Of a DNA stretch of 64,000 nt, positions 1 through 64,000 are shown one piece after another; the stretch's first letter is position 1; every line of letters begins with the position of its first letter. This DNA is from Aliiroseovarius salicola. GTDB lineage: Bacteria > Pseudomonadota > Alphaproteobacteria > Rhodobacterales > Rhodobacteraceae. The translations under genes and the position numbers were made by a program. Location of the stretch: NCBI RefSeq assembly GCF_027891095.1, contig NZ_JAQIIO010000011.1, positions 1-64,000 of the forward strand, written 5' to 3'. The notes under the pieces were generated by a model, which was given only the letters and a program-made list of their open reading frames with translations, was not told the origin of the DNA and made no database searches.

Positions 1-50
1 CTTGCGGTCTTGATGGCGTCGCCTCGTTTCATGAATTGCAAAAGTGCCAA
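1..50 (-). CDS. 5' end of a gene running out of the window, product unknown
   Basis: On the minus strand an AGGAGG box (56-61) lies five bases before a TTG at 50, with an in-frame ATG at 32. The first residues would read LALLQFMKRGDAIKTA. Only the start is in the window, so no product can be named. The gene is divergent from the methyltransferase operon and shares its operator region (123-254), so it probably belongs to the same regulon. Confidence 0.4.
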   Translation of the reverse strand, partial: MALLQFMKRGDAIKTA

Positions 51-122
51 TTTTTCCTCCTGGGAATTGAGAAATGCTGTGCGTCAAAGAGCGATGCGAT
101 GCTCCCTTGTGATTGGTGGAGA

Positions 123-136
123 GGAATGCGCATTCA
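123..136. promoter_or_regulatory. Candidate LacI-family operator, copy A1
   Basis: The core GAATGCGCATTC (124-135) is a perfect palindrome. The same core recurs at 6674-6687 and, with one mismatch, at 241-254. CG-centred palindromes of this size are typical of LacI-family operators, and two LacI genes lie in the island. It sits between the divergent gene at the window edge and the methyltransferase operon. Confidence 0.65.
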
Positions 137-213
137 TATAGCCATTGCAAGGAAAATATCAATTAGATGTAATTTATCCGCATCTGGCTGCAATTTGGTA
201 AGCGTTGTGTGAC

Positions 214-241
214 TTGACAGATGCATCGGTATTAAAATAAT
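214..241 (+). promoter_or_regulatory. Sigma-70 type promoter of the methyltransferase operon
   Basis: A perfect -35 TTGACA (214-219), a 16-base spacer and a -10 AATAAT (236-241, five of six matches) abut operator A2 (241-254). Transcription should start near 247-250. That makes the ATG at 240 unusable and supports translation from 312. The operator placement predicts repression by blocking initiation. Confidence 0.6.
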
Positions 242-254
242 GAATGCGCAGTCA
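241..254. promoter_or_regulatory. Candidate LacI-family operator, copy A2
   Basis: TGAATGCGCAGTCA matches the perfect palindrome TGAATGCGCATTCA at 6674-6687 in 13 of 14 bases. It lies immediately downstream of the -10 element of the operon promoter, as expected for a repressor site. Confidence 0.6.
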
Positions 255-311
255 TGTGGTTCGGATTTGGAATCACTTGGTGCAAAAAACTCAAAAGCAG
301 CGGATGAGCAA

Positions 312-1520
312 ATGGCAATGACACCACGGGAAAACTTCGAAGCAGCAATGGCGCGCAGCGGTGCGGAGTGGGTTCCGCTGGATATGGGCAAGCATATCGG
401 ATCGATCCACAAGCAGCATTATGCGGATCTGAAGGCGCATCTGCCGGGTGTCGAGATGGTTAATGAGGGAAAGATCCTCGACCGAATGGCGCAGACCGTG
501 GTTCCGGATGAAGCTCTACTTGAGTTCTTAGGGGTCGATTTCCGCTGGCTTGTGCCAAACTGGGTGCAGGTCACCGAACGTGACGATGCCGATGGCTATA
601 TCGACATGTGGGGGGTTCCCTATAAAGGTGCGGATGGCGACCATTTTGCGGTTGACGGTGCGCCCCTCAAGAATGCGGAGAGCATCGAAGATATTGAGGC
701 TCACCACTGGCCTGACTCGGAAGATCCGGATCAGTTTGACGGTCTGGCTGAGAGGGCAAAGGATCTGTTTGAAAACACCGGTTATGTGATTGGGGCTGAT
801 GCGATCAAAGCGGGCCCCCTGATGAGCTGTCTGCAGATCCGCGGTTACGAACAGTTTTTTGTGGATATGGTGGTCAATCCCGAATTCAGCGATGCGCTGA
901 TGACTAAAGTGACCGACCTCTTGTGCCGTATGTGGACACGCTACATGGAGGCCGTTGGGCCTTATGTGCAGATTGCTTATGTTACGGATGACCTCGGCAC
1001 GCAGACGTCGTTGCTGCTGTCGCCGAAGCTCTACCGGAAGCGGGTAAAGCCATTTCATACCAAGCTGCACCAGCACATCAAATCCTGCGCCAATGTAAAG
1101 CTGATGATGCACACCGATGGCGCGGTTCTTCCGTTGATTGACGATCTGGTGGAAACCGGGGCGGATATTCTGAACCCGGTGCAGACCTCCACGGCTGGGA
1201 TGGATGACACTGCCGTACTGAAGGAAAAGTTCGGCGACCAGATTGCTTTTCATGGTGCCATGGATGTGCAGCAGATGATGCCAGGGGCCACGCCTGATGA
1301 GCTTCGATGGGAAGTTGCACGGCGCATGAAGGACCTAGCCCCCGATGGGGGCTATATCATCGCGCCCTGCCACAATATTGGTCATGATATTCCGCCGGAA
1401 AATACAATCGCCTTCTTTGAAATGGTCGGCAAGATGAGGTGCTATCCGATTGCTCTGGATGATGTGCTTGAAAGCAATGCCTCCTATTTCGATCGTCTGA
1501 AACGTGAGGGTGGCGCATGA
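312..1520 (+). CDS. URO-D superfamily methyltransferase (MtaA/CmuA-like)
   Basis: Predicted soluble protein of 402 residues with the uroporphyrinogen decarboxylase TIM-barrel fold. The C-terminal half has the blocks expected of the non-haem branch of the family (ADILNPVQ, GMD, FHGAMD, YIIAPCHNIG and a following PPEN). MtaA and CmuA in this branch are zinc enzymes moving methyl groups to or from corrinoid proteins, and a corrinoid protein is encoded at 6012-6653. H267 and C353 fit two zinc ligands, but the usual H-x-C motif reads HTD here, so the metal site may differ. An in-frame ATG at 240 lies on the promoter -10/operator and is rejected; 312 or 318 is preferred. The gene overlaps the next by ATGA. 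A true HemE role is unlikely. The substrate is unknown. Confidence 0.75.
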   Translation: MAMTPRENFEAAMARSGAEWVPLDMGKHIGSIHKQHYADLKAHLPGVEMVNEGKILDRMAQTVVPDEALLEFLGVDFRWLVPNWVQVTERDDADGYIDMWGVPYKGADGDHFAVDGAPLKNAESIEDIEAHHWPDSEDPDQFDGLAERAKDLFENTGYVIGADAIKAGPLMSCLQIRGYEQFFVDMVVNPEFSDALMTKVTDLLCRMWTRYMEAVGPYVQIAYVTDDLGTQTSLLLSPKLYRKRVKPFHTKLHQHIKSCANVKLMMHTDGAVLPLIDDLVETGADILNPVQTSTAGMDDTAVLKEKFGDQIAFHGAMDVQQMMPGATPDELRWEVARRMKDLAPDGGYIIAPCHNIGHDIPPENTIAFFEMVGKMRCYPIALDDVLESNASYFDRLKREGGA

Positions 1521-2278
1521 GCCCGAACGCCACCTTCAAGAAGCGTCTTTTGGCGCGTGAGCAACTGGTCGGGTGTTTCATCAAGACACCGCACCCAACC
1601 GTGATTGAGGTTCTGGGCGCAACCGATCTCGATTTTCTGGTTCTGGATGGGGAGCATTCCCCCTTCGACAAGGTCTCGATCAACTTGTGCATGCTGGCCG
1701 CCAAGGCGGTTGGCGTGCCGCTTCTCATCCGCGTGCCGGACGACAGCCCCGCCTTCATCCTGAATGTACTGGATTGCGGTGCGGCGGGTGTTGTTGTGCC
1801 CCATGTGGTGAGCGTTGAGCAGGCGGAAACTCTGGCACGCTCAATGCGTTACGTGCCGGGAGGGCGCGGCATAGCTGGCACGACACGGGCCGGTGGTTAC
1901 GGGGCTGTTCCATTGCCCGAGCATCGTGCGGCGGCTGACAGCGAAGTATCGTTGATCTGCCAGATCGAAGATCGCGAAGGCGTTAAAAACGCAGAGGCGA
2001 TTGCCGCGGTTGACGGGGTTGATGCGCTTTTTGTCGGGCGTGCCGACCTGACCGTGTCCTACGGGCTCAGCGATTTCAACGACGCCGGGATCGCGGAGAA
2101 ATGTGCTGACGTTCTGGAGGTGAAAGGGGCGACGACGGGCCTTTTTGTAGCTCCAACCGAAGACATGGCCCCCTGGCGTGACAAGGGGGCCAGCTTTTTC
2201 CTGAGCGGCTCCGACCATTCTTTCTTATTCGCAGGTGCCAAGGAACTGGCCTCTCGCAAGCAAGACACATCTTCCTGA
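1517..2278 (+). CDS. HpcH/HpaI family class II aldolase
   Basis: A 253-residue TIM-barrel aldolase of the 2-keto-3-deoxy acid type. Family members cleave 4-hydroxy-2-oxo acids to pyruvate (or a related 2-oxo acid) and an aldehyde. Expected residues are visible: H47 in LVLDGEH, E151 in QIEDREG and D177 in GRADL (metal ligands), and the glycine-rich RYVPGGRG segment. It is translationally coupled to the upstream methyltransferase gene (ATGA at 1517), suggesting that the demethylated skeleton finally undergoes retro-aldol cleavage. The exact substrate cannot be told from sequence. Confidence 0.85.
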   Translation: MSPNATFKKRLLAREQLVGCFIKTPHPTVIEVLGATDLDFLVLDGEHSPFDKVSINLCMLAAKAVGVPLLIRVPDDSPAFILNVLDCGAAGVVVPHVVSVEQAETLARSMRYVPGGRGIAGTTRAGGYGAVPLPEHRAAADSEVSLICQIEDREGVKNAEAIAAVDGVDALFVGRADLTVSYGLSDFNDAGIAEKCADVLEVKGATTGLFVAPTEDMAPWRDKGASFFLSGSDHSFLFAGAKELASRKQDTSS

Positions 2279-2290
2279 GGAGACACCTAT

Positions 2291-3544
2291 ATGTCCGATC
2301 TTCTGACCCCCGACTATGCTAAAAATATGCGCCTGATTGGCCATTCCGATCAGGGTGGCCGTGCTGATGGCATCCAGATCATGGTGTCTGGCGGCTATGC
2401 TTATGTGGGCCATGTGTTCAATAACGGTTTCTCGATCATCGACGTGCGTGATCCGAAAAAACCGAGATTCGTCAAACATATCCCGCAGCCCGAGGGCACT
2501 TGGTCGCAGCACTTGCAAACCCACGGCGACATCCTGATTGTCAACAACATGTGTGACATGCTGAAGGTCGAAACCTCGGGCGCTTTCGATCCGGGTGAGT
2601 ATTACAAGGGTTCGGTTGCCGATAAAGTCGACTTTGCCGGTGAAAAACCCTGGTCGGCCGGCATGCGTGTCTATGATATTTCCGACCGGGAAAACCCGCG
2701 CGAGATCGCCTTCCTCGATGTTCCCGGCCTCGGTGTGCACCGTGTGTTCTGGGACGGTGGCGACTGGGCTTATATCTCAGCTCTTCCTCCGGGATTCTCG
2801 GATGATATCTTTATGATTGTAGACTTCCGTAATCCGGAAAAGCCCGAAGTCGTCAGCAAACTCTGGAAAGAGGGTATGCACACGGCAGGCGGTGAAGAGC
2901 CCTGGTGGGATCCGAAATACCGTTATGCTCTGCATCATGCGATCATCAAAGGTGATCTGGGCGCTGCCGCCTGGCGCGATGGTGGCATGTCGCTGATCGA
3001 CGTGTCGGACCGCTATAATCCGAAATTCATCAGCCATGACAATCCGTGCCCGCCCTTTGCTGGCCACACTCACAACACGTTGCCGCTGCTTGATCGCGGT
3101 ATTTTGTTTGTGGTTGAAGAAAGCCAGGCCGACAATTGCGAAGATGGGATCAAGCGTAACTGGGTTTACGATATTTCGGTCCGGGAAAACCCTGTCACCA
3201 TTGCCACGACCTTGCCGCCGGACGAGGCTGACTACAAGAATAAGGGTGGTCAATTTGGCCCGCATAATGTGCATGAAAACCGCTCCGAAGGTTTTCAGAG
3301 CGAAGAGTTGATGTTCGTCAGCTATCAGAATGCAGGTCTCAGGGTTTATGACATTTCGAACCCGTTCCGCCCGGAAGAGGTTGCTGCATGTGTGCCGCCT
3401 GCGCCGAAGGAGTTGATGGATTACCGACCGAACCGCCCGGTGGTTGTTGATACGACAGATGTTTACGTGGATAAGCAAGGTCTTATCTACACAACCGACA
3501 TGAATGCCGGGCTCTACATCATGGAAATGGATGGGCTCAAATGA
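2291..3544 (+). CDS. LVIVD-repeat beta-propeller protein
   Basis: A 417-residue protein with repeated blocks of the form 'vYvs....glrviDisdP..P', seen as SIIDVRDPKKP, RVYDISDRENP, SLIDVSDRYNP and RVYDISNPFRP. These are LVIVD repeats, expected to fold as a beta-propeller. No signal peptide is visible, so it should be cytoplasmic, unlike many LVIVD proteins. A GGAG box precedes the ATG and the 3' end overlaps the next gene by ATGA. Its biochemical role is unknown; within the operon it could be a scaffold or a lactonase-like enzyme, but no catalytic residues can be assigned. Confidence 0.75.
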   Translation: MSDLLTPDYAKNMRLIGHSDQGGRADGIQIMVSGGYAYVGHVFNNGFSIIDVRDPKKPRFVKHIPQPEGTWSQHLQTHGDILIVNNMCDMLKVETSGAFDPGEYYKGSVADKVDFAGEKPWSAGMRVYDISDRENPREIAFLDVPGLGVHRVFWDGGDWAYISALPPGFSDDIFMIVDFRNPEKPEVVSKLWKEGMHTAGGEEPWWDPKYRYALHHAIIKGDLGAAAWRDGGMSLIDVSDRYNPKFISHDNPCPPFAGHTHNTLPLLDRGILFVVEESQADNCEDGIKRNWVYDISVRENPVTIATTLPPDEADYKNKGGQFGPHNVHENRSEGFQSEELMFVSYQNAGLRVYDISNPFRPEEVAACVPPAPKELMDYRPNRPVVVDTTDVYVDKQGLIYTTDMNAGLYIMEMDGLK

Positions 3545-4527
3545 CCAAGCTGGTAATCGCGGGGAAAATTCACCCTGATGGCATGGCGCTTCTTGAGGTG
3601 GAGTCGGATCTGGAGATTGAACTCTTTGAAGACCCGAGCGCTCATCTGCCGATGGAGAGCCTATCGGCGGCGGATGCGCTGTTGATCCGCTATGGGGTGA
3701 TCACTTCCGAGATGGCGGCTGGAATGCCCAATCTGAAGGTTATGTCGCGGCATGGTGTCGGCTGCGACAACCTGCCCAATGCCGAGCTTGGCGCGCGGGG
3801 CATTCCTGTAACGATTGTCGGTCCTGTCAATGCGGTCTCGGTTGCTGAGCAGATTATGGCGATGATGATGGCCCTGACAAAAAAGATCATCCCCAGCGAT
3901 GCGGCAGTGCGTGACGGCAAGTGGAGCTATCGAAATACAGTGGCGCTGAGTGAGCTTTCGGGCAAGACCCTGCTGCTGTTGGGTTTTGGGCGCATCGGTC
4001 GGGAAGTGGCGCGCCGTGCCGCTGCCTTCGATATGTCGGTCAAAGTGTTCGACCCCTTTGTTGACCCGGATGTGGTGCGCAGCGCAGGTTATGTGCCGGT
4101 AGAGGACTGGAAAGCTGCTTTGCCGGAGATTGATGTGCTCAGCCTGCATTTGCCCGCTAACCCTGACACGATGGGGTTGATCGGCGTGGAGGAGCTTGCA
4201 AGGATGAAGCCCACGGGCATTCTGATCAATGCCGCTCGGGGCGGCCTGATCGATGAAGAGGCCCTGTTCGATGCCTTGCGGGCCCGCATGTCCAGTGGTG
4301 GGGCAGGGCTTGACTGTCTTGCATCGGAGCCTCCCGCGAAGGATCTCCGCCTGCTGTCACTGCCCAACGTGGTATTCAGTCCGCATTCGGCTGCACTCAG
4401 TGCGGAAAGCACCCGTGCCATGGGCGTTGTGGCGGCGCAGAACATCCTTGCGGGTCTGACGGGTGAATTGAAGCCTGAGCTCATCTTTAACGCAACGGCC
4501 CTGAAAGAGGCTGCTCATGACTTATGA
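3541..4527 (+). CDS. D-2-hydroxyacid dehydrogenase family protein
   Basis: A 328-residue NAD(P)-dependent dehydrogenase of the phosphoglycerate / D-2-hydroxyacid family. The Rossmann motif GFGRIG lies at 148-153, followed by D/P at the second strand end (KVFDP), the LHLP block, NAARGG (arginine for substrate carboxylate) and the catalytic histidine H282 in SPHSA. It should interconvert a 2-oxo acid and a D-2-hydroxy acid. It overlaps the LVIVD gene by four bases and the next gene by eleven, so it is tightly coupled. It may act before or after the HpaI aldolase; the order is not decidable from sequence. Confidence 0.85.
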   Translation: MTKLVIAGKIHPDGMALLEVESDLEIELFEDPSAHLPMESLSAADALLIRYGVITSEMAAGMPNLKVMSRHGVGCDNLPNAELGARGIPVTIVGPVNAVSVAEQIMAMMMALTKKIIPSDAAVRDGKWSYRNTVALSELSGKTLLLLGFGRIGREVARRAAAFDMSVKVFDPFVDPDVVRSAGYVPVEDWKAALPEIDVLSLHLPANPDTMGLIGVEELARMKPTGILINAARGGLIDEEALFDALRARMSSGGAGLDCLASEPPAKDLRLLSLPNVVFSPHSAALSAESTRAMGVVAAQNILAGLTGELKPELIFNATALKEAAHDL

Positions 4528-5251
4528 GATCCCGACCGAAGGACGCATTCCGCTGCTTGATATCACGATCCCGATCCATTGGGACAATCATGCCATTCTT
4601 ATGTTTGGTATCTGGTTTGTTTTGGTTCCCGCAGCGGTGATGTTCCTTCGTTTCGGAAAAATCCGGCCAACCCCTTACGGTATTCCGCGCGGCACCTCCA
4701 AATGGGCATGGCCGGAGCTGCCGTGGACACTGCATAAGCTGTCGCTCTATGCCGGGATCTTTCTTGCTGTGGGTGGGGCCGGGTTTGCCATGCTGCTCAG
4801 TGGTGGGTTTTCTGGCACTCTGCATGCCTGGTTTGGTCTGGGTACCATCGGGCTCGGCGTGCTGCAGGGCGGGTCAGCTTGGCTGCGAGGCAGTCATGGC
4901 GGGCGCAAGGCGGCTGAAGCAGACCCAGAGGATCGCGCCACGTGGGGAGGGGATCACTTTGACATGACCCCTCAGCGCTGGTGGTTTGAGGCCTATCACA
5001 AGACGGCCGGGTATTTTGCCCTGTTTCTGGCTTTGGGGGCTGTGACTACGGGGCTTTCTCAATTCTGGATGCCAGGCATTGCCATTGCGCTTGCTGGGAT
5101 TTTTTTGGCGGGGTTTGTCGCTGCGGTCATCCTGCAGGGCAGGGGGCATAATCACGACACCTATCAATCGGTCTATGGCAACCATCCGGAACATCCGTTC
5201 AACCGAAAACGCTATCATGGGATGTTCAAGGCGCAGGGCAAAAAGCCCTGA
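4517..5251 (+). CDS. Cytochrome b561-like membrane protein
   Basis: A 244-residue protein with five likely membrane segments, near 24-44, 74-94, 100-120, 165-185 and 188-210. Histidines in or next to these helices (about 22-27, LHKLS, LHAWFG, YHKTAG) match the four-histidine, two-haem pattern of eukaryote-like b561/ferric reductase domains. It could pass electrons across the membrane for a reductive or oxidative step of the pathway, for example corrinoid reactivation, but that is inference. It ends the rightward operon and faces the next gene tail to tail. Confidence 0.7.
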   Translation: MTYEIPTEGRIPLLDITIPIHWDNHAILMFGIWFVLVPAAVMFLRFGKIRPTPYGIPRGTSKWAWPELPWTLHKLSLYAGIFLAVGGAGFAMLLSGGFSGTLHAWFGLGTIGLGVLQGGSAWLRGSHGGRKAAEADPEDRATWGGDHFDMTPQRWWFEAYHKTAGYFALFLALGAVTTGLSQFWMPGIAIALAGIFLAGFVAAVILQGRGHNHDTYQSVYGNHPEHPFNRKRYHGMFKAQGKKP

Positions 5252-5338
5252 GCTGATAGCTTGAAGTGAACTTTGCGGGCAAACGACGGATGACCTGAAA
5301 GGTTGCTTGGGTTTCTCTATCGATCGCAAGAAACTGGT

Positions 5339-5995
5339 TCAGACCCTCAAGGTCAGGCCGAGCAGCGAATTCAATGGGGAGAAGCAGCCGGTCTCGGTGA
5401 GAGATACTCCTGGATTGATGTCGTCAAAGACCGATAACAACTCCTGTACACGGCGGGGATCCCATGTGCGGCGCTCTCCGCAGATGGCGGTTGATTGGAC
5501 GGGAACGCGGATCAAGCGATTGTTCGGGTAAAGGTTACGCAATACCTGTTGCGCCGCGCGCCCCAGTGCAAAGAGAACCTCGCTGGCGAGGTCCGATTGC
5601 ACATGATGAGCGGCGTAATCCTGATCCAGCAAGTCGAATGCCTGCTGTTGGGAAAAGCCGAGTGTCAACAGGTAAGCTGTGACCTCACCGCCTGTACTCA
5701 ATTTGCGAAAAATATCTTCACCGTCCAGATACACGCGTTGATCCAGCAGAATTCCCTGTGCTGTCGGTTTTGCGTCAATGGGTTTCAGGATGATCGACGC
5801 CTTGCCAAGGGATGAGATGCAATGAGACGCCTGTTCAAGCCAACCCATCACCCCCTTGGCTCGAGATCCGCCGCGCTCCAACATTCGGGCATATTGCTTT
5901 TGACGCTGGAGGCGCGACTGTGCGATGGGCAGCAAGCTGTCCATCGGCACTTCGTATGTTATGGCTTGCATCGAGGGGGGAAGGGGGGCGTTCAT
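5339..5995 (-). CDS. Stand-alone MetH activation-domain-like protein
   Basis: A 218-residue protein whose C-terminal third follows the pattern of the B12-dependent methionine synthase activation domain: a basic CGERRTW segment, an xxLLSVFD helix, GVSLTETG, then SPLNSLLGL at the end (compare LTES..M.P..SVSGL in MetH). In MetH this domain binds AdoMet and supports reductive methylation of inactive cob(II)alamin. The gene follows the corrinoid gene by 16 bases, so it is a good candidate for reactivating that protein. The canonical RxxPGY stretch is degenerate. A TTG at 6028 is an alternative start overlapping the corrinoid gene; the ATG at 5995 is preferred. Confidence 0.65.
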   Translation of the reverse strand: MNAPLPPSMQAITYEVPMDSLLPIAQSRLQRQKQYARMLERGGSRAKGVMGWLEQASHCISSLGKASIILKPIDAKPTAQGILLDQRVYLDGEDIFRKLSTGGEVTAYLLTLGFSQQQAFDLLDQDYAAHHVQSDLASEVLFALGRAAQQVLRNLYPNNRLIRVPVQSTAICGERRTWDPRRVQELLSVFDDINPGVSLTETGCFSPLNSLLGLTLRV

Positions 5996-6011
5996 CTCGT
6001 ATGTGTCGGGA

Positions 6012-6653
6012 TCATGCGACAAGCCCAAGGGCGCGCTTAACTGCGCCTACCGCACCCGGAGCATCTTCGCCGAATGCATCCGCACCAATCAGGTTTGCGT
6101 AGTCTTGCGTGATGACCGCACCGCCCACCACGATCTTTGCTTCGTTGCTGGAAGCGCGAAGATGTTTGATAGCACTTATCATGCGGGGTTTGGTGGTGGT
6201 CAGTAGGGCGCTCAGGCAAACCACCTGATTGCCGCGTTCTACGGCTTTGGCAAACTCTTCATCAGGAACGTCAACTCCGAGATCTTCAACCTCAAAGCCT
6301 GCGCCCTTCAGCATCATGACAACAAGGTTCTTTCCGATATCGTGCAAATCGCCTTTGACGCTGCCGATGCAGACGCGTCCGACCGGTTCATGATCCGTTT
6401 CCGCGAGAACCGGTTCGATAATATCGATGCCGCCCTGCATGGCGCGCGCGGCGACCAGCATTTCGGGAACAAAGACCTCACCAGCGGAGAACTGATCACC
6501 AATTTCCGCCATGGCAGGGATCATCGTATCGTTCAGCAATTTGCCGAGATCTTCCCCAGCGTCGCGGGCTTTGGTCACGAGGTCGACGACAGTTTCCTTT
6601 TCGCCGTCACAGATGGCGTCGAACATGATGTCCTTTTCTTCTTCCGTCAGCAT
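6012..6653 (-). CDS. Corrinoid (B12-binding) methyltransferase protein, MtbC/MttC-like
   Basis: A 213-residue protein with an N-terminal helical cap (1-90) and a C-terminal cobalamin-binding Rossmann domain. The lower-ligand motif DxHxxG is at 102-107 with H104, followed by SALLTTT and GGAVIT. It should carry a methyl group on cobalt between a substrate-specific and an acceptor methyltransferase. The partners offered here are the URO-D protein (312-1520) and the MetE-like protein (22893-24017). The ATG at 6653 has a GGAG box at 6660-6663; a longer in-frame start at 6695 would place operator A3 inside the coding region and is rejected. Confidence 0.9.
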   Translation of the reverse strand: MLTEEEKDIMFDAICDGEKETVVDLVTKARDAGEDLGKLLNDTMIPAMAEIGDQFSAGEVFVPEMLVAARAMQGGIDIIEPVLAETDHEPVGRVCIGSVKGDLHDIGKNLVVMMLKGAGFEVEDLGVDVPDEEFAKAVERGNQVVCLSALLTTTKPRMISAIKHLRASSNEAKIVVGGAVITQDYANLIGADAFGEDAPGAVGAVKRALGLVA

Positions 6654-6673
6654 CAGGGTCTCCGAATCTTGAA

Positions 6674-6687
6674 TGAATGCGCATTCA
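6674..6687. promoter_or_regulatory. Candidate LacI-family operator, copy A3
   Basis: TGAATGCGCATTCA is a perfect 14-base palindrome, located 21 bases before the corrinoid start codon and touching the candidate -10 of its promoter. The same motif is at 123-136 and 241-254, linking the corrinoid pair and the URO-D operon into one regulon. Confidence 0.7.
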
Positions 6688-6715
6688 AAATGCATGACTT
6701 AGATGCGGTCGTCAA
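6687..6715 (-). promoter_or_regulatory. Candidate promoter of the corrinoid gene pair
   Basis: On the minus strand TTGACG (6715-6710) is followed after 17 bases by CATTTT (6692-6687), a weak -10, and then directly by operator A3. The layout (-35, -10, operator) copies that of the promoter at 214-254. Confidence 0.4.
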
Positions 6716-6834
6716 CCAAATATATTTGATTCTCTCATTGCCTTCATGAATTGTCCGGATGGGTTCAGTTGTAGGGGTGGATTGTGTATGTTGGATTTAA
6801 CGAGGATTTGTTCCGAGCATTTTGAGGGGTGGAA

Positions 6835-7854
6835 ATGGCAAATAGATCAGTAACTTCCTACGATGTAGCGAAGGCAGCGGGTGTATCCCAGTCTGCTGTG
6901 TCGAGGGCGTTCTCTCCGAAGGCATCTATTGCTGCAAAAACCAGAAAGCACATTCTGAATGTTGCACGGGAAATGGGGTATCAGCCGAATGCAATTGCAA
7001 GAAGCATGTCGGCGGCCCGCAATGCCACGCATCAGCGCTCTGGAATCGTCGGGGTGATCGTGACGCGATTGCAGGACCCGTTTTTCTCAGAAACCATTGC
7101 CCTGATCAGCCGCAGATTGCAGGCGCATGGCTGGCAGATGCTGCTCTTTACTGTCGAAACCGAGGCGGAAGTGGATGATGCGCTCAACTCTCTGATGCAG
7201 TTCAAGATCGATGGCGTGATGATCCTGTCGGCCATACTCAGTGACCAGATGGCTCAGGCCTGTAAATCGCAGGGGATTCCGGTTCTGCTTTACAACCGTG
7301 ACACAGATGGGTTGGGTGTCAGTTCGGTGCAGATCGAAAATCGAGAAGGCGGGAAAATCGCGGCGGATTTCCTGTGTGAAACCAGCCATGAGCGAATTGC
7401 GTTCATTGGGGGGGAGCGGGATGATGCAACCTCAAAAGCGCGCGAAGACGGATTCGCAGATCGGCTTGCAGAAGCGGGCCAAAGCGTCTTTCTGCGAGAA
7501 TATGGGGATTACACTTTTGAGGGTGGTGTGGAAGCAGGGCTTCGCTTGTTCTCAAGACATGAAAAACCTGATGCGGTGTTCTGCGCAAGTGATGTTATGG
7601 CACTTGGGGTGTTGCACGCCGCGCGCCATCAGCTGGGTCTGGATGCACCAAAGGATTTTTCGCTGATCGGATTTGATGACATTCCGTCAGCAAGCTGGCC
7701 CGGGCATGCATTGACCACCATTCGACAGCCCGTGCGTCGGATGATCCAGGATGCGGTGGAGTTGTTGATCGACCGGATTGAGGACACTGAGCTTGACGCG
7801 GTGATCCGGCATTTCCCGGGCACGCTCATATTACGCGATACTGTACGGTTATAA
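6835..7854 (+). CDS. LacI-family transcriptional regulator 1
   Basis: A 339-residue repressor. The N-terminal helix-turn-helix (6-27; VAKAAGVSQSAVSR), a hinge helix ending near SMSAARN, and a periplasmic-binding-protein-like sensor domain are all recognisable. A GAGGGG box precedes the ATG at 6835; the GTG at 6829 lies within that box region. It stands alone between two leftward operons. The recognition helix (SQSAVSR) is identical to that of the second LacI protein at 19760, so the two may read related operators. It probably senses the pathway substrate or an intermediate and controls the TGAATGCGCATTCA sites. Confidence 0.9.
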   Translation: MANRSVTSYDVAKAAGVSQSAVSRAFSPKASIAAKTRKHILNVAREMGYQPNAIARSMSAARNATHQRSGIVGVIVTRLQDPFFSETIALISRRLQAHGWQMLLFTVETEAEVDDALNSLMQFKIDGVMILSAILSDQMAQACKSQGIPVLLYNRDTDGLGVSSVQIENREGGKIAADFLCETSHERIAFIGGERDDATSKAREDGFADRLAEAGQSVFLREYGDYTFEGGVEAGLRLFSRHEKPDAVFCASDVMALGVLHAARHQLGLDAPKDFSLIGFDDIPSASWPGHALTTIRQPVRRMIQDAVELLIDRIEDTELDAVIRHFPGTLILRDTVRL

Positions 7855-7889
7855 GCCGCAAATGCCATTGGTGACTGGGAGCGCCTTGC

Positions 7890-8351
7890 CTAACGCTTCA
7901 AGGCAATTTCTCTTGAGCGCTGTTTGAGCTGATCAGGGTCATGATATCTGGCGTCTTCCAGTCGCCTGGCGATGCTTTCCGGCATGGGAGATGCATGAGG
8001 TGTCGGGTGTTTTTGGACATGCAGTTCCATAAACTCGCAAATGGCAACATCTGCCCCGTCATGGATCATCCGCAAATGCAGATGGAACCGTTTGTCGTCA
8101 CTGTCGAGAACAGCGGTCTCGACACGTAGCTGCGCTCCCTGTTTAACCTCTTTCAGATAGTATTTGTGATCTTCCAGAAGATAGATCGTGCAGCCTGTGC
8201 GCTCGCGATAGGCCTCGTCAAAACCGATCTCATCCTGAAGTGCATCCACAGCATAACTGAACACCAGCCCATAGAAGGCGTCTTGCATATGGCCGTTATA
8301 GTCGATCCAGTCTGCATGCACCGTGGTCTCATAGATAAAGATCTTGCTCAT
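7890..8351 (-). CDS. Hotdog-fold (4HBT-type) thioesterase
   Basis: A 153-residue acyl-CoA thioesterase-like protein. D17 in HADWIDYNGHMQDAF fits the catalytic aspartate and following N-x-H of the 4HBT family. Related proteins occur in carnitine catabolism as betainyl-CoA thioesterases, but no carnitine dehydrogenase or beta-keto acid cleavage enzyme is encoded nearby. It is the last gene of a leftward trio, 15 bases after the amidohydrolase, with an AAGGA box. The thioester it would hydrolyse is unknown, and no CoA ligase was seen in the window. Confidence 0.75.
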   Translation of the reverse strand: MSKIFIYETTVHADWIDYNGHMQDAFYGLVFSYAVDALQDEIGFDEAYRERTGCTIYLLEDHKYYLKEVKQGAQLRVETAVLDSDDKRFHLHLRMIHDGADVAICEFMELHVQKHPTPHASPMPESIARRLEDARYHDPDQLKQRSREIALKR

Positions 8352-8366
8352 TAAATGAACCTTTCC

Positions 8367-9233
8367 TTACAGGCCGTAGAATGTGGCGGCGGTCGTGTGA
8401 AACACCTGTGAATGCATTGCGTCCGGCACGATCTGGCGATGAGCGTTCACAAGGGTGGCATAATCGGAATAGAGGCTGTCGACCGGGAAGTTTGATCCGA
8501 ACATGCAGCGGTCAGGGCCGAACTGGTCCAGACAGGTGTCGATGATCGGCCGGAAGTTGTCGGTGTTCCAGTTATGTTGGAACATGCCCAGACCGGAGAG
8601 TTTGCAGGTGACATGGGGCAGGGTAGAGAGAGTGCGGAGTTTACTTTCCCAATCCTTTAGCCCGGCATCTGACCGGTCATGTGGGCTACCGGCATGACAG
8701 AGCGCTACATTGATGTCGGGAGCTTCCCCCAGCACACGCGCTGTCTTTTCCATCAACTCAGGGATCAACTGCAGGTCGAAAGACAGTCCTCGACGCCCGG
8801 CTTCCTGCAGGCCTTCGGCAAATTTCGGATCATCCAGCAGCGTGTTGGTTCCGGTTATCGTATCCTCCCCCGGCGCGCGCCCCACGATTTGGCGTACACC
8901 GCGAACTGTCGAGAGGGTTTTGAACCGGTCAAGCTGTGTGCCAAGATCCGATGCGGTAAGGTCACAGAACACCACCTGCGCCAATGGCCAATCGGGGTTT
9001 TCCTCGGCTATTTTCTGCACCCATTTCGCCTCGGCCCAGCCGTCTTCCGCACCCACCTGGATATGTACCGAACCCGAGATGCCCTGCGCAGCGGCCACCT
9101 TGCGGAACTCATCCAGTAGGTAGTTGCGCTGGATCGGAGCCGGGTCGCCAAAGAACCGCGGCGTGTCCTTGGCCATAAGCCAAGGGTAATGTACCGCAGT
9201 CAGATCCCAAAGATGGTGATGGGCGTCGATCAT
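8367..9233 (-). CDS. Amidohydrolase-2 family lactonase-like hydrolase
   Basis: A 288-residue TIM-barrel hydrolase with the N-terminal metal motif IDAHHHLWD (H5-H7), LSFDLQL, ALCHAG and the C-terminal MFGSNFPVDS block. This pattern is shared with L-fucono-/L-rhamnono-lactonases and 2-pyrone-4,6-dicarboxylate hydrolases. A lactonase step would fit next to sugar-type dehydrogenases and a CUT1 importer. It overlaps the SnoaL gene by ATGA at 9230-9233 and precedes the thioesterase gene. Confidence 0.8.
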   Translation of the reverse strand: MIDAHHHLWDLTAVHYPWLMAKDTPRFFGDPAPIQRNYLLDEFRKVAAAQGISGSVHIQVGAEDGWAEAKWVQKIAEENPDWPLAQVVFCDLTASDLGTQLDRFKTLSTVRGVRQIVGRAPGEDTITGTNTLLDDPKFAEGLQEAGRRGLSFDLQLIPELMEKTARVLGEAPDINVALCHAGSPHDRSDAGLKDWESKLRTLSTLPHVTCKLSGLGMFQHNWNTDNFRPIIDTCLDQFGPDRCMFGSNFPVDSLYSDYATLVNAHRQIVPDAMHSQVFHTTAATFYGL

Positions 9234-10243
9234 GTCAGCTCTCCATCCGCGAGGCGTTGCAATACGTCGTTGCCCTGAGATTTCCAGAAATGCAAAAGGT
9301 CGATGAAGATCCAGTTTTCGGCAAGCTTGTCCCCTTCGCGGCGATAGATGTCGATCACCCGGAATTCACCGGTTTCACCGGTCGCATTATGCCCCATGAA
9401 ATCACCGGTCAGGCGAGCCGTGAAATTGGGCCACCCAAAGAAGCCACCGTAGGTCCCTTCGGCCAAACGGGCGATATGGGTGGTTTTTGAGCGATCCGAG
9501 AAGGCGGCGCGGAACGGGCCTGAATGCTGCTTCGCATAGCGCGGGATTGTGTAGGTGGCACCGATCCCGGTTGGTCCCCACCAAAGCATGTCTTCGGCCC
9601 ATGTTAGGCGCAGTTCATCTTCCAAGCTCAGCCCGCTATCCCATTGCCCCAGATCTCCGATCATCCGATTGATCAGGTTGAGGGTTTCATCTCCGGTTTC
9701 CCTGGGCTGTGGATCATATAGCAGTCCGTCATGTGTCTGTGGTCCGGGTTGCACCAGTTGGGCGGCAGTCTGGATGGGGAAAGGATCCAGTCCCGCCTGC
9801 ATCATCAGATGCGGCAGGTCGAAATACATCGCGGTTTCTGCAATCTTTCCATCCTCGACCCTGTTGAATTCGCAATAGCGCAGCATGGCGATCTTGCCGG
9901 TAGGAGGGATGTTTAAGAAAGGTTTGTCAAACAACCCCATCAGATGGCCCATCGACACAACCCAAATACCTTCGAACCCATCCATCTGGTTCCTTCCGGC
10001 AAAGAAAATGTCCTCGCGCCGCTGCAGCGAGGTAAGGCTTTCCCGCAGCGGATGCCAGAAGCTATTTGCCACCTCGTCAGCCCCCGATATTTCTCCAAAC
10101 GGGTGGAAGCCACGCCACAGATAATCCTCCGTCACATGTTTGCTCAATGAGTCCTGTGGATTCGAATCCAGAGCCTCCAAATCAGTATGATAGGCCCTGA
10201 TAACGTGTTTCGCATCTTGAAGATCGTCCACTTTATTCCTCAT
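9230..10243 (-). CDS. Tandem SnoaL-like (NTF2-fold) protein, paralogue 1
   Basis: A 337-residue protein with two SnoaL-like halves. The first ends near a 'PHLMMQAG' segment and a PGPQTHDG linker; the second ends with the signature ENWIFIDLLHFW. The same landmarks occur in the proteins at 14910 and 17953. NTF2-fold enzymes of this type act as cyclases, isomerases, dehydratases or hydrolases. The frame is open for 181 more codons upstream, but that stretch crosses operators B1 and B2 and the divergent ATPase gene, so the ATG at 10243 is chosen. Confidence 0.75.
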   Translation of the reverse strand: MRNKVDDLQDAKHVIRAYHTDLEALDSNPQDSLSKHVTEDYLWRGFHPFGEISGADEVANSFWHPLRESLTSLQRREDIFFAGRNQMDGFEGIWVVSMGHLMGLFDKPFLNIPPTGKIAMLRYCEFNRVEDGKIAETAMYFDLPHLMMQAGLDPFPIQTAAQLVQPGPQTHDGLLYDPQPRETGDETLNLINRMIGDLGQWDSGLSLEDELRLTWAEDMLWWGPTGIGATYTIPRYAKQHSGPFRAAFSDRSKTTHIARLAEGTYGGFFGWPNFTARLTGDFMGHNATGETGEFRVIDIYRREGDKLAENWIFIDLLHFWKSQGNDVLQRLADGELT

Positions 10244-10265
10244 TTTCAGTGTCTTGCCGGATTTA

Positions 10266-10281
10266 ATGCATGCGTATGCAA
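10266..10281. promoter_or_regulatory. Candidate LacI-family operator, copy B1
   Basis: ATGCATGCGTATGCAA has inverted TGCAT/ATGCA half-sites around a CG centre. It differs from copy B2 at only two of 16 bases and lies 23 bases before the leftward SnoaL start, so it probably represses that operon. Confidence 0.6.
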
Positions 10282-10288
10282 AAACATC

Positions 10289-10316
10289 TTGCCAAAATGT
10301 CGCGATGGAGTCTAAC
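10289..10316 (+). promoter_or_regulatory. Candidate promoter of the ABC transporter operon
   Basis: TTGCCA (10289-10294, five of six), a 16-base spacer and TCTAAC (10311-10316, four of six) are followed four bases later by operator B2. The arrangement mirrors the promoter at 214-254. Confidence 0.45.
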
Positions 10317-10320
10317 CTTT

Positions 10321-10336
10321 TTGCATTCGTATGCAA
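10321..10336. promoter_or_regulatory. Candidate LacI-family operator, copy B2
   Basis: TTGCATTCGTATGCAA has perfect TTGCAT/ATGCAA half-sites. It begins 55 bases after copy B1, close to five helical turns, which would allow one repressor tetramer to bridge both. It would cover the predicted transcription start of the transporter operon. Confidence 0.65.
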
Positions 10337-10366
10337 AACCAGATTCCAAATGGGAGGGGAATCCGA

Positions 10367-11422
10367 ATGGCAGAGATCCAGCTGCGCAACCTGTCGAAGC
10401 GCTGGGGCGCTTTTGTGGGTGTCGAAAATTTCGACCTGACCATTGCCGACAAGGAGTTCTTGGTGCTGCTTGGGCCTTCGGGTTGCGGCAAGACAACCAC
10501 GATGCGGATGATCGCGGGGCTTGAAGACGCCACCGAAGGCGACATCCTGGTGGATGGTAACCGGGTAAATGAGCTCGAGCCCAAGGACCGTGACGTGGCC
10601 ATGGTGTTCCAGAGCTACGCGCTCTATCCCAACATGAACGTTTATGAAAACATTCGCTTTCCATTGAAGGTACGCGGCATCGATCCTGCCACTCATGATG
10701 AGAAGGTGCGCCGCGCCTCGGCAATGGTTGAATTGGACGATTTCCTGCATCGAAAGCCTGCTGAATTGTCGGGCGGTCAGCGCCAACGTGTGGCGCTTGC
10801 CCGGGCGATCGTGCGTGAACCGAATGTGTTTCTGATGGATGAACCGCTGTCAAACCTCGACGCTAAGCTGCGTGTATCCACCCGTGCCCAGATCAAGAAC
10901 CTGAGCCACGAGCTGGCGGTCACCACGATCTACGTGACTCATGACCAAATCGAGGCGATGACCCTTGCTGACCGCGTCGTGATCATGAAACAGGGCGTGG
11001 TTCAGCAGGTTGGCACCCCGGTGGATATCTATGACAAGCCAGCCAATGCCTTTGTTGCCAGCTTCATCGGCTCACCCGCCATGAACCTGATCGACGGGGA
11101 AATTAAGGACGGAGTTTTCACAGCGCAAAACACGACCGTCTCCGGCTTGAACGCACCAGATGGCCCAGTGACGCTCGGCTTTCGTGCCGAGGATGCCAAT
11201 GTGACCGAAAACGGCCAGAGCGGCGAGATCAATGCACCAATCTACACGCTCGAACTTCTGGGCGACAGCACAATGGTGTCGGTGCGGATCGGCGGGCAGC
11301 TGGTCTCAGTCAAGGCCGACAAAACCTTCCGGTCCGAAATCGACGATAAGGTTTCGCTGCACATCCACACCGAACATTGCCATCTGTTTGATGCAAAGAC
11401 GGGAGCACGTCTCGGAGAATAA
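10367..11422 (+). CDS. CUT1-type carbohydrate ABC transporter ATPase (MalK/UgpC-like)
   Basis: A 351-residue ATPase with Walker A GPSGCGKTT (36-44), Q-loop, signature LSGGQRQR, Walker B VFLMDEP, and the switch histidine in VTHDQIEA. About 110 C-terminal residues form a TOBE/MalK regulatory domain. It energises the importer formed with the two permeases and the binding protein downstream. The ATG at 10367 has a strong GGGAGGGG box. First gene of a run of co-directional genes reaching 25401. Confidence 0.93.
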   Translation: MAEIQLRNLSKRWGAFVGVENFDLTIADKEFLVLLGPSGCGKTTTMRMIAGLEDATEGDILVDGNRVNELEPKDRDVAMVFQSYALYPNMNVYENIRFPLKVRGIDPATHDEKVRRASAMVELDDFLHRKPAELSGGQRQRVALARAIVREPNVFLMDEPLSNLDAKLRVSTRAQIKNLSHELAVTTIYVTHDQIEAMTLADRVVIMKQGVVQQVGTPVDIYDKPANAFVASFIGSPAMNLIDGEIKDGVFTAQNTTVSGLNAPDGPVTLGFRAEDANVTENGQSGEINAPIYTLELLGDSTMVSVRIGGQLVSVKADKTFRSEIDDKVSLHIHTEHCHLFDAKTGARLGE

Positions 11423-11465
11423 GGGTGAAGATCCCTTTCCCCGCCCATTCGGCGGACATGAACAT

Positions 11466-11490
11466 GGGTGCAGGCTTCGAAGCTGCACCC
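11466..11490 (+). other. Intercistronic hairpin between ATPase and binding-protein genes
   Basis: GGGTGCAG (11466-11473) pairs with CTGCACCC (11483-11490); the enclosed CTTCGAAG is itself self-complementary. There is no following T-run, so this is more likely an mRNA-stabilising or processing element than a terminator. Such hairpins near binding-protein genes are known to allow differential expression within transporter operons. Confidence 0.5.
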
Positions 11491-11523
11491 TCCAGATCAA
11501 CCACATCTATGGGAGGAAATTAG

Positions 11524-12756
11524 ATGTTTTTCAGAAAAGTGGCCATTGCCAGTGCCCTTGCCATTACCGCCGCTGCGGGCAGTGCTTTTGCCGATTGCGA
11601 GATCAACGCACGCGTCAGCATTGTCGGCAACGAGTTTGCTGCGATTCAAGCCGTTGGCGCAGCCGCGCAGGAATGCACCGGCGCTTCGGTTGAATCCAAC
11701 CTGACCTCTGAGCACCAGACCATCAACGTTGCTGGCCTGTCGGGCAACCCGTCGGAATACACCACCGCAATCATTGCCAACAGCTCGATCGTGGCCCTGA
11801 TGAACGAAGACGTCATCCGCCCGCTGAATGATCTGGTCGAGAAGCACGGCGATGGGTTGCAGGCCAGCCAACTGATCAAGATCGGCGACAACATCATGGC
11901 CGTAGCTTTCATGGCCAACGCACAGCATCTGATGTTCCGCAAAGACATCCTCGAGCAAGCCGGTGTCGAAGTTCCTACCACCTATGAAGAAATGTTGGAG
12001 GTAGCCAACGCCATCCGCGAGCAGGGTATTATGCAAAACCCGGTCGGTGGTGCGTACAAGGCTGGCTGGAACCTGGCCCAGGAATTCAACAATATGTTCC
12101 TCGGCTATGGCGGCTCCCACTTCAATGCGGGCTCGGCTGAACCCAACATCAATACCGAGGCCGGGGTCAATGCGCTCAACATGATGAAAGCGCTGTCGGA
12201 ATATATGAACCCCGACTTCCTGACACATGATTCCAATGCCACCAACGCGGAATACCGCGCGGGCAACGTTGCGATCATGAATATGTGGGGCTCGCGCGCG
12301 TCGCAACAGACCACCACCGAAGGCGTTCTGGAAGAGGTTGTGGCTGGTCACGCCATCGCGGCCCCATTGACCGTCGGCGGCGGTTCGACCCCGGCGTCCA
12401 CCCTCTGGTGGGACGGCTGGACCGTGGGCAAGAACATCTCTGACGCAGAAGCCGAGGCGACCTTCATTGCAATGAAACACGGCATTCGCCCCGAGATGCT
12501 GAATGAAGAAACCAGCCCGTTGGCCGTCTGGCTGATCGAAGGCTACGAGCCGACCGATGATGCTCAGGGCGTGTTTGCTTCCGCTCAGATGGGGACGACA
12601 CCCTATCCGATGCTGCCCTACATGGGCCTGATGCATAGTGCGCTCGGCAACGAATTGGCCGACTTCATGCAAGGTAAGGAAAGCGCTGAGCAAGCGCTGG
12701 CCGATGCTGAAGCCGCCTACCGAGCAGCTGCCGTCGAAAAAGGCTTCCTTGAATAA
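11524..12756 (+). CDS. Periplasmic substrate-binding protein (family 1, sugar type)
   Basis: A 410-residue precursor. The signal peptide (MFFRKVAIASALAITAAAGSAFA) has a typical A-x-A cleavage site before DCEIN. The body follows the extracellular solute-binding family 1 fold, with paired WWDGWTVG and VGGGSTPAST segments near the cleft. The preceding GGGAGGAAAT box is the best in the operon, in line with the high expression needed for a binding protein. Ligand specificity cannot be read from sequence; a sugar, polyol or glycoside-like molecule is most likely. Confidence 0.9.
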   Translation: MFFRKVAIASALAITAAAGSAFADCEINARVSIVGNEFAAIQAVGAAAQECTGASVESNLTSEHQTINVAGLSGNPSEYTTAIIANSSIVALMNEDVIRPLNDLVEKHGDGLQASQLIKIGDNIMAVAFMANAQHLMFRKDILEQAGVEVPTTYEEMLEVANAIREQGIMQNPVGGAYKAGWNLAQEFNNMFLGYGGSHFNAGSAEPNINTEAGVNALNMMKALSEYMNPDFLTHDSNATNAEYRAGNVAIMNMWGSRASQQTTTEGVLEEVVAGHAIAAPLTVGGGSTPASTLWWDGWTVGKNISDAEAEATFIAMKHGIRPEMLNEETSPLAVWLIEGYEPTDDAQGVFASAQMGTTPYPMLPYMGLMHSALGNELADFMQGKESAEQALADAEAAYRAAAVEKGFLE

Positions 12757-12821
12757 GAAGCCACTCATGCGGGCGGCTTTCTTGGCCGTCCGCATCCGCT
12801 ACTTCACGCCGGGAGATCGCT

Positions 12822-13850
12822 ATGCGCCATAAGACATTCCTCTGGTTCTTCCTGCCCACAGGGCTCGCCATGCTGTTGTTCATTGCGCTGCCTATCGTCT
12901 CGGTGGTGACACAATCGATCTTTGCGCCTCACCAGGCCGTGCTGATCGAAGTCGAGAACTGCACCCCCCTGGTTGGCTGTACTACCGAGACAACCATCGA
13001 CCAAGAAGCCACGGCGCAATTGCGTGCTGAAAAGCCCTTGGGCCGTTTTGTCGGGCTGGGTATCTACTTCGACCGCGGACACCTGGCGGTGACTGAAATG
13101 AAGGAGCTTTGGACGACAACCGACTCCATTGGCGCTTTCTTATCGGAAATGGGTAACCTGCCATTTTACCGAGCGATGGCCTTCACTCTGACCTTCGTTG
13201 CAGTTGTGACGCCGCTGACCATCGTTTTGGGATTGATCATCGCGCTGGCGATCAACTCGCTGCATCGGCATCTCAAGGGGCTTATGATCTTCTTCTCCCT
13301 TCTGCCGATGATCGTGACCCCGCTGATCGGTTCGCTGATCTTGTTCTGGATGGTTGACAGCCGGGGTGTGATCGGATCAGCGCTTGTGGCTCTGGCGGGA
13401 GACCCGGACTTCAGCCTGAAGGCTTCGACGGGACTGATGTGGGTGGCGTTGATGGTCTATGGTGTCTGGCACGCCGCACCTTTTGCCTTCGTGGTTTTCT
13501 ATGCCGGTCTTCAAACCCTGCCTGGAGATCAGCTCGAGGCTGCCCAGATCGATGGGGCAACACGCTGGCAGCAGGTCAAATATGTGGTTGTTCCGCATCT
13601 GATGCCGCTGGTCACGTTTGTTGCGCTCATACAGTTGATGGACAATTTCAAGGTGTTTGAACCGATTGTCGGCTTCAATGCTGCGGCACATGCTCAGTCG
13701 CTCAGTTCGTTCATTTACAATGACCTTGGCGGCGAAACGCGCCAGCTTTCTTCCGCTTCCGCAACCTCAGTGATCACGATAATTGGGGTCGCCATTCTTC
13801 TGTCGCCCGTGCTTGTTCGCACCTGGCGTGACTTTAAAGGAGCACGATAA
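12822..13850 (+). CDS. ABC transporter permease 1 (MalF-like)
   Basis: A 342-residue inner-membrane protein of the binding-protein-dependent permease family. After the first helix (about 10-30) a periplasmic segment of roughly 80 residues (30-110) precedes the remaining five helices. The cytoplasmic EAA loop reads EAAQIDGATRWQ..K..V.P, the contact site for the ATPase. A GGGAG box precedes the start, and the next gene begins one base after the stop. Confidence 0.92.
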   Translation: MRHKTFLWFFLPTGLAMLLFIALPIVSVVTQSIFAPHQAVLIEVENCTPLVGCTTETTIDQEATAQLRAEKPLGRFVGLGIYFDRGHLAVTEMKELWTTTDSIGAFLSEMGNLPFYRAMAFTLTFVAVVTPLTIVLGLIIALAINSLHRHLKGLMIFFSLLPMIVTPLIGSLILFWMVDSRGVIGSALVALAGDPDFSLKASTGLMWVALMVYGVWHAAPFAFVVFYAGLQTLPGDQLEAAQIDGATRWQQVKYVVVPHLMPLVTFVALIQLMDNFKVFEPIVGFNAAAHAQSLSSFIYNDLGGETRQLSSASATSVITIIGVAILLSPVLVRTWRDFKGAR

Positions 13851-13851
13851 C

Positions 13852-14733
13852 ATGGCCAGCCGCGCACAAAGAATGCCCAAAAGCCTGAGGATCGCCTCCT
13901 CCCTGTTCGTACTTTTCTGGTTCATCCTGGCTGCGTTTCCCTTTGCCTGGACGGTCTGGGGTTCGTTCAAGGTCGAGCTCGACTTCTTCTCGATCGCCGA
14001 TTGGACCAATGCGATCACCGGCGAACGGACACAGGCGGTTTATGGCTCTTCATTTACCGATACCGGTTACGCAGGCGCATGGATACAGGAAGAGTTCTGG
14101 CGCAACGTGCTGAACACAGGCATTGTCTGTTTCTTTGTTGTCACCATTTCGCTGACCATCGGGACGCTGGGGGGCTATGCCCTGTCGCGCTCCACCTACA
14201 ACTACACATTCTGGCTGCTGATCACGGCGCTGATCTTCCGCGCCATGCCTCCGATCACTCTGGTTGCCGGTTACCTGCTACCGTTCTTTGAATGGAACGT
14301 CTGGGGCATCTTGCCGACTACGATCATTGTGCTTGTGGCGATCAACCAACCTTTTACCCTGTGGATGCTGCACTCGTTCTTCAAGAACATCCCCAGCGAG
14401 CTGGATGAAAGCGCCAAAGTAGATGGATGCAACCAGTTCCAAGCTTTTCGTCGGGTGATCATTCCTGTGATGTGGCCGGGTGTTATCACCACGGGCCTGT
14501 TCAGTTTCCTGCTGGCCTATAACGACTTTGCCGTAGGAGCGATGCTGCTTTCCGAAAGCAACCGGACCATGGTTCCGGCTATTGCAGCCTTTCTCGGCAC
14601 GACCCAGACCGAAGGCAACGTGATGTTTGCTGTTGCAGCCGTGGTCTCGGCCACTGTGCCGCTGTTCATCCTGGTGATGTTCTTCCAGCGCCAGATCGTT
14701 GGCGGTCTGACCGCTGGTGCGGTGAAAGGCTAA
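13852..14733 (+). CDS. ABC transporter permease 2 (MalG-like)
   Basis: A 293-residue permease with six likely helices, the first at about 20-40. The EAA loop reads LDESAKVDGCNQFQAFRRV. An AAAGGAG box ahead of the ATG at 13852 and the one-base gap from permease 1 fix this start; upstream in-frame codons lie within the previous gene. It completes the importer with the ATPase and binding protein. Confidence 0.92.
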   Translation: MASRAQRMPKSLRIASSLFVLFWFILAAFPFAWTVWGSFKVELDFFSIADWTNAITGERTQAVYGSSFTDTGYAGAWIQEEFWRNVLNTGIVCFFVVTISLTIGTLGGYALSRSTYNYTFWLLITALIFRAMPPITLVAGYLLPFFEWNVWGILPTTIIVLVAINQPFTLWMLHSFFKNIPSELDESAKVDGCNQFQAFRRVIIPVMWPGVITTGLFSFLLAYNDFAVGAMLLSESNRTMVPAIAAFLGTTQTEGNVMFAVAAVVSATVPLFILVMFFQRQIVGGLTAGAVKG

Positions 14734-14772
14734 GCCATGAAGTCGCGGGCCACAACAGTGATGCGCATCAGG

Positions 14773-14793
14773 GGACAGGCGGGCCGCCTGTCC
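14773..14793 (+). other. Intercistronic hairpin after the transporter genes
   Basis: GGACAGGC (14773-14780) pairs with GCCTGTCC (14786-14793), extendable inward. No T-run follows. It lies in the 176-base gap between permease 2 and the next SnoaL gene and may uncouple transporter and enzyme expression. Confidence 0.45.
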
Positions 14794-14909
14794 TTGGCGG
14801 CGGTTCGCGCGCGCCGGGCCGGTCGCATTCCATTCTCAGTCACCCGCGCCGGTCCTTGGGGGGCACTTCTCCGCAAACGCCCCCAACAGACCCCATAGAG
14901 ACAGAGCCA

Positions 14910-15905
14910 ATGGAAAACTTCGACCGTACCCCCTTTCTGACCTTTTCCGCCGCACAACGCCATCCGGGCAACTTCAGGCCGGTCTTTGACGCCTTCTTCG
15001 CCCCCGATGCGCAAGTCAACGTAGTGCATCCCTTTAATGAGGTCGCGGGCGGCCTCGGGCTGCACGATCATGTCATTGCCCCGCTCGCCGCTGCCTTCGA
15101 TGGGCTGTTTCGGCGCGACGACATCGTACTGGCCGGCGCATTTGACGGCCAGGACTGGATCAGCGCCACCGGCTATTACGTTGGTCGGTTCTCGCGCGAC
15201 TGGCTCGGCATCTGCGCCACCGGCGAACTCGCCTATCTGCGCTTCGGCGAGTTCCATCGCATGCAAGCCGGCAAAGCGGTGGAAAGCTACATCTTCCTCG
15301 ACATCCCAGAGCTGATGCTGGCCGCCGGCCAATGGCCGATCACCGACAGCCCGGGCAAGACCCGCGGCTTCACCGGCATGATCCAGGGCCCAGCCAGCCA
15401 TGATGGCATCCTGACTACACCGCAGGACCCTGTCGAGAGCGCCAAGAGCTATCGTATGGTCACCGAAATGCTGGCCGGGCTTGCCACCGAGAACGAGGCC
15501 TGGCGCCCCTACTGGCATGACAACATGGTTTGGTACGGCCCCGGTGCCTTCGGCTCTTTCGTCGGGCTCGAGAGTTTTGCCAGCTTCCAGGTGCCTTTCG
15601 AATCCACCTTCGAAGGCTGGTCCGGTGGCAGTGCGGGCAACGGTATGACTGCACATTTCACCCGTTACGGTGAAGGCAACTACGTCTGCTCGGGCGGTTG
15701 GCCTTCGCTGACTGGTGTCCAGGTAAAACCCTTCCTCGACCAGCCCGCCAGCGGCAAACGCGTCTTCATGAGGGTTTGCGACTGGTGGCGCCGTGAGGGC
15801 GACCTGTTGGTCGAAAACTGGGTTTTTGTCGACATCCCGCATGTTCTGGCACAGCTCGGCGTCGATCTTTTCGCGAACCAGAACAGCACACCAGAGGTTG
15901 CCTGA
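14910..15905 (+). CDS. Tandem SnoaL-like (NTF2-fold) protein, paralogue 2
   Basis: A 331-residue protein with two SnoaL-like halves. Landmarks shared with paralogues 1 and 3 are IPELMLAAGQWP, GPASHDGI, WYGPGAFG and the closing ENWVFVDIPHVLAQLGVD. The fold is associated with small polar-molecule cyclases, isomerases and dehydratases. The exact reaction is unknown. The ATG at 14910 is preferred over an upstream in-frame codon at 14856, which would add a proline-rich, non-conserved leader. Confidence 0.75.
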   Translation: MENFDRTPFLTFSAAQRHPGNFRPVFDAFFAPDAQVNVVHPFNEVAGGLGLHDHVIAPLAAAFDGLFRRDDIVLAGAFDGQDWISATGYYVGRFSRDWLGICATGELAYLRFGEFHRMQAGKAVESYIFLDIPELMLAAGQWPITDSPGKTRGFTGMIQGPASHDGILTTPQDPVESAKSYRMVTEMLAGLATENEAWRPYWHDNMVWYGPGAFGSFVGLESFASFQVPFESTFEGWSGGSAGNGMTAHFTRYGEGNYVCSGGWPSLTGVQVKPFLDQPASGKRVFMRVCDWWRREGDLLVENWVFVDIPHVLAQLGVDLFANQNSTPEVA

Positions 15906-15974
15906 TGAGCCGCGCCGCCCGCCATAGCGCCCTGTCGCGCCACCCGGCGCTGAACCGGATGCCCCGGGATTTTC

Positions 15975-16000
15975 TGAGAGGGGGTCCTGCGCCCCTCTCA
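15975..16000 (+). other. Intercistronic hairpin
   Basis: TGAGAGGGG (15975-15983) pairs with CCCCTCTCA (15992-16000) with an eight-base loop. No T-run follows. It lies in the 127-base gap between two SnoaL genes. Confidence 0.45.
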
Positions 16001-16032
16001 CCAACACCCAACATCCCGACAGGAGACACGCC

Positions 16033-16569
16033 ATGAAAGGCTCCCGCCCCGAACAAGCGGTTCTGACCCGCGATACCGACATGAGCAAAACTGACGACAC
16101 CCGCCGTGTGATCGAAACCATGGTAGATGGCCTCAATGACCATCGCATTGACGATATCGGCGACTTCTTCACCGAAGGGTTTCGCTGGATGGGCAATCAG
16201 GGCTGCGGCACCAAGTTTGGGCTGAAGAAATTTCAGGACAATTGGCAGCGCCCTTTTCAGGCGGCGTTTTCCGACAAGACCTGCATTGATGAAGCCCGGC
16301 TTTATATGGGCGAATGGGCTGCCGCCTTTGGTCGGCAGGAAGCCACTCATTCCGGTGAGTTTCTCGGCATCGCCCCCACCGGTAAGCGGGTTGAAATCCG
16401 CTACATGGATTTCTGGAAAGTGGTCGACGGCAAGATCGTCGACAATTGGGTGAATGTGGATTTCGCCCATGTGGCCGCGCAATTGGGCGTGGATCTGTTT
16501 AACGGAGAAGGCTGGGAAGCTTTCGACCGGGGCGAACGTGAAGCCCCTCGACCTGAGACCAAAGGATAA
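16033..16569 (+). CDS. Single-domain SnoaL-like protein, paralogue 3
   Basis: A 178-residue protein equivalent to the second half of the tandem paralogues. It has a polar N-terminus (1-17), then one NTF2-like domain ending in [18 protein letters not shown]. An AGGAG box lies seven bases before the ATG; an internal ATG at 16081 is a possible alternative. Its closeness to the C-terminal halves of its neighbours suggests duplication within the island. Confidence 0.8.
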
Positions 16570-16573
16570 GATT

Positions 16574-17902
16574 ATGGCAATCGAATATCTCAAACGCGGA
16601 AAGCCCGAAGCAGACCGGGCGGAAGATGACGCCAAGGTGCGTGCGGTGGTGGAAGCCACTCTAAAAGACATCGAAGCACGTGGTGACGAGGTTGTGCGCG
16701 AACTGGCCGTGAAGTTCGACAATTATGATCGCGACAGCTATCGCCTGTCACAGGACGAGATTGATGCATTGATCGCCAAGGTCAGCCCGCAGGATCTGGC
16801 GGATATCAAGTTTGCGCAGGAGCAGGTCGTGAATTTTGCTCAGGCCCAACGAGACAGCATGCTGGATGTCGAAGTGGAAACCATGCCAGGCGTGATCTTG
16901 GGACACAAGAACATCCCGGTGCAAAGCGTCGGCTGTTACGTGCCCGGCGGCAAGTTCCCGATGGTGGCGTCGGCCCATATGTCGGTTGCCACCGCCAAAG
17001 TGGCCGGTGTGCCGCGTATCATCGCCTGTACTCCGCCTTTCAACGGCGAACCGAACCCAGCGGTGATCGCCGCCATGCATCTGGGTGGGGCCGATGAGAT
17101 CTATGTGCTGGGTGGTATTCAGGCCATCGGCGCCATGGCCATCGGTACCGAAACAATCGATCCGGTGCACCTTCTGGTTGGTCCGGGCAATGCCTTTGTG
17201 GCCGAAGCCAAGCGGCAGCTCTTTGGCCGGGTCGGCATCGACCTTTTCGCAGGCCCTACCGAAACAATGGTGATTGCGGATGAAACGGTGGACGCCGAGA
17301 TCTGTGCCACCGACCTCCTCGGTCAGGCAGAGCATGGTTACAACAGCCCTGCGGTTTTGGTCACGAATTCACGGCAACTGGCTGAGGAGACCCTGTCGGA
17401 GATCGACCGTATCCTGACCATCCTACCAACCGCTGGTACGGCCAAGGTCAGCTGGGAGGATTACGGTGAAGTGATCCTCTGCGACACCTATGATGAGATG
17501 CTCGCCGTGGCCGATGACATCGCATCCGAGCATGTGCAGGTGATGACTGATCGCGACGATTGGTTCCTTGAGAACATGACCTGCTATGGTGCGCTGTTCC
17601 TCGGACCGCGCACCAATGTAGCCAATGGCGACAAGGTGATCGGTACAAACCATACGCTGCCCACCAAGAAAGCCGGGCGCTACACCGGTGGTCTCTGGGT
17701 CGGCAAGTTTCTGAAGACGCATTCCTATCAGAAAGTTACCACCGATGAGGCGGCCACGATGATTGGAGAATACGGCTCGCGTCTCTGCATGCTGGAAGGT
17801 TTTGTGGGGCACGCCGAACAATGCAACGTGCGGGTGCGCCGCTATGGCGGGATCAATGTCCCCTATGGCGAAGGGGCGCCCTATCGCGACGCCGCTGAAT
17901 GA
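16574..17902 (+). CDS. HisD-family NAD-dependent dehydrogenase (HpsN-like)
   Basis: A 442-residue member of the histidinol dehydrogenase family. Zinc and catalytic positions are kept: Q251 and H254 in GQAEHG, E319-H320 in SEHVQ, NH in GTNHTLPT and H413 in GHAEQ. Enzymes of this family do a two-step oxidation of a primary alcohol to an acid; the HpsN branch acts on (R)-2,3-dihydroxypropane-1-sulfonate. No histidine genes are adjacent, so a catabolic alcohol is the likely substrate. It starts five bases after the single-domain SnoaL gene. Confidence 0.88.
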
Positions 17903-17913
17903 GGTGAAGACAG

Positions 17914-17971
17914 GCGTGAGGGGCACTTCCCCTCGCGCTCCCCAGGATACTCATGACAAGTAAAAAGATGG
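17914..17971. repeat. Dispersed intergenic repeat, copy E, with hairpin
   Basis: GCGTGAGGGG (17914-17923) pairs with CCCCTCGCGC (17929-17938, one G-U), followed by CCCCAGGATA and an A-rich AAGTAAAAAG tail. Reversed, the tail matches the 'TTTTTCTTG..A..ATA.CCT.GGGG' core of the copies near 34980, 46876, 50165 and 53764. This copy runs across the start codon of the next gene and appears to supply its AGGA box. Confidence 0.5.
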
Positions 17972-19002
17972 ATCGACACACCGAACATAAAGCCATGATC
18001 GCACCGTTTCGGCGGGCGATGCGGGCGTTTGCCGAAGCCCCGGTGCGAGCAGCGCTGGAAGAGCTTCTGGCTCCGAACGCATGTGTTCGCTTGTGTCATC
18101 CATTTGGCGATCTTTCAGGGCCATGCAGGTTTTACGATGTTGCCTATGCCCCTCTGTTGGAAGCCATGCCGGATCTGGAAGCGCGCGACTGGATTGTCAT
18201 GTCCGGCCCTGATGAACAAGGGAATGACTGGGTTGGTTGTGGCGGACACTATGTGGGCACCTTTATCGCACCTTTCCTGAACATTCCGCCCACAGGGCAA
18301 TTGGCCCACATGCGCTTTCACGAGTTTTACCGGTTGGAAGGCGATAAAGTGGTGGAGATACAGGCGATCTGGGATATTCCTGAACTGATGATGCAGTCCG
18401 GGTGCTGGCCGATGGTTCCCTCGCTGGGGCGCGATCTGTTTGTCCCCGGACCCGCCAGCCAGGATGGATTTGTGTCGGGTCCACGGGATGAGGTGCGCTC
18501 GGACGCTTCCTGCCGGCATATTGTCGATATGCTCAATCACCTGATCCGCCACCCGTTGCAAGGCGGCCCGGAAGTGATGGAGATGGAACGGTTCTGGCAT
18601 CCGCGTTTTAACTGGTATGGACCGGCCGGAATTGGCACCTCGCGGGGAGTGGTTGGATTTCGCCGAAACCACCAAATCCCCTTCCTGTCTGCCATGCCGG
18701 ATCGCGGGCAGTTCCCGGAGGAAACCCCCCATCATTTCTTTGGGGATGGCGACTATGCGGCCGTGACCGGCTGGCCCAATATGGCACAGACACTCTCTGG
18801 CGGGGGCTGGCTGGGCCTGCCACCAACCGGGCAGAAAATTACCTTGCGTAGCTTGGATTTCTGGCATGTCGAAGAGGGTTTGATCCGTGAAAACTGGGTG
18901 CTGGTCGATCTTCTGGACATTTATGCGCAGCTTGGGGTGGACGTTCTTGCTCGCATGTCGGAACTTGCCCCGGCATTTGAGACAAGAGGAGCCGTTTCAT
19001 GA
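17953..19002 (+). CDS. Tandem SnoaL-like (NTF2-fold) protein, paralogue 4
   Basis: A 349-residue protein with two SnoaL-like halves and the same landmarks as paralogues 1 and 2: IPELMMQSGCWP, PGPASQDG, WYGPAGIG and ENWVLVDLLDIYAQLGVD. Its catalysed reaction is unknown. The start is uncertain: the ATG at 17953 follows an AGGA inside a dispersed repeat, so the first residues would be repeat-encoded; 17968 and 17995 are in-frame alternatives. The 3' end overlaps the SDR gene by ATGA. Confidence 0.75.
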   Translation: MTSKKMDRHTEHKAMIAPFRRAMRAFAEAPVRAALEELLAPNACVRLCHPFGDLSGPCRFYDVAYAPLLEAMPDLEARDWIVMSGPDEQGNDWVGCGGHYVGTFIAPFLNIPPTGQLAHMRFHEFYRLEGDKVVEIQAIWDIPELMMQSGCWPMVPSLGRDLFVPGPASQDGFVSGPRDEVRSDASCRHIVDMLNHLIRHPLQGGPEVMEMERFWHPRFNWYGPAGIGTSRGVVGFRRNHQIPFLSAMPDRGQFPEETPHHFFGDGDYAAVTGWPNMAQTLSGGGWLGLPPTGQKITLRSLDFWHVEEGLIRENWVLVDLLDIYAQLGVDVLARMSELAPAFETRGAVS

Positions 19003-19763
19003 CCTTGCCCCGCACTCCATCCTTCCGCCTTGATGGCAAACGCGCCCTTGTGGCAGGCGCCAGTTCCGGCATCGGTCTGGCCTGCGCGGCCGCCCTTGGC
19101 GAGGCCGGTGCTGAGGTGACGGTTGCCGCACGCAGGATCGACGCTCTGGAAGCTTTGGTGGGTGAAATGCAAGCGGCCGGAATGAAAGCACTGGCTCTCG
19201 TCATGGATGTGGCTGATGTGGATGCAACCCAGGCAGCCGTGGCCGAAAACGGTCCTTATGATGTGCTGGTCAATTCCGCAGGTCTCGCCCGCCATGGCCC
19301 CGCGGAGGCCACGGAAGTTGCTGATTTCGATGCGGTATCGGACCTCAATATAAAGGGTGCCTATTTCCTCACTCAAGCTGTGGCCAAAGGGCTGATGGCG
19401 GCAGGTAAACCCGGCTCATTGATCAATATTTCCAGTCAGATGTCCAAGGTGGGGGGACTGGATCGTGCGGTCTACTCTGCGACCAAACACGCGCTGGAAG
19501 GTTTCACAAAGTCGATGGCCATCGAATGGGGTAAAGCGGGGATTCGCGTCAATACGATCTGCCCGACCTTCATCCTCACCGCGCTCACCCAATCCACGTT
19601 CGACCAGCCTGACAAACGGGCCTGGATCGAGGACAAGATCAAGCTGGGCCGTGTGGGGCAGGTCGAAGATATCATGGGAGCGGTCACATATCTCGCCTCT
19701 GATGCTTCCAGCCTGGTCACTGGATCAGCCTTGATGATTGACGGGGGGTGGACTGCGGAATGA
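18999..19763 (+). CDS. Short-chain dehydrogenase/reductase
   Basis: A 254-residue classical SDR. The cofactor motif GASSGIG lies near the N-terminus, then NSAG, the catalytic serine in NISSQ and Y159-x3-K163 in YSATK. It ends with the typical GSALMIDGG. The AARR segment after the second strand suggests NADP(H) could be used. It oxidises or reduces a hydroxyl or keto group of a pathway intermediate. Coupled by ATGA overlaps to both neighbours. Confidence 0.9.
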   Translation: MTLPRTPSFRLDGKRALVAGASSGIGLACAAALGEAGAEVTVAARRIDALEALVGEMQAAGMKALALVMDVADVDATQAAVAENGPYDVLVNSAGLARHGPAEATEVADFDAVSDLNIKGAYFLTQAVAKGLMAAGKPGSLINISSQMSKVGGLDRAVYSATKHALEGFTKSMAIEWGKAGIRVNTICPTFILTALTQSTFDQPDKRAWIEDKIKLGRVGQVEDIMGAVTYLASDASSLVTGSALMIDGGWTAE

Positions 19764-20773
19764 GCAAGGTTACCTCAGCAGAAGTCGCCGCCCTTGCAGG
19801 AGTGAGTCAATCCGCAGTGAGCCGGGTCTTCACTCCCGGTGCGTCGGCTTCGAAAAAGACCATAGAGAAGGTGAAGAAGGCAGCCGAAGAACTGGGCTAT
19901 CGCCCCAATTCCCTTGCACGTGCCATGGTGTCAGGCAAAAGCCGGATTATCGGTTTGGTGGTGGCTTATCTTGAAAACCACTTCTACCCGGAAGCGCTTG
20001 AAAAGCTCTCAAATACTTTGCAGGAGAGGGGATATCACGTGCTCATCTTCATGGCCTCGCAAACGGCCGAGGATGTGAATGACGTGGTTGAGGAAATCCT
20101 GGATTATCAAGTGGATGGGATCATCACTGCTTCTGTGGCCATGTCCTCGGAACTGACCGACCGCTGCCGCAAGGCGGGGGTGCCGATAGTGCTGTTTAAC
20201 CGATCTCAGGACGGGCCGGAATTCTCCTCTGTCGCCTCGAATAATGTGGCGGGTGGGCGCAAGGTTGCTGAGTTTCTGTTGGCTGGGGGGCATAAGAAAA
20301 TCGGCTATATCGCGGGATGGGAAGGCGCATCGACCCAGAGGGACCGTGAAGCAGGATTTGTTTCGCGGCTGGCCGAGGAAGGGATTTCGCTGCACAGCCG
20401 TGAGGTCGGCGATTTCAATATTGACAAGTCGACTGATGCAACACGCCGGATGTTTGACCAGGATCCGCCGGACGCGGTCTTCGTGGCAAATGACCATATG
20501 GCATTTGCAGTAATGGATGTTCTGCGTTCAGAGCTGGGCCTTTCTGTGCCCGGTGATGTGTCTGTGGTGGGTTACGATGACGTGCCCATAGCCGGATGGC
20601 CCGCCTATGACCTGACCACTGTACGACAACCTGCCAACCGGATGGTGGCGGAAACGGTTGATCTCCTGCTTGCAGAAATTGATGGCGAGGATGTTGAGCC
20701 TCAAAAAATCGAAATTGACGGGCCGCTCATTGTGCGTGGGTCTGCCCGTGTGCCGGAAGGATGGAGTGAATGA
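19760..20773 (+). CDS. LacI-family transcriptional regulator 2
   Basis: A 337-residue repressor with an N-terminal helix-turn-helix (VAALAGVSQSAVSR), hinge helix and periplasmic-binding-like sensor domain. The ATG at 19760 forms an ATGA overlap with the SDR stop. Its recognition helix has the same SQSAVSR as LacI 1. Being inside the transporter operon it probably autoregulates through the TGCAT-type operators at 10266-10336, though cross-regulation with LacI 1 is possible. Confidence 0.9.
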   Translation: MSKVTSAEVAALAGVSQSAVSRVFTPGASASKKTIEKVKKAAEELGYRPNSLARAMVSGKSRIIGLVVAYLENHFYPEALEKLSNTLQERGYHVLIFMASQTAEDVNDVVEEILDYQVDGIITASVAMSSELTDRCRKAGVPIVLFNRSQDGPEFSSVASNNVAGGRKVAEFLLAGGHKKIGYIAGWEGASTQRDREAGFVSRLAEEGISLHSREVGDFNIDKSTDATRRMFDQDPPDAVFVANDHMAFAVMDVLRSELGLSVPGDVSVVGYDDVPIAGWPAYDLTTVRQPANRMVAETVDLLLAEIDGEDVEPQKIEIDGPLIVRGSARVPEGWSE

Positions 20774-21759
20774 AGGGTTTCGACAGTAAATTCAAAGATT
20801 TCCCTGACTATATTATCGAGATCACCCGTGAAATCTGGGAAGGTCGTGGGCTGGCAACGCTACATGACTGTTATGCACCGGATATCGTGGTGCGCAGCCC
20901 CGGATCAGTGGTGATCGGCAATGAAAACGTGATTGGCGCAACCATGGCCACGCTGGCGGAGTTTCCGGATCGTGAGCTTCTGGGTGAAGACGTGATTTGG
21001 TCCGGAACACCGGAGGAAGGCATGTTGTCCTCGCACCGGATCCTGACCATGGCCACCCATCTGGGCGATGGTGTCTATGGTACCGCCACGGGCAAGCGAC
21101 TGACCTATCGGGTGATTGCTGATTGTCATGCGAAGAACAACGCGATCGATGATGAATGGCTCATTCGCGATCAGGGCGCGATTGTGCGCCAGATGGGCTG
21201 GGATGTGACCGATTATACCCGTGACCTGATCATGCGCGAAGGCGGGCCAGAGACCTGCGTGAAGCCCTTTACCCCGGATATCGACCAACCCGGCCCCTAT
21301 AAAGGTCGCGGCAATGACAATGAATGGGGAGAGCGCCACGCCGACATACTGAACCGCATCATGTCTGCCGACATTACTGTGATCAAAGCGGAATATGATC
21401 GTGCGGTGCAATCGGAATATCCTGGCGGTGTGACCGGTCACGGGTGGGATCCCGTTGAGCGGTTCTGGATGGGGCTGCGTGCGGCTTTTCCGACAGCCAA
21501 GTTCGAAATCCACCACCAGATCGGGCGAGACGATCCCCATATGCCACCGCGTTCGGCCATTCGATGGAGCCTGACCGGCACCCATGACGGCTGGGGCAGC
21601 TTTGGCAAGCCAACGGGTGCACAAGTGCATGTGATGGGAGCCAGCCACGCGGAATTTGGTGCGGTTGTACCCGGTCAGGTCAAGCTGCGCCGCGACTGGA
21701 CCCTATTTGATGAAACTTCGGTCTGGAAACAGATCCTCCTGCACAAGGGTGATCTCTGA
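20770..21759 (+). CDS. Divergent tandem NTF2-fold (SnoaL-like) protein, paralogue 5
   Basis: A 329-residue protein that begins like a SnoaL/NTF2 domain (an 'IWEGRGLATLHDCYAPDIVV' opening) and has a second such half from about residue 180 (ERFWMGLRAAFP, IRWSLTGTHDG). It lacks the shared ENWV..D signature, so it belongs to a separate branch from paralogues 1-4. It overlaps the LacI stop by ATGA. Function unknown; an isomerase, dehydratase or hydrolase is plausible. Confidence 0.7.
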   Translation: MKGFDSKFKDFPDYIIEITREIWEGRGLATLHDCYAPDIVVRSPGSVVIGNENVIGATMATLAEFPDRELLGEDVIWSGTPEEGMLSSHRILTMATHLGDGVYGTATGKRLTYRVIADCHAKNNAIDDEWLIRDQGAIVRQMGWDVTDYTRDLIMREGGPETCVKPFTPDIDQPGPYKGRGNDNEWGERHADILNRIMSADITVIKAEYDRAVQSEYPGGVTGHGWDPVERFWMGLRAAFPTAKFEIHHQIGRDDPHMPPRSAIRWSLTGTHDGWGSFGKPTGAQVHVMGASHAEFGAVVPGQVKLRRDWTLFDETSVWKQILLHKGDL

Positions 21760-21868
21760 ATGTCCACCCGCATTTCATCTCTGGATGCCAGTCAGGCCAT
21801 GCGGCGCTTTCACGCGCACCGGGCCAGCCTGCGTGCCCGGCGATTGAACAACCTCCCTCCCGGAGCCC

Positions 21869-21889
21869 GGGTTTGAACCGTTCAAGCCC
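21869..21889 (+). other. Intercistronic hairpin before the cupin gene
   Basis: GGGTTTGAA (21869-21877) pairs with TTCAAGCCC (21881-21889) with one wobble pair and a three-base loop. No T-run follows. The 148-base gap here is the second longest in the long operon and the cupin gene after it has a strong AAAGGAG box. Confidence 0.45.
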
Positions 21890-21907
21890 CACCCAAAGGA
21901 GATTAAA

Positions 21908-22870
21908 ATGAGCAATATCCAAGACCGCATCGTTCGCTATGGCGAGCTGAAACCCTGTAAAACCGCCTTCATCGACGCCCATACACCAGGCTCTGACCAG
22001 AAGGAAAACTTCACCATCATCGGTGGCGGTGTGTCGGAATCTCCCGACCAGCACGTGCACATCACCGACAAGATCGGGTTCAACATCGGCGCTGCCGGAC
22101 AGCCGCCGAAATGTCGCAACTCGCTGCACAGCCACACCACGGCGGAAGTGTTCTTTGTGGCCAAGGGCCGCTGGCGCTTTTTCTGGGGGCGATACGGCAC
22201 AGCAGGGGAATTCGTTGCTGAAGAAGGTGATATCTTCAACATTCCCACCGGGATTTTCCGTGGCTTTGAAAACATTGGCACCGACTACGGCATGATTATG
22301 TCGATGCTGGGTGGCGACGATGCGGGTGGCGGTGTGACCTGGGCCCCTCAGGTGATCGAAGACGCACGGGCCCACGGGTTGGTACTGGGCGAAAATGGTG
22401 TGCTTTATGACAGCAAGAAAGGAGAGGAACTGCCCCACAATGTCTCTCCCATGCCGCTTCTTACCGAGGAAGAACTCAAGGCCTATCCGGAAGTGCCCGT
22501 CGATGCCGTTATCGGCAAATATGTCGCCCGTTACTGGGACATGATGGCGCTGGCGGCGGACAAGCCCACCAAGGTGATTGGCGAGGATGGCTTCATCAAG
22601 GATAAGCCGGGTTTTGAGGTTGATTTTCTGACCCGCGGCTCTGCGGTGACCGACGCCATCAAGGCAGAAAAGCCGGTTGTTCTGATGCCGATGCGGGGCA
22701 ATTGGCGGATCAATGTGGATGGCTACGAGGTTGTTCTTTCGAATGGCGACACCGCACTTGTGCTGCCCGGTGAAAGCTATGTGGCTGAACCCTCGATGAC
22801 CGGTGAGGCCAGCCTTTATCGGATCACCACCACCGATGATGCGCCCGGGGCCACCTGGACCGGAAATTAA
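21908..22870 (+). CDS. Bicupin-like protein
   Basis: A 320-residue protein with an N-terminal cupin barrel carrying the metal motif H74-x-H76-x3-E80 (HSHTTAE), then FNIPTGIFRGFEN at its second motif. The C-terminal part (about 245-310) resembles a second, metal-less cupin (GNWRINVDGYEVVLSNGDTA split by short loops). Such proteins can be dioxygenases, isomerases or metal-dependent lyases. An AAAGGAG box precedes the ATG. The role in the pathway is not assignable. Confidence 0.7.
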   Translation: MSNIQDRIVRYGELKPCKTAFIDAHTPGSDQKENFTIIGGGVSESPDQHVHITDKIGFNIGAAGQPPKCRNSLHSHTTAEVFFVAKGRWRFFWGRYGTAGEFVAEEGDIFNIPTGIFRGFENIGTDYGMIMSMLGGDDAGGGVTWAPQVIEDARAHGLVLGENGVLYDSKKGEELPHNVSPMPLLTEEELKAYPEVPVDAVIGKYVARYWDMMALAADKPTKVIGEDGFIKDKPGFEVDFLTRGSAVTDAIKAEKPVVLMPMRGNWRINVDGYEVVLSNGDTALVLPGESYVAEPSMTGEASLYRITTTDDAPGATWTGN

Positions 22871-22892
22871 ACCTAAAAGGGAGGAGCCCATA

Positions 22893-24017
22893 ATGACAGC
22901 TATCAAAACAACCCACGTGGGCTCCTTGCCTCGTACACAGGACGTGGTGGATTTCATCTTTGCCCGTGAACGTGAAGAGGCGTTTGAACAAGACGCATTT
23001 GACGCTTGTATGACAGCCGCGGTGTCGGAGACAGTGCGTAAGCAGGTCGAGGCGGGAATTGATGTGGTCAGCGATGGTGAGACCTCGAAAATCTCCTACG
23101 CCACCTACGTAAAGGACCGCTATACCGGCTTTGCCGGCGACAGCCCGCGCAATGCGCCGGCTGATCTGAAGATGTTTCCAGGTTTTCTTAATCGGCTCGC
23201 CGATGACGGCGGCACGCCAAAATACGCCCGACCGATGTGCGTGGGTGAAGTGCGCTCAAAAGGGCAGGGGGAGCTTGAGAAAGACATTGCCAATCTGAAG
23301 GTGGCAATAGCGGAACATGGTGCCGAGCGCGGGTTCATGAACGCGGCCAGCCCCGGGGTGATCTCGCTATTCCTGCAAAACGATTATTACAAATCGCGTG
23401 AAGCCTATCTGGCTGCGCTCGCGGATGCGATGAAGGCTGAATATGAGACCATCGTGGCCTCCGGACTGGATTTGCAGCTTGATTGCCCGGATCTTGCCCT
23501 GTCTCGTCACATGCTATTTACGGATCTCAGCGACGACGAATTCGTGAAGGTGGCAAATCTGCATGTAGAGGCGTTGAACTATGCGTTGTCGGACGTACCC
23601 GCAGATAAGGTGCGCGTGCATATCTGCTGGGGCAATTACGAAGGCCCGCATTGTTGTGACATCCCAATGGCCAAGATGTTCGACACGCTGATGGCGACAA
23701 AGTCCCGTTACGTGCTGTTTGAAACTTCAAACCCGCGCCATGGGCATGAATGGACGACGTTTCGGGACCGGAAGGCGGATATTCCCGAAGATAAGGTGCT
23801 GGTGCCCGGCGTGGTCGATACCACCACCAATTTCGTCGAACACCCCGAGCTGGTGGTACAAAGGATTACGCGCTTTGTAGATATTGTTGGCGCAGATCGG
23901 GTGATGGCCGGATCTGATTGCGGGTTCGGCACTTTTGCGGGCTTTGGTGCAGTGGATCCAGACATTGCCTTTGCCAAGCTTGCAGCCCTGTCGGAAGGGG
24001 CAAGTTTGGTCAAATGA
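22893..24017 (+). CDS. MetE-core-like zinc methyltransferase
   Basis: A 374-residue protein equal to the C-terminal catalytic barrel of cobalamin-independent methionine synthase, without the N-terminal half. All four zinc ligands are in place: H243 and C245 in VHICWG, E277 in LFETSN and C343 in GSDCGFG. Short 'core-MetE' proteins in other organisms take methyl groups from donors other than methyl-THF, including corrinoid proteins. With a corrinoid protein in the same island, this one could be the acceptor-side methyltransferase. The ATG at 22893 has a GGAGGAG box. Overlaps the next gene by ATGA. Confidence 0.85.
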   Translation: MTAIKTTHVGSLPRTQDVVDFIFAREREEAFEQDAFDACMTAAVSETVRKQVEAGIDVVSDGETSKISYATYVKDRYTGFAGDSPRNAPADLKMFPGFLNRLADDGGTPKYARPMCVGEVRSKGQGELEKDIANLKVAIAEHGAERGFMNAASPGVISLFLQNDYYKSREAYLAALADAMKAEYETIVASGLDLQLDCPDLALSRHMLFTDLSDDEFVKVANLHVEALNYALSDVPADKVRVHICWGNYEGPHCCDIPMAKMFDTLMATKSRYVLFETSNPRHGHEWTTFRDRKADIPEDKVLVPGVVDTTTNFVEHPELVVQRITRFVDIVGADRVMAGSDCGFGTFAGFGAVDPDIAFAKLAALSEGASLVK

Positions 24018-24709
24018 CACCGCTTCTGCTGCTTCCCGGCATGATGTGTGATGCCCGGCTATATGGCCCTCAGATGGACGTGCTGTCGGGCCGGATCCCG
24101 ATCATGACCTGCCCGATTGGTGGTCAGGATAGTATGGCGGATTTGGCTGCTGATATTCTGGCGTATGCCCCACCGCGTTTTGCCATCGCAGGCCTCTCCA
24201 TGGGCGGGATCGTAGCGATGGAAGTTTTGCGCCAGGCCCCGGACCGGGTATTGGGGATCGCGCTGATCGACACCAATCCGCTGGCCGAGAAAGACGAGGT
24301 TAAAGCACGCCGCGTGCCGCAGATAGAGACCGTCCGAAATGGTGGTCTTCGGACCGTCATGCGTGAGGAGATGAAGCCCAACTATCTCACGGACGGCCCG
24401 CAGCGTGGTGCAATCCTCGATCTCTGCATGGATATGGCGATGGACCTCGGTGCTGACGTTTTCATTAACCAATCCAAAGCGTTGCGAGGCCGGATTGATC
24501 AAAGTGACACATTGCGCGGTTTCACTCGACCCGCTCTGGTGCTCTGTGGGCGGGAGGATGTGCTCTGCCCGGTGGAACGCCATGTATTGATGCATGATCT
24601 GCTGCCGAACAGTCGGTTGGAGATCATTGAAAACGCGGGGCATCTGCCCACGCTGGAACAATCCGACAAAACAAATGCAGCGCTGATCCGCTGGCTGGAG
24701 GAGCTATGA
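24014..24709 (+). CDS. Alpha/beta hydrolase
   Basis: A 231-residue alpha/beta hydrolase with nucleophile S62 in GLSMGG, acid in GREDVL and histidine in AGHLPTLE. An ester, lactone or C-C bond could be its target. It is coupled by ATGA overlaps to the MetE-like gene upstream and the RraA-like gene downstream, so it is part of the same catabolic operon. Confidence 0.85.
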   Translation: MTPLLLLPGMMCDARLYGPQMDVLSGRIPIMTCPIGGQDSMADLAADILAYAPPRFAIAGLSMGGIVAMEVLRQAPDRVLGIALIDTNPLAEKDEVKARRVPQIETVRNGGLRTVMREEMKPNYLTDGPQRGAILDLCMDMAMDLGADVFINQSKALRGRIDQSDTLRGFTRPALVLCGREDVLCPVERHVLMHDLLPNSRLEIIENAGHLPTLEQSDKTNAALIRWLEEL

Positions 24710-25401
24710 ACCCATCCCTTCTGGACCTTCTGAAAAAGGTGGATACGCCCACCGTCTGCAATGCGATCGAAGTGGCGCAGGGCAAGCGTGGTTTCAATGA
24801 CTTCACTCGTGGCACAATGCTGTGTTCCAATCCGGAAGGAGGCGCGATGGTCGGTTATGCCCGTACTGCGAAGATCGCTGCGGTGAACCCGCCTGAGGAA
24901 CCGCCTGAGGTGATCAAGGCGCGGCGAATGGATTATTACCGCCACATGTCCGAAGGACCGCGCCCGGCTGTGACGGTGGTCGAGGATGTGGATTACCCGA
25001 ACTGCATCGGTGCCTATTGGGGTGAAATCAATACCAGTGTGCATAAGGGCTTTAGTATCAGTGGAGCATTGACCAACGGCGTTATGCGTGACCTTGGCGA
25101 CCTGCCGGATAATTTTCCTGTAGTGGCGGGCTCCATTGGCCCCTCGCATGGATTTGTGCATGTGAAAGAGATTGGCACGTCCGTTGAGATCTTCGGGCTC
25201 ACGGTGAAAGATGGAGACCTTGTGCATGCCGACCGCCACGGTGCGCTGGTCATTCCACCAGAGGTCGTTCCCGCCTTGGAGGAAGCCATTATAAAACTGC
25301 TCGACACCGAAAAACTGGTGCTGGACCCGGCCCGCGAAGACGGGTTCGATTTCGAGGCGTTTGAGAAAGCTTGGGCTGCGTTTGAAGCTGCACGGACGTA
25401 A
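24706..25401 (+). CDS. RraA-like aldolase/decarboxylase family protein
   Basis: A 231-residue member of the RraA / 4-hydroxy-4-methyl-2-oxoglutarate aldolase family. Typical blocks are GAYWGE, the turn ALTNGVMRD, and HADRHGALVIP. Catalytic relatives are class II retro-aldolases that also decarboxylate oxaloacetate; other members are RNase E inhibitors. In a catabolic operon the aldolase role is far more likely. It is the last gene of the run beginning at 10367, and no clear terminator follows. Confidence 0.8.
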   Translation: MNPSLLDLLKKVDTPTVCNAIEVAQGKRGFNDFTRGTMLCSNPEGGAMVGYARTAKIAAVNPPEEPPEVIKARRMDYYRHMSEGPRPAVTVVEDVDYPNCIGAYWGEINTSVHKGFSISGALTNGVMRDLGDLPDNFPVVAGSIGPSHGFVHVKEIGTSVEIFGLTVKDGDLVHADRHGALVIPPEVVPALEEAIIKLLDTEKLVLDPAREDGFDFEAFEKAWAAFEAART

Positions 25402-25616
25402 AAGACTGATATTGGTCGCTCTCAACTACATGCTAACTCAACTGCATTTCGAAATCCAAAGGCGGGTGGCGATGAGTGATAACAACAACAAGAACCCTAT
25501 CTCTAACCTTTGTGGTTCCCATTACTCTCTCAAAAAACGGGGTGCGAATTACCCCCATGTGAGCGTGCCGAGAAAGGACCCGCAGGGGGTTGGTAGTTGC
25601 TTTCCGGTAAGCTCCA
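25402..25616. other. Intergenic stretch between catabolic island and remnant
   Basis: No convincing gene, tRNA end or terminator is visible. A 22-codon frame on the minus strand (25617-25549) starts within the stop of the winged-helix gene (TGATG), which suggests a coupled gene that has lost its 3' part. The stretch is richer in A+T than its flanks. Confidence 0.3.
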
Positions 25617-26507
25617 TCAAAATACCACGCCCGCATCTCGCAGCGCGGTCGCAGTCACCAATCCAGACCGAATCAGATGCCGCGCAAGTTGCGCCGAGAT
25701 CGCTGCTTGGGGAATATACGCTCCCTCCTTGAGTTTCTGTGCCCAGAAGTGTGCGACGTCGTCGAGCGTTTTTGCAGCAGGTTCGCCAACTGCTTTTGCA
25801 GGGAAATCCTCCCACCTCGCATTCTTCAACCAGTTGTCGGCGTATGCGAGGTACATCGGTTTATTCCCATCATTCTCTTCACGATAGCTTTTGGCGGCTT
25901 GCACAATCCGATGGGAATCAACTCCACCCGACACGGCTTGATCAAAAAGTTTCCGGCATTGGCTTTCATTCCTCGTCCTTGGATGTGTCACCCAAAACTT
26001 AGAAAACCCATTCTCGTTTTGTGCGGCGGTCACGCCGTCAACACATGGTTTCTTTTCTGGTTCCTTTACAGGTTTAGTGTCCGGATTCTGGACCCGGCTA
26101 GATGTGGTTTTCGGACACGGCTTATGTTCATTTCCGGACTCGGTTCCGGGTTTGGAAACTGGACGGATTTTGCCATTTTTCGCCATCGTTTTTTGTTTTT
26201 TCGCGGATGGATCTACCCGGACAAAACCTTCTTCGAAGGGGAAGAAATAGCGTGTGGTCTCCTGGCGCTTGGTCTCTTCATTCCACTGCGGTATCCGCGC
26301 AATCAATCCAGCCTCTTCCAGAAGGTTCAGGTTCTCATTTACTGTCGAGCGAGCGCCTACGCTCTCAGCGATATACCCTTGACTCGGGAAGCAGCCGTTA
26401 ACCGTGTTGTGAGTATTTGCCAGTACCAAGAGCAGAAGCTTTGGGCCAGATTTTAACTTATGCCGCTTTATCGCGGCAAAAGCCCAATCGGTTGCTTTGC
26501 GGCTCAT
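25617..26507 (-). CDS. Winged-helix (HTH_36-like) phage/plasmid replication-type protein
   Basis: A 296-residue protein. The N-terminal 100 residues (AFAAIKRHKLKSGPKLLLLVLAN then SQGYIAESVGARSTVNENL, split by loops) form a winged helix like those in phage- and plasmid-borne replication proteins. A lysine/proline-rich linker (about 105-165) leads to a C-terminal part with FWVTHPRTRNES and YADNWLKN, as in phage replication initiators. It has no relation to neighbouring metabolism. Start at the ATG 26507, overlapping the upstream small ORF by ATGA. Likely part of a decayed mobile element. Confidence 0.65.
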   Translation of the reverse strand: MSRKATDWAFAAIKRHKLKSGPKLLLLVLANTHNTVNGCFPSQGYIAESVGARSTVNENLNLLEEAGLIARIPQWNEETKRQETTRYFFPFEEGFVRVDPSAKKQKTMAKNGKIRPVSKPGTESGNEHKPCPKTTSSRVQNPDTKPVKEPEKKPCVDGVTAAQNENGFSKFWVTHPRTRNESQCRKLFDQAVSGGVDSHRIVQAAKSYREENDGNKPMYLAYADNWLKNARWEDFPAKAVGEPAAKTLDDVAHFWAQKLKEGAYIPQAAISAQLARHLIRSGLVTATALRDAGVVF

Positions 26508-26698
26508 TGGGCCGCCCCCCAAATCGTGCCGACAAACATCGTTTGACGACGCTCACACTGCTGATATGAGTTGGAACTGAGAAAGATAAGTCTTGGTTTT
26601 CTTATCTCTGGCAGTCTTGGAACTTTCCACTCCAAGTATTTGGAAACTAATACTTCAAAGCGTCCTTCAGGGATCGCCATTATATCAAAGGTTTGCAT
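26504..26698 (-). CDS. Small ORF coupled to the winged-helix gene
   Basis: A 64-residue frame (from ATG 26698; ATG 26680 is an alternative) with no recognised family. Support for it being real is the ATGA overlap with the winged-helix gene and the same atypical composition. No good ribosome-binding site is visible. Function unknown. Confidence 0.4.
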   Translation of the reverse strand: MQTFDIMAIPEGRFEVLVSKYLEWKVPRLPEIRKPRLIFLSSNSYQQCERRQTMFVGTIWGAAQ

Positions 26699-26743
26699 CA
26701 AAGCGCCCGAGGGTTTGGGCGCAATGATGGTGTTTTGCTGAGG

Positions 26744-27487
26744 TCAGATAAATTCTGCCTTTGGTGCTGCTTCGGGCTTGGCGACGGCAAGCGCTTCGGT
26801 CAGGTCGACGCTGCGGTCGAACAGGGCGCGCCCGATGATTGTACCCGACACATGCGGAACATATTGGAGACGCGACACATCGTCGATGTCGTTGATTGTG
26901 CCGCGGGCAATCACCGGTGCATTTGCTTCGCCGGCGATCTGAGTGATCAGTGCGAGGGTGTCTTCGGCATCACCGATATCCGCGTCAATGTCGGTGATTA
27001 CGATGGCGGCCAGGGGGTCGCCTTTGAACTTTTCCAGGAAACCTGAGGCATCAAAGGCGCTTTTGTTTTTCCAACCATCGCTGACAACTTTGCCTTCGTA
27101 AACGTCGACGGCCAACACAATCTGGTCTGGATGAAGTGATGCAGCTTCTTTCACCAGTTCGGGCTGATAGACCGCAAGCGACCCCAGAACAACGCGTGCG
27201 GCGCCGTGGTCGATCCATTCGGCAATTCGTTCAAGCGTTTTCACGCCGCCACCAACCTGCACCGCTATGCCAACCGTGCGGATGATTTCACGGATCACTT
27301 CGTCGTTGCGGTGATCCCCCGACATCGCATCAAAATCGGTGATCTGAATGGCTTCGGCACCGGCTTCCGCATATTCCAGCGCGCGTTTTACCGGATCCAC
27401 ATGCCAGATTTGTGGCTCTTCCGTACGTCCGCGAAACAGGCTGACACAGCGCCCGTCGAGCAGCTCGATCAGTGGGTAAATTTGCAT
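26744..27487 (-). CDS. HisA/HisF-family TIM-barrel protein (HisA paralogue)
   Basis: A 247-residue barrel resembling phosphoribosylformimino-AICAR-P isomerase. The second catalytic aspartate is kept (D128 in LAVDVYEG) and phosphate-binding GGG and GRA segments are present. The first catalytic position, normally Asp in 'AIDL', is E8 here (LIELLDGRCV). No other his genes are adjacent, so this is probably a second, specialised copy rather than the main HisA. The ATG at 27487 follows a GGGAGA box; the open frame upstream is not HisA-like. Confidence 0.75.
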   Translation of the reverse strand: MQIYPLIELLDGRCVSLFRGRTEEPQIWHVDPVKRALEYAEAGAEAIQITDFDAMSGDHRNDEVIREIIRTVGIAVQVGGGVKTLERIAEWIDHGAARVVLGSLAVYQPELVKEAASLHPDQIVLAVDVYEGKVVSDGWKNKSAFDASGFLEKFKGDPLAAIVITDIDADIGDAEDTLALITQIAGEANAPVIARGTINDIDDVSRLQYVPHVSGTIIGRALFDRSVDLTEALAVAKPEAAPKAEFI

Positions 27488-27735
27488 TTGGATCTCCCTT
27501 TCCATTTGGCACTTGTGTTCCAAGCCACAGCAGGCGCGATTTCCGTCCGGTCGTCGGATTTGGAAACGACACGAAATGTGCGGAAACAGACGGACACGCG
27601 CAGAAAAGGCTGCAGGGATGTCAGTATAGCACATGAAGGGGCACAGGCGGGGACCGTCAACCAAGGAGTGATTCTCGGTCAGCCTAGCGTTATGGGCACC
27701 AATTCTTCTCGGATCTGTAATCCGGGTTGAGAGGG

Positions 27736-28530
27736 TCATACGTGCTTGCAGATCTCCAGAAACTCCGAGATGGCAGCCGCGTAGGCTTCGGGCTGCTCAA
27801 CCGGGCCCATGTGACCTGATTTGCGGATCAGCTTGAAATGTGTCCCCGGGATGAGGTCGGCCAATTCGCGTACGAGATCGGCGGGGGTCGAGCCATCTTC
27901 GCTGCCTGCCGTGACAAGTGTGGGCAGGGTCAGCCGTGCGGTGCTTTCATAAAGGTCGGTGTCTGCAATTGCCGCCATGCAGCCGAGGTAACCTGCCTCT
28001 GGCGTAGCCCTCATGATCTCAGCAGCATTCAGTATAAGCTCAGGGCGATCACGGTGGGTTGCGCGCGCAAACCAGCGCTGCATGTTGGGGCCGACCAATG
28101 CCTCCACACCTTCTTTGCGCACGATATCCACCCGCTCTTCCCAGATGGCGGGCGTTGCGATTTTCACCGCGGTGTTGGATAGGATCAGCGCGCGGACAAG
28201 ATCCTTGCGTTCTGCGGCCAGACCCTGCGCGATGATGCCACCAATTGAAATGCCGACAAGGGCGCTGTCTTTTACCCCAAAACGGTCGAGTGCCGCGGCT
28301 GCATCTTTAACCAGATCCCCCATTGGATAGGGGCCGTCAGGGCAGGGGCTTTGCCCATGTCCACGCATATCCATACGGATCACCCGCAGGTCATTTGGCA
28401 GATAGGGTAGCACGGCATCCCACATGGTCAGATCTGCTCCGAGAGCATGGGCGAAGACCAAGGCAGGGGCATCGTGCGGCCCCTCGTCCACCACATGCAA
28501 GCGGACGGGGTCTTCTCCTGGCAGGATCAT
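27736..28530 (-). CDS. Alpha/beta hydrolase, 3-oxoadipate enol-lactonase-like
   Basis: A 264-residue hydrolase with oxyanion segment FAHALG, MRGHGQS, nucleophile S95 in GISIGG, acid in AGSEDGS and histidine in SGHMGPVE. The overall pattern is that of PcaD, but no other beta-ketoadipate genes are near, so the name is only a family label. It overlaps the nuclease gene by ATGA and ends a leftward four-gene operon (31517-27736). Confidence 0.8.
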   Translation of the reverse strand: MILPGEDPVRLHVVDEGPHDAPALVFAHALGADLTMWDAVLPYLPNDLRVIRMDMRGHGQSPCPDGPYPMGDLVKDAAAALDRFGVKDSALVGISIGGIIAQGLAAERKDLVRALILSNTAVKIATPAIWEERVDIVRKEGVEALVGPNMQRWFARATHRDRPELILNAAEIMRATPEAGYLGCMAAIADTDLYESTARLTLPTLVTAGSEDGSTPADLVRELADLIPGTHFKLIRKSGHMGPVEQPEAYAAAISEFLEICKHV

Positions 28531-29723
28531 TTGCCACCCCGAAGGGTCAGATGTGCCATGATCTGCCCGTGGTCAGAGGCGAGTTTGTTGTAGGGCGCTT
28601 CTGGGTGCGAGCCATCGGTGATGTGATCATTCAGCACACTGAAATAGGTCATATCCGCGATGCGATCCCGGTTGTCAGGGTGGAAATCCCGGCTGAGGAA
28701 GATCTGGTCGATGCTTTCAAAAACGCCCCCAAAGCTGGCGGTATAAACCATGTCGCGCAGAGATTTTCGCACAAAGAGCTTCTCAGCTGAATGCAGGCGT
28801 ACTTTTTCGACCGCTGCAGTGATCTGTGCGTTTTCCTTGATGGAATAGCGATCGCTCGGGCTTTTCGCATCATGGCGCAGCATCCAGGAATAGTTTTTGA
28901 ACGGCACCTCACCCGAGATGATCTCGGAACTCACCGCATGTTCGCCGTCGTTGAAATCACCCAGAACCACCACCGGATTGCCTGCCTCGATCTCTTCAAC
29001 CACCAGTTTGCGCAGAACCCAGGCTTCGGTCATGCGCCGCATGGCAGAGCGCGCCGCACCCAGAGCGCGGGCGACAGGGTCATAGGTGGTCAGGTCGGCT
29101 TCTGGGGCAAACTCCGCACCTTCGGGCCGCAGAAATTCGCCGAGTTTTGATTTCAGGTGGCAGTTGAAAAGCGTGATCACCTTCCGGTCGTCGCCCTCAC
29201 CGATCGGGATCCGCACTTTCAGGATCGGACGCGACAGGCGTGACAGGCGATACTCCCCTCCGTCTCCGGAAAAGAAAATGACAATCGGGGTTTCAAGATC
29301 CTGAATGATCTCAGGTGCGCCCACAAAGCCAAATCGCGACAAGACAGCCAAACCCGGTCTGCGTTTGCCGGGCGCACCGTCATTTGCATTGGGGGCAAAG
29401 GCGATGTGATCAATGCCCCAGGGTTCGACCTCGAGCTTTCGGAAAATCGCTTTGCGGTGATAACGCTTGGATCGATCCGGGATGGTGGCCGCGTTGAGTG
29501 CCGATGCCCTCCGGTTGGCTTCCTTCACCACATCCAGCAATGCGTCTTCTTCAAAAACCTCCTGAAAGCCGATCACGTCAGCATCCAGCGACAACATCTG
29601 GTCCGCCATCCAATCCCGTTTCCAGGCGTATTCTTCAGGCGTGTAGGACATGAACTGGTAATACTCCTGATCAGCCCCGATCAGGTTTTTCACGTTGAAC
29701 GAAGAAATGGTAAAATCACTCAT
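28527..29723 (-). CDS. Endonuclease/exonuclease/phosphatase family protein
   Basis: A 398-residue EEP-domain protein. The metal and catalytic motifs are visible: SFNVKNL at the start, GFQEVFE, VLGDFNDGEHA and the C-terminal SDHGQIMAHL (for the SDH motif). It may hydrolyse a phosphodiester or nucleic acid substrate; no signal peptide is present. Coupled by ATGA overlaps on both sides. Confidence 0.82.
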   Translation of the reverse strand: MSDFTISSFNVKNLIGADQEYYQFMSYTPEEYAWKRDWMADQMLSLDADVIGFQEVFEEDALLDVVKEANRRASALNAATIPDRSKRYHRKAIFRKLEVEPWGIDHIAFAPNANDGAPGKRRPGLAVLSRFGFVGAPEIIQDLETPIVIFFSGDGGEYRLSRLSRPILKVRIPIGEGDDRKVITLFNCHLKSKLGEFLRPEGAEFAPEADLTTYDPVARALGAARSAMRRMTEAWVLRKLVVEEIEAGNPVVVLGDFNDGEHAVSSEIISGEVPFKNYSWMLRHDAKSPSDRYSIKENAQITAAVEKVRLHSAEKLFVRKSLRDMVYTASFGGVFESIDQIFLSRDFHPDNRDRIADMTYFSVLNDHITDGSHPEAPYNKLASDHGQIMAHLTLRGGK

Positions 29724-30694
29724 GACAAGTCTTCCTTTAGGGCCCGCTGAAATACAGGCATATCTACATTGCCGCCGGTGGCCACGACAATAACGGTTTC
29801 ACCTTGGAAGGTCTGAGGTTGAAACAACGCTGCTGCAAGCGCCGCAGCCCCTCCCGGTTCCACGACGATCTTCAACCTCTGCCACGCCAGCGCCATTGCA
29901 CGCAGGCAATCATCTTCACTGACCACAAGGCCGGGGCCACACAAGCGCTGCATGATGGGCAAGGTGATATGCCCCGGGCTGGGGGTGATGATGGCATCGC
30001 AGAGCGAGCCCGCAGTTCGTTCATTGCGCTGCACCTCTCCGGTGGCAAGAGAGCGGGCCACGTCGTCAAATCCCTCCGGCTCCACCGGATGCACGCGCAT
30101 CTCCGGCGCCTCTGCTTCCAGAGCCAATGCCACCCCAGAGGTCAGACCACCTCCGCCGCAGGGCACCAGAACGGACGCCAAATGTACTCCCAGTGCCGCT
30201 GCATCCTCGGCGATCTCAAGCCCCACAGTGCCTTGCCCAGCGATCACCTGAGGCTCATCAAATGGCTTGATCAGAGTGAGGCCCCGCGTTGCCGCAAGCT
30301 CTGCCCCAATCGCATCCCGGTCCTCATTCGCACGGTCGTAAAGCACAACTTCGGCCCCTAGGGCGCGGGTATTTTCGATTTTTAGCTCCGGCGCGTCCGA
30401 TGGCATGATAATCACCGCGCTGGTCCCAAATTCCCGAGCTGCCAGCGCCACCCCTTGCGCATGGTTGCCAGAGGAAAAGGCGATCACCCCTCGCTGGCAG
30501 GTCTCATCATCAAGCGCTGAAAGTGCAGCACGCGCGCCCCGATATTTAAAGCTGCCGGTATGTTGCAGGCATTCCGGTTTAACCAAAACCTGACGTCCGG
30601 CGATCTCGTCCAGAAAGGGCGAAGACAACAGTGGCGTGCGTCTCGCGTGCCTCCTGAGCCTTTGTTCGGCGGCGCGGATCATTTCAATATTCAT
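29720..30694 (-). CDS. Threonine/serine dehydratase-like PLP enzyme
   Basis: A 324-residue fold-type II PLP enzyme. K50 in HTGSFKYRGA binds the cofactor, SSGNHAQG binds the substrate carboxylate and PCGGGGL binds the PLP phosphate. It lacks the C-terminal ACT-like regulatory domain of biosynthetic IlvA, so it resembles catabolic or serine-racemase-like forms. The ATG at 30694 overlaps the upstream hydrolase gene by 11 bases. Confidence 0.85.
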   Translation of the reverse strand: MNIEMIRAAEQRLRRHARRTPLLSSPFLDEIAGRQVLVKPECLQHTGSFKYRGARAALSALDDETCQRGVIAFSSGNHAQGVALAAREFGTSAVIIMPSDAPELKIENTRALGAEVVLYDRANEDRDAIGAELAATRGLTLIKPFDEPQVIAGQGTVGLEIAEDAAALGVHLASVLVPCGGGGLTSGVALALEAEAPEMRVHPVEPEGFDDVARSLATGEVQRNERTAGSLCDAIITPSPGHITLPIMQRLCGPGLVVSEDDCLRAMALAWQRLKIVVEPGGAAALAAALFQPQTFQGETVIVVATGGNVDMPVFQRALKEDLS

Positions 30695-31517
30695 GGCAAA
30701 TATCCAACCAGGAGTGGATGACAGCAAGAGCCTCCGGTTCATCCAGAAACGGCACATGGCCCCGGTCCGCCACCTTGGCATAGCGCAGATCGGGGTTGCG
30801 GGATTGCATCTTGGAAACTGTGGTGTCTGTGAGCAGATCTGAATTTGCCCCGTGGATCAGCGCCAAAGGCAATCCCTTGAAGGCATCGTAGAACGGCCAG
30901 AGATCCGGCATCGGCTGTGCTCCGGCCTCCTCCACGGCGGTTCGTAGCGCCGGATCATAGCGGTTCTCCCATTTCCCGTTCAGGTCTTCATAGAGATAGG
31001 AAACCTCTTCCTCCCAGCGCGCATCCGGCACATTGTGAAACCCCGCTTGCTCCATTGCGGCCTTGCGCATTGCCACAATCGACCCAAAGGCACGCCAGGA
31101 TGGGCGGCGTCCCAGATAGGACATGATATAAGTCAGCCCCAGTGGATCGAGATCCGGGCCAATGTCATTCAAGCAGACACCAATCAACCGGTCTTTCACC
31201 GTGGCCGCCAACCCCATCGCAATCAACCCTCCGCGCGAGGTGCCGAGGATCGCCGCGCGTTCCAGACCCAAATGATCCATCAGCGTAAGGGCATCCTGTG
31301 CTTCCTGCGGGATGGTGTAGGTTGAATGTGGGGCCCGATCCGAGTGCCCCCGTCCGCGATAATCCATGCGGATCAGGCGTACGCCCTTCAGATGCGGGGC
31401 CACGAAGTTGAAATCATTGGAATTGCGTGTCAGCCCCGACAGCGCCAAGACCGGCAGCCCCTCCCCTTCATCGCGATAGGCAATCTTCACCCCATCTGCT
31501 GCGACAAACTTCTGCAT
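30684..31517 (-). CDS. Alpha/beta hydrolase
   Basis: A 277-residue hydrolase with MDYRGRGHSD, nucleophile S94 in GTSRGG and histidine in DRGHVPFLDE. It is the first gene of the leftward four-gene operon. A GGAGG box fixes the ATG at 31517. The function of the operon as a whole is unclear: two hydrolases, a dehydratase and a nuclease do not form an obvious pathway. Confidence 0.82.
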   Translation of the reverse strand: MQKFVAADGVKIAYRDEGEGLPVLALSGLTRNSNDFNFVAPHLKGVRLIRMDYRGRGHSDRAPHSTYTIPQEAQDALTLMDHLGLERAAILGTSRGGLIAMGLAATVKDRLIGVCLNDIGPDLDPLGLTYIMSYLGRRPSWRAFGSIVAMRKAAMEQAGFHNVPDARWEEEVSYLYEDLNGKWENRYDPALRTAVEEAGAQPMPDLWPFYDAFKGLPLALIHGANSDLLTDTTVSKMQSRNPDLRYAKVADRGHVPFLDEPEALAVIHSWLDICHEY

Positions 31518-31649
31518 CCATACCTCCAATTGCTTTTCCGGCAAGAAAGCACGGAACATGCCGAGGGTCCACACTCCTCATTTTCTGCCGAGAAATGTCC
31601 TGGAGTGAATTGACCGCAGGGGCGAAGACGGGCGGGCGCAGCTTGCAAT

Positions 31650-31678
31650 AAAAAAAGGCCGCCCAAGGGCAGCCTTTC
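31650..31678 (-). terminator. Rho-independent terminator of fabA-fabB-fabI
   Basis: On the minus strand AAAGGCTGCCC pairs with GGGCGGCCTTT (one G-U), followed by a run of seven T. It lies 22 bases after the fabI stop. Confidence 0.85.
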
Positions 31679-31699
31679 ATGATCACGTATCTTGCGAGA

Positions 31700-32488
31700 T
31701 TACAGATTGTCCGGCTGCGGCATACCCAGCACATGGAACCCGCTGTCCACGGTAATGATCTCTCCAGTGGTGCAATTGCCGTAATCCGAAGCAAGATACA
31801 CTGCGGTGCCGCCCACAGCCTCTAGGGTCGCGTTCTGACGCAAGGGAGCGTTCTGTTCGGTGTGGCGAAATGTTTTTCGTGCTCCGCCGATCGCGGCCCC
31901 GGCAAGCGTTTTCATCGGACCGGGCGAAATGGCGTTCACGCGGATCCGGTCCGGTCCGAGGTCGTTGGCCAGATAACGCACAGACGCTTCAAGTGCTGCC
32001 TTGGCAACACCCATGACGTTGTAAAACGGTGTCACCCGGTTCGAACCACCATAGGTGAGCGTCAGGATCGTGCCGCCATCGGTCATCTTCGGGGCCACCC
32101 GTCGAGCCACCTCGATCAGCGAATAGCAGCTGATATCCATCGAGTTCTTGAAGTTTGCCCGCGAGGTGTCGACGAACCGGCCCGCCAGTTCGTTCTTGTC
32201 GGAGTAAGCAATGGCATGCACGACGAAATCGATGCTGTCCCATTTAGAAAACAGATCGTCGAACCCTTTGTCCAGCGCGGCATCATCCGTCACATCCATG
32301 TCGACCAGCAGGTCCGAACCGACACTGGCCGCCAGTGGGGCTACCCGCCCACCAAACGCGTCGCCCTGATAGCTGAAAGCAAGCTCCGCACCTTCATTGG
32401 CCATCGCCTGCGCAATGCCCCACGCAATCGAGCGTTGGTTGGCAACCCCCATGATGAGGCCCCGTTTCCCTTGCATCAGTCCTGCCAT
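31700..32488 (-). CDS. fabI: Enoyl-[acyl-carrier-protein] reductase (NADH)
   Basis: A 262-residue SDR-fold enzyme completing each fatty acid elongation round. GVANQRSIAWGIA binds NADH; the FabI-type catalytic pair is in the PFYNVMGVAKAAL segment (Y-x6-K spacing), and the protein ends in GFHVLGMPQPDNL. Clustered with fabA and fabB, 27 bases after fabB, which suggests dedicated use in unsaturated fatty acid synthesis; many roseobacters carry a second fabI elsewhere. Confidence 0.93.
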   Translation of the reverse strand: MAGLMQGKRGLIMGVANQRSIAWGIAQAMANEGAELAFSYQGDAFGGRVAPLAASVGSDLLVDMDVTDDAALDKGFDDLFSKWDSIDFVVHAIAYSDKNELAGRFVDTSRANFKNSMDISCYSLIEVARRVAPKMTDGGTILTLTYGGSNRVTPFYNVMGVAKAALEASVRYLANDLGPDRIRVNAISPGPMKTLAGAAIGGARKTFRHTEQNAPLRQNATLEAVGGTAVYLASDYGNCTTGEIITVDSGFHVLGMPQPDNL

Positions 32489-32515
32489 GTCACGTCCTCA
32501 ATCTAATGTCTGAAA

Positions 32516-33745
32516 TCAGTCTTTGTATATGCTTAGGATCATCGACCCGTTGGTGCCGCCAAAACCGAAGCTGTTGGTCATCACACTGTCCAGCCCGGCG
32601 TTTTCCACCAGTGAGGTTGCGATCTCGCCTTCATTGATGCCTGGATCCAGGTTTTCCACGTTGATCGATGGTGCAATGAAATCATTGTCCAGCATCAGCA
32701 AGCAGTAAACGGCTTCCTGCGCACCGGTTGCCCCCTGCGAATGACCGGTCATGGATTTGGTCGAACTGATCGGTGGGGTGGTCCCTTCACCAAACACGCG
32801 GCGTACTGCTTCCACTTCGCCCACGTCCCCAACCGGGGTCGAGGTGCCGTGTGCGTTGATATAGCCCACCTTGCGGCCTTCGGGCAGCATGTCCATAGCC
32901 AGACGCATTGCGCGCTCGCCGCCCTCACCGGACGGGGCCACCATGTCGTGACCATCGGACGTTGCACCATAGCCGGTGACTTCAGCATATATTTTAGCGC
33001 CACGCGCTTTGGCATGTTCCAGATCTTCCAACACCAGAATGGCGCCACCGCCACCGATCACGAAACCATCGCGATCGGCATCAAACGCGCGCGAGGCTTT
33101 CTCGGGCGTGTCATTGTATTTCGAGGACATTGCGCCCATTGCGTCAAAGAGGCATGAGAGTGTCCAGTCAAGCTCTTCACCGCCACCGGCGAACATCACA
33201 TCCTGTTTGCCCATCATGATCTGCTCCGCCGCATTGCCGATGCAATGCAGTGAGGTCGAGCAAGCCGAAGTGATCGAATAGTTCACGCCCTTGATCTTGA
33301 AGGCCGTTGCCAGATTGGCTGAAATGGTCGATCCCATACATTTCGGCACCGCAAACGGCCCGATGCGTTTGGTGGCTCCGGATTTCAGGGCGGTCTGGTG
33401 CGCGGCAAACATGGCGCTGGTTGACGGTCCACCAGAGCCGGCCACAAGACCGGTGCGCGGGTTGACCACATCATCCTCACCCAGACCCGCATCAGCAATC
33501 GCCTGGGTCATCGCAATATGCGCATAGGCGGCACCCGGCCCCATGAAGCGCAAGGTGCGCTTGTCCACATGCTGGGTGATGTCGATATCAGGCTTGCCTG
33601 CGATCTGGCTGCGGAATCCGTGCTCTACCATGTCTTCATTGGCGGTGATGCCGGATTTGCCCGCCTTCAATGAGGCCAGAACTTCTTCCGCATTGTTCCC
33701 GATGGCCGAGACAATGCCCAGACCGGTGACGACTACACGACGCAT
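32516..33745 (-). CDS. fabB: Beta-ketoacyl-ACP synthase I
   Basis: A 409-residue condensing enzyme. The catalytic triad is visible: C162 in SACSTS, His in NAHGTSTPVGD and His in KSMTGHSQGATG. FabB extends the cis-3-decenoyl product made by FabA. An AAGGAG box precedes the ATG. It sits between fabA and fabI in one leftward operon. Confidence 0.95.
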   Translation of the reverse strand: MRRVVVTGLGIVSAIGNNAEEVLASLKAGKSGITANEDMVEHGFRSQIAGKPDIDITQHVDKRTLRFMGPGAAYAHIAMTQAIADAGLGEDDVVNPRTGLVAGSGGPSTSAMFAAHQTALKSGATKRIGPFAVPKCMGSTISANLATAFKIKGVNYSITSACSTSLHCIGNAAEQIMMGKQDVMFAGGGEELDWTLSCLFDAMGAMSSKYNDTPEKASRAFDADRDGFVIGGGGAILVLEDLEHAKARGAKIYAEVTGYGATSDGHDMVAPSGEGGERAMRLAMDMLPEGRKVGYINAHGTSTPVGDVGEVEAVRRVFGEGTTPPISSTKSMTGHSQGATGAQEAVYCLLMLDNDFIAPSINVENLDPGINEGEIATSLVENAGLDSVMTNSFGFGGTNGSMILSIYKD

Positions 33746-33795
33746 ATGCGCACTCCTTTGGTTGCCCCAGATCTTCGGCAGGGGCAGGGTATTGA

Positions 33796-34329
33796 TCAGC
33801 TCTCGGAAAGAGCCACTTTCATGTCCTTGACCTGATAGATCACTTCGCCATCGGCTTCGACAATCCCGTCAGCCACACCCATGGTCAGACGGCGGGTTTG
33901 GATCGCCTTGGTGAAGTCGATCCTATAGGTCAGCATCTTGCGATCTGGACGTACCATTCCGGTCAGTTTTACTTCGCCGACACCCAGCGCATAACCGCGC
34001 CCCTGCCAGCCGCGCCAGCCGAGGTTGAAGCCGGTCAGCTGCCACAGACCATCGAGGCCCAAGCAGCCCGGCATGATCGGATTGCCGGGGAAGTGACAGT
34101 CGAAGAACCACAGGTCGGGGGTAATGTCGAATTCTGCCAGCACGTGACCCTTGCCATGTGCACCGCCGTCGCCGGAAATCTCGGTAATCCGATCCATCAT
34201 CAGCATCGGAGGAGCAGGAAGCTGCGCGTTGCCCGGGCCAAAGAGCTCGCCGCGTGCGCATTTCAATAGATCTTCCTTGTCAAAGCTTGTCGGATAGTCC
34301 GCCATCAACCGCCCCATATCTTGTGTCAT
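33796..34329 (-). CDS. fabA: 3-hydroxydecanoyl-ACP dehydratase/isomerase
   Basis: A 177-residue hotdog-fold enzyme. Active-site H79 (FDCHFPGNP) and D93 (GLDGLWQ) match H70 and D84 of the E. coli protein. It introduces the double bond in unsaturated fatty acid synthesis. First gene of the fabA-fabB-fabI operon, divergent from irr across 167 bases. Confidence 0.95.
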
Positions 34330-34496
34330 TTCGTCCCTTCTCCTCTATCACCCGCACAAAGCCGGACGCAAGGGCAGCAGGGCGTTGTGGCCCAGAAAAC
34401 AGGGTTGGTGTTACGCTTTGATCCTACACATGTAAAAAACCATGGAAACCTGCACAAAGGGCCTTTATATTACCGCCCACTCGTACGGAAAACACC

Positions 34497-34913
34497 ATGA
34501 CGCACTCTGTAACACTTCTCGAAGAAACCTGGCTGGCCAGTGCTGGCCTGCGCCCAACCCGTCAGCGGTTGTCGCTTGCGCATCTTCTGGTCGGGGATGG
34601 TGAGCATCGCCATGTCACCGCAGAAAGCCTTTATGAGGCATCGCGCGACAGTGGTGAGAAAGTGTCACTGGCCACAGTCTACAACACTCTGCGCGTCTTT
34701 TCCGAAGCTGGGTTGTTGAGGGAAATCACTGTGAACGGAGCGCGCAGCTATTTTGACACCAATGTGTCGAACCACCCGCATTTCTTCTGGGAAGATAGCG
34801 AAGAGCTGATGGACGCCCCCGCCGACGAATTGGAAATTGCCCGCCTGCCAGACGCCCCCGATGGGGCCGAGATCAGCAAGGTGGACGTGGTGATCCGCCT
34901 GCGCCGCAGCTGA
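34497..34913 (+). CDS. irr: Iron response regulator, Fur superfamily
   Basis: A 138-residue Fur-family protein with an N-terminal winged helix (RPTRQRLS, ATVYNTLRVF) and a short dimerisation domain. The HxH motif in NHPHFFWE is the haem-binding and regulatory signature of Irr, and there are no cysteine pairs for structural zinc. Irr controls iron and haem genes in Rhizobiales and Rhodobacterales. The divergent pairing with fabA recurs in Rhodobacteraceae. Confidence 0.9.
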   Translation: MTHSVTLLEETWLASAGLRPTRQRLSLAHLLVGDGEHRHVTAESLYEASRDSGEKVSLATVYNTLRVFSEAGLLREITVNGARSYFDTNVSNHPHFFWEDSEELMDAPADELEIARLPDAPDGAEISKVDVVIRLRRS

Positions 34914-34979
34914 CATCCAGACCTCGATATTCTAAGAATCTCCAGAAATGAGATCGCCGCCCCCGCGCGACCCAACCTG

Positions 34980-35044
34980 CTTTTTTCTTGCTGAAAATAC
35001 CTTGGGGTGTGCCGCGAATGCGGTGAGGGGCAGCGCCTCTTCAG
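34980..35044. repeat. Dispersed intergenic repeat, copy A
   Basis: A T-rich arm (TTTTTTCTTGCTGAAAATAC, 34981-35000) is followed by CTTGGGG and a GC-rich segment. It matches copies near 17950, 46876, 50165 and 53764 and lies between irr and the FKBP gene. Confidence 0.55.
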
Positions 35045-35096
35045 GCTCACGAAGTGAGCCACCGGAAGGAAACTCAACCGGATCCCTGAGCGGGGA

Positions 35097-35126
35097 ATTG
35101 CCGCGACCACAGAGGGTCGCGGCAAT
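35097..35126. terminator. Strong hairpin after the FKBP gene
   Basis: ATTGCCGCGACC (35097-35108) pairs perfectly with GGTCGCGGCAAT (35115-35126) around a six-base loop, just after the FKBP stop. The T-run is poor on either strand, so it may mainly protect the 3' end or terminate weakly. Confidence 0.55.
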
Positions 35127-35129
35127 CGT

Positions 35130-35558
35130 TTAGCCGATCGACACGACTTCGAAATCAAAGATCAGCGTCTTGCCCGCCAGCGCGTGGTTGGCGTCCAGGG
35201 TTACGCTTTCATCGGTCAGTGCGGTGACAGTCACCGGCACCGGTTGACCTTGCGGGCCGGACATCTGCAATTGCAGACCAACTTCCAGCGGGATCTCTGC
35301 CGGGATCTCATTGCGTGGAACATCCATGACAGCTTGATCGTGGCGCTGGCCATAGGCTTCTTCCGGGGCAATGGTCACCTTTTTCTTCTCACCAACAGTC
35401 ATGCCGGGCAGCGCTTTGTCGAGACCGGGAATGATCATGCCGGAACCCACGGCAAACTCCAGCGGTTCGCGGCCTTCGGAACTGTCAAATACGGACCCAT
35501 CTTCAAGCGTGCCAGTATAGTGAATGCGCACGGTTGCGCCTTGGGTGACTTCGGTCAT
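35130..35558 (-). CDS. FKBP-type peptidyl-prolyl isomerase (SlyD-like)
   Basis: A 142-residue protein with the FKBP core (VRIHYTGTL, DGSVFDSS, FAVGSGMIIPGLDKAL) and an inserted flap domain (about 70-125), the arrangement of SlyD/FkpB-type isomerases. It lacks the histidine-rich metal tail of E. coli SlyD. No signal peptide, so it acts in the cytoplasm on folding proteins. The ATG at 35558 is the conserved start. Confidence 0.88.
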   Translation of the reverse strand: MTEVTQGATVRIHYTGTLEDGSVFDSSEGREPLEFAVGSGMIIPGLDKALPGMTVGEKKKVTIAPEEAYGQRHDQAVMDVPRNEIPAEIPLEVGLQLQMSGPQGQPVPVTVTALTDESVTLDANHALAGKTLIFDFEVVSIG

Positions 35559-35669
35559 GGGGGCCTCATTGTATAGGGAAATGAATGGACGAGGCCGCAA
35601 GCGGATCACGCAACGGGTGCTCGTATGAGATCGGGACAAGATAGAGGGGCAGGCGAGGATGTAAACCGA

Positions 35670-36305
35670 TTAGTCGTTGCACTGTCCTGCGAGGAATTGT
35701 TTGTCTTGAGGTAAAGGTAGGAAGCGGACGGCAGCATAACTCCAATAGTATGGGGTGCCGTCTACAAACGCGTAGGCGTGTAGCTCATATGGCCAGCCGT
35801 CTCGTATCGACGTAAGCAGACTTTGGGCTTCGAAACAGGTGACGGACAACCGTTCGGCCTCTTGGGCCATCAGGGTTTGCACTGTTCTGTTGGCGACTGG
35901 ATAGGCCACTGACGTTGCTACGATCAGAGCAGGTAAGAGCGCATGCCTGCGCCAATTCGAGACCAGTAAGTTGGTAAGCAGGAAAAATGTGGTGCCCGAA
36001 GCAATTCCTGACATCAAAGCGGGTCGAAGATAGGGAAACTCCACCCATATAGAGGCAAGCCAATTTGGGAAGGCTGCCAAGAAAACAGGAGGGGCAAAGA
36101 ATACTACAAAGAATTCCAGCCCTCCATCGGCACCGAAAAAGGTAGTAAAAAATAGACCAAACAGAGTTAGCTGTGCAAGCAGTGCCGCCCAGAGCGGGTA
36201 AGGTGATCGACCGATTAGGGCGCGTCGTGCGGGGCGAACAAGAACCGGGTACCACCAAAGCAAAATCGACAGGCCAAGGGCAAGAGCCCAGCCGAGCATA
36301 TGCAT
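35670..36305 (-). CDS. Uncharacterised membrane protein
   Basis: A 211-residue protein with about five hydrophobic segments (4-24, 38-58, 65-85, 100-118, 122-142), then a soluble C-terminal part of about 65 residues with a single cysteine pair region (SVTCFEAQ and GQCND). No family is recognised. It begins one base after the gene upstream, so the two are co-transcribed. Composition is somewhat lower in G+C than the neighbours. Confidence 0.6.
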   Translation of the reverse strand: MHMLGWALALGLSILLWWYPVLVRPARRALIGRSPYPLWAALLAQLTLFGLFFTTFFGADGGLEFFVVFFAPPVFLAAFPNWLASIWVEFPYLRPALMSGIASGTTFFLLTNLLVSNWRRHALLPALIVATSVAYPVANRTVQTLMAQEAERLSVTCFEAQSLLTSIRDGWPYELHAYAFVDGTPYYWSYAAVRFLPLPQDKQFLAGQCND

Positions 36306-36306
36306 C

Positions 36307-37176
36307 TTAAAACCACTGCCCCGGTTCCATCAGCCCCAGATCCATAAGCTGCTTTGACGACCAGTCGAACTCTGTCGAATTGTGCCATTTGAACGTGTGG
36401 ATGTCGAACGTGGAGCCCGCGTTGGATTTCAGCGCTTTGGCAGTGCGGAAACTGGCGATGGCCACGGTGATATTATTGTGCCACGGGCAGGCATAGGTGT
36501 TGTATTCTTCGTCGTTGAACGTGTGGTCGGCACGCAGTTTCAACCCGGGCTTCGCGCGAAACAGGGAAATTCGGTCAATCTTGCGACGCGGTGCGGGGAT
36601 ATGTTCCTCAAACCGCCATCTGAGCCCGCCAAAAAAGTCGTATTGACGATCTTTCATGTGACCCTCGCGGGCGGGATCTTCGCGTCCAAGAGCATAATAA
36701 CCTGATCTGTCCATCAACGCGTTTTCCAGCGAAACCGCGTTTGGATGCTGCTCGAGATCCTCTGCATACAGATCGATGACATAGGTGAGCACCGCATTGC
36801 GCCGCTCCTCGGTGTGGAACGCGAGAAGTTCGCCGATCAAACGCGTTTCGCAAAAGGGGTGGAACAGGTATTCGGCATTGAAACAATAATAGAGCCAGAT
36901 GCCTGGTGCTGCGGCAATTACCTTGTTTACGGCATTGGTCAAAGCATTATCGCGTGACGTGTTGAAGTCGATCCGGTGGATCATTTCCTCTAGTGTTTTG
37001 GGGATGTCGAGTTCAACCGGGGCAAAGACCAGAAGCGATTTGAAACCCGCAAGATGGTGATGGCGAATGGTGCTTTCCACTTCCACCAGATCTTCGACAA
37101 AGATCATCCCCACCGGCCCCTTTGCAAGCGCTGCGGGGCTTGATTTCAGAAACTCGTTCAAACTGGTGTAACGCAT
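36307..37176 (-). CDS. Conserved-looking protein of unknown function
   Basis: A 289-residue soluble protein without signal or membrane segments. Codon use and length suggest a real gene, and it is directly followed by the membrane protein gene. Notable segments are FFGGLRWRFEEH and YACPWHNN. The layout, with an N-terminal alpha/beta part naming acidic motifs (IFVEDL, RIDFN), recalls glycosyltransferase-like proteins, but I cannot assign a family. It is divergent from miaB. Confidence 0.6.
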   Translation of the reverse strand: MRYTSLNEFLKSSPAALAKGPVGMIFVEDLVEVESTIRHHHLAGFKSLLVFAPVELDIPKTLEEMIHRIDFNTSRDNALTNAVNKVIAAAPGIWLYYCFNAEYLFHPFCETRLIGELLAFHTEERRNAVLTYVIDLYAEDLEQHPNAVSLENALMDRSGYYALGREDPAREGHMKDRQYDFFGGLRWRFEEHIPAPRRKIDRISLFRAKPGLKLRADHTFNDEEYNTYACPWHNNITVAIASFRTAKALKSNAGSTFDIHTFKWHNSTEFDWSSKQLMDLGLMEPGQWF

Positions 37177-37401
37177 GACCTGCTCCCATCCCGCATGATC
37201 ATGCGGTCCCGCGGTTAAAAAATCACGAAATCATGGGGATTTGCAAGTGAGCCGTCGCAAAGGTGCGGATTGGGTCGGCCCTGACCAGGTCCGGATGTGT
37301 CTCAGGCGTTGCAGGGCAAGGCGGATTTGTGTAGGAGAGCGCCTTGACCCCTGCTGTGATACCCTGTCACTGCTGGCCCAGACCCACCGGGAAGACGCAC
37401 C

Positions 37402-38739
37402 ATGTCCGACACGAAAATCGATCCGAAGAAGCTTTTCATCCGCACCTATGGCTGCCAGATGAATGTGTATGACAGTGAACGCATGGCCGAAGCGCTGGGC
37501 GCGGATGGGTATGAACAGACGGACAGCCCCGATGATGCGGATATGATCCTGCTGAACACCTGCCACATCCGAGAGAAGGCAGCCGAAAAGGTTTATTCCG
37601 AATTGGGCCGGTTCAAAGGGTTGAAGGCGGAGAACCCGGATCTGAAGATCGGTGTGGCCGGTTGTGTTGCCCAGGCCGAAGGTGAAGAGATCATGCGTCG
37701 TCAGCCGCTGGTCGATCTGGTGGTTGGTCCGCAAACCTATCACCGTCTGCCCGCAATGATGGAGCAGGTGGCGAAGGGGGAAAAGGCGCTCGACACCGAT
37801 TTCCCTGAGGAAGACAAGTTCGAACACTTGCCCAAACTGCGTGGCACCAAGGCCAAGCGCAACCCGGCGGCGTTTTTGACTGTTCAAGAAGGCTGTGACA
37901 AATTTTGCGCCTTCTGCGTGGTGCCTTACACCCGCGGGGCAGAAGTCAGCCGCCCGGTGGAACGTATCCTTCGTGAAGCCAATGATCTGGTAGAGCGGGG
38001 CGTGCGCGAAATCACCCTCTTGGGGCAGAACGTAAACGCCTATCACGGTGCTGGTCCCGATGGCGACTGGTCGCTGGCCAAGCTGATCTGGGCCTTGAAC
38101 GACGTGGATGGGCTGGAGCGCATCCGCTTTACCACTTCGCACCCTAACGACATGGAAGACGATCTGATTGCCGCCCATGCAGAGTGCGACAAACTGATGC
38201 CGTACCTGCACCTGCCGGTGCAGTCGGGATCGGATAAGATCCTCAAGCGAATGAACCGCAGTCATACCGCCGAGAGCTATCTGCGGCTGATCGAGCGCAT
38301 CCGTGAGGCCCGTCCTGACATCCTGATCTCGGGCGACTTTATTGTCGGTTTCCCGGAAGAGGATGATCAGGATTTCGAGGACACGATGGCGCTGATCCGT
38401 GAAGTGAAATATGGCCAAGCGTTCAGCTTCAAGTATTCCACCCGTCCGGGCACCCCGGCAGCTGAACGTGCTCTGGTGGATGATGCGGTAGCAACCGAGC
38501 GGCTGTACCGCCTTCAGGCGCTGATCACCGAGCAACAGCGCGAAGTTCAGGACAGCATGGTTGGTCGTGAAGTGGGGGTTCTTTTCGAAAAGAAGGGGCG
38601 TCTCGATGGGCAGATGGTCGGGAAATCGGACTATCTTCATGCCGTGCATGTGACCGGGGATGTTTCTGTCGGAGATTTGCGTCGTGTGAGAATCACCCAG
38701 AGCGGACCGAACTCTCTGGGCGGTGTGCTGGTCGGCTGA
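37402..38739 (+). CDS. miaB: tRNA-2-methylthio-N6-dimethylallyladenosine synthase
   Basis: A 445-residue radical-SAM methylthiotransferase modifying A37 of tRNAs that read U-starting codons. The N-terminal domain holds the three auxiliary-cluster cysteines (TYGCQMN, NTCHIR, AGCVAQ); the radical-SAM motif is GCDKFCAFC; the C-terminal TRAM domain ends the protein. It opens a conserved housekeeping block running to metK. Confidence 0.96.
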
Positions 38740-38931
38740 AACGCCGCCGGACCGTCTTGAAATCACAACAATCCTGATGTGCAGTCGGCATTGTGTCGGC
38801 CGTGGATACAATATTATTTAAAAACAATCTCTTAGGCTTCATTAACTTGCTGATTGAGGCGGAAGTGTGTCATTTTTTGGGCGACACTGTAGGGGTGTGG
38901 TGTCGAGTTGTGGGGGGAAAGAGGGGAAGTA

Positions 38932-39507
38932 GTGACATTATTTCGCAATCTATTATCTGGTGCTGCCATTGTCTCAGCCTTGTCGCTGGGATTGGGCGCC
39001 GCACCTTCGTTGGCCCAAAATGCACCGCCTGTTTATGGTACCGTCAACTGGGGTGTCTGGGTGGATCATGATGGCTGTATGCATTGGTGGGCTGATGGTG
39101 GCCTTGAAGGCTACATGATTGATCGGGTCGACCCGAAGACCGGCAAGCCGGTATGCCTGGCCAAAAATACCTGCCTGGTGGAAAACACCGATACGCTGTT
39201 TGCAACAGATAGCGCCCGTCTGACCCGGTCAGGCCGCGCGCGGCTGCAACATTTCTTTTCCGCAGCCAATGCGTTCGGATATGCCATTTACGGTCATACC
39301 GACAGCCGTGCATCTGACGGCTATAATATTCGCCTGTCCAAACGCCGTGCTGCGGCTGTGGCGAAGGTCGCCAGATCCGTTGGAGCGGTTGTCGAGCGCG
39401 AAATCGGTTTTGGCGAACGTCAGCCGCTGGTGCCAAACACTTCCGCCGCAAACATGCAGAAAAATCGCCGCGTCGAAGTGGTGTGCTATACGTGGGATGA
39501 CAAATGA
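38932..39507 (+). CDS. OmpA-family outer membrane protein
   Basis: A 191-residue precursor starting at GTG 38932 with an AGGGGAA box and a signal peptide ending APSLAQ. Residues 45-75 contain the motif DHDGCMHWWADGGLEGY...DPKTGKPVC, also found in the next gene's lipoprotein. The C-terminal domain (80-190) is an OmpA/peptidoglycan-binding fold (YGHTDSRAS, LSKRRAAAV, NRRVEV). It probably anchors the envelope to the cell wall. Confidence 0.85.
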   Translation: MTLFRNLLSGAAIVSALSLGLGAAPSLAQNAPPVYGTVNWGVWVDHDGCMHWWADGGLEGYMIDRVDPKTGKPVCLAKNTCLVENTDTLFATDSARLTRSGRARLQHFFSAANAFGYAIYGHTDSRASDGYNIRLSKRRAAAVAKVARSVGAVVEREIGFGERQPLVPNTSAANMQKNRRVEVVCYTWDDK

Positions 39508-39863
39508 TGGTGAAACCTGTTTTTCCGCTGATGATCAGCGTTTCTCTGGTTCTTTCTGCCTGTGTGGCCGGTAGCGGGCTGCAACGCTATGAGGGCAACC
39601 CCAATGCCGTGATTGCTACCAGTCAGGATCGCGGTCATGACAGTCAGAACATCACCGATGGACATGCCGCAATCGTTTACGATCCTGATGGTTGTCAGGG
39701 CTGGCTGATCGACGACGGGGTCGAAGGCTATGCGGGCCGCCGATTTGATCCAAAGACGGGGTTGCCGATTTGCAACAAAAAATACCCGCCGGGAACTGTG
39801 GTGGGCCAATATCAATCTGATAGTCCGGGTATCAAAGATTACGTTCCAGACAACGGAAATTGA
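39504..39863 (+). CDS. Small lipoprotein sharing a motif with the OmpA protein
   Basis: A 119-residue protein with a lipobox (VLSAC) after a short signal sequence. Its centre (about 55-90) carries DPDGCQGWLIDDGVEGY...DPKTGLPIC, nearly the same as the segment in the preceding OmpA-family protein. The genes overlap by ATGA, suggesting that both products work together in the outer membrane. Function unknown. Confidence 0.75.
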   Translation: MMVKPVFPLMISVSLVLSACVAGSGLQRYEGNPNAVIATSQDRGHDSQNITDGHAAIVYDPDGCQGWLIDDGVEGYAGRRFDPKTGLPICNKKYPPGTVVGQYQSDSPGIKDYVPDNGN

Positions 39864-39894
39864 TCCACTCTTTAAGAGCGTATTGAAAAGTCGG

Positions 39895-39923
39895 AAGGCC
39901 GTTGGATATCCAGCGGCCTTTTT
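39895..39923 (+). terminator. Rho-independent terminator after the lipoprotein gene
   Basis: AAGGCCG (39895-39901) pairs with CGGCCTT (39914-39920), with GGATATCC inside the loop, followed by five T (39919-39923). Confidence 0.75.
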
Positions 39924-40014
39924 CCCCGCCATCATTTTTGTTGCCAATCTGGTGAAGAATTTGCGAGGGGGCTTGCGCTTCCGCCGCTCTCTTGGCACCC
40001 TTCCCTTATGAGCA

Positions 40015-41094
<1,080 letters not shown>

Positions 41095-41123
41095 CGGCCC
41101 TCGAGGTGTTTTGAGCAAGAATA

Positions 41124-41624
41124 ATGAGCGTTGATATCGTAATTGAAGAGCCCCGCTGGGAAGAGGCGGGGCTAGAGGCCTTGGCAGAACGTGCCTGTGC
41201 TGAGGTATTGGCGCATCTGGGCATTGGCGAGGCAGAAATTGCCGTGCTCGCCTGTGATGACGCGCGGATTGCTGAGTTGAACGGTGAATTCCGCGCCAAG
41301 GGCCAACCGACCAACGTGCTGTCATGGCCGTCGGACGAACGCGCGGCGGAGGTGCCTGGTGGCCAGCCTGAAGCACCAGAGGCAGATTTCCCCGGTGAGC
41401 CCATTGAGCTCGGTGATATTGCTATTGCTTATGAAACATGTGCGCGTGAGGCCAGCGAACAGGGTAAGGAGTTTGCAACTCATGTGACCCATCTTTTGGT
41501 CCACGGCACCCTTCATCTGTTGGGTTATGATCACATTAACGATGCAGATGCGGCCCTAATGGAGGGATTGGAGGTTGAAATCCTTGGCAAGATGAGCATT
41601 TCAGATCCATATTTAAGTGAGTAA
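41124..41624 (+). CDS. ybeY: Endoribonuclease/rRNA maturation factor YbeY
   Basis: A 166-residue zinc protein with the signature HGTLHLLGYDH (three histidines). YbeY takes part in 16S rRNA 3' processing and ribosome quality control. A loop of about 25 residues (PGGQPEAPEAD) is inserted before the FPGEPIELGDI segment, typical of alphaproteobacterial forms. Between phoH and the CBS-domain gene. Confidence 0.94.
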   Translation: MSVDIVIEEPRWEEAGLEALAERACAEVLAHLGIGEAEIAVLACDDARIAELNGEFRAKGQPTNVLSWPSDERAAEVPGGQPEAPEADFPGEPIELGDIAIAYETCAREASEQGKEFATHVTHLLVHGTLHLLGYDHINDADAALMEGLEVEILGKMSISDPYLSE

Positions 41625-41656
41625 GCGCCTGCCAGCGCGGAAACGGAAAAGGAAAA

Positions 41657-42604
41657 ATGGGCGAACGACATATCGACGAGGGTCAGGAAGGCTCTTCTAA
41701 CGCAGCGCAAAGCGCGCATGAACCAGATGAGCCAGACCAGACGCGGCCACAGCCGCAACTTGTGCATCAGAAGGGCGGTTTCTTCAGTCGCGTCATCGGG
41801 GCATTAAGCCCGACGGACACCGGAGAGCAACAGCCTGAAAAGCGACAGGAATCGGTGAACGGTTCTCAGCAGCAGATGAGCCCAAGCATGATCAACCTGC
41901 GCCGGTTGCGGGTTGAAGATGTGGCGATCCCGAAATCGGAAATCGTATCCGTTCCCTGTGACATCAAGAAAACCGAATTGGTCGAGCTGTTTCGTGAAAG
42001 CGGCCTGACCCGGCTGCCCGTGTTCGAAGGCACGCTGGATACGCCAGTCGGGCTGGTACACCTCAAGGATTTCGCCCTCAATCACGGCTTCAACGGATCT
42101 GCGTCCGGGAAAGCCGAGCGCTATGCGCTCAAGAACCTCTTGCGCCCCCTCCTGTATGCACCGCCTTCGATGCCCATCGGTGTGCTCTTGCAAAAAATGC
42201 AAACCGATCGCATCCACATGGCACTGGTCATTGATGAGTATGGCGGAGTGGATGGGCTTGTAACAATCGAAGATCTGATCGAGCAGGTGGTTGGTGAAAT
42301 CGAAGATGAGCATGACGCCGAAGAAGGGACGCTTTGGGTCGAGGAAAAGCCCGGCTGCTACCTTGCTGAGGCCAAGGCGCCGCTTGAGGAATTTGAAGCC
42401 GAGATCGGGATCCGATTGCACAGCGACGACGAAGATGAAGAGATCGATACGCTGGGCGGATTGGTGTTTCTGCTGTCCAGTCACGTTCCTGCACGGGGTG
42501 AAGTGATCTTGCACCCGGAAGGTGTGGAATTCGAAGTGGTCGATGCAGATCCGCGTCGGATCAAGCGGATGCGGGTGCGAATCCCCACCGGACTGATCGG
42601 CTAA
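41657..42604 (+). CDS. CorC/HlyC-family CBS-domain protein
   Basis: A 315-residue protein with a pair of CBS domains (about 70-190; LVHLKDF, IDEYGGVDGLVTIEDLIEQ) and a C-terminal CorC_HlyC domain (225-310). Often called hemolysin or magnesium/cobalt efflux protein; no membrane segments are present, as in CorC. The acidic EIEDEHDAEE stretch is typical. Followed by lnt after one base. Confidence 0.88.
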   Translation: MGERHIDEGQEGSSNAAQSAHEPDEPDQTRPQPQLVHQKGGFFSRVIGALSPTDTGEQQPEKRQESVNGSQQQMSPSMINLRRLRVEDVAIPKSEIVSVPCDIKKTELVELFRESGLTRLPVFEGTLDTPVGLVHLKDFALNHGFNGSASGKAERYALKNLLRPLLYAPPSMPIGVLLQKMQTDRIHMALVIDEYGGVDGLVTIEDLIEQVVGEIEDEHDAEEGTLWVEEKPGCYLAEAKAPLEEFEAEIGIRLHSDDEDEEIDTLGGLVFLLSSHVPARGEVILHPEGVEFEVVDADPRRIKRMRVRIPTGLIG

Positions 42605-42605
42605 C

Positions 42606-44102
42606 ATGCGCCTGACCCACATGCGCGGAATACTTCCAGTTCTGCTGGGTGCGGTTGCCGCATTAGGGCAGGCGCCGATTGGCTGGTGGTGGGCCACGCT
42701 CCTTGGAATGGCCGTTGGCCTTTGGTGGATCCTGCAGGCGGAACAAGTCCGACCCGCGTTTTGGCGTGGATGGCTGCTTGGGGTGGGCTATTTCGCCGTG
42801 TCCCTTAACTGGCTGATTGAGCCCTTTTTGGTTGATGCGGCCCGTCATGCATGGATGGCCCCCTTTGCATTGCTTGGTCTCGCCGGAGGGCTTGCGCTGT
42901 TCTGGGGAGCGGCCGCGGGGTTGGCACACCGGATTGGGCTGGCAAAAACGCGATGGTTGGCACTTGCGGTACTGCTGACCGGATCGGAACTGATACGCGG
43001 CTATATCTTCACCGGATTTCCATGGGCCGGTCTGGGGCATGTCTGGATTGACACACCCATTGCGCAGCTTGCGGCCTGGATCGGGGCAAGCGGTCTGGGT
43101 GCCTTCACGCTTCTGGCTGCGGCTCTTCTGGCGCAGGTCGCGGCTTCCAAACGGATTGCCAGATTCGGATATGCCGTGCCGTTGATAGGGTGTGTCGCAG
43201 GCGCAAACCTGATGGGTGGTTTTCTGGAGCGCGCAGAGCAACCTGCGGATCAAGACATAACCGTCCGCCTGATCCAGCCCAATGCGCCACAGCACCAGAA
43301 ATGGGATCCGCGATTTGCTGCTGGGTTTGTGCAGCGGCAACTGGAACTGACCAAACAGCCTGCCTCCAGCAAGCCCGACCTGATCCTCTGGCCAGAAACC
43401 TCGGTGCCATACCGGTTGCGCGATACTGGAGGGCTGGCGGAGATGATGAGCGAGGCGGGGCAGGGAGTGCCGATCTTGTTTGGTGCCCAGCGTGACGACG
43501 GGCTGCGGTTTTTCAATAGTCTGGCCATGACAACACCCAATGGGACAGTGACGCCGATTTACGACAAGCACCATCTTGTGCCGTTTGGTGAATATATTCC
43601 GTTTGGCGACGTGCTTGCGGATTATGGGATTACGGCGTTCGCTGCCCAGCTCGGACATGGCTATTCCGCAGGCTCAGGTGCGCAGGTGCTGGATTTGGGG
43701 GCGCTGGGCAAAGTGCTCCCTCTGATCTGCTACGAAGCTGTGTTCCCGCAGGATGTTCGCGCCGCACCTGAACGGCCAGACTGGATCCTTCATGCCACCA
43801 ATGACGCCTGGTTTGGAAATTTCTCTGGGCCTCAACAACATTTGGCGCAGGCCCGAATTCGGGCAATCGAGTTTGGCCTGCCAGTTATCCGTGTTGCCAA
43901 TACGGGGGTGTCCGCCGTGATTGATCCACGAGGTGAAATTCGGGATCAACTGCCCTTGAACACGCATGGAGTGTTGGATGTAAAAATTCCCGGATCGCGC
44001 GGCGCAACACCTTATTCGCGCCAAGGTGATCTTCCATTAACCTTGATTGTGATAACAGCGCTGGGCGTTTTGGCCGCAGGATCCCGCAGCAAAAGCAATT
44101 GA
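42606..44102 (+). CDS. lnt: Apolipoprotein N-acyltransferase
   Basis: A 498-residue inner-membrane enzyme that adds the third acyl chain to lipoproteins. Six to seven N-terminal helices precede a periplasmic nitrilase-like domain with the catalytic triad Glu (WPETSVPY), Lys (YDKHHLVPFGEYIPF) and Cys (LICYEAVFP). A final helix lies near 470-490. Immediately after the corC-like gene, as in many Proteobacteria. Confidence 0.95.
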   Translation: MRLTHMRGILPVLLGAVAALGQAPIGWWWATLLGMAVGLWWILQAEQVRPAFWRGWLLGVGYFAVSLNWLIEPFLVDAARHAWMAPFALLGLAGGLALFWGAAAGLAHRIGLAKTRWLALAVLLTGSELIRGYIFTGFPWAGLGHVWIDTPIAQLAAWIGASGLGAFTLLAAALLAQVAASKRIARFGYAVPLIGCVAGANLMGGFLERAEQPADQDITVRLIQPNAPQHQKWDPRFAAGFVQRQLELTKQPASSKPDLILWPETSVPYRLRDTGGLAEMMSEAGQGVPILFGAQRDDGLRFFNSLAMTTPNGTVTPIYDKHHLVPFGEYIPFGDVLADYGITAFAAQLGHGYSAGSGAQVLDLGALGKVLPLICYEAVFPQDVRAAPERPDWILHATNDAWFGNFSGPQQHLAQARIRAIEFGLPVIRVANTGVSAVIDPRGEIRDQLPLNTHGVLDVKIPGSRGATPYSRQGDLPLTLIVITALGVLAAGSRSKSN

Positions 44103-44135
44103 CGATGCTCAAAAGGGCATGTATCGGACAAATAA

Positions 44136-44185
44136 CCCCCGCCACAACGGCTTCCTGGCGTGACGGGGATTACCTAATGGAGCAC
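44136..44185 (+). promoter_or_regulatory. SAM/SAH riboswitch upstream of metK
   Basis: The segment CCACAACGGCTTCCTGGCG (44142-44160), the pairing CCCC...GGGG (44136-44139 with 44165-44168) and the downstream AATGGAGCAC match the compact SAM/SAH aptamer class known from Rhodobacterales metK leaders. The GGAG ribosome-binding site (44179-44182) lies within the pseudoknot strand, so ligand binding would hide it and repress translation of metK. Confidence 0.85.
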
Positions 44186-44190
44186 TTCTC

Positions 44191-45357
44191 ATGACACGCA
44201 AATCTCACGTATTTACCTCGGAATCAGTTTCCGAAGGTCACCCGGACAAGGTCTGTGACCGCATTTCGGACGCCGTCTTGGACGCTTTTCTCACTGAAGA
44301 TCCCCACGCTCGCGTGGCCTGTGAAACCTTCGCCACCACCGACCGTGTCGTGATTGGCGGTGAAGTGCGCGGCCCGGCCAGCGTGATCGAGCGTGTCGAA
44401 GACATTGCACGCGAGTGTGTGAAAGACATCGGGTATGAGCAAAAAGGCTTTCACTGGGCCAATATGAAGGTCGACAACTACCTGCATGCCCAATCCGCAG
44501 ACATCGCCCAAGGGGTGGATGCCGGTGAAGACAAAGATGAAGGCGCGGGCGATCAGGGCATTATGTTCGGTTATGCCACAATTGAAACCGATGCTTTGAT
44601 GCCGGCCCCGATCCAATACAGCCATGCGATTCTGCGTCGCCTCGCCGAAGTGCGCAAGAACGGCACTGAAAGCTGGATGGGCCCAGACAGCAAATCACAA
44701 TTGTCTGTGCGTTATGAAAACGACCTGCCGGTCGAAGTAACCTCGCTGGTTCTTTCGACGCAGCACCTTGACGAAACCATGAGCCCTGCAGACGTGCGCG
44801 ATGCGGTTGAACCACATATTCGCGACGTGCTGCCCGATGGTTGGCTGACCGACAATACGGTATGGCACGTGAACCCCACCGGGAAATTCGTGATCGGTGG
44901 CCCTGATGGGGATGCCGGTCTGACCGGGCGCAAGATCATCGTCGATACTTATGGTGGGGCGGCCCCGCATGGTGGCGGTGCTTTCTCGGGAAAAGATCCG
45001 ACAAAGGTGGACCGCTCGGCAGCCTATGCAGCGCGTTACCTCGCCAAAAACATCGTGGCAGCGGGGCTCGCGAAACGCTGCACGCTGCAGCTGTCCTATG
45101 CCATTGGCGTTGCACGCCCCTTGTCGATCCTCGTTGACACGCACCGTACGGGTGAAGTGGACGAAGGGGCGATCGAGAAGGCGGTCTTTGACGTGATGGA
45201 CCTGACCCCGCGCGGTATTCGTGAACATCTGGGCTTGAACAAGCCGATCTATCAACGCACCGCAGCCTATGGCCATTTCGGCCGTGTGCCGACCGAAGAT
45301 GGCGGCTTTAGCTGGGAGCGTACAGATCTGGTTGATACGCTAAGAAAAGCGCTCTGA
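44191..45357 (+). CDS. metK: S-adenosylmethionine synthetase
   Basis: A 388-residue enzyme making AdoMet from methionine and ATP. Signatures are [19 protein letters not shown], the P-loop-like [16 protein letters not shown] and [11 protein letters not shown] near the end. Preceded by a SAM/SAH riboswitch and followed by a strong terminator, so it is a single-gene, feedback-regulated unit. AdoMet would also be needed by the MetH activation-like protein of the catabolic island. Confidence 0.97.
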
Positions 45358-45376
45358 ATTGAGCAACAAGTGAATC

Positions 45377-45405
45377 AAGGGCCAGGTCTCAGACCTGGCC
45401 CTTTT
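45377..45405 (+). terminator. Rho-independent terminator of metK
   Basis: AAGGGCCAGGTCT (45377-45389) pairs perfectly with AGACCTGGCCCTT (45391-45403), followed by TTTT. Confidence 0.9.
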
Positions 45406-45419
45406 GCGTTTTGATGCGA

Positions 45420-45839
45420 TCAAACTGCCGCAGTCTTAAGATTGCGATTGTCCAACGAGAAGTGCCCGGCGCCGAGTGATACGATCATCAGCAAACCTCC
45501 TGCTATGCTGACATTCTTGAAAAAGCTAGTCATTTCGCTTTGCGCCTGCATGGCTTCCATGCCGAAAGAAGGCACGAGGTGGAAAAAGATACCGGACAGG
45601 ATGCTAAAGCCTGCCAGTGCAATGGCGGCGAAACGGGTTTGCCAGCCGATCAGTAGCAAGATGCCACCTCCCAGTTCGGTCAGGATCACCAGCGGCAAGA
45701 GCGCGCCCGGAACCCCCATCATTTCCATGTAGCCTTGAACACCGGCATAGCCGGGAATTTTCTGCGCCCCGGCCATGATGAAGATGAAGGCCAACAGTAT
45801 GCGTCCGGCCGGAGATGCGAGTTTCTGAATCTGTGTCAT
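45420..45839 (-). CDS. DoxX-family membrane protein
   Basis: A 139-residue protein with four likely helices (about 12-30, 48-68, 72-92, 110-128) and the opening pattern ASPAGRILLAFIFIMAGAQKI of DoxX proteins. Relatives act in thiol/redox and oxidative stress complexes at the membrane. The ATG at 45839 has a GAGGA box. Convergent with metK. Confidence 0.85.
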   Translation of the reverse strand: MTQIQKLASPAGRILLAFIFIMAGAQKIPGYAGVQGYMEMMGVPGALLPLVILTELGGGILLLIGWQTRFAAIALAGFSILSGIFFHLVPSFGMEAMQAQSEMTSFFKNVSIAGGLLMIVSLGAGHFSLDNRNLKTAAV

Positions 45840-46023
45840 TTGAAGAGTCCTCAAAGTTTCATTTCGTCCTGTCTGAGGACGTCGGCCGCAATGTATGCAG
45901 GTGCGAAAATTTATGAATTCTATATATTTCGACAGATAAGGTGCATAAATGCACACAAAGTAAGTCGCTGCGCATGAGTGAGCCTATGGAGATGTAGCCC
46001 CCACCTATTGATCCCCTTCCCGA

Positions 46024-46758
46024 ATGTCGCTACATCGCGCGCTCATGACCCAGGACAAGCATCAATCGGGCGCCCCATGGCGCAATTTCTACGGCCGCCT
46101 CAAGGGAAAGCATCTGCGCGACAGCCAGCAGGGCTATCTGGATGAGGACCTGACCGCACTTAGCCCTGGCGCCGTGGGATGGGATGAAAACCCTGATCGC
46201 ACCCCAATTGACCCTAAAGCTTTGTTTGGTGACAAACCTGTGTGGCTGGAAACCGGTTTTGGTGGGGGCGAGCACATGGTGCATCAGGCCGCATCCAACC
46301 CGGATGTTGGGATCATTGGCTGTGAACCCTACATTAACGGTGTTGCCATGCTTCTGGGTAAGATCCGGGACGCGAAATGCGACAATATCGCCGTGCACCC
46401 CGGGGACGTTCGAGATCTGTTTGATGTATTGCCGGATGAATCGATCGATAAGGCTTTCCTGCTCTATCCCGATCCCTGGCCCAAAAAACGCCATCATCGC
46501 CGCCGTTTTGTGACACCGGAATATCTGGAGCCCTTTCAGCGTGTGCTGAAACCAGGTGCGGAGTTTCGCGTCGCCACCGACATACCAGACTATGTGCGTC
46601 AGACCTTGGAAGAGGTGCCAAAAGCCGGGTTTGAATGGCTGGGGGAAAGCCCCACAGATTGGCGCGAGCCATGGAGCGACTGGATTTCGACGCGCTATGA
46701 GCAAAAGGCTCTGCGCGAAGGGCGCACCCCGCATTACCTGACCTTCCGCCGGATCTGA
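46024..46758 (+). CDS. trmB: tRNA (guanine-N7-)-methyltransferase
   Basis: A 244-residue AdoMet-dependent enzyme forming m7G46. Motifs: LETGFGGGEH (AdoMet), GCEPYINGV, and YPDPWPKKRHHRRRF with the family-specific DPWPK. The ATG at 46045 is an alternative start; neither has a strong ribosome-binding site. Confidence 0.95.
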   Translation: MSLHRALMTQDKHQSGAPWRNFYGRLKGKHLRDSQQGYLDEDLTALSPGAVGWDENPDRTPIDPKALFGDKPVWLETGFGGGEHMVHQAASNPDVGIIGCEPYINGVAMLLGKIRDAKCDNIAVHPGDVRDLFDVLPDESIDKAFLLYPDPWPKKRHHRRRFVTPEYLEPFQRVLKPGAEFRVATDIPDYVRQTLEEVPKAGFEWLGESPTDWREPWSDWISTRYEQKALREGRTPHYLTFRRI

Positions 46759-46815
46759 GCGGGTTTGTTTCGGGCGGGTGCCCTCTGCATTCGCCTCAGG
46801 CCGTGCAGTGGCGGT

Positions 46816-46837
46816 GGCTCATCTGCGATGAGCCTTT
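46816..46837 (+). terminator. Candidate terminator of trmB
   Basis: GGCTCATC (46816-46823) pairs with GATGAGCC (46827-46834) with a three-base loop, followed by only TTT. Confidence 0.5.
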
Positions 46838-46838
46838 C

Positions 46839-46906
46839 GGGGCGTTGCCCCCGGGCTGCCCTTTGGGCGAGCCCTCCCCCAGGATATTTGTGACCAGAAA
46901 ATGAAG
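46839..46906. repeat. Dispersed intergenic repeat, copy C
   Basis: GGGGCGTTGCCCC (46839-46851) forms a small hairpin; the conserved arm CCCCCAGGATATTTGTGACC begins at 46876 and ends in an A-rich tail. It is inverted relative to copies A and B. Confidence 0.55.
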
Positions 46907-46987
46907 TTCGGAAAGTGAAGGCAACTCCCCGCTGGAAACTCTCGCATGTGTGCGCTATCAGATCGTGACCACAGGAGGAGAGCAGAT

Positions 46988-48340
46988 ATGTCAGGCCACG
47001 GCCCCGCCATTCCCATGACGTCCCGCAAATGCGGCCCGCTGACAGGCGAGGCGCATGTGCCAGGTGACAAATCCATCAGCCACCGCTCATTGATCTTGGG
47101 TGCCATGGCGGTGGGCGAGACCCATATCACCGGGCTTCTGGAAGGCGAGGATGTGATTGGCACCGCCAATGCGATGAAAGCCTTTGGTGCGGATGTCGAG
47201 CGCTTGGGTGATGGTGAGTGGCGCGTGTACGGCGTTGGTGTCGGTGGCTTTGCCGAGCCCGAGAATGTGATTGATTGCGGCAATGCCGGTACTGGCGTGC
47301 GCCTGATCATGGGGGCGATGGCGAGTTCAGACATCACTGCGACCTTTACCGGTGATGCCAGCCTGCGGTCGCGCCCGATGGGCCGTGTGACCAACCCGAT
47401 TGCGCTTTTTGGTGCGCAATCTTATGGCCGCGAGGGTGGCCGCTTGCCGATGACCGTGATTGGCGCAGCTGACCCTGTTCCGGTGCGCTACACGACCCCG
47501 ATGGCCTCTGCTCAGGTGAAATCTGCGGTACTGCTCGCTGGATTGAATGCGCCGGGGGAAACCGTGGTGATCGAGAAAGAAGCCACCCGCGATCACACCG
47601 AGCGTATGTTGGCCGGGTTTGGTGCCGAGATCACCGTGGAAGACACGGATGAGGGCCATGTGATTACCCTGAAGGGGCAGCCCGAGTTGATGCCGCAAAC
47701 CATTGCCGTACCGCGGGATCCATCATCGGCGGCCTTTCCGGTCTGTGCGGCGCTGATCGTGCCGGGGTCGGATGTGCTGGTGCCGAATATAGGCCTCAAT
47801 CCAACCCGCGCGGGCCTGTTCTATACTCTGCAGGATATGGGGGCCGATCTGATCTTTGAAAATCCACGCGAAGAGGGCGGCGAGCCGGTTGCGGATCTGC
47901 GCGCGAAATACTCGCCCAATATGAAGGGTATTGTCGTGCCGCCCGAACGTGCCGCCAGCATGATCGACGAATACCCGATCCTGTCCGTGGTTGCGTCCTA
48001 TGCCACAGGAAAGACCGAGATGCCCGGCGTGCACGAACTTCGTGTGAAAGAGAGTGACCGGATCGACGCAATGGCCAAAGGGCTTCGTGCAAATGGCGTG
48101 ACCGTCGATGAAGGCGAGGATTGGTGGTCGGTTGAAGGGCTTGGTCCTGAAGGTGTTCCCGGTGGTGCAACCGTTGCAACTGTGCTCGACCACCGGATCG
48201 CGATGAGTTTTGCCTGTCTTGGAATGGCCACTCAGAAGCCGGTGCATCTGGATGATGGCGGCCCGATTGCAACCAGCTTCCCGGTCTTTGAAGGCCTGAT
48301 GGCAGGATTGGGCGCGCAGCTGACACGGGACAACAAGTGA
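46988..48340 (+). CDS. aroA: 3-phosphoshikimate 1-carboxyvinyltransferase, class II
   Basis: A 450-residue EPSP synthase of the shikimate pathway. All four class II motifs are present: GDKS, SAQVK, NPTR and RDHTE. The active-site glycine that is alanine in the CP4 enzyme is Gly here (NAGTGVR), so glyphosate tolerance should not be assumed. An AGGAGGAG box precedes the ATG at 46988. The next gene starts at an overlapping GTGA. Confidence 0.95.
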
Positions 48341-48867
48341 CATTGCGGCGGGCCTTCTGGGTCACATTCTTGATCGCTATTGTCGTGTATCTGGCGATGG
48401 TCCTGTGGTCGCTTCCAATAATTTCGGGGGATGCCGGTGGGCTGATGCCGTTTGATCTGCGACCGGGCGGGTATTCATACGATGAAGCGCAGGAATTTCT
48501 GTCTGCTCTTGGCCCACAGGGGCGGACGCATTATCTAGGTCCACAGCATTGGCTTGATTTGTTTTACCCGGGTCTTATGGCGCTTTCGCTGGTGCTGGCC
48601 TATCTGATCCTGTTTGCACGTAAATGGGCCGTGTTGTTTTCGGCCGTTGCGGTTCTTGCCGCAGTTTTCGACTGGGCTGAAAACTCAGCCGTGGCAGAGA
48701 TGCTCAACGCTGGAGTTGATGGAGTTTCCGAATCTCTTGTCGGGTGGGCATCTGTGCTGACCATTTTGAAATCGGGAGCAGTAACCTTGGCGATGTTACT
48801 GCTTTTACTAGGGTGTGGCCGCGTCCTCGTGCGCCGTTATCAGGAAAGATCCGTAAAGGGAAATTGA
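48337..48867 (+). CDS. Uncharacterised membrane protein
   Basis: A 176-residue protein beginning with GTG in a GTGA overlap with aroA. Four hydrophobic segments (about 8-28, 78-95, 98-115, 140-162) and a periplasmic loop between the first two. No family recognised. Its place between aroA and cmk implies co-transcription with these genes. Confidence 0.7.
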
Positions 48868-48869
48868 CC

Positions 48870-49472
48870 ATGACATTCACTGTCGCAATTGATGGCCCCG
48901 CCGCTGCCGGTAAGGGCACAATTTCCAAAGCGGTCGCGGCGCATTTTGGGTTTGCGCATCTCGACACCGGACTGCTTTACCGAGCTGTTGGGGCAAAGGT
49001 ACTGGCCGGTGGCGATCCGGTTGTCGCTGCGAAAGCGCTGACCCCTGCGGATATGGAAGGGGACTTGCGCACGCCTGAAGTGGCACAAGCGGCAAGCCGC
49101 GTTGCAGTGTTGCCGGACGTGCGTGCCGCCCTTGTCGCGTTTCAACGCAGTTTTGCTGTACAAGATGGTGGCGCGGTTTTGGATGGGCGAGACATAGGAA
49201 CCGTGATTTGCCCGGAGGCTCAGGTGAAACTTTTTGTTACGGCAAGCGCAGATGTGCGGGCCGAACGCCGTTTTCTTGAACTGTCTGAAAAAGGCCTTTC
49301 GGACACGCGCGAACAGGTGCTGGCGGATGTGGTTGCCCGTGACAAGCGGGACAGTGAGCGGGCAGAAGCCCCGCTGAAACCAGCCGCGGACGCGGTGATT
49401 ATTGATACGTCTGATCTTTCGATTGCAGAGGCCGTCGCACGCGCTGTGCAAGAAATTGAAAACCGGCGCTGA
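48870..49472 (+). CDS. cmk: Cytidylate kinase
   Basis: A 200-residue kinase phosphorylating CMP and dCMP. The P-loop GPAAAGKGT, the LDTGLLYRA segment, the LDGRDIGTV substrate loop and the RDKRDSERA lid are all typical. Starts two bases after the membrane protein gene; the aroA-cmk-rpsA order is widely conserved. Confidence 0.95.
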
Positions 49473-49542
49473 TCGCCCTCACCAAGCTGTGCATCGCAAG
49501 TGATCGTTACCTCGCTTAGCCTTTATGGCAAAGGAGATGTTG

Positions 49543-50100
49543 ATGCGCATTGTAAAACCCTTGGTTCTTGCCCTGTCGTTGGGCGTGACTCTTCCGTCAG
49601 GAGGGTATGCGCAAGACGTCCCTCCTCTGGAGCCGCCACAGAGAGCAGATGCGATGACCCTCGGTTCACTTGCTGCGATCCTCCGGGCAATTGATCCCAG
49701 CGTTCAAGTGGATGGAACCCATTTTCAGCTCGCAATCAATGATGCAGCTATACTGGTAATAGCAGATCCGCTTGCTGATCGGATGCGGGCCTTGGTGCGG
49801 ATCGGGCCGGCAGATGCCATGGACGAAGCGATGATGATGCGTCTCTTGCAGGCCAATTTTGATGCGGTGCTTGATGCGCGTTACGCGGTGGCGGGCGGGC
49901 AGATCTGGTCTGCCTACATCCACCCACTCTCTCCGCTTGAACCATCCGAACTTGTGTCGGGGCTGGCGCAGATGGTTAACGCGGCGCAAAGTTTTGGTAC
50001 AGGTTTCACCGGTGGCGGGGTGCAGTTTGGTGGCGGTGACAGCAATGAGCTGCAACAGGAACTGATGGAAGGGCTTCGTAAGAAGGGTCTGCCGCTTTGA
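49543..50100 (+). CDS. Secreted YbjN/CesT-fold-like protein
   Basis: A 185-residue precursor. The ATG at 49543 has an AAGGAG box seven bases upstream and opens a signal peptide ending SGGYAQ. The mature part (about 45-150) has the alpha-beta pattern of YbjN/type III chaperone-like folds (AAILRAIDPSVQ, FQLAIND, MRLLQANFDAV), ending in a glycine-rich tail. Function unknown; the fold is an inference. Confidence 0.65.
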   Translation: MRIVKPLVLALSLGVTLPSGGYAQDVPPLEPPQRADAMTLGSLAAILRAIDPSVQVDGTHFQLAINDAAILVIADPLADRMRALVRIGPADAMDEAMMMRLLQANFDAVLDARYAVAGGQIWSAYIHPLSPLEPSELVSGLAQMVNAAQSFGTGFTGGGVQFGGGDSNELQQELMEGLRKKGLPL

Positions 50101-50164
50101 TACCTATCCTCCCATGCAGCACCGACACCTGACTGGTGCTCCGCTGTTTAGGGTCGCGCGCCCT

Positions 50165-50195
50165 CTTCCTCTTGCCATAAATATCCTCGCCGAAG
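50165..50195. repeat. Dispersed intergenic repeat, copy D (degenerate)
   Basis: CTTCCTCTTGCCATAAATAT followed by CCTCGCCG resembles the T-rich arm and CCT.GGGG core of copies A, B, C and E but lacks the full G-run. Confidence 0.4.
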
Positions 50196-50319
50196 GCATG
50201 CATAACTTATCCTCGGAATGCAGCGCCAATGGCTCTTGCCCCTTGCTTTATTGGGAGAATCTGCGTATGACGCCCCCTGTCGACAAGGTGAAAACACCGC
50301 GATACAGGGAAAGACGAGC

Positions 50320-50349
50320 AGGGTCGGATGAACCGGCCCTCTTTGTTTT
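50320..50349 (+). terminator. Terminator-like hairpin before rpsA
   Basis: AGGGTCGG (50320-50327) pairs with CCGGCCCT (50333-50340, one G-U) followed by CTTTGTTTT. It could end transcripts of the secreted-protein gene or act as an attenuator for rpsA. Confidence 0.55.
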
Positions 50350-50440
50350 GCGGTTAACCTGTTGACCAAATTGGAAAATCCAAGACCTGCGGAGACAACC
50401 GCATGGCCCGAAAAGCGACTTATAAAGGAACAAAACGCAT

Positions 50441-52117
50441 ATGTGCGCTAAAGCAACCATGGAGGAATTCGAAGCCCTCCTGAACGAAAGCTTCGAAATG
50501 GACACCCCCGAAGAGGGTTCGGTTGTCAAAGGTAAGGTCATCGCTGTTGAGAACGGCCAAGCCATCATCGACGTCGGCTACAAAATGGAAGGCCGCGTTG
50601 ATCTGAAAGAATTCGCAAACCCTGGTGAAGCTCCGGAAATCGCCGAAGGCGACGAAGTGGAAGTCTACCTGCGCGCGGCTGAAAACGCCCGCGGCGAAGC
50701 CGTCATCTCGCGTGAGATGGCCCGCCGTGAAGAAGCCTGGGATCGCCTGGAAAAAGCCTATGCCGACGATGCACGTGTTGAAGGTGCTATCTTCGGTCGC
50801 GTCAAAGGTGGCTTCACCGTTGACCTCGGCGGCGCCGTGGCCTTCCTGCCCGGCTCGCAAGTTGACGTTCGCCCCGTGCGTGACGCTGGCCCGCTGATGG
50901 GTCTGAAACAGCCGTTCCAGATCCTGAAAATGGACCGTCGCCGTGGCAACATCGTTGTGTCGCGCCGCGCGATCCTCGAAGAATCGCGTGCCGAACAGCG
51001 CGCAGAAGTCATCGGCAACCTGTCCGAAGGCCAAGCTGTCGAAGGTGTTGTCAAAAACATCACCGAATACGGTGCCTTTGTGGACCTGGGCGGCGTCGAC
51101 GGCCTGCTGCACGTCACCGACATGGCATGGCGCCGTGTGAACCACCCCTCCGAGATCCTGACGATCGGCGAAACCATCAAGGTTCAGGTCATCAAGATCA
51201 ACAAAGAAACCCACCGCATCTCGCTGGGCATGAAGCAACTGCAAGACGATCCGTGGGATCTGGTGGCTGCCAAGTACCCGCTGGAATCAGTGCACACCGG
51301 CCGCGTGACCAACATCACCGATTACGGTGCATTTGTTGAACTGGAGCCGGGCGTTGAAGGTCTGGTTCACGTTTCCGAAATGTCCTGGACCAAGAAAAAC
51401 GTCCACCCGGGCAAAATCGTGTCGACCTCGCAAGAAGTCGAAGTCATGGTTCTGGAAATCGACAGCGCCAAGCGCCGCGTATCGCTGGGTCTCAAGCAGA
51501 CGATGCGCAATCCGTGGGAAGTGTTTGCCGAAACTCATCCGGCCGGCACCGAAGTGGAAGGCGAAGTCAAGAACATCACCGAGTTTGGTCTGTTCATCGG
51601 CCTCGACGGCGAAATCGACGGCATGGTTCACCTGTCGGACATCTCGTGGGACGAGCGTGGCGAAGACGCCATCCAGAACTTCAAGAAGGGCGATATCGTG
51701 CGCGCCGTCGTGTCGGAAGTCGACACCGACAAAGAGCGTATCTCGCTGTCGATCAAAGCCCTCGAAGGCGACCCCTTTGCAGAAGCCATTGGCGGCGTGA
51801 AGCGTGGCTCGATCATCACTGTTGAAGTGACCGCAATCGAAGATGGCGGCATCGAAGTGGAATACGAAGGCATGAAATCCTTCATCCGCCGTTCGGACCT
51901 GTCGCGTGACCGTGCTGAGCAACGCCCCGAGCGTTTCAGCGTTGGCAACAAGATGGATGTTCGCGTGACCAACGTGGATTCGAAATCGCGTCGTCTGGGT
52001 CTGTCGATCAAAGCGCGCGAGATCGCAGAAGAGAAGGAAGCCGTGGAACAGTATGGTTCGTCGGACTCCGGTGCTTCGCTCGGCGACATCCTGGGTGCAG
52101 CCCTGAAAAAAGACTAA
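50441..52117 (+). CDS. rpsA: 30S ribosomal protein S1
   Basis: A 558-residue RNA-binding protein with six S1 domains at roughly 25-90, 110-175, 195-265, 280-350, 367-437 and 455-522, each with GxVxxIxxYGAFVxL-like strands. It delivers mRNA to the 30S subunit. Between the secreted-protein gene and ihfB, with its own terminator. Confidence 0.97.
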   Translation: MCAKATMEEFEALLNESFEMDTPEEGSVVKGKVIAVENGQAIIDVGYKMEGRVDLKEFANPGEAPEIAEGDEVEVYLRAAENARGEAVISREMARREEAWDRLEKAYADDARVEGAIFGRVKGGFTVDLGGAVAFLPGSQVDVRPVRDAGPLMGLKQPFQILKMDRRRGNIVVSRRAILEESRAEQRAEVIGNLSEGQAVEGVVKNITEYGAFVDLGGVDGLLHVTDMAWRRVNHPSEILTIGETIKVQVIKINKETHRISLGMKQLQDDPWDLVAAKYPLESVHTGRVTNITDYGAFVELEPGVEGLVHVSEMSWTKKNVHPGKIVSTSQEVEVMVLEIDSAKRRVSLGLKQTMRNPWEVFAETHPAGTEVEGEVKNITEFGLFIGLDGEIDGMVHLSDISWDERGEDAIQNFKKGDIVRAVVSEVDTDKERISLSIKALEGDPFAEAIGGVKRGSIITVEVTAIEDGGIEVEYEGMKSFIRRSDLSRDRAEQRPERFSVGNKMDVRVTNVDSKSRRLGLSIKAREIAEEKEAVEQYGSSDSGASLGDILGAALKKD

Positions 52118-52446
52118 TCATCAGTTTACTGATTGATCTGAAGCGGCCCCGCAATTGCGGGGCCGTTTTTCGTTGCGCGATTGTGATCAAGGGACGCAGC
52201 CAGCAGAACTTTCGGTTCCGAATCATGGCATTGACGGAAATTGACACCCAAAGTCCGAGTGATTTTCACAGTTGTTGACTGATCAATCAGACCCAAATAT
52301 CGCCGCAACCCACCTTTTTTGCCAGAAAACCGCCGACTTGGCCTGTCAGGGCTTGTTTATCGTGGGTCCCTTTGCTCCTATAGACGGAACAACAAAAGCA
52401 GCGCGAAGGCTTTATCGCGCCTAAAGAAATTTTTGGGGGGACATTC
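52118..52446 (+). other. Intergenic region between rpsA and ihfB
   Basis: Contains the rpsA terminator (52144-52170) and an AT-rich stretch leading to ihfB. A possible ihfB promoter has TTGTTT near 52353 and TATAGA near 52379. A GGGGGGA box lies just before the ihfB ATG. Nothing else recognised. Confidence 0.35.
52144..52170 (+). terminator. Rho-independent terminator of rpsA
   Basis: CGGCCCCGC (52144-52152) pairs with GCGGGGCCG (52157-52165), loop AATT, followed by five T. Confidence 0.92.
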
Positions 52447-52728
52447 ATGATCCGGTCTGAACTGATCCAGAAAATTGCGGATGAGAATCCGCATCTTTAT
52501 CAGCGCGATGTGGAACGCATCGTCAATACGATATTTGATGAGATCGTCGAGGCGATGGCGCGAGGAGATCGGGTGGAACTGCGCGGCTTTGGCGCATTTT
52601 CAGTCAAGAAGCGAGATGCTCGTATCGGGCGCAATCCCCGCACCGGTGAATCGGTAAAAGTCGAAGAAAAGCACGTACCCTTTTTCAAGACCGGTAAACT
52701 CTTGCGGGACCGACTGAACGGGAAATAA
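52447..52728 (+). CDS. ihfB: Integration host factor subunit beta
   Basis: A 93-residue DNA-bending protein of the HU/IHF family. The [14 protein letters not shown] segment and the RNPRTGESV beta-arm with its intercalating proline are diagnostic. Works as a heterodimer with IhfA in DNA architecture and sigma-54 promoter control. The next gene starts nine bases later. Confidence 0.95.
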
Positions 52729-52737
52729 GAGGTCCTT

Positions 52738-53088
52738 ATGCGGTATATCCGTTATCTATTCCTGGCGGCCCTTGCGGTCGGCCTGGTTACTATCGCCATG
52801 GCAAACCGTGCCATGGTCACCCTGAATCTGCTGCCCGAAGAACTTTCCGGGTTTCTGGGATTTGGATGGTCAATAACGTTGCCCCTGTTCATCGTGATCT
52901 TCCTCGGCATCATTGCTGGTGTCATGATCGGATTTGTCTGGGAATGGATGCGCGAGCACAAGCTGCGCGCCGCAGGCAAACGTACACGCAAGGAACGGGA
53001 TGCCCTGATCCGTGAGGTAAAGAAGCTCAAGGAACCCAAGGCAAAGCCAGGGGATGACGTTATTGCCCTGCTGGAAGAAGCCAAGTGA
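52738..53088 (+). CDS. LapA-domain membrane protein
   Basis: A 116-residue protein with two helices (5-25, 45-68) and a charged C-terminal cytoplasmic tail, matching the LapA (lipopolysaccharide assembly A, DUF1049) family. Coupled to trpF by a GTGA overlap. The ihfB-lapA order is also seen in other Proteobacteria. Confidence 0.85.
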
Positions 53089-53762
53089 GCACGTTTGTTT
53101 TGCCGGGTGGCAAGCGAGATGCCGCCGTGAAGATCTGCGGATTGAAAACGCCCGAGACGCTTCAAGCGGCATGTGACGCCGGTGCACGATACATCGGCTT
53201 CAACTTCTTTGCGAAAAGCCCACGTTCCGTGACGGTCGATCAAGCCGCCGCGCTAATGCTGGAGATGCCCATCGGCGTGGCCAAGGTCGCGCTTGTGGTG
53301 AATATGTCGGATGATGAAATCGCCCATATCGTTGGCACCACGACCACCGAAATACTCCAGTTGCATGGGAGCGAAACGCCCGAGCGCGTGGCAGACGTCA
53401 AGGCGCGGTTCGGTCTGCCGGTAATGAAAGCCATCGGCATAGCCGGGCCCGAGGACGTCACCGAGATTGATCGCTACGCTCCGGTTGCGGATCAGCTTCT
53501 GATCGACGCCAAGGCGCCTAAAGGCGCCGACCTGCCCGGTGGCAATGGGATCAGCTTCGACTGGCGGTTGGTGCAGCGCAAATACTGGCCCTGCCCATGG
53601 ATGCTCGCAGGGGGTCTCAATCCCGACAATGTCGCCGAGGCGATGCGCCTGACTGGGGCCAAACAGGTCGATGTGGCCTCAGGCGTTGAAAGCGCCCCCG
53701 GTGTGAAAGACCCGGACCTCATGCGCGCCTTCGTGAAAAATGCGACTGGAAATTTCGCCTGA
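53085..53762 (+). CDS. trpF: Phosphoribosylanthranilate isomerase
   Basis: A 225-residue TIM-barrel enzyme of tryptophan synthesis. The catalytic cysteine is in [10 protein letters not shown] and the aspartate in [16 protein letters not shown] and VDVASGVE bind phosphate. Starts with GTG in an overlap with the LapA gene, giving about 14 residues before the conserved VKICG. Confidence 0.94.
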
Positions 53763-53763
53763 T

Positions 53764-53823
53764 CCTTTTTTCTTGCGACAAATACCTCGGGGTGAGGCGC
53801 AGCCGAGGGGCAGAGCCCCTTTT
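53764..53823. repeat. Dispersed intergenic repeat, copy B
   Basis: CCTTTTTTCTTGCGACAAAT (53764-53783) is followed by ACCTCGGGG and a hairpin GGGGCAGAGCCCC (53807-53819). It starts directly after the trpF stop, in the same orientation as copy A. Confidence 0.6.
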
Positions 53824-53906
53824 CTGCCCCAATCACCCATAAAAACCACTGGAACTGACGCGCTGTGACGCCTATCACGGTCCGGCAACATGAACAGGGG
53901 GGCATC

Positions 53907-55154
53907 ATGTCCGACGATCTTTTCAACAGCTTCATGAACGGCCCGGACGAGCGTGGCCGTTTTGGTGATTTCGGCGGCCGCTTTGTGTCGGAAACGCTGA
54001 TGCCGCTGATCCTCGACCTTGAGGCCGAGTATGAAAAGGCCAAGACGGACGATAGCTTCTGGGCGGAGATGGACCACCTGTGGAAACACTATGTGGGCCG
54101 ACCCTCACCGCTTTATTTCGCCGAAGGGCTGACCAAACACTTGGGCGGCGCCAAAGTCTATATGAAGCGTGATGAACTGAACCACACGGGCGCGCATAAG
54201 ATCAACAACGTGCTGGGACAGATCCTGCTCGCACGCCGTATGGGCAAAACCCGTATTATCGCGGAAACCGGAGCAGGGCAACACGGCGTGGCCACCGCCA
54301 CCGTCTGCGCCAAATTTGGTCTCAAATGCATTGTCTATATGGGCGCGCATGATGTGCAACGCCAGGCACCCAATGTGTTCCGCATGCGGCTCTTGGGGGC
54401 CGAGGTGATCGCCGTGGAAAGCGGTCGTGGCACGCTCAAGGATGCGATGAACGACGCACTGCGCGATTGGGTTACCAATGTGCGTGACACGTTTTACTGT
54501 ATCGGCACCGCCGCAGGCCCGCACCCCTACCCGGCGATGGTGCGTGATTTCCAGTCGATCATCGGCCAGGAAACCAAGGCGCAGATGCAAGAGGCCGAAG
54601 GCCGCCTCCCGGACACTGTGATTGCCGCGATCGGTGGTGGCTCCAACGCGATTGGCCTTTTCTACCCGTTCCTCGATGATGAAAGCGTGCAGATCATCGG
54701 CGTCGAAGCCGGTGGTAAAGGTGTAAACGAAAAGATGGAACATTGCGCCTCGCTCACCGGCGGACGCCCCGGCGTGCTTCACGGCAACCGCACCTATCTG
54801 CTACAGGATGATGACGGGCAGATCCTCGACGGGTATTCGATTTCAGCTGGATTGGACTATCCGGGCATCGGGCCAGAGCATAGCTGGCTGCATGAAATCG
54901 GTCGCGCAGAATATGTCTCGATCACCGATAAGGAAGCATTGGATGCTTTTCAGCTGTCCTGCTCGACCGAGGGCATCATCCCGGCGCTTGAACCCTGCCA
55001 TGCACTGGCCTATGTGACGAAGCTCGCTCCTACACTGCCGAAAGATCACATCATCTGCATGAACATGTGTGGTCGTGGCGACAAGGACATCTTCACCGTG
55101 GCCAAATATCTCGGTTTCGACATGTCCGATACGGAAGGTCGCGTGGCAGACTAA
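53907..55154 (+). CDS. trpB: Tryptophan synthase beta chain
   Basis: A 415-residue PLP enzyme joining indole and serine. K98 in [10 protein letters not shown] binds PLP and GGGSNAIG binds its phosphate; the TrpB1-type [10 protein letters not shown] segment is present. trpA is not within the next genes, which run in the opposite direction. A bidirectional terminator follows. Confidence 0.97.
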
Positions 55155-55169
55155 CTTTCAGATCACTCG

Positions 55170-55215
55170 AAAACAAAACGCCCCGCGTCTGAAATGGCAC
55201 GGGGCGTTTTGTTTT
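55170..55215. terminator. Bidirectional terminator between trpB and beta-lactamase-fold gene
   Basis: AAAACAAAACGCCCCG (55170-55185) and CGGGGCGTTTTGTTTT (55200-55215) are perfect 16-base inverted copies, with T-runs on both strands. It serves the convergent trpB and serine hydrolase genes. Confidence 0.9.
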
Positions 55216-55230
55216 GTGTTACTGGGCGCG

Positions 55231-56412
55231 TCAGCTCTGAGAGGCTACTACTGCTGTTTCTGACAGGAGGCGGAACATCTCGATATTTGACCGATGTGCG
55301 CCGGGTTCTCGGAATTTCCGGTCCGCCGATGTCAGCACAATTACCACGTCACGGGCGCTATCGATGAAAATATACTGGCCGTATATTCCGCGTGCAAAAT
55401 ACTCTCCTTCGGGGGCATCCGGTGCGATCCACCACTGGTAGCCATATTGCCGTTGCCCGGGTTCTGTGGGGGCGGAGGGCACGGTCGAGGCTGCAATCCA
55501 GTCAGCGGGTACAACCTGTTCACCTTGCCACTTTCCACCTTGCAGGAACATCTGACCAAAACGGGCATAATCACGGCTGCGCAAATTTAGCCCGCCCAGA
55601 ACAAAGGCTACACCTTCACCGTCGCTCAAATAGTGGGGGGCGGCCTCAAACTCCAGTCGACCGATAATATGCTCATTCATCAGATCCGGGATCGATCGCC
55701 CCGTGGCCCCGCGGATCACCATGCCAATCACATGCGTATCGATCGAGACATATTGCCAAATATCCCCTGCCGGAGCGAAGGTTTCGGTCAGCTCTTCGGT
55801 AAACCCATCCATGGATTTGCCAAGGGCAAGTACACGACCCATCTGATTGATGTCTGAATTGTAGTCGAGGTAATCCTCGTTGAACGTTACTCCGGAGGTC
55901 ATATTCAGCACATTTCTGATTGTCGCCCCGTCATAAGCACCACCCATGAGGCTGGGCACATATTTGGTGACAGGGTCATCCAGCGAAGCAATGGCGCCCT
56001 GATCAAGAATAACCCCCATCAGGGCAGACAGAAAACTCTTGGCGACGGACCAACTAATCCGCAGGTCCTCTGGTTGTGTATCCAGGTGGTAGCTTTCATG
56101 TCGGATCTGCCCCTCTTGCAGCACAATCAGCGACGTAACAGCGCGCTCTTTGATCCATGCATCAGCGGCGGCCGGCAGAGCCATGCTCTCCCCTTTGGGG
56201 AGAGGGCTGTCAGGACCATCACCACGGGACAAGGGGACGGTCAGGAACGCGGCATTCATATGTGAAAAATTGCCCACGATCTTCTCTTCTGAAAAGAGCG
56301 TATTTACCGCGAGAAGTCGCTTAAGGTCTTCTTGCTTCCACAATCCGACAAAGGCCACGAGAACAAAGAGCCCCAGCAAAATTTGGATGGTGCGTTTGAA
56401 AAGGTTTTCCAT
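55231..56412 (-). CDS. Beta-lactamase-fold serine hydrolase
   Basis: A 393-residue protein with an N-terminal membrane anchor (8-25) and a periplasmic class C beta-lactamase/esterase domain. S122-x-x-K125 (SVAK) is the catalytic pair; YVS follows as the Y-x-N/S motif, and a GIYGQY segment stands in for K-T-G. More likely an esterase or peptidase relative than an antibiotic-hydrolysing enzyme. A GGAGG box precedes the ATG. The CTAGTTTT array lies about 60 bases upstream. Confidence 0.82.
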   Translation of the reverse strand: MENLFKRTIQILLGLFVLVAFVGLWKQEDLKRLLAVNTLFSEEKIVGNFSHMNAAFLTVPLSRGDGPDSPLPKGESMALPAAADAWIKERAVTSLIVLQEGQIRHESYHLDTQPEDLRISWSVAKSFLSALMGVILDQGAIASLDDPVTKYVPSLMGGAYDGATIRNVLNMTSGVTFNEDYLDYNSDINQMGRVLALGKSMDGFTEELTETFAPAGDIWQYVSIDTHVIGMVIRGATGRSIPDLMNEHIIGRLEFEAAPHYLSDGEGVAFVLGGLNLRSRDYARFGQMFLQGGKWQGEQVVPADWIAASTVPSAPTEPGQRQYGYQWWIAPDAPEGEYFARGIYGQYIFIDSARDVVIVLTSADRKFREPGAHRSNIEMFRLLSETAVVASQS

Positions 56413-56473
56413 GTGACCTCCGACATGACGCCAAACCCGACAGAAATGGGTTGCGTCAATTCAGTTTGAGAAT

Positions 56474-56573
56474 ACTAGTTTTCTAGTTTTCTAGTTTTCT
56501 AGTTTTCTAGTTTTCTAGTTTTCTAGTTTTCTAGTTTTCTAGTTTTCTAGTTTTCTAGTTTTCTAGTTTTCTA
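56474..56573. repeat. Tandem array of CTAGTTTT (12 full copies plus CTAG)
   Basis: Twelve exact copies of the eight-base unit CTAGTTTT run from 56474 to 56569 and end in CTAG (56573). There is no variation between units. It lies between the stop of the DUF2332 gene and the start of the serine hydrolase gene, in the latter's upstream region. CTAG is normally rare in proteobacterial DNA. Exact short arrays like this are prone to copy-number change. Confidence 0.97.
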
Positions 56574-56591
56574 GCATTGCGCAATTTTGCC

Positions 56592-57614
56592 TCACGGTGA
56601 CCTCCAATCCAGCCAGCGTCCATGAAAATCGATACGACCTAACGTAAGGGAACTCCCATCCGGCCAAAGCGTCAGCGTGATTGCGGCCCCATTGCCCTGA
56701 TGCTCATCCGCTTCCATGGACAGATGTGCCACCGGTCCGCGCTGTCCGGCATTGCAGATTGCCGTATGGCATCGTTCCTGCGTCTCTTCAGGGAAATACT
56801 GCCATGCAATCGTGTGGTAGATGAGAGACAAGTGATCGGGGCGATTATTCGCGAGCCGGGCTTCCAGCCAATCCGCAGCGTCCCCCTGATCCACCACAGC
56901 ATCAAAGATCGAAATTGCCGCGCGTGTACGGGCCAGTCGTTCGGGCTGATCTGCCCAGAGATAGGATTGCAGGCGCAGAGCATCAGCAGGGTCGCGCGCA
57001 TCCAGCGGGATCAAGTCCACACCGCGCCGGTCGATGATCGTGGGTGTTATGCCTGTTGGCAGATCACCGCGCCACTCCGGCGACAAGATCACCGGGGTGT
57101 CACTCGGTCCCAATTGTACTCCGGGTACATTAAGGGAGAACTTGTCCCACATAAGATTAAGCCCGCCAGACGCGCCCAGATCGGACATGTGGATCGGTAA
57201 ACCATAATGCGCAGACAGCCAATGCCCGGCCGCGATCAGCACCGCCGCGCGACGCACTTCGTTGGTTTGTGGTGGGTTGTCCAGCCAGTGGTTCAGAGTG
57301 TCGGCATGATCCCGCATGGCAATCTGTAGGGCATTCCAGAGGTCATCATCATCAGGAGGCTCATGAGGAGGGTAGATCGCCACAAGGTCCGGGCACGCTT
57401 TGGTCAGAACCAGCGCGTGCAGACCTGCCAAAAGGCGTAGTGGCACTGACTGGCCAATAGGCCCCAATTCACCTTCCCAGCCGAATAAACGGTCGGTCAA
57501 AGCAGTGCCGGGTTGTAGATTTTCAGCCAAAAGAGAGAGGATGCGGGCCGTGAAAGGAGAACCCAGTTTGGCATTGCTGCGGGCTTGTTGATGTAAAGCA
57601 CCGCGTAAATTCAC
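56592..57614 (-). CDS. DUF2332-family protein
   Basis: A 340-residue cytoplasmic protein resembling DUF2332, a family without an established function. Recognisable blocks are an N-terminal helical part, 'DLGASGGLNLMWDKF' in the middle, DRRGVDLIPLDARDP, and a final strand-rich part (YHTIAWQYFP, LTLWPDG). The DLGASGG block looks like a nucleotide or AdoMet-binding turn. The ATG overlaps the pth stop (57611-57614). Confidence 0.75.
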   Translation of the reverse strand: MNLRGALHQQARSNAKLGSPFTARILSLLAENLQPGTALTDRLFGWEGELGPIGQSVPLRLLAGLHALVLTKACPDLVAIYPPHEPPDDDDLWNALQIAMRDHADTLNHWLDNPPQTNEVRRAAVLIAAGHWLSAHYGLPIHMSDLGASGGLNLMWDKFSLNVPGVQLGPSDTPVILSPEWRGDLPTGITPTIIDRRGVDLIPLDARDPADALRLQSYLWADQPERLARTRAAISIFDAVVDQGDAADWLEARLANNRPDHLSLIYHTIAWQYFPEETQERCHTAICNAGQRGPVAHLSMEADEHQGNGAAITLTLWPDGSSLTLGRIDFHGRWLDWRSP

Positions 57615-58288
57615 GAAAACCTATCCATCAGTTTCTGCAAGGGCGTGCGGCTGTCCTCTGGTTCCGGAGCTTTCTCCGGCTTCTTCTCTGACGCCTTCTT
57701 AGGACTTGCTGAGGGTCGTGGCGGTTTTACCCGAAGCCCAATTGCGTTCATGAACTTGCCACTGTCACCGCGTGCCAAATCCGGCGCCCCATCTGCGCAG
57801 CCGCGCAGGACATCATCCAACCAGCCTTGATCCGCCTTGGCAAAATCATTCAACACATAACGTGACACCGCATCTTTGTGACCCGGATGCCCGATTCCCA
57901 TGCGCACGCGGTGATAGTCCGCGCCGATATGCTGATGGATCGAGCGCAGCCCGTTATGGCCCGCATGTCCCCCACCGGTTTTCACGCGACATTTCCCCGG
58001 TGCCAGGTCCAGTTCGTCATGAAACACAGTCACCTCCCCCGAGGTGATTTTGTAAAAGCGCATCGCCTCGCCCACGGATTGCCCCGACAGATTCATGAAC
58101 GTTTCAGGTTTCAGCAGGATGACCTTTTCACCCCCAAGATTGCCTTCGCAAAGCTGTCCCTGAAATTTCGAGCGCCAAGGTGAAAACCCGTGATCGGATG
58201 CGATCTGTTCCAGTGCCATGAAACCGATATTATGCCGGTTGCCTGCATATTTCGGGCCGGGATTTCCGAGGCCGACAAAGAGTTTCAT
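57611..58288 (-). CDS. pth: Peptidyl-tRNA hydrolase
   Basis: A 225-residue enzyme recycling peptidyl-tRNA. Catalytic H19 in NRHNIGF, plus FMNLSG, FHDELDL and the GGGHAGHNGLRS block. A lysine/proline/glutamate-rich C-terminal extension of about 35 residues (from 190) is longer than in E. coli. The ATG at 58288 gives the conserved MKLFVGLGNPG start. Usually next to rplY; here two genes lie between. Confidence 0.95.
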   Translation of the reverse strand: MKLFVGLGNPGPKYAGNRHNIGFMALEQIASDHGFSPWRSKFQGQLCEGNLGGEKVILLKPETFMNLSGQSVGEAMRFYKITSGEVTVFHDELDLAPGKCRVKTGGGHAGHNGLRSIHQHIGADYHRVRMGIGHPGHKDAVSRYVLNDFAKADQGWLDDVLRGCADGAPDLARGDSGKFMNAIGLRVKPPRPSASPKKASEKKPEKAPEPEDSRTPLQKLMDRFS

Positions 58289-58413
58289 GAGTGTCTCCGC
58301 TCTGGACAAAGGGTCGGGATTGCACCCTATTTAGCGTAAAGAACTGGGCTGCTCAATTCCGCAGCCCTAATGAATATTCGGCGCAGGTGAAAACAGACTA
58401 AATTAGGGCCAAC

Positions 58414-59097
58414 ATGGCAAAATTTGACATCAAAGGTTTGAATCTGGAGATCCCGGATAGGTTTTTGACACCGGTTCTGCGGGAAGAATTGCGCACCGGC
58501 AGCTATGAGTGGGGCGAAGCACGCGCCCTTGGTGCCGTTTTGCGCAAAGGGGACCATTTGCTGGATCTGGGAAGCGCAATCGGCTTTATCGCCAGTCTGG
58601 CGGCCCAAACCCTTGATGATCGCAACATCACTTGTATTGAAGCTAATCCGGAACTCATCCCTGTTCTTGAACGAAACCTCGCCCAGAATGGCGCACCGCG
58701 AGCGGGCCTTATCCATGGCGCGGTGGTTGGTGGCAACCACCGCAGCGAACAGGTGACACTTGAATTGCGACCAGCCTTTTATTCTTCTCGCCTCTCTTCC
58801 GAAACATCGGACGGCAAGGGGCGTTTGGTCGAGGTGCCCGCCCTACACTTGTCCGACCTTCTGGTGGCGTTCGAACCTGATGTTGTCACGATGGATCTGG
58901 AAGGGGTAGAGGCCGGACTGGCGGTTCTGCCTTGGCCCGGCAAGGTAAGGGCTGTGGTCATGGAACTTCATACGAAATATTATGACCTGTCCACGGTTGA
59001 TGAAATCTTTGCCGGAATGGCTCGCAATGGGTTTGCCTATCAGCCCAGAGGGTCGCGTGGGGATGTGGTTGTGTTTCAACGCATCGGGACAGAGTAG
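58414..59097 (+). CDS. FkbM-family methyltransferase
   Basis: A 227-residue AdoMet-dependent methyltransferase of the FkbM type: LLDLGSAIGFIA (AdoMet binding), CIEANPELIP, and the family-typical VVTMDLEGVEAGL. These enzymes methylate hydroxyls on sugars, lipids or polyketides; the substrate here is unknown. It is inserted, in opposite direction, between pth and rplY. Confidence 0.8.
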   Translation: MAKFDIKGLNLEIPDRFLTPVLREELRTGSYEWGEARALGAVLRKGDHLLDLGSAIGFIASLAAQTLDDRNITCIEANPELIPVLERNLAQNGAPRAGLIHGAVVGGNHRSEQVTLELRPAFYSSRLSSETSDGKGRLVEVPALHLSDLLVAFEPDVVTMDLEGVEAGLAVLPWPGKVRAVVMELHTKYYDLSTVDEIFAGMARNGFAYQPRGSRGDVVVFQRIGTE

Positions 59098-59125
59098 GCG
59101 GCGCCACCCGCCCCAACCGTTGCGA

Positions 59126-59599
59126 TTATGCGGCTGCGTAGCTGGAAAAGACCTCGACCCGTCCATCCTTACGCATCAACAAGACCTCATAGGCCTCACG
59201 CTGATTTTCCGGGCCCATTCCGGGGGATCCACTGGGCATCCCAGGCACGGTCAATCCAATCGCCTCGGGCCGCTGCGCGAGCAGGCGAGAGATATCAGCA
59301 GCGGGCACGTGACCCTCAATCAGATATCCATCAATCTCGGCGGTGTGGCAGGACATCAGGTCATCGGAAATACCGCCTTGCTGCTTGAAGAGATACAGCG
59401 CGTCATAGTCCACGTTCTCGACAGTGGTGGAAAATCCATTTGCCTGCATGATTTTGATCCATGCCCCACAACAACCGCAGCTGGGATCCTTGCGCACATG
59501 AAGGGCAGGGGAACTGGCGATTGCAGGAGCGGCTGACAATACGGGTGTGGCCAGAGCTGAAATCAGAAAGCGGCGGCGGGACAGGGTGAGATTGGACAT
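59126..59599 (-). CDS. DUF411 metal-binding protein with Tat-type signal
   Basis: A 157-residue precursor with a twin-arginine-like signal (SRRRFLISA) and cleavage near SAAPAIAS. The mature part has the DUF411 cysteine motif SCGCCGAW, then DLMSCHTAEIDGY, GHVPA and GLTVPGMPSGSPGM. DUF411 proteins are associated with periplasmic copper and other metal handling. The ATG at 59599 is chosen because it opens the signal peptide. Confidence 0.85.
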   Translation of the reverse strand: MSNLTLSRRRFLISALATPVLSAAPAIASSPALHVRKDPSCGCCGAWIKIMQANGFSTTVENVDYDALYLFKQQGGISDDLMSCHTAEIDGYLIEGHVPAADISRLLAQRPEAIGLTVPGMPSGSPGMGPENQREAYEVLLMRKDGRVEVFSSYAAA

Positions 59600-59708
59600 A
59601 AGAGTTCTCTTTGCACGTTTGATGCAGGTTATTAACACAAACCTTCTTTGGTTTGTGTTGATCTTCGTCAATTTCACCTGTTTGTGTTCTGCCCCGTCAG
59701 CCCCCCCC

Positions 59709-59743
59709 AAAAAAAAAGCGGGGTTCCGATGGGAACCCCGCTT
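59709..59743 (-). terminator. Rho-independent terminator of rplY
   Basis: On the minus strand AGCGGGGTTCC pairs with GGAACCCCGCT, followed by nine T (the A-run at 59709-59717). It lies about 25 bases after the rplY stop. Confidence 0.9.
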
Positions 59744-59768
59744 CATATTCGATATCGTCTTATGAGAC

Positions 59769-60419
59769 TTAGTCTGCGGCCACTTCGATGGCTTCAACTT
59801 CATCTGCTGCGACCTCTTCAGCCTCTTCGTCCTCATCCGACGAACGCAGCGAGCTCGGTGCGGCAAGGTTTGCGATCACGAAGTCACGATCGATGGTCGG
59901 CTTGGCACCCGACGGCAGGGTCACGTCCGAAATGTGGATCACGTCGCCCACTTCACGGCCGGTCAGGTCGACAACGATTTGATCCGGGATTTCACCAGCA
60001 ACAACATTCAGTTCGACTTCCGGACGCACAACGGTCAAAACGCCGCCTTTTTTCAGGCCCGGTGCTTCCTCGTGGTTTTCGAATTCCACGTGGATGAACA
60101 GGCTGATCCGCGAGGTGCGGCGCAGACGCATCAGGTCGATGTGGGTCGGCAGGTCTTTCACGACGTCACGCTGAACACCGCGGCAGATCACGCGTACGTC
60201 TTCTTCGCCCTCAACCTTCAGGTTCCACAGGGTCGACAGGAAACGGCCAGCTTTCAGCTTTTTCAGCAGGTCGTTGAACGGGATGTTGATCGACAGGGGA
60301 TCGGCGTCGCCACCGTAAACCACACCTGGAACCAGCCCGTCACGACGTGCCTGGCGAGCGGCGCCCTTGCCTGTCCCCGCGCGTTTCTGAGCAACAAGAT
60401 CAGGGATCTCTTTTGCCAT
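59769..60419 (-). CDS. rplY: 50S ribosomal protein L25/general stress protein Ctc (bL25)
   Basis: A 216-residue CTC-type bL25, with an N-terminal 5S rRNA-binding domain (1-95; [22 protein letters not shown]) and a C-terminal beta domain (100-185). An acidic E/D-rich tail of about 20 residues closes it. The ATG at 60419 is conserved; the upstream open frame is not. Confidence 0.93.
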
Positions 60420-60561
60420 TGTAATTCTCCAATATGTATAGGGCGGGGCTCCTCCAAGGCTGTAGCCCCGCGATGAAGCCCTGCCCATACAGGGGAATCG
60501 GGCAAAAGGAAAGCCATTTCTGGGCCGCACGGTTAGAGGCGTTGAAACGGCCCTCGATCCG

Positions 60562-62649
60562 TTACTTTTTCACGCGGCGTGGCAGTGCGTTTTCACCGCG
60601 CGGCTGGTTCTTGCGCACCTTGGGCGGTTTGGCAGGTTTGCTTCCGGGCTTGGCCCCTTTGCCCTTCTTGCCGGGCTTTTCTTTTTTCCAGCGCTGCTTG
60701 TTGCCGTCCTCATCCCGTTTCTTGTTGGGGTTCGCGGTGGGCGTGCCATCGCTTTTGCGGGATTTTTTCTCATCCCGCTTTTCGGGTGTTTTGTATTCCG
60801 ATTTGGTCTCGGGGTTCACTTCCGGAACAAGGTCAGGTGACCAGCGACCACCTTTGTTGGCAGAGGGGGCCGAGGCGCGGTCGTCTCGTTGGTTTTGCTT
60901 ACGTAAAGGTTTCGCGGGTTTGTCGGACTTTGCTGGACGATCACCAGCTTCCCTTTTCTCACCGCTACCTTTGCGGTGCGGTTTGGGCGCGCGGTCATCG
61001 CGGTCAAACTTGCCCTTTCCTTTGAAGTTGGGCTTGTCGCCAAATTTGCCACCTTGTTTGCGTGGTGGGGCGCTCAGATCGGGTTTGCCTTCCAGTTGGG
61101 TGGCACGAATACCGTCTTCCAGTTCGCCGCCCCCGGATGCGCCCAGGAATTTCTCAACGCTGTCATTGGACAGTTCCACAAAGGTCTCGCGCCCTTGAAC
61201 GCGGATGGCGCCGATGTCGTTCTTGTCGAGATTTCCCGAACGGCACAGCATGGGCAGAAGCCAGCGTGGCTCGGCGTTTTGTTTGCGACCAACCGACAAT
61301 GAGAACCAAGTCGATGGGCCAAAATCCTTGTCTTCACGACGGGCAGGGCGCGCACCGATCTCAGCGAGTTCTTCTGGTGCTGAGAATTGGACGCGATGCA
61401 GGCGAATACAGGCCGTGGCGATCTGTTCAGGCGTGAAGCGCGCAATCAGGTCGCCCGCAAGCTGCCCCTCATCACCGGTCAAACCCTCGTTCCAGGTTGG
61501 GTGTTCCATCAACCGCTCTACGTCACGGGTGCGAATTTCGTCGGCAGAAGGCGGCAGGTCCCACTTTGCGGTGATCTTGGCCCAACGCAGAAGGCGTTCG
61601 GCGCGTTTGACCATTTTGGGGGGCACGATCAGGGCTGATGTCCCTTTACGTCCAGCCCGGCCCGTGCGGCCGGAGCGGTGCAACAGACCTTCTGTATTGG
61701 TAGGCAGTTCGGCATGAATCACAAGATCCAGCATCGGAAGGTCAATGCCGCGCGCGGCCACGTCGGTGGCCACACAGACCCTTGCCCGGCCGTCACGCAT
61801 GGATTGCAGCGCATTGGATCGTTCGGCTTGGCTGAGTTCGCCAGACAGGCAAACAACAGGCAAGCCCCGGTTGGACAGACGTGTGGTCAGGCGGTTTACC
61901 GTTGCGCGGGTGTTTGCAAAGACAATCGCATTCTGCGCATCGTGATAGCGCAGAATATTGATGATCGCATGTTCCTCATCCCGATCGGCCACGCGCAGCG
62001 CTTGGTATTCGATATCGGCGTGCTGCTTTTCCTTCGACACGGTCGAGACGCGCACGGCATCACGTTGATATTGCTTGGCAAGTTTGGAAATCAGCGGCGA
62101 GACGGTGGCCGAGAAGAGCAGTGAGCGGCGCTCTTCTGGTGTTGCATCCAGCATGAATTCAAGGTCTTCCTTGAAGCCCATGTCGAGCATTTCGTCTGCT
62201 TCGTCCAGAACCACAGCCTTCAGCGCGTCCAAGACCAGCGCGCCGCGGGTGATGTGGTCACGCAGGCGCCCTGGCGTACCCACAACAATATGAGCGCCAC
62301 GCTCAAGCGCCCGGCGTTCGGTGCGTTGATCCATCCCGCCAACACAGGACGCAATGCGCGCGCCGGTATGGGCGTAAAGCCAGCTCAGCTCAAACTTCAC
62401 CTGCATCGCCAATTCACGCGTGGGTGCAATCACCAGGGCCAGAGGCGTGGCGGCGGGGCCAAAGGCCTCACCGTCCAGAATGGTTGGCGCAATGGCCAGG
62501 CCAAAGCCCACGGTCTTGCCTGATCCAGTCTGGGCGGAAACCAGCATGTCCTGATCCACCAACTCGGGGTTTGTCACCGCTTCCTGCACATCGGTCAGCG
62601 TGTCATAGCCCTTGTCGGCAAGGGCTTTTGCGAGGGTCGGGATCATCAT
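60562..62649 (-). CDS. DEAD-box RNA helicase (DbpA/CsdA-like)
   Basis: A 695-residue helicase. Core motifs: [44 protein letters not shown] and [11 protein letters not shown] DbpA-type RNA-binding domain follows at about 440-520 ([25 protein letters not shown]), then a strongly basic K/R/D-rich tail of 150 residues that is probably disordered. Likely acts in ribosome assembly or cold-shock RNA remodelling. ATG codons at 62649 and 62646 are equally possible. Confidence 0.92.
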
Positions 62650-62765
62650 GTCGGCGTCTTTCAGAAGGTATGGCAAGCGGGATGCGGGCGCGAAAGACCT
62701 GCGCATACAGGGTTTCGGGGCAAAAGGATAGGGGGCTTGTGGCAAGGCAGCCATGCGCAGAGCTA

Positions 62766-62793
62766 AACCCCGCCTGATCATTCAGGCGGGGTT
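62766..62793 (-). terminator. Hairpin terminator downstream of the lldD gene
   Basis: AACCCCGCCTGA (62766-62777) pairs perfectly with TCAGGCGGGGTT (62782-62793). The T-run on the minus strand is short, so it may be partly Rho-assisted. Confidence 0.7.
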
Positions 62794-62830
62794 GTCGGTG
62801 GTTCAGAACTGGGGATGCCACAAAGCGTGG

Positions 62831-63994
62831 TTACTCCCAATCCCCCGAAAAGCCTTTCGGGACATAGAGGATGTCACGGTTCACGGTGTTGATATCAGTG
62901 TGACCGCAGAACGCCATCGAGACCTCAAGTTCCTTATGGGTCATCTCGAGCACCTTGGTCACACCCTGTTCCCCCATGGCGCCCAAGCCATAAACAAAGG
63001 CGCGGCCGAGATAGGTGCCTTTGGCGCCCATGGCGATGGCCTTTAAGACGTCCTGTCCCGAGCGGATGCCGCTGTCGATATGCACTTCGATCTTGTCACC
63101 AACCGCATCCAAAATCGCGGGCAGGGCGCGAATTGAACTGAGAGCGCCATCCAATTGTCGTCCACCGTGGTTTGACACGATGATCGCGTCGGCCCCCACA
63201 TTGCAGGCCTCAAGCGCGTCCACCGGCTCCATGATCCCTTTGATGATCAGCTTACCATCCCACATCTTGCGGAACTGGCGGATGCGATCCCAGTCTAGCG
63301 ATGGATCAAAGGCTTCGGCGGTCCATGTGGCAAGAGATGACGGATCCTTGACGCCCTTGGCGTGGCCGACGATGTTGCCGAAGAACCGTCGCTTGGTGCC
63401 GAGCATACCAAGGCCCCATTGCACCTTGGTCATCATATTGGCGACCGATTTCACAGTCAGCTTGGGTGGGGCTGACAGTCCGTTTTTCAGATCCTTATGG
63501 CGTTGCCCCAGCATTTGCAGATCGACCGTGATCACCGCTGTATCACAGCCTGCCGCCTTGGCCCGGTCAAACAAGCGCTGCATGAAGTCGTCGTCTTTCA
63601 GCGTATAGACCTGAAACCAGAACGGGGCGTTTGTATTCTCTGCCACATCTTCGATCGAGCAGATCGACATGGTTGAGAGCGTGAAAGGCACACCGAATTT
63701 CTCAGCAGCCCGCGCCGCCTTGATCTCGCCATCGGCGCATTGCATGCCGGTCAGACCCACAGGCGCCAGTGCTACGGGCATCGAGACATCCCGCCCGATC
63801 ATCTGTGTCTTGGTCGACCGCCCATCCATGTCCACGGCCACACGCTGTTTGAAATAGAGCTTGTCGAAATCCGAGCTGTTTTCCCGGAATGTCTGCTCGG
63901 TCCATGATCCGCTTTCTGCGTAGTCATAGAACATCTTCGGCACGCGCCGCTTGTAGATCCGCTTGAGGTCTTCGACTTCGGTAATGACAGGCAT
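62831..63994 (-). CDS. lldD: FMN-dependent L-lactate dehydrogenase/alpha-hydroxyacid oxidase
   Basis: A 387-residue FMN-dependent alpha-hydroxyacid dehydrogenase. ALAPVG and QVYTLKD bind FMN; the active-site His-Arg region reads SNHGGRQLDG, followed by VHIDSGIRSGQD. Quinone-linked LldD-type lactate dehydrogenases have this length and layout. The ATG lies six bases from the window edge, so its promoter is outside. Confidence 0.9.
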   Translation of the reverse strand: MPVITEVEDLKRIYKRRVPKMFYDYAESGSWTEQTFRENSSDFDKLYFKQRVAVDMDGRSTKTQMIGRDVSMPVALAPVGLTGMQCADGEIKAARAAEKFGVPFTLSTMSICSIEDVAENTNAPFWFQVYTLKDDDFMQRLFDRAKAAGCDTAVITVDLQMLGQRHKDLKNGLSAPPKLTVKSVANMMTKVQWGLGMLGTKRRFFGNIVGHAKGVKDPSSLATWTAEAFDPSLDWDRIRQFRKMWDGKLIIKGIMEPVDALEACNVGADAIIVSNHGGRQLDGALSSIRALPAILDAVGDKIEVHIDSGIRSGQDVLKAIAMGAKGTYLGRAFVYGLGAMGEQGVTKVLEMTHKELEVSMAFCGHTDINTVNRDILYVPKGFSGDWE

Positions 63995-64000
63995 GACAGG

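Follow-up and report, generated by a model that had tools for sequence, protein, structure and literature searches.

A candidate corrinoid-dependent O-demethylation module beside a CUT1/SnoaL/HisD operon in an aerobic-type alphaproteobacterium

The region studied here contains two gene units, and the first of them, at 312-7854, is probably a corrinoid-dependent O-demethylation system that feeds folate C1 metabolism in an aerobic-type alphaproteobacterium. We call it aerobic-type on the assumption that the genera carrying the module live aerobically. This reading draws on protein families, a conserved site, gene linkage and the C1 genes lying upstream of the module in relatives, each taken directly from sequence or fold. 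The second unit, an operon of CUT1 transporter, SnoaL, HisD, cupin, MetE-like and RraA genes, reaches 25.4 kb. An earlier note on this DNA had proposed corrinoid-based methyl transfer for this alphaproteobacterium, and our analysis supports this. Its gene list was essentially right, since Pfam recovered the named families and Foldseek bore out its MetH activation-like call. The MetE-like protein, which it had grouped with the corrinoid genes, is instead part of the widespread operon and lies outside the module. No published description of this gene set was recognised in a literature search that covered few subscription journals.

Gene content and co-conservation of the two units

Base 1 of the window (the whole stretch analysed, 64,000 nucleotides) is the start of the contig, and 240 bases precede the UroD open reading frame. 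Genes are on the forward strand unless stated otherwise. The module opens with a UroD-fold methyltransferase, the proposed substrate:corrinoid methyltransferase (MT-I; 312-1520; URO-D, PF01208, 86.5 bits, cut-off 23.9). Its reading frame opens at 240, but the start at 312 chosen in the earlier note fits the conserved UroD start better. The next genes encode a GarL-like HpcH/HpaI-family aldolase (1517-2278; PF03328; 144 bits to the GarL model, below the cut-off of 406.75), an LVIVD-repeat protein (2291-3544; PF08309), a D-2-hydroxyacid dehydrogenase (3541-4527; 2-Hacid_dh, PF02826, 177.3 bits) and a cytochrome-b561-like membrane protein (4517-5251), which shares 46-47% identity with a protein of locus L019 annotated as cytochrome b561 domain-containing. 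On the reverse strand are a standalone protein assigned to the MetH activation fold by AlphaFold and Foldseek, the proposed corrinoid reactivase (5339-6028), and a corrinoid-binding protein (6012-6695; B12-binding, PF02310, and B12-binding_2, PF02607; 165.8 bits to TIGR02370, below the cut-off of 215.3). LacI-family regulator 1 (6835-7854; PF00356) ends the module. The LVIVD and b561-like proteins and the two LacI regulators of the region were absent from the earlier list.

The operon side begins on the reverse strand with a 4HBT thioesterase-like protein (7890-8351; 4HBT_2, PF13279), also found close to the module in loci L008 and L015, a lactonase-like amidohydrolase (8367-9233; Amidohydro_2, PF04909; 122.9 bits to the L-fuconolactonase model, below the cut-off of 400) and the first of five SnoaL/NTF2-fold proteins, A (9230-10243; PF07366). 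The CUT1 importer follows, with a MalK-like ATPase (10367-11422; PF00005 and OB_MalK), a solute-binding protein (11524-12756; PF01547) and two permeases (12822-13850 and 13852-14733; both PF00528). Downstream are SnoaL proteins B (14910-15905; PF12680) and C (16081-16569; PF07366), an HpsN-like dehydrogenase of the HisD (Histidinol_dh) family (16574-17902), proposed to oxidise CH2OH to COOH, SnoaL protein D (17953-19002; PF07366), an SDR dehydrogenase (18999-19763; PF13561), LacI-family regulator 2 (19748-20773; PF00356) and SnoaL protein E (20770-21759; PF07366). The last four genes encode a bicupin (21908-22870; PF07883 in the first half and a weak AraC_binding match in the second), a MetE-core-like protein (22893-24017; Meth_synt_2, PF01717), a PcaD-like alpha/beta hydrolase (24014-24709; PF12697; 96.4 bits to the PcaDC model, below the cut-off of 390) and an RraA-family, aldolase-type protein (24706-25401; PF03737). 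Starts are predicted for SnoaL protein A (whose frame opens at 10786), the ATPase, the second permease, SnoaL proteins B and C, the HisD protein, the MetE-like protein and the hydrolase.

The earlier note had suggested looking for the same gene set elsewhere. The module recurs in 11 other loci, 10 on contigs of the genome collection and one in genome G060, and the gene set is therefore more than a chance assembly; the CUT1/SnoaL/HisD operon is co-conserved with it and physically linked. The LVIVD protein is the most conserved member (72-96% identity, 11/11 related loci), and more distant LVIVD homologues sit in clusters without annotated corrinoid genes. The D-2-hydroxyacid dehydrogenase is likewise present in 11/11, LacI regulator 1 in 10/11 (cut short in L007) and the HpcH aldolase in 9/11, being not found in module loci L013 and L014. 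The D-x-H-x-x-G motif of the corrinoid protein was kept in all 11 sequences checked, and seven His of the b561-like protein were invariant across 13/13.

Operon genes adjoin the module in seven of the 11 loci, on either side and in several gene orders, and the operon HisD was found at at least 75% identity in 10/11 carrier genomes, a raw count. Three of these ten matches (G494, G495 and G060) span one stop codon. The recurrent linkage and the HisD orthologues argue against two independent pathways whose genes frequently happen to be neighbours, with the module demethylating a methoxylated acid and the operon degrading another compound. We nevertheless give that arrangement an appreciable, though lower, probability. 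The module has its own aldolase and dehydrogenase, each unit has its own LacI regulator, and L008 and L009 have TRAP genes close to the module, as L010 has a TRAP binding protein. Of 390 genomes of the order, 182 had the operon cupin, most of them lacking the module, and three had the LVIVD protein (at least 87% identity); enrichment of the cupin in carriers was modest (9/11, p 0.02 at the genome level). Ruegeria marina has the module, and neither the cupin nor a close HisD was found there. In G060 the module and the operon cupin are on different contigs. In each of L008, L009 and L014 the stretch covered contained just three operon genes, the main operon of L008 being on another contig. With carriers known by name, such as Maritimibacter fusiformis, the gene set also offers a handle on which compound this very common marine operon acts on.

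The UroD site and known corrinoid systems

The UroD residues His291, Asp293 and Cys377 (numbered from the frame start at 240) were invariant in 10/10 aligned sequences. Asp293 aligns with the Cys of the CmuC HxC motif, giving HxD here versus HxC in CmuC. According to the available excerpts of PMC10418091, S-methyltransferases of the UroD superfamily have a His-Cys-Cys site and a carboxylate replaces Cys in O-methyltransferases. The His-x-Asp plus Cys arrangement, seen in 10/10, has such a carboxylate. This suggests that the site is of the O-demethylase type and predicts demethylation of an ether. The metal-ligand rule is not decisive, because zinc is absent from some UroD O-demethylases (PMC13222342, excerpts). 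The genome has one other PF01208 match, which is full-length, has a site unlike that of an O-demethylase and is taken for HemE.

S-methyltransferases also belong to the superfamily, as do enzymes acting on haloalkanes (PMC10418091 and PMC13222342, excerpts), and a methyl-sulfur compound or halomethane could be the substrate instead of an ether. We consider this improbable, since Asp replaces the first Cys ligand in 10/10 sequences and the aldolase and hydroxyacid dehydrogenase inherited along with the module point to a substrate with a polar carbon skeleton.

Anaerobes are known to demethylate ethers by way of corrinoids. Their three-component O-demethylases (MtvB, OdmB, VdmB, MtoB) resemble the module in having a UroD-superfamily MT-I, a separate corrinoid protein and a methyl-tetrahydrofolate (methyl-THF) methyltransferase (MT-II), the last found here only in some related loci. 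In contrast, the carriers here are alphaproteobacterial, a MetH-activation-fold protein is present with no RACE/RamA-type gene identified among the annotated window genes, and the module is joined to LVIVD, b561, aldolase and hydroxyacid dehydrogenase genes and to the CUT1 operon. The earlier note fairly describes such systems as best known from anaerobes, yet there are aerobic precedents; those in the cited literature, as excerpted, act on chloromethane (Cmu, PMC13222342) and glycine betaine (roseobacter MtgBCD, PMC12478193).

The MtgBCD system is likewise found in marine alphaproteobacteria, with a separate corrinoid protein, a PF00809 MT-II and a folate C1 sink, but its MT-I belongs to PF06253, versus PF01208 here, and its reactivation is predicted to involve RamA and DUF1638 proteins (PMC12478193, excerpts). 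PF06253 was not among the matches of the annotated window genes, and the MT-I matched PF01208 only. The Methylorubrum chloromethane system (CmuA/CmuB/CmuC) is also alphaproteobacterial, with UroD-family proteins and a methylenetetrahydrofolate reductase gene nearby; however, CmuA unites the roles of MT-I and corrinoid protein (PMC13222342, excerpts), whereas the UroD and B12-binding domains are separate genes here. Type 1 mlp gene clusters similarly join a UroD methyltransferase, a corrinoid protein and an activase, but the excerpts of PMC10418091 place them in obligate anaerobes only, with at least two Mlps (Mlp2, Mlp3) and mostly His-Cys-Cys sites. The present cluster has one UroD protein and a His-Asp-Cys site, outside that definition.

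Probable methyl acceptor and proposed cobalamin reactivation

One protein cluster was found just upstream of UroD in four of nine loci examined (L008, L009, L010 and L015). The two members tested scored as methyl-THF:corrinoid methyltransferases (387.6 bits in L010 and 388.5 in L009; cut-off 259). Beside this gene, three loci (L008, L010 and L015) have a MetF-like gene whose profile was closest to the MTHFR 7xg9 (E 1.5e-49), and in L013 a formate dehydrogenase alpha gene lies upstream of UroD (801.7 bits, cut-off 666.25). None of these C1 genes was found beside UroD in L007, L011, L012 and L014, for which only three upstream ORFs were run against Pfam. A third or fourth PF00809 match was present in 6/11 carrier genomes versus 0/8 other genomes tested. 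The 64,000-nt window contained no MT-II or MetF, and PF00809 in this genome matched FolP only; the contig starts 240 bases ahead of the UroD frame, and upstream C1 genes may therefore be cut off here. Tetrahydrofolate is the likely methyl acceptor, judging from the upstream methyltransferase and MetF-like gene of some relatives.

In a rival reading, the MetE-like protein would hand the corrinoid-bound methyl group to homocysteine and the cluster would make methionine; this seems quite improbable. The HxC, E and C motifs of that protein, presumably thiol-site motifs, were kept in 11/11 sequences, PF01717 matched no other protein in the genome, and MT-II was likewise not found there. The MetE-like protein belongs, however, to an operon that many genomes have without the corrinoid module, some relatives have MT-II and MetF at the module, and the genome has parts resembling the split methionine synthase of roseobacters, namely a homocysteine-binding-family protein and, 2 kb away, a corrinoid protein.

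The 5339-6028 protein had no Pfam or NCBIfam match. Its AlphaFold model (pLDDT 85.8) was used in a Foldseek search, in which methionine synthase chains filled ranks 1-19 and 17 of these had E <= 0.001 (1j6r, E 9.7e-07). By this model, the protein shares the fold of the MetH activation domain. The R-x-x-x-G-Y motif, which we take to be the AdoMet signature of that domain, is missing (Arg173 is kept and Gly-Tyr is absent in 11/11), and use of SAM is therefore doubtful. Annotation of the window up to 29.7 kb covered 30 ORFs, and no RACE/RamA-type reductive activase was recognised in this set.

In the mechanism that we infer for the O-demethylation system, the UroD protein would act as MT-I, with a metal held by His291, Asp293 and Cys377 binding the ether oxygen, and the reaction would run towards the Co(I) corrinoid protein as acceptor of the methyl group. 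The dedicated methyl-THF:corrinoid methyltransferase would pass the methyl group to tetrahydrofolate, and the MetF-like enzyme would oxidise it further, with formate dehydrogenase present in one locus. Oxidised cobalamin would be reactivated by the standalone MetH-activation-fold protein, with electrons perhaps supplied by the b561-like membrane protein. If both units share a substrate, the demethylated polar product, or a parent compound imported by the CUT1 transporter, may enter the HisD/SDR/SnoaL/cupin/hydrolase/RraA operon, and the HpcH aldolase and 2-hydroxyacid dehydrogenase would finish the fragments. If this is right, marine alphaproteobacteria would use B12 in breaking down methoxylated compounds, through a conserved module with an O-demethylase-type site, a reactivation protein of another kind and, in some genomes, its own folate branch.

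Operon chemistry and possible substrates

The closest solved relatives of the operon HisD are HpsN DHPS 3-dehydrogenases, with 404 bits to 8v35 (CpHpsN) versus 250 to the best histidinol dehydrogenase. Degradation of a sulfonate such as DHPS by the operon is nonetheless very improbable. HpsN is marked by His126 of its 122-126 motif, which recognises the sulfonate (PMC11382572, excerpts); this position is Met in 13/13 sequences, although Lys353, which also binds the sulfonate in that source, is kept. None of the annotated window genes was recognised as one for sulfur release.

A gadusol- or mycosporine-type substrate gives a coherent scheme in which both units form one route for methoxy-cyclohexenones, but we consider it a long shot, with chemistry reasoned from the structures of such compounds. 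The ring CH2OH would be oxidised to COOH by HisD, and the 2-O-methyl group would be removed by the corrinoid system to give a reductone. The bicupin may cleave this in the manner of acireductone dioxygenase to 4-carboxy-4-hydroxy-2-oxoadipate, which the RraA/LigK-type aldolase would split into pyruvate and oxaloacetate. If true, this would amount to B12-dependent consumption of marine sunscreens in air. In the bicupin, read against what we take to be the cupin consensus, HxHxxxE is kept and Arg replaces the last His in 18/18 sequences, and the RraA-family protein has the MRD motif in 16/16.

Composition and recurrence of the corrinoid module

The Aliiroseovarius salicola genome is 3.58 Mb in size, and the window runs from the first base of contig C3 to position 64,000. 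Annotation with Pfam and NCBIfam bore out the gene list of the earlier note; the genes it added encode two LacI regulators, a membrane protein resembling cytochrome b561 and a protein with LVIVD repeats. Protein families, their conserved sites and the gene neighbourhood support the core of that note's interpretation, corrinoid-based demethylation in an aerobic-type alphaproteobacterium. Outside these genes, a run on the minus strand (26744-29723) encodes a HisA-like barrel protein, an alpha/beta hydrolase and an endonuclease/exonuclease/phosphatase-family protein.

A scan of a genome collection with the UroD protein as query, which detects close relatives only, yielded 10 loci, alphaproteobacterial according to their records, one of which gives only Pseudomonadota. 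A search of 121 genomes, including that of A. salicola, matched this genome and one other, G060. Genomes G201 and G492, and likewise G416 and G498, were treated as one genome per pair and counted once because their coordinates agree. The gene set was sought in other genomes, as the earlier note had proposed, and mapping of the window genes showed the module (312-7854) in all 11 related loci. Its carriers include Maritimibacter fusiformis HY14, Ruegeria lacuscaerulensis HKCCD5857 and Ruegeria marina. UroD, LVIVD, the 2-hydroxyacid dehydrogenase and the b561-like protein were found in every locus, HpcH in nine (not in L013 or L014), and the activation-like, corrinoid and LacI genes in ten, the contig of L013 stopping before their position. 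The most conserved member was LVIVD, with 72-96% identity. The partial texts available from the literature on the gene set or on mycosporine catabolism held no description of this gene set.

More distant LVIVD homologues come from Klebsiella, Shinella and Erwinia, and no corrinoid genes are annotated on the stretches around them. Three homologues, from Klebsiella, Shinella and Leisingera (L017:14001-15239, L018:18001-19245 and L019:14001-15236; ~53-54% identity), are located near sugar-ABC or oxidoreductase genes, again without annotated corrinoid genes; the Leisingera homologue is near an FAD/Fe-S protein and a cytochrome b561 gene.

Proposed methyl transfer and cobalamin reactivation

His291, Asp293 and Cys377 of UroD were invariant in all 10 aligned sequences, the alignment having been made without L009 and L016, whose extracted UroD sequences were truncated by frame or contig. 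Asp293 occupies the position of the Cys in the HxC of CmuC and other UroD relatives. A second UroD protein of the genome, presumed to be HemE, has none of the three residues. The available part of one study associates His-Cys-Cys with the S-methyltransferases of the superfamily and reports that carboxylates replace Cys in O-methyltransferases (PMC10418091). Judged from its residues, the His-Asp-Cys site of UroD points to ether demethylation, short of proof since zinc is absent from some UroD O-demethylases, as stated in the accessible text of PMC13222342. The corrinoid protein kept D-x-H-x-x-G in 11/11 sequences checked. The same HxD and Cys also occur in a UroD relative (34%) encoded by a cold-seep plasmid of Chloroflexota origin (L121:6001-7128), where it adjoins Gfo/Idh/MocA and sugar isomerase genes on a stretch with no annotated corrinoid protein.

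The region upstream of UroD was compared in nine loci, L005 and L016 being excluded because their contigs break off within UroD or at its edge. L008, L009, L010 and L015 encode proteins of one sequence cluster, divergent from UroD, and the two members tested scored as methyl-THF:corrinoid methyltransferase (MT-II; 387.6 bits in L010 and 388.5 in L009, cut-off 259). A MetF-like protein is also encoded in L008, L010 and L015; it had no Pfam or NCBIfam match, and its identity rests on a PDB profile match to the MTHFR 7xg9 (E 1.5e-49). In L013 this place is taken by formate dehydrogenase alpha (801.7 bits against a cut-off of 666.25). No such C1 genes were seen upstream in L007, L011, L012 or L014, Pfam having been run on a minority of upstream ORFs. 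A third or fourth PF00809 match was present in six of the 11 carrier genomes compared with none of eight other genomes; in the A. salicola genome, FolP was the only PF00809 protein found. Only 240 bases of contig C3 precede the UroD ORF, so the absence of MT-II and MetF-like genes here is most likely due to their being missing from the assembly. The MetE-like protein, to which the earlier note had given a part in the methyl-transfer scheme, was set aside as methyl sink after MT-II and MetF-like genes were found upstream of UroD in some relatives, and that part of the scheme is not supported. Elsewhere in the genome (L117:5766-9898) are roseobacter split methionine synthase-like parts, namely a homocysteine-binding-family protein and a corrinoid protein, followed by an ORF that we take to be of the DUF1638 type.

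The activation-like protein had no Pfam or NCBIfam match, and a PDB profile search gave nothing credible; its fold was therefore used. Methionine synthase chains took Foldseek ranks 1-19 against its AlphaFold model (pLDDT 85.8), showing that the name "MetH activation-like" had been rightly chosen; alignments for structure prediction excluded L005. Arg173 is kept, and the Gly-Tyr of the AdoMet signature is absent in 11/11 sequences, which makes AdoMet use by this protein doubtful. For the roseobacter glycine betaine system, the part of PMC12478193 available predicts cobalamin recharging by RamA and DUF1638 proteins; the present module contains a protein of the MetH activation fold. The b561-like protein has seven invariant His in 13/13 sequences and could, as a guess, be an electron carrier. 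PDB searches with LVIVD, the b561-like protein and the cupin gave nothing useful.

Association of the module with the second operon

In seven of the 11 loci (L008, L009, L010, L011, L012, L014 and L015), the module is flanked by genes from the 7.9-25.4 kb region. The placement of these genes varies, before UroD in some loci and after LacI in others, giving several arrangements. L008, L009 and L014 each have three operon genes in the fetched stretch, and the main operon of L008 is on a separate contig. No operon genes were found in the 10 kb before UroD in L007 and L013, whose contigs end at the module's far side, or in the 3.7 kb after LacI in L016, which begins inside UroD; L005 has an unrelated transporter and a HisD at 33%. 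Across whole genomes, 10/11 carriers had an orthologue of the operon HisD (at least 75%), a count made in carriers only and with one stop codon spanned in three matches. The operon cupin was present in 9/11 carriers, an enrichment that is only modest (Fisher p 0.02) because 182 of the 390 genomes of the order have it. On balance, we lean towards module and operon serving one substrate. Separate substrates are the less likely reading, and the cases to set beside it are those where the two occur apart: Ruegeria marina has the module and neither the operon HisD orthologue nor the cupin, and among the plasmid regions fetched, those of Ruegeria conchae and Paracoccus alcaliphilus show the operon without the module. 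The operon (8367-25401), made up of CUT1, SnoaL, HisD, SDR, LacI, cupin, MetE-like, hydrolase and RraA genes, is very common, with gene order mostly kept in several fetched loci, and variants occur on stretches of Martelella, Sinorhizobium medicae and Vibrio pelagius. No paper naming its substrate was found among the partial texts available.

Carbon skeleton and candidate substrates

The nearest relative of HisD is DHPS dehydrogenase (404 bits, versus 250 to histidinol dehydrogenase), which oxidises CH2OH to COOH. In that enzyme, His126 recognises the sulfonate, as described in the available portion of PMC11382572. This position is Met in 13/13 HisD sequences, and the sulfonate DHPS was set aside as substrate for this reason. 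The bicupin keeps HxHxxxE with Arg in place of the last His (18/18), MRD is conserved in RraA (16/16), and the thiol-site motifs are intact in the MetE-like protein (11/11). Together, the HisD, bicupin, RraA and MetE-like features are consistent with a polar compound resembling a sugar or cyclitol. RraA scored 19.2 bits against LigK (cut-off 304.5), and the hydrolase scored 96.4 bits against PcaDC (cut-off 390); both fell below cut-off and are leads only. A mycosporine/gadusol route is chemically coherent on paper and is singled out by no computed result. Homarine was also considered, and no fitting literature was found in the partial texts available. L008, L009 and L010 have TRAP genes close to the module, which suggest a second, acid-type importer and acid uptake by some carriers. 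These genes are near the MT-II gene (L008:4802-7593, L009:4302-7224 and L010:6581-7675); of those in L010, the binding protein alone was tested.
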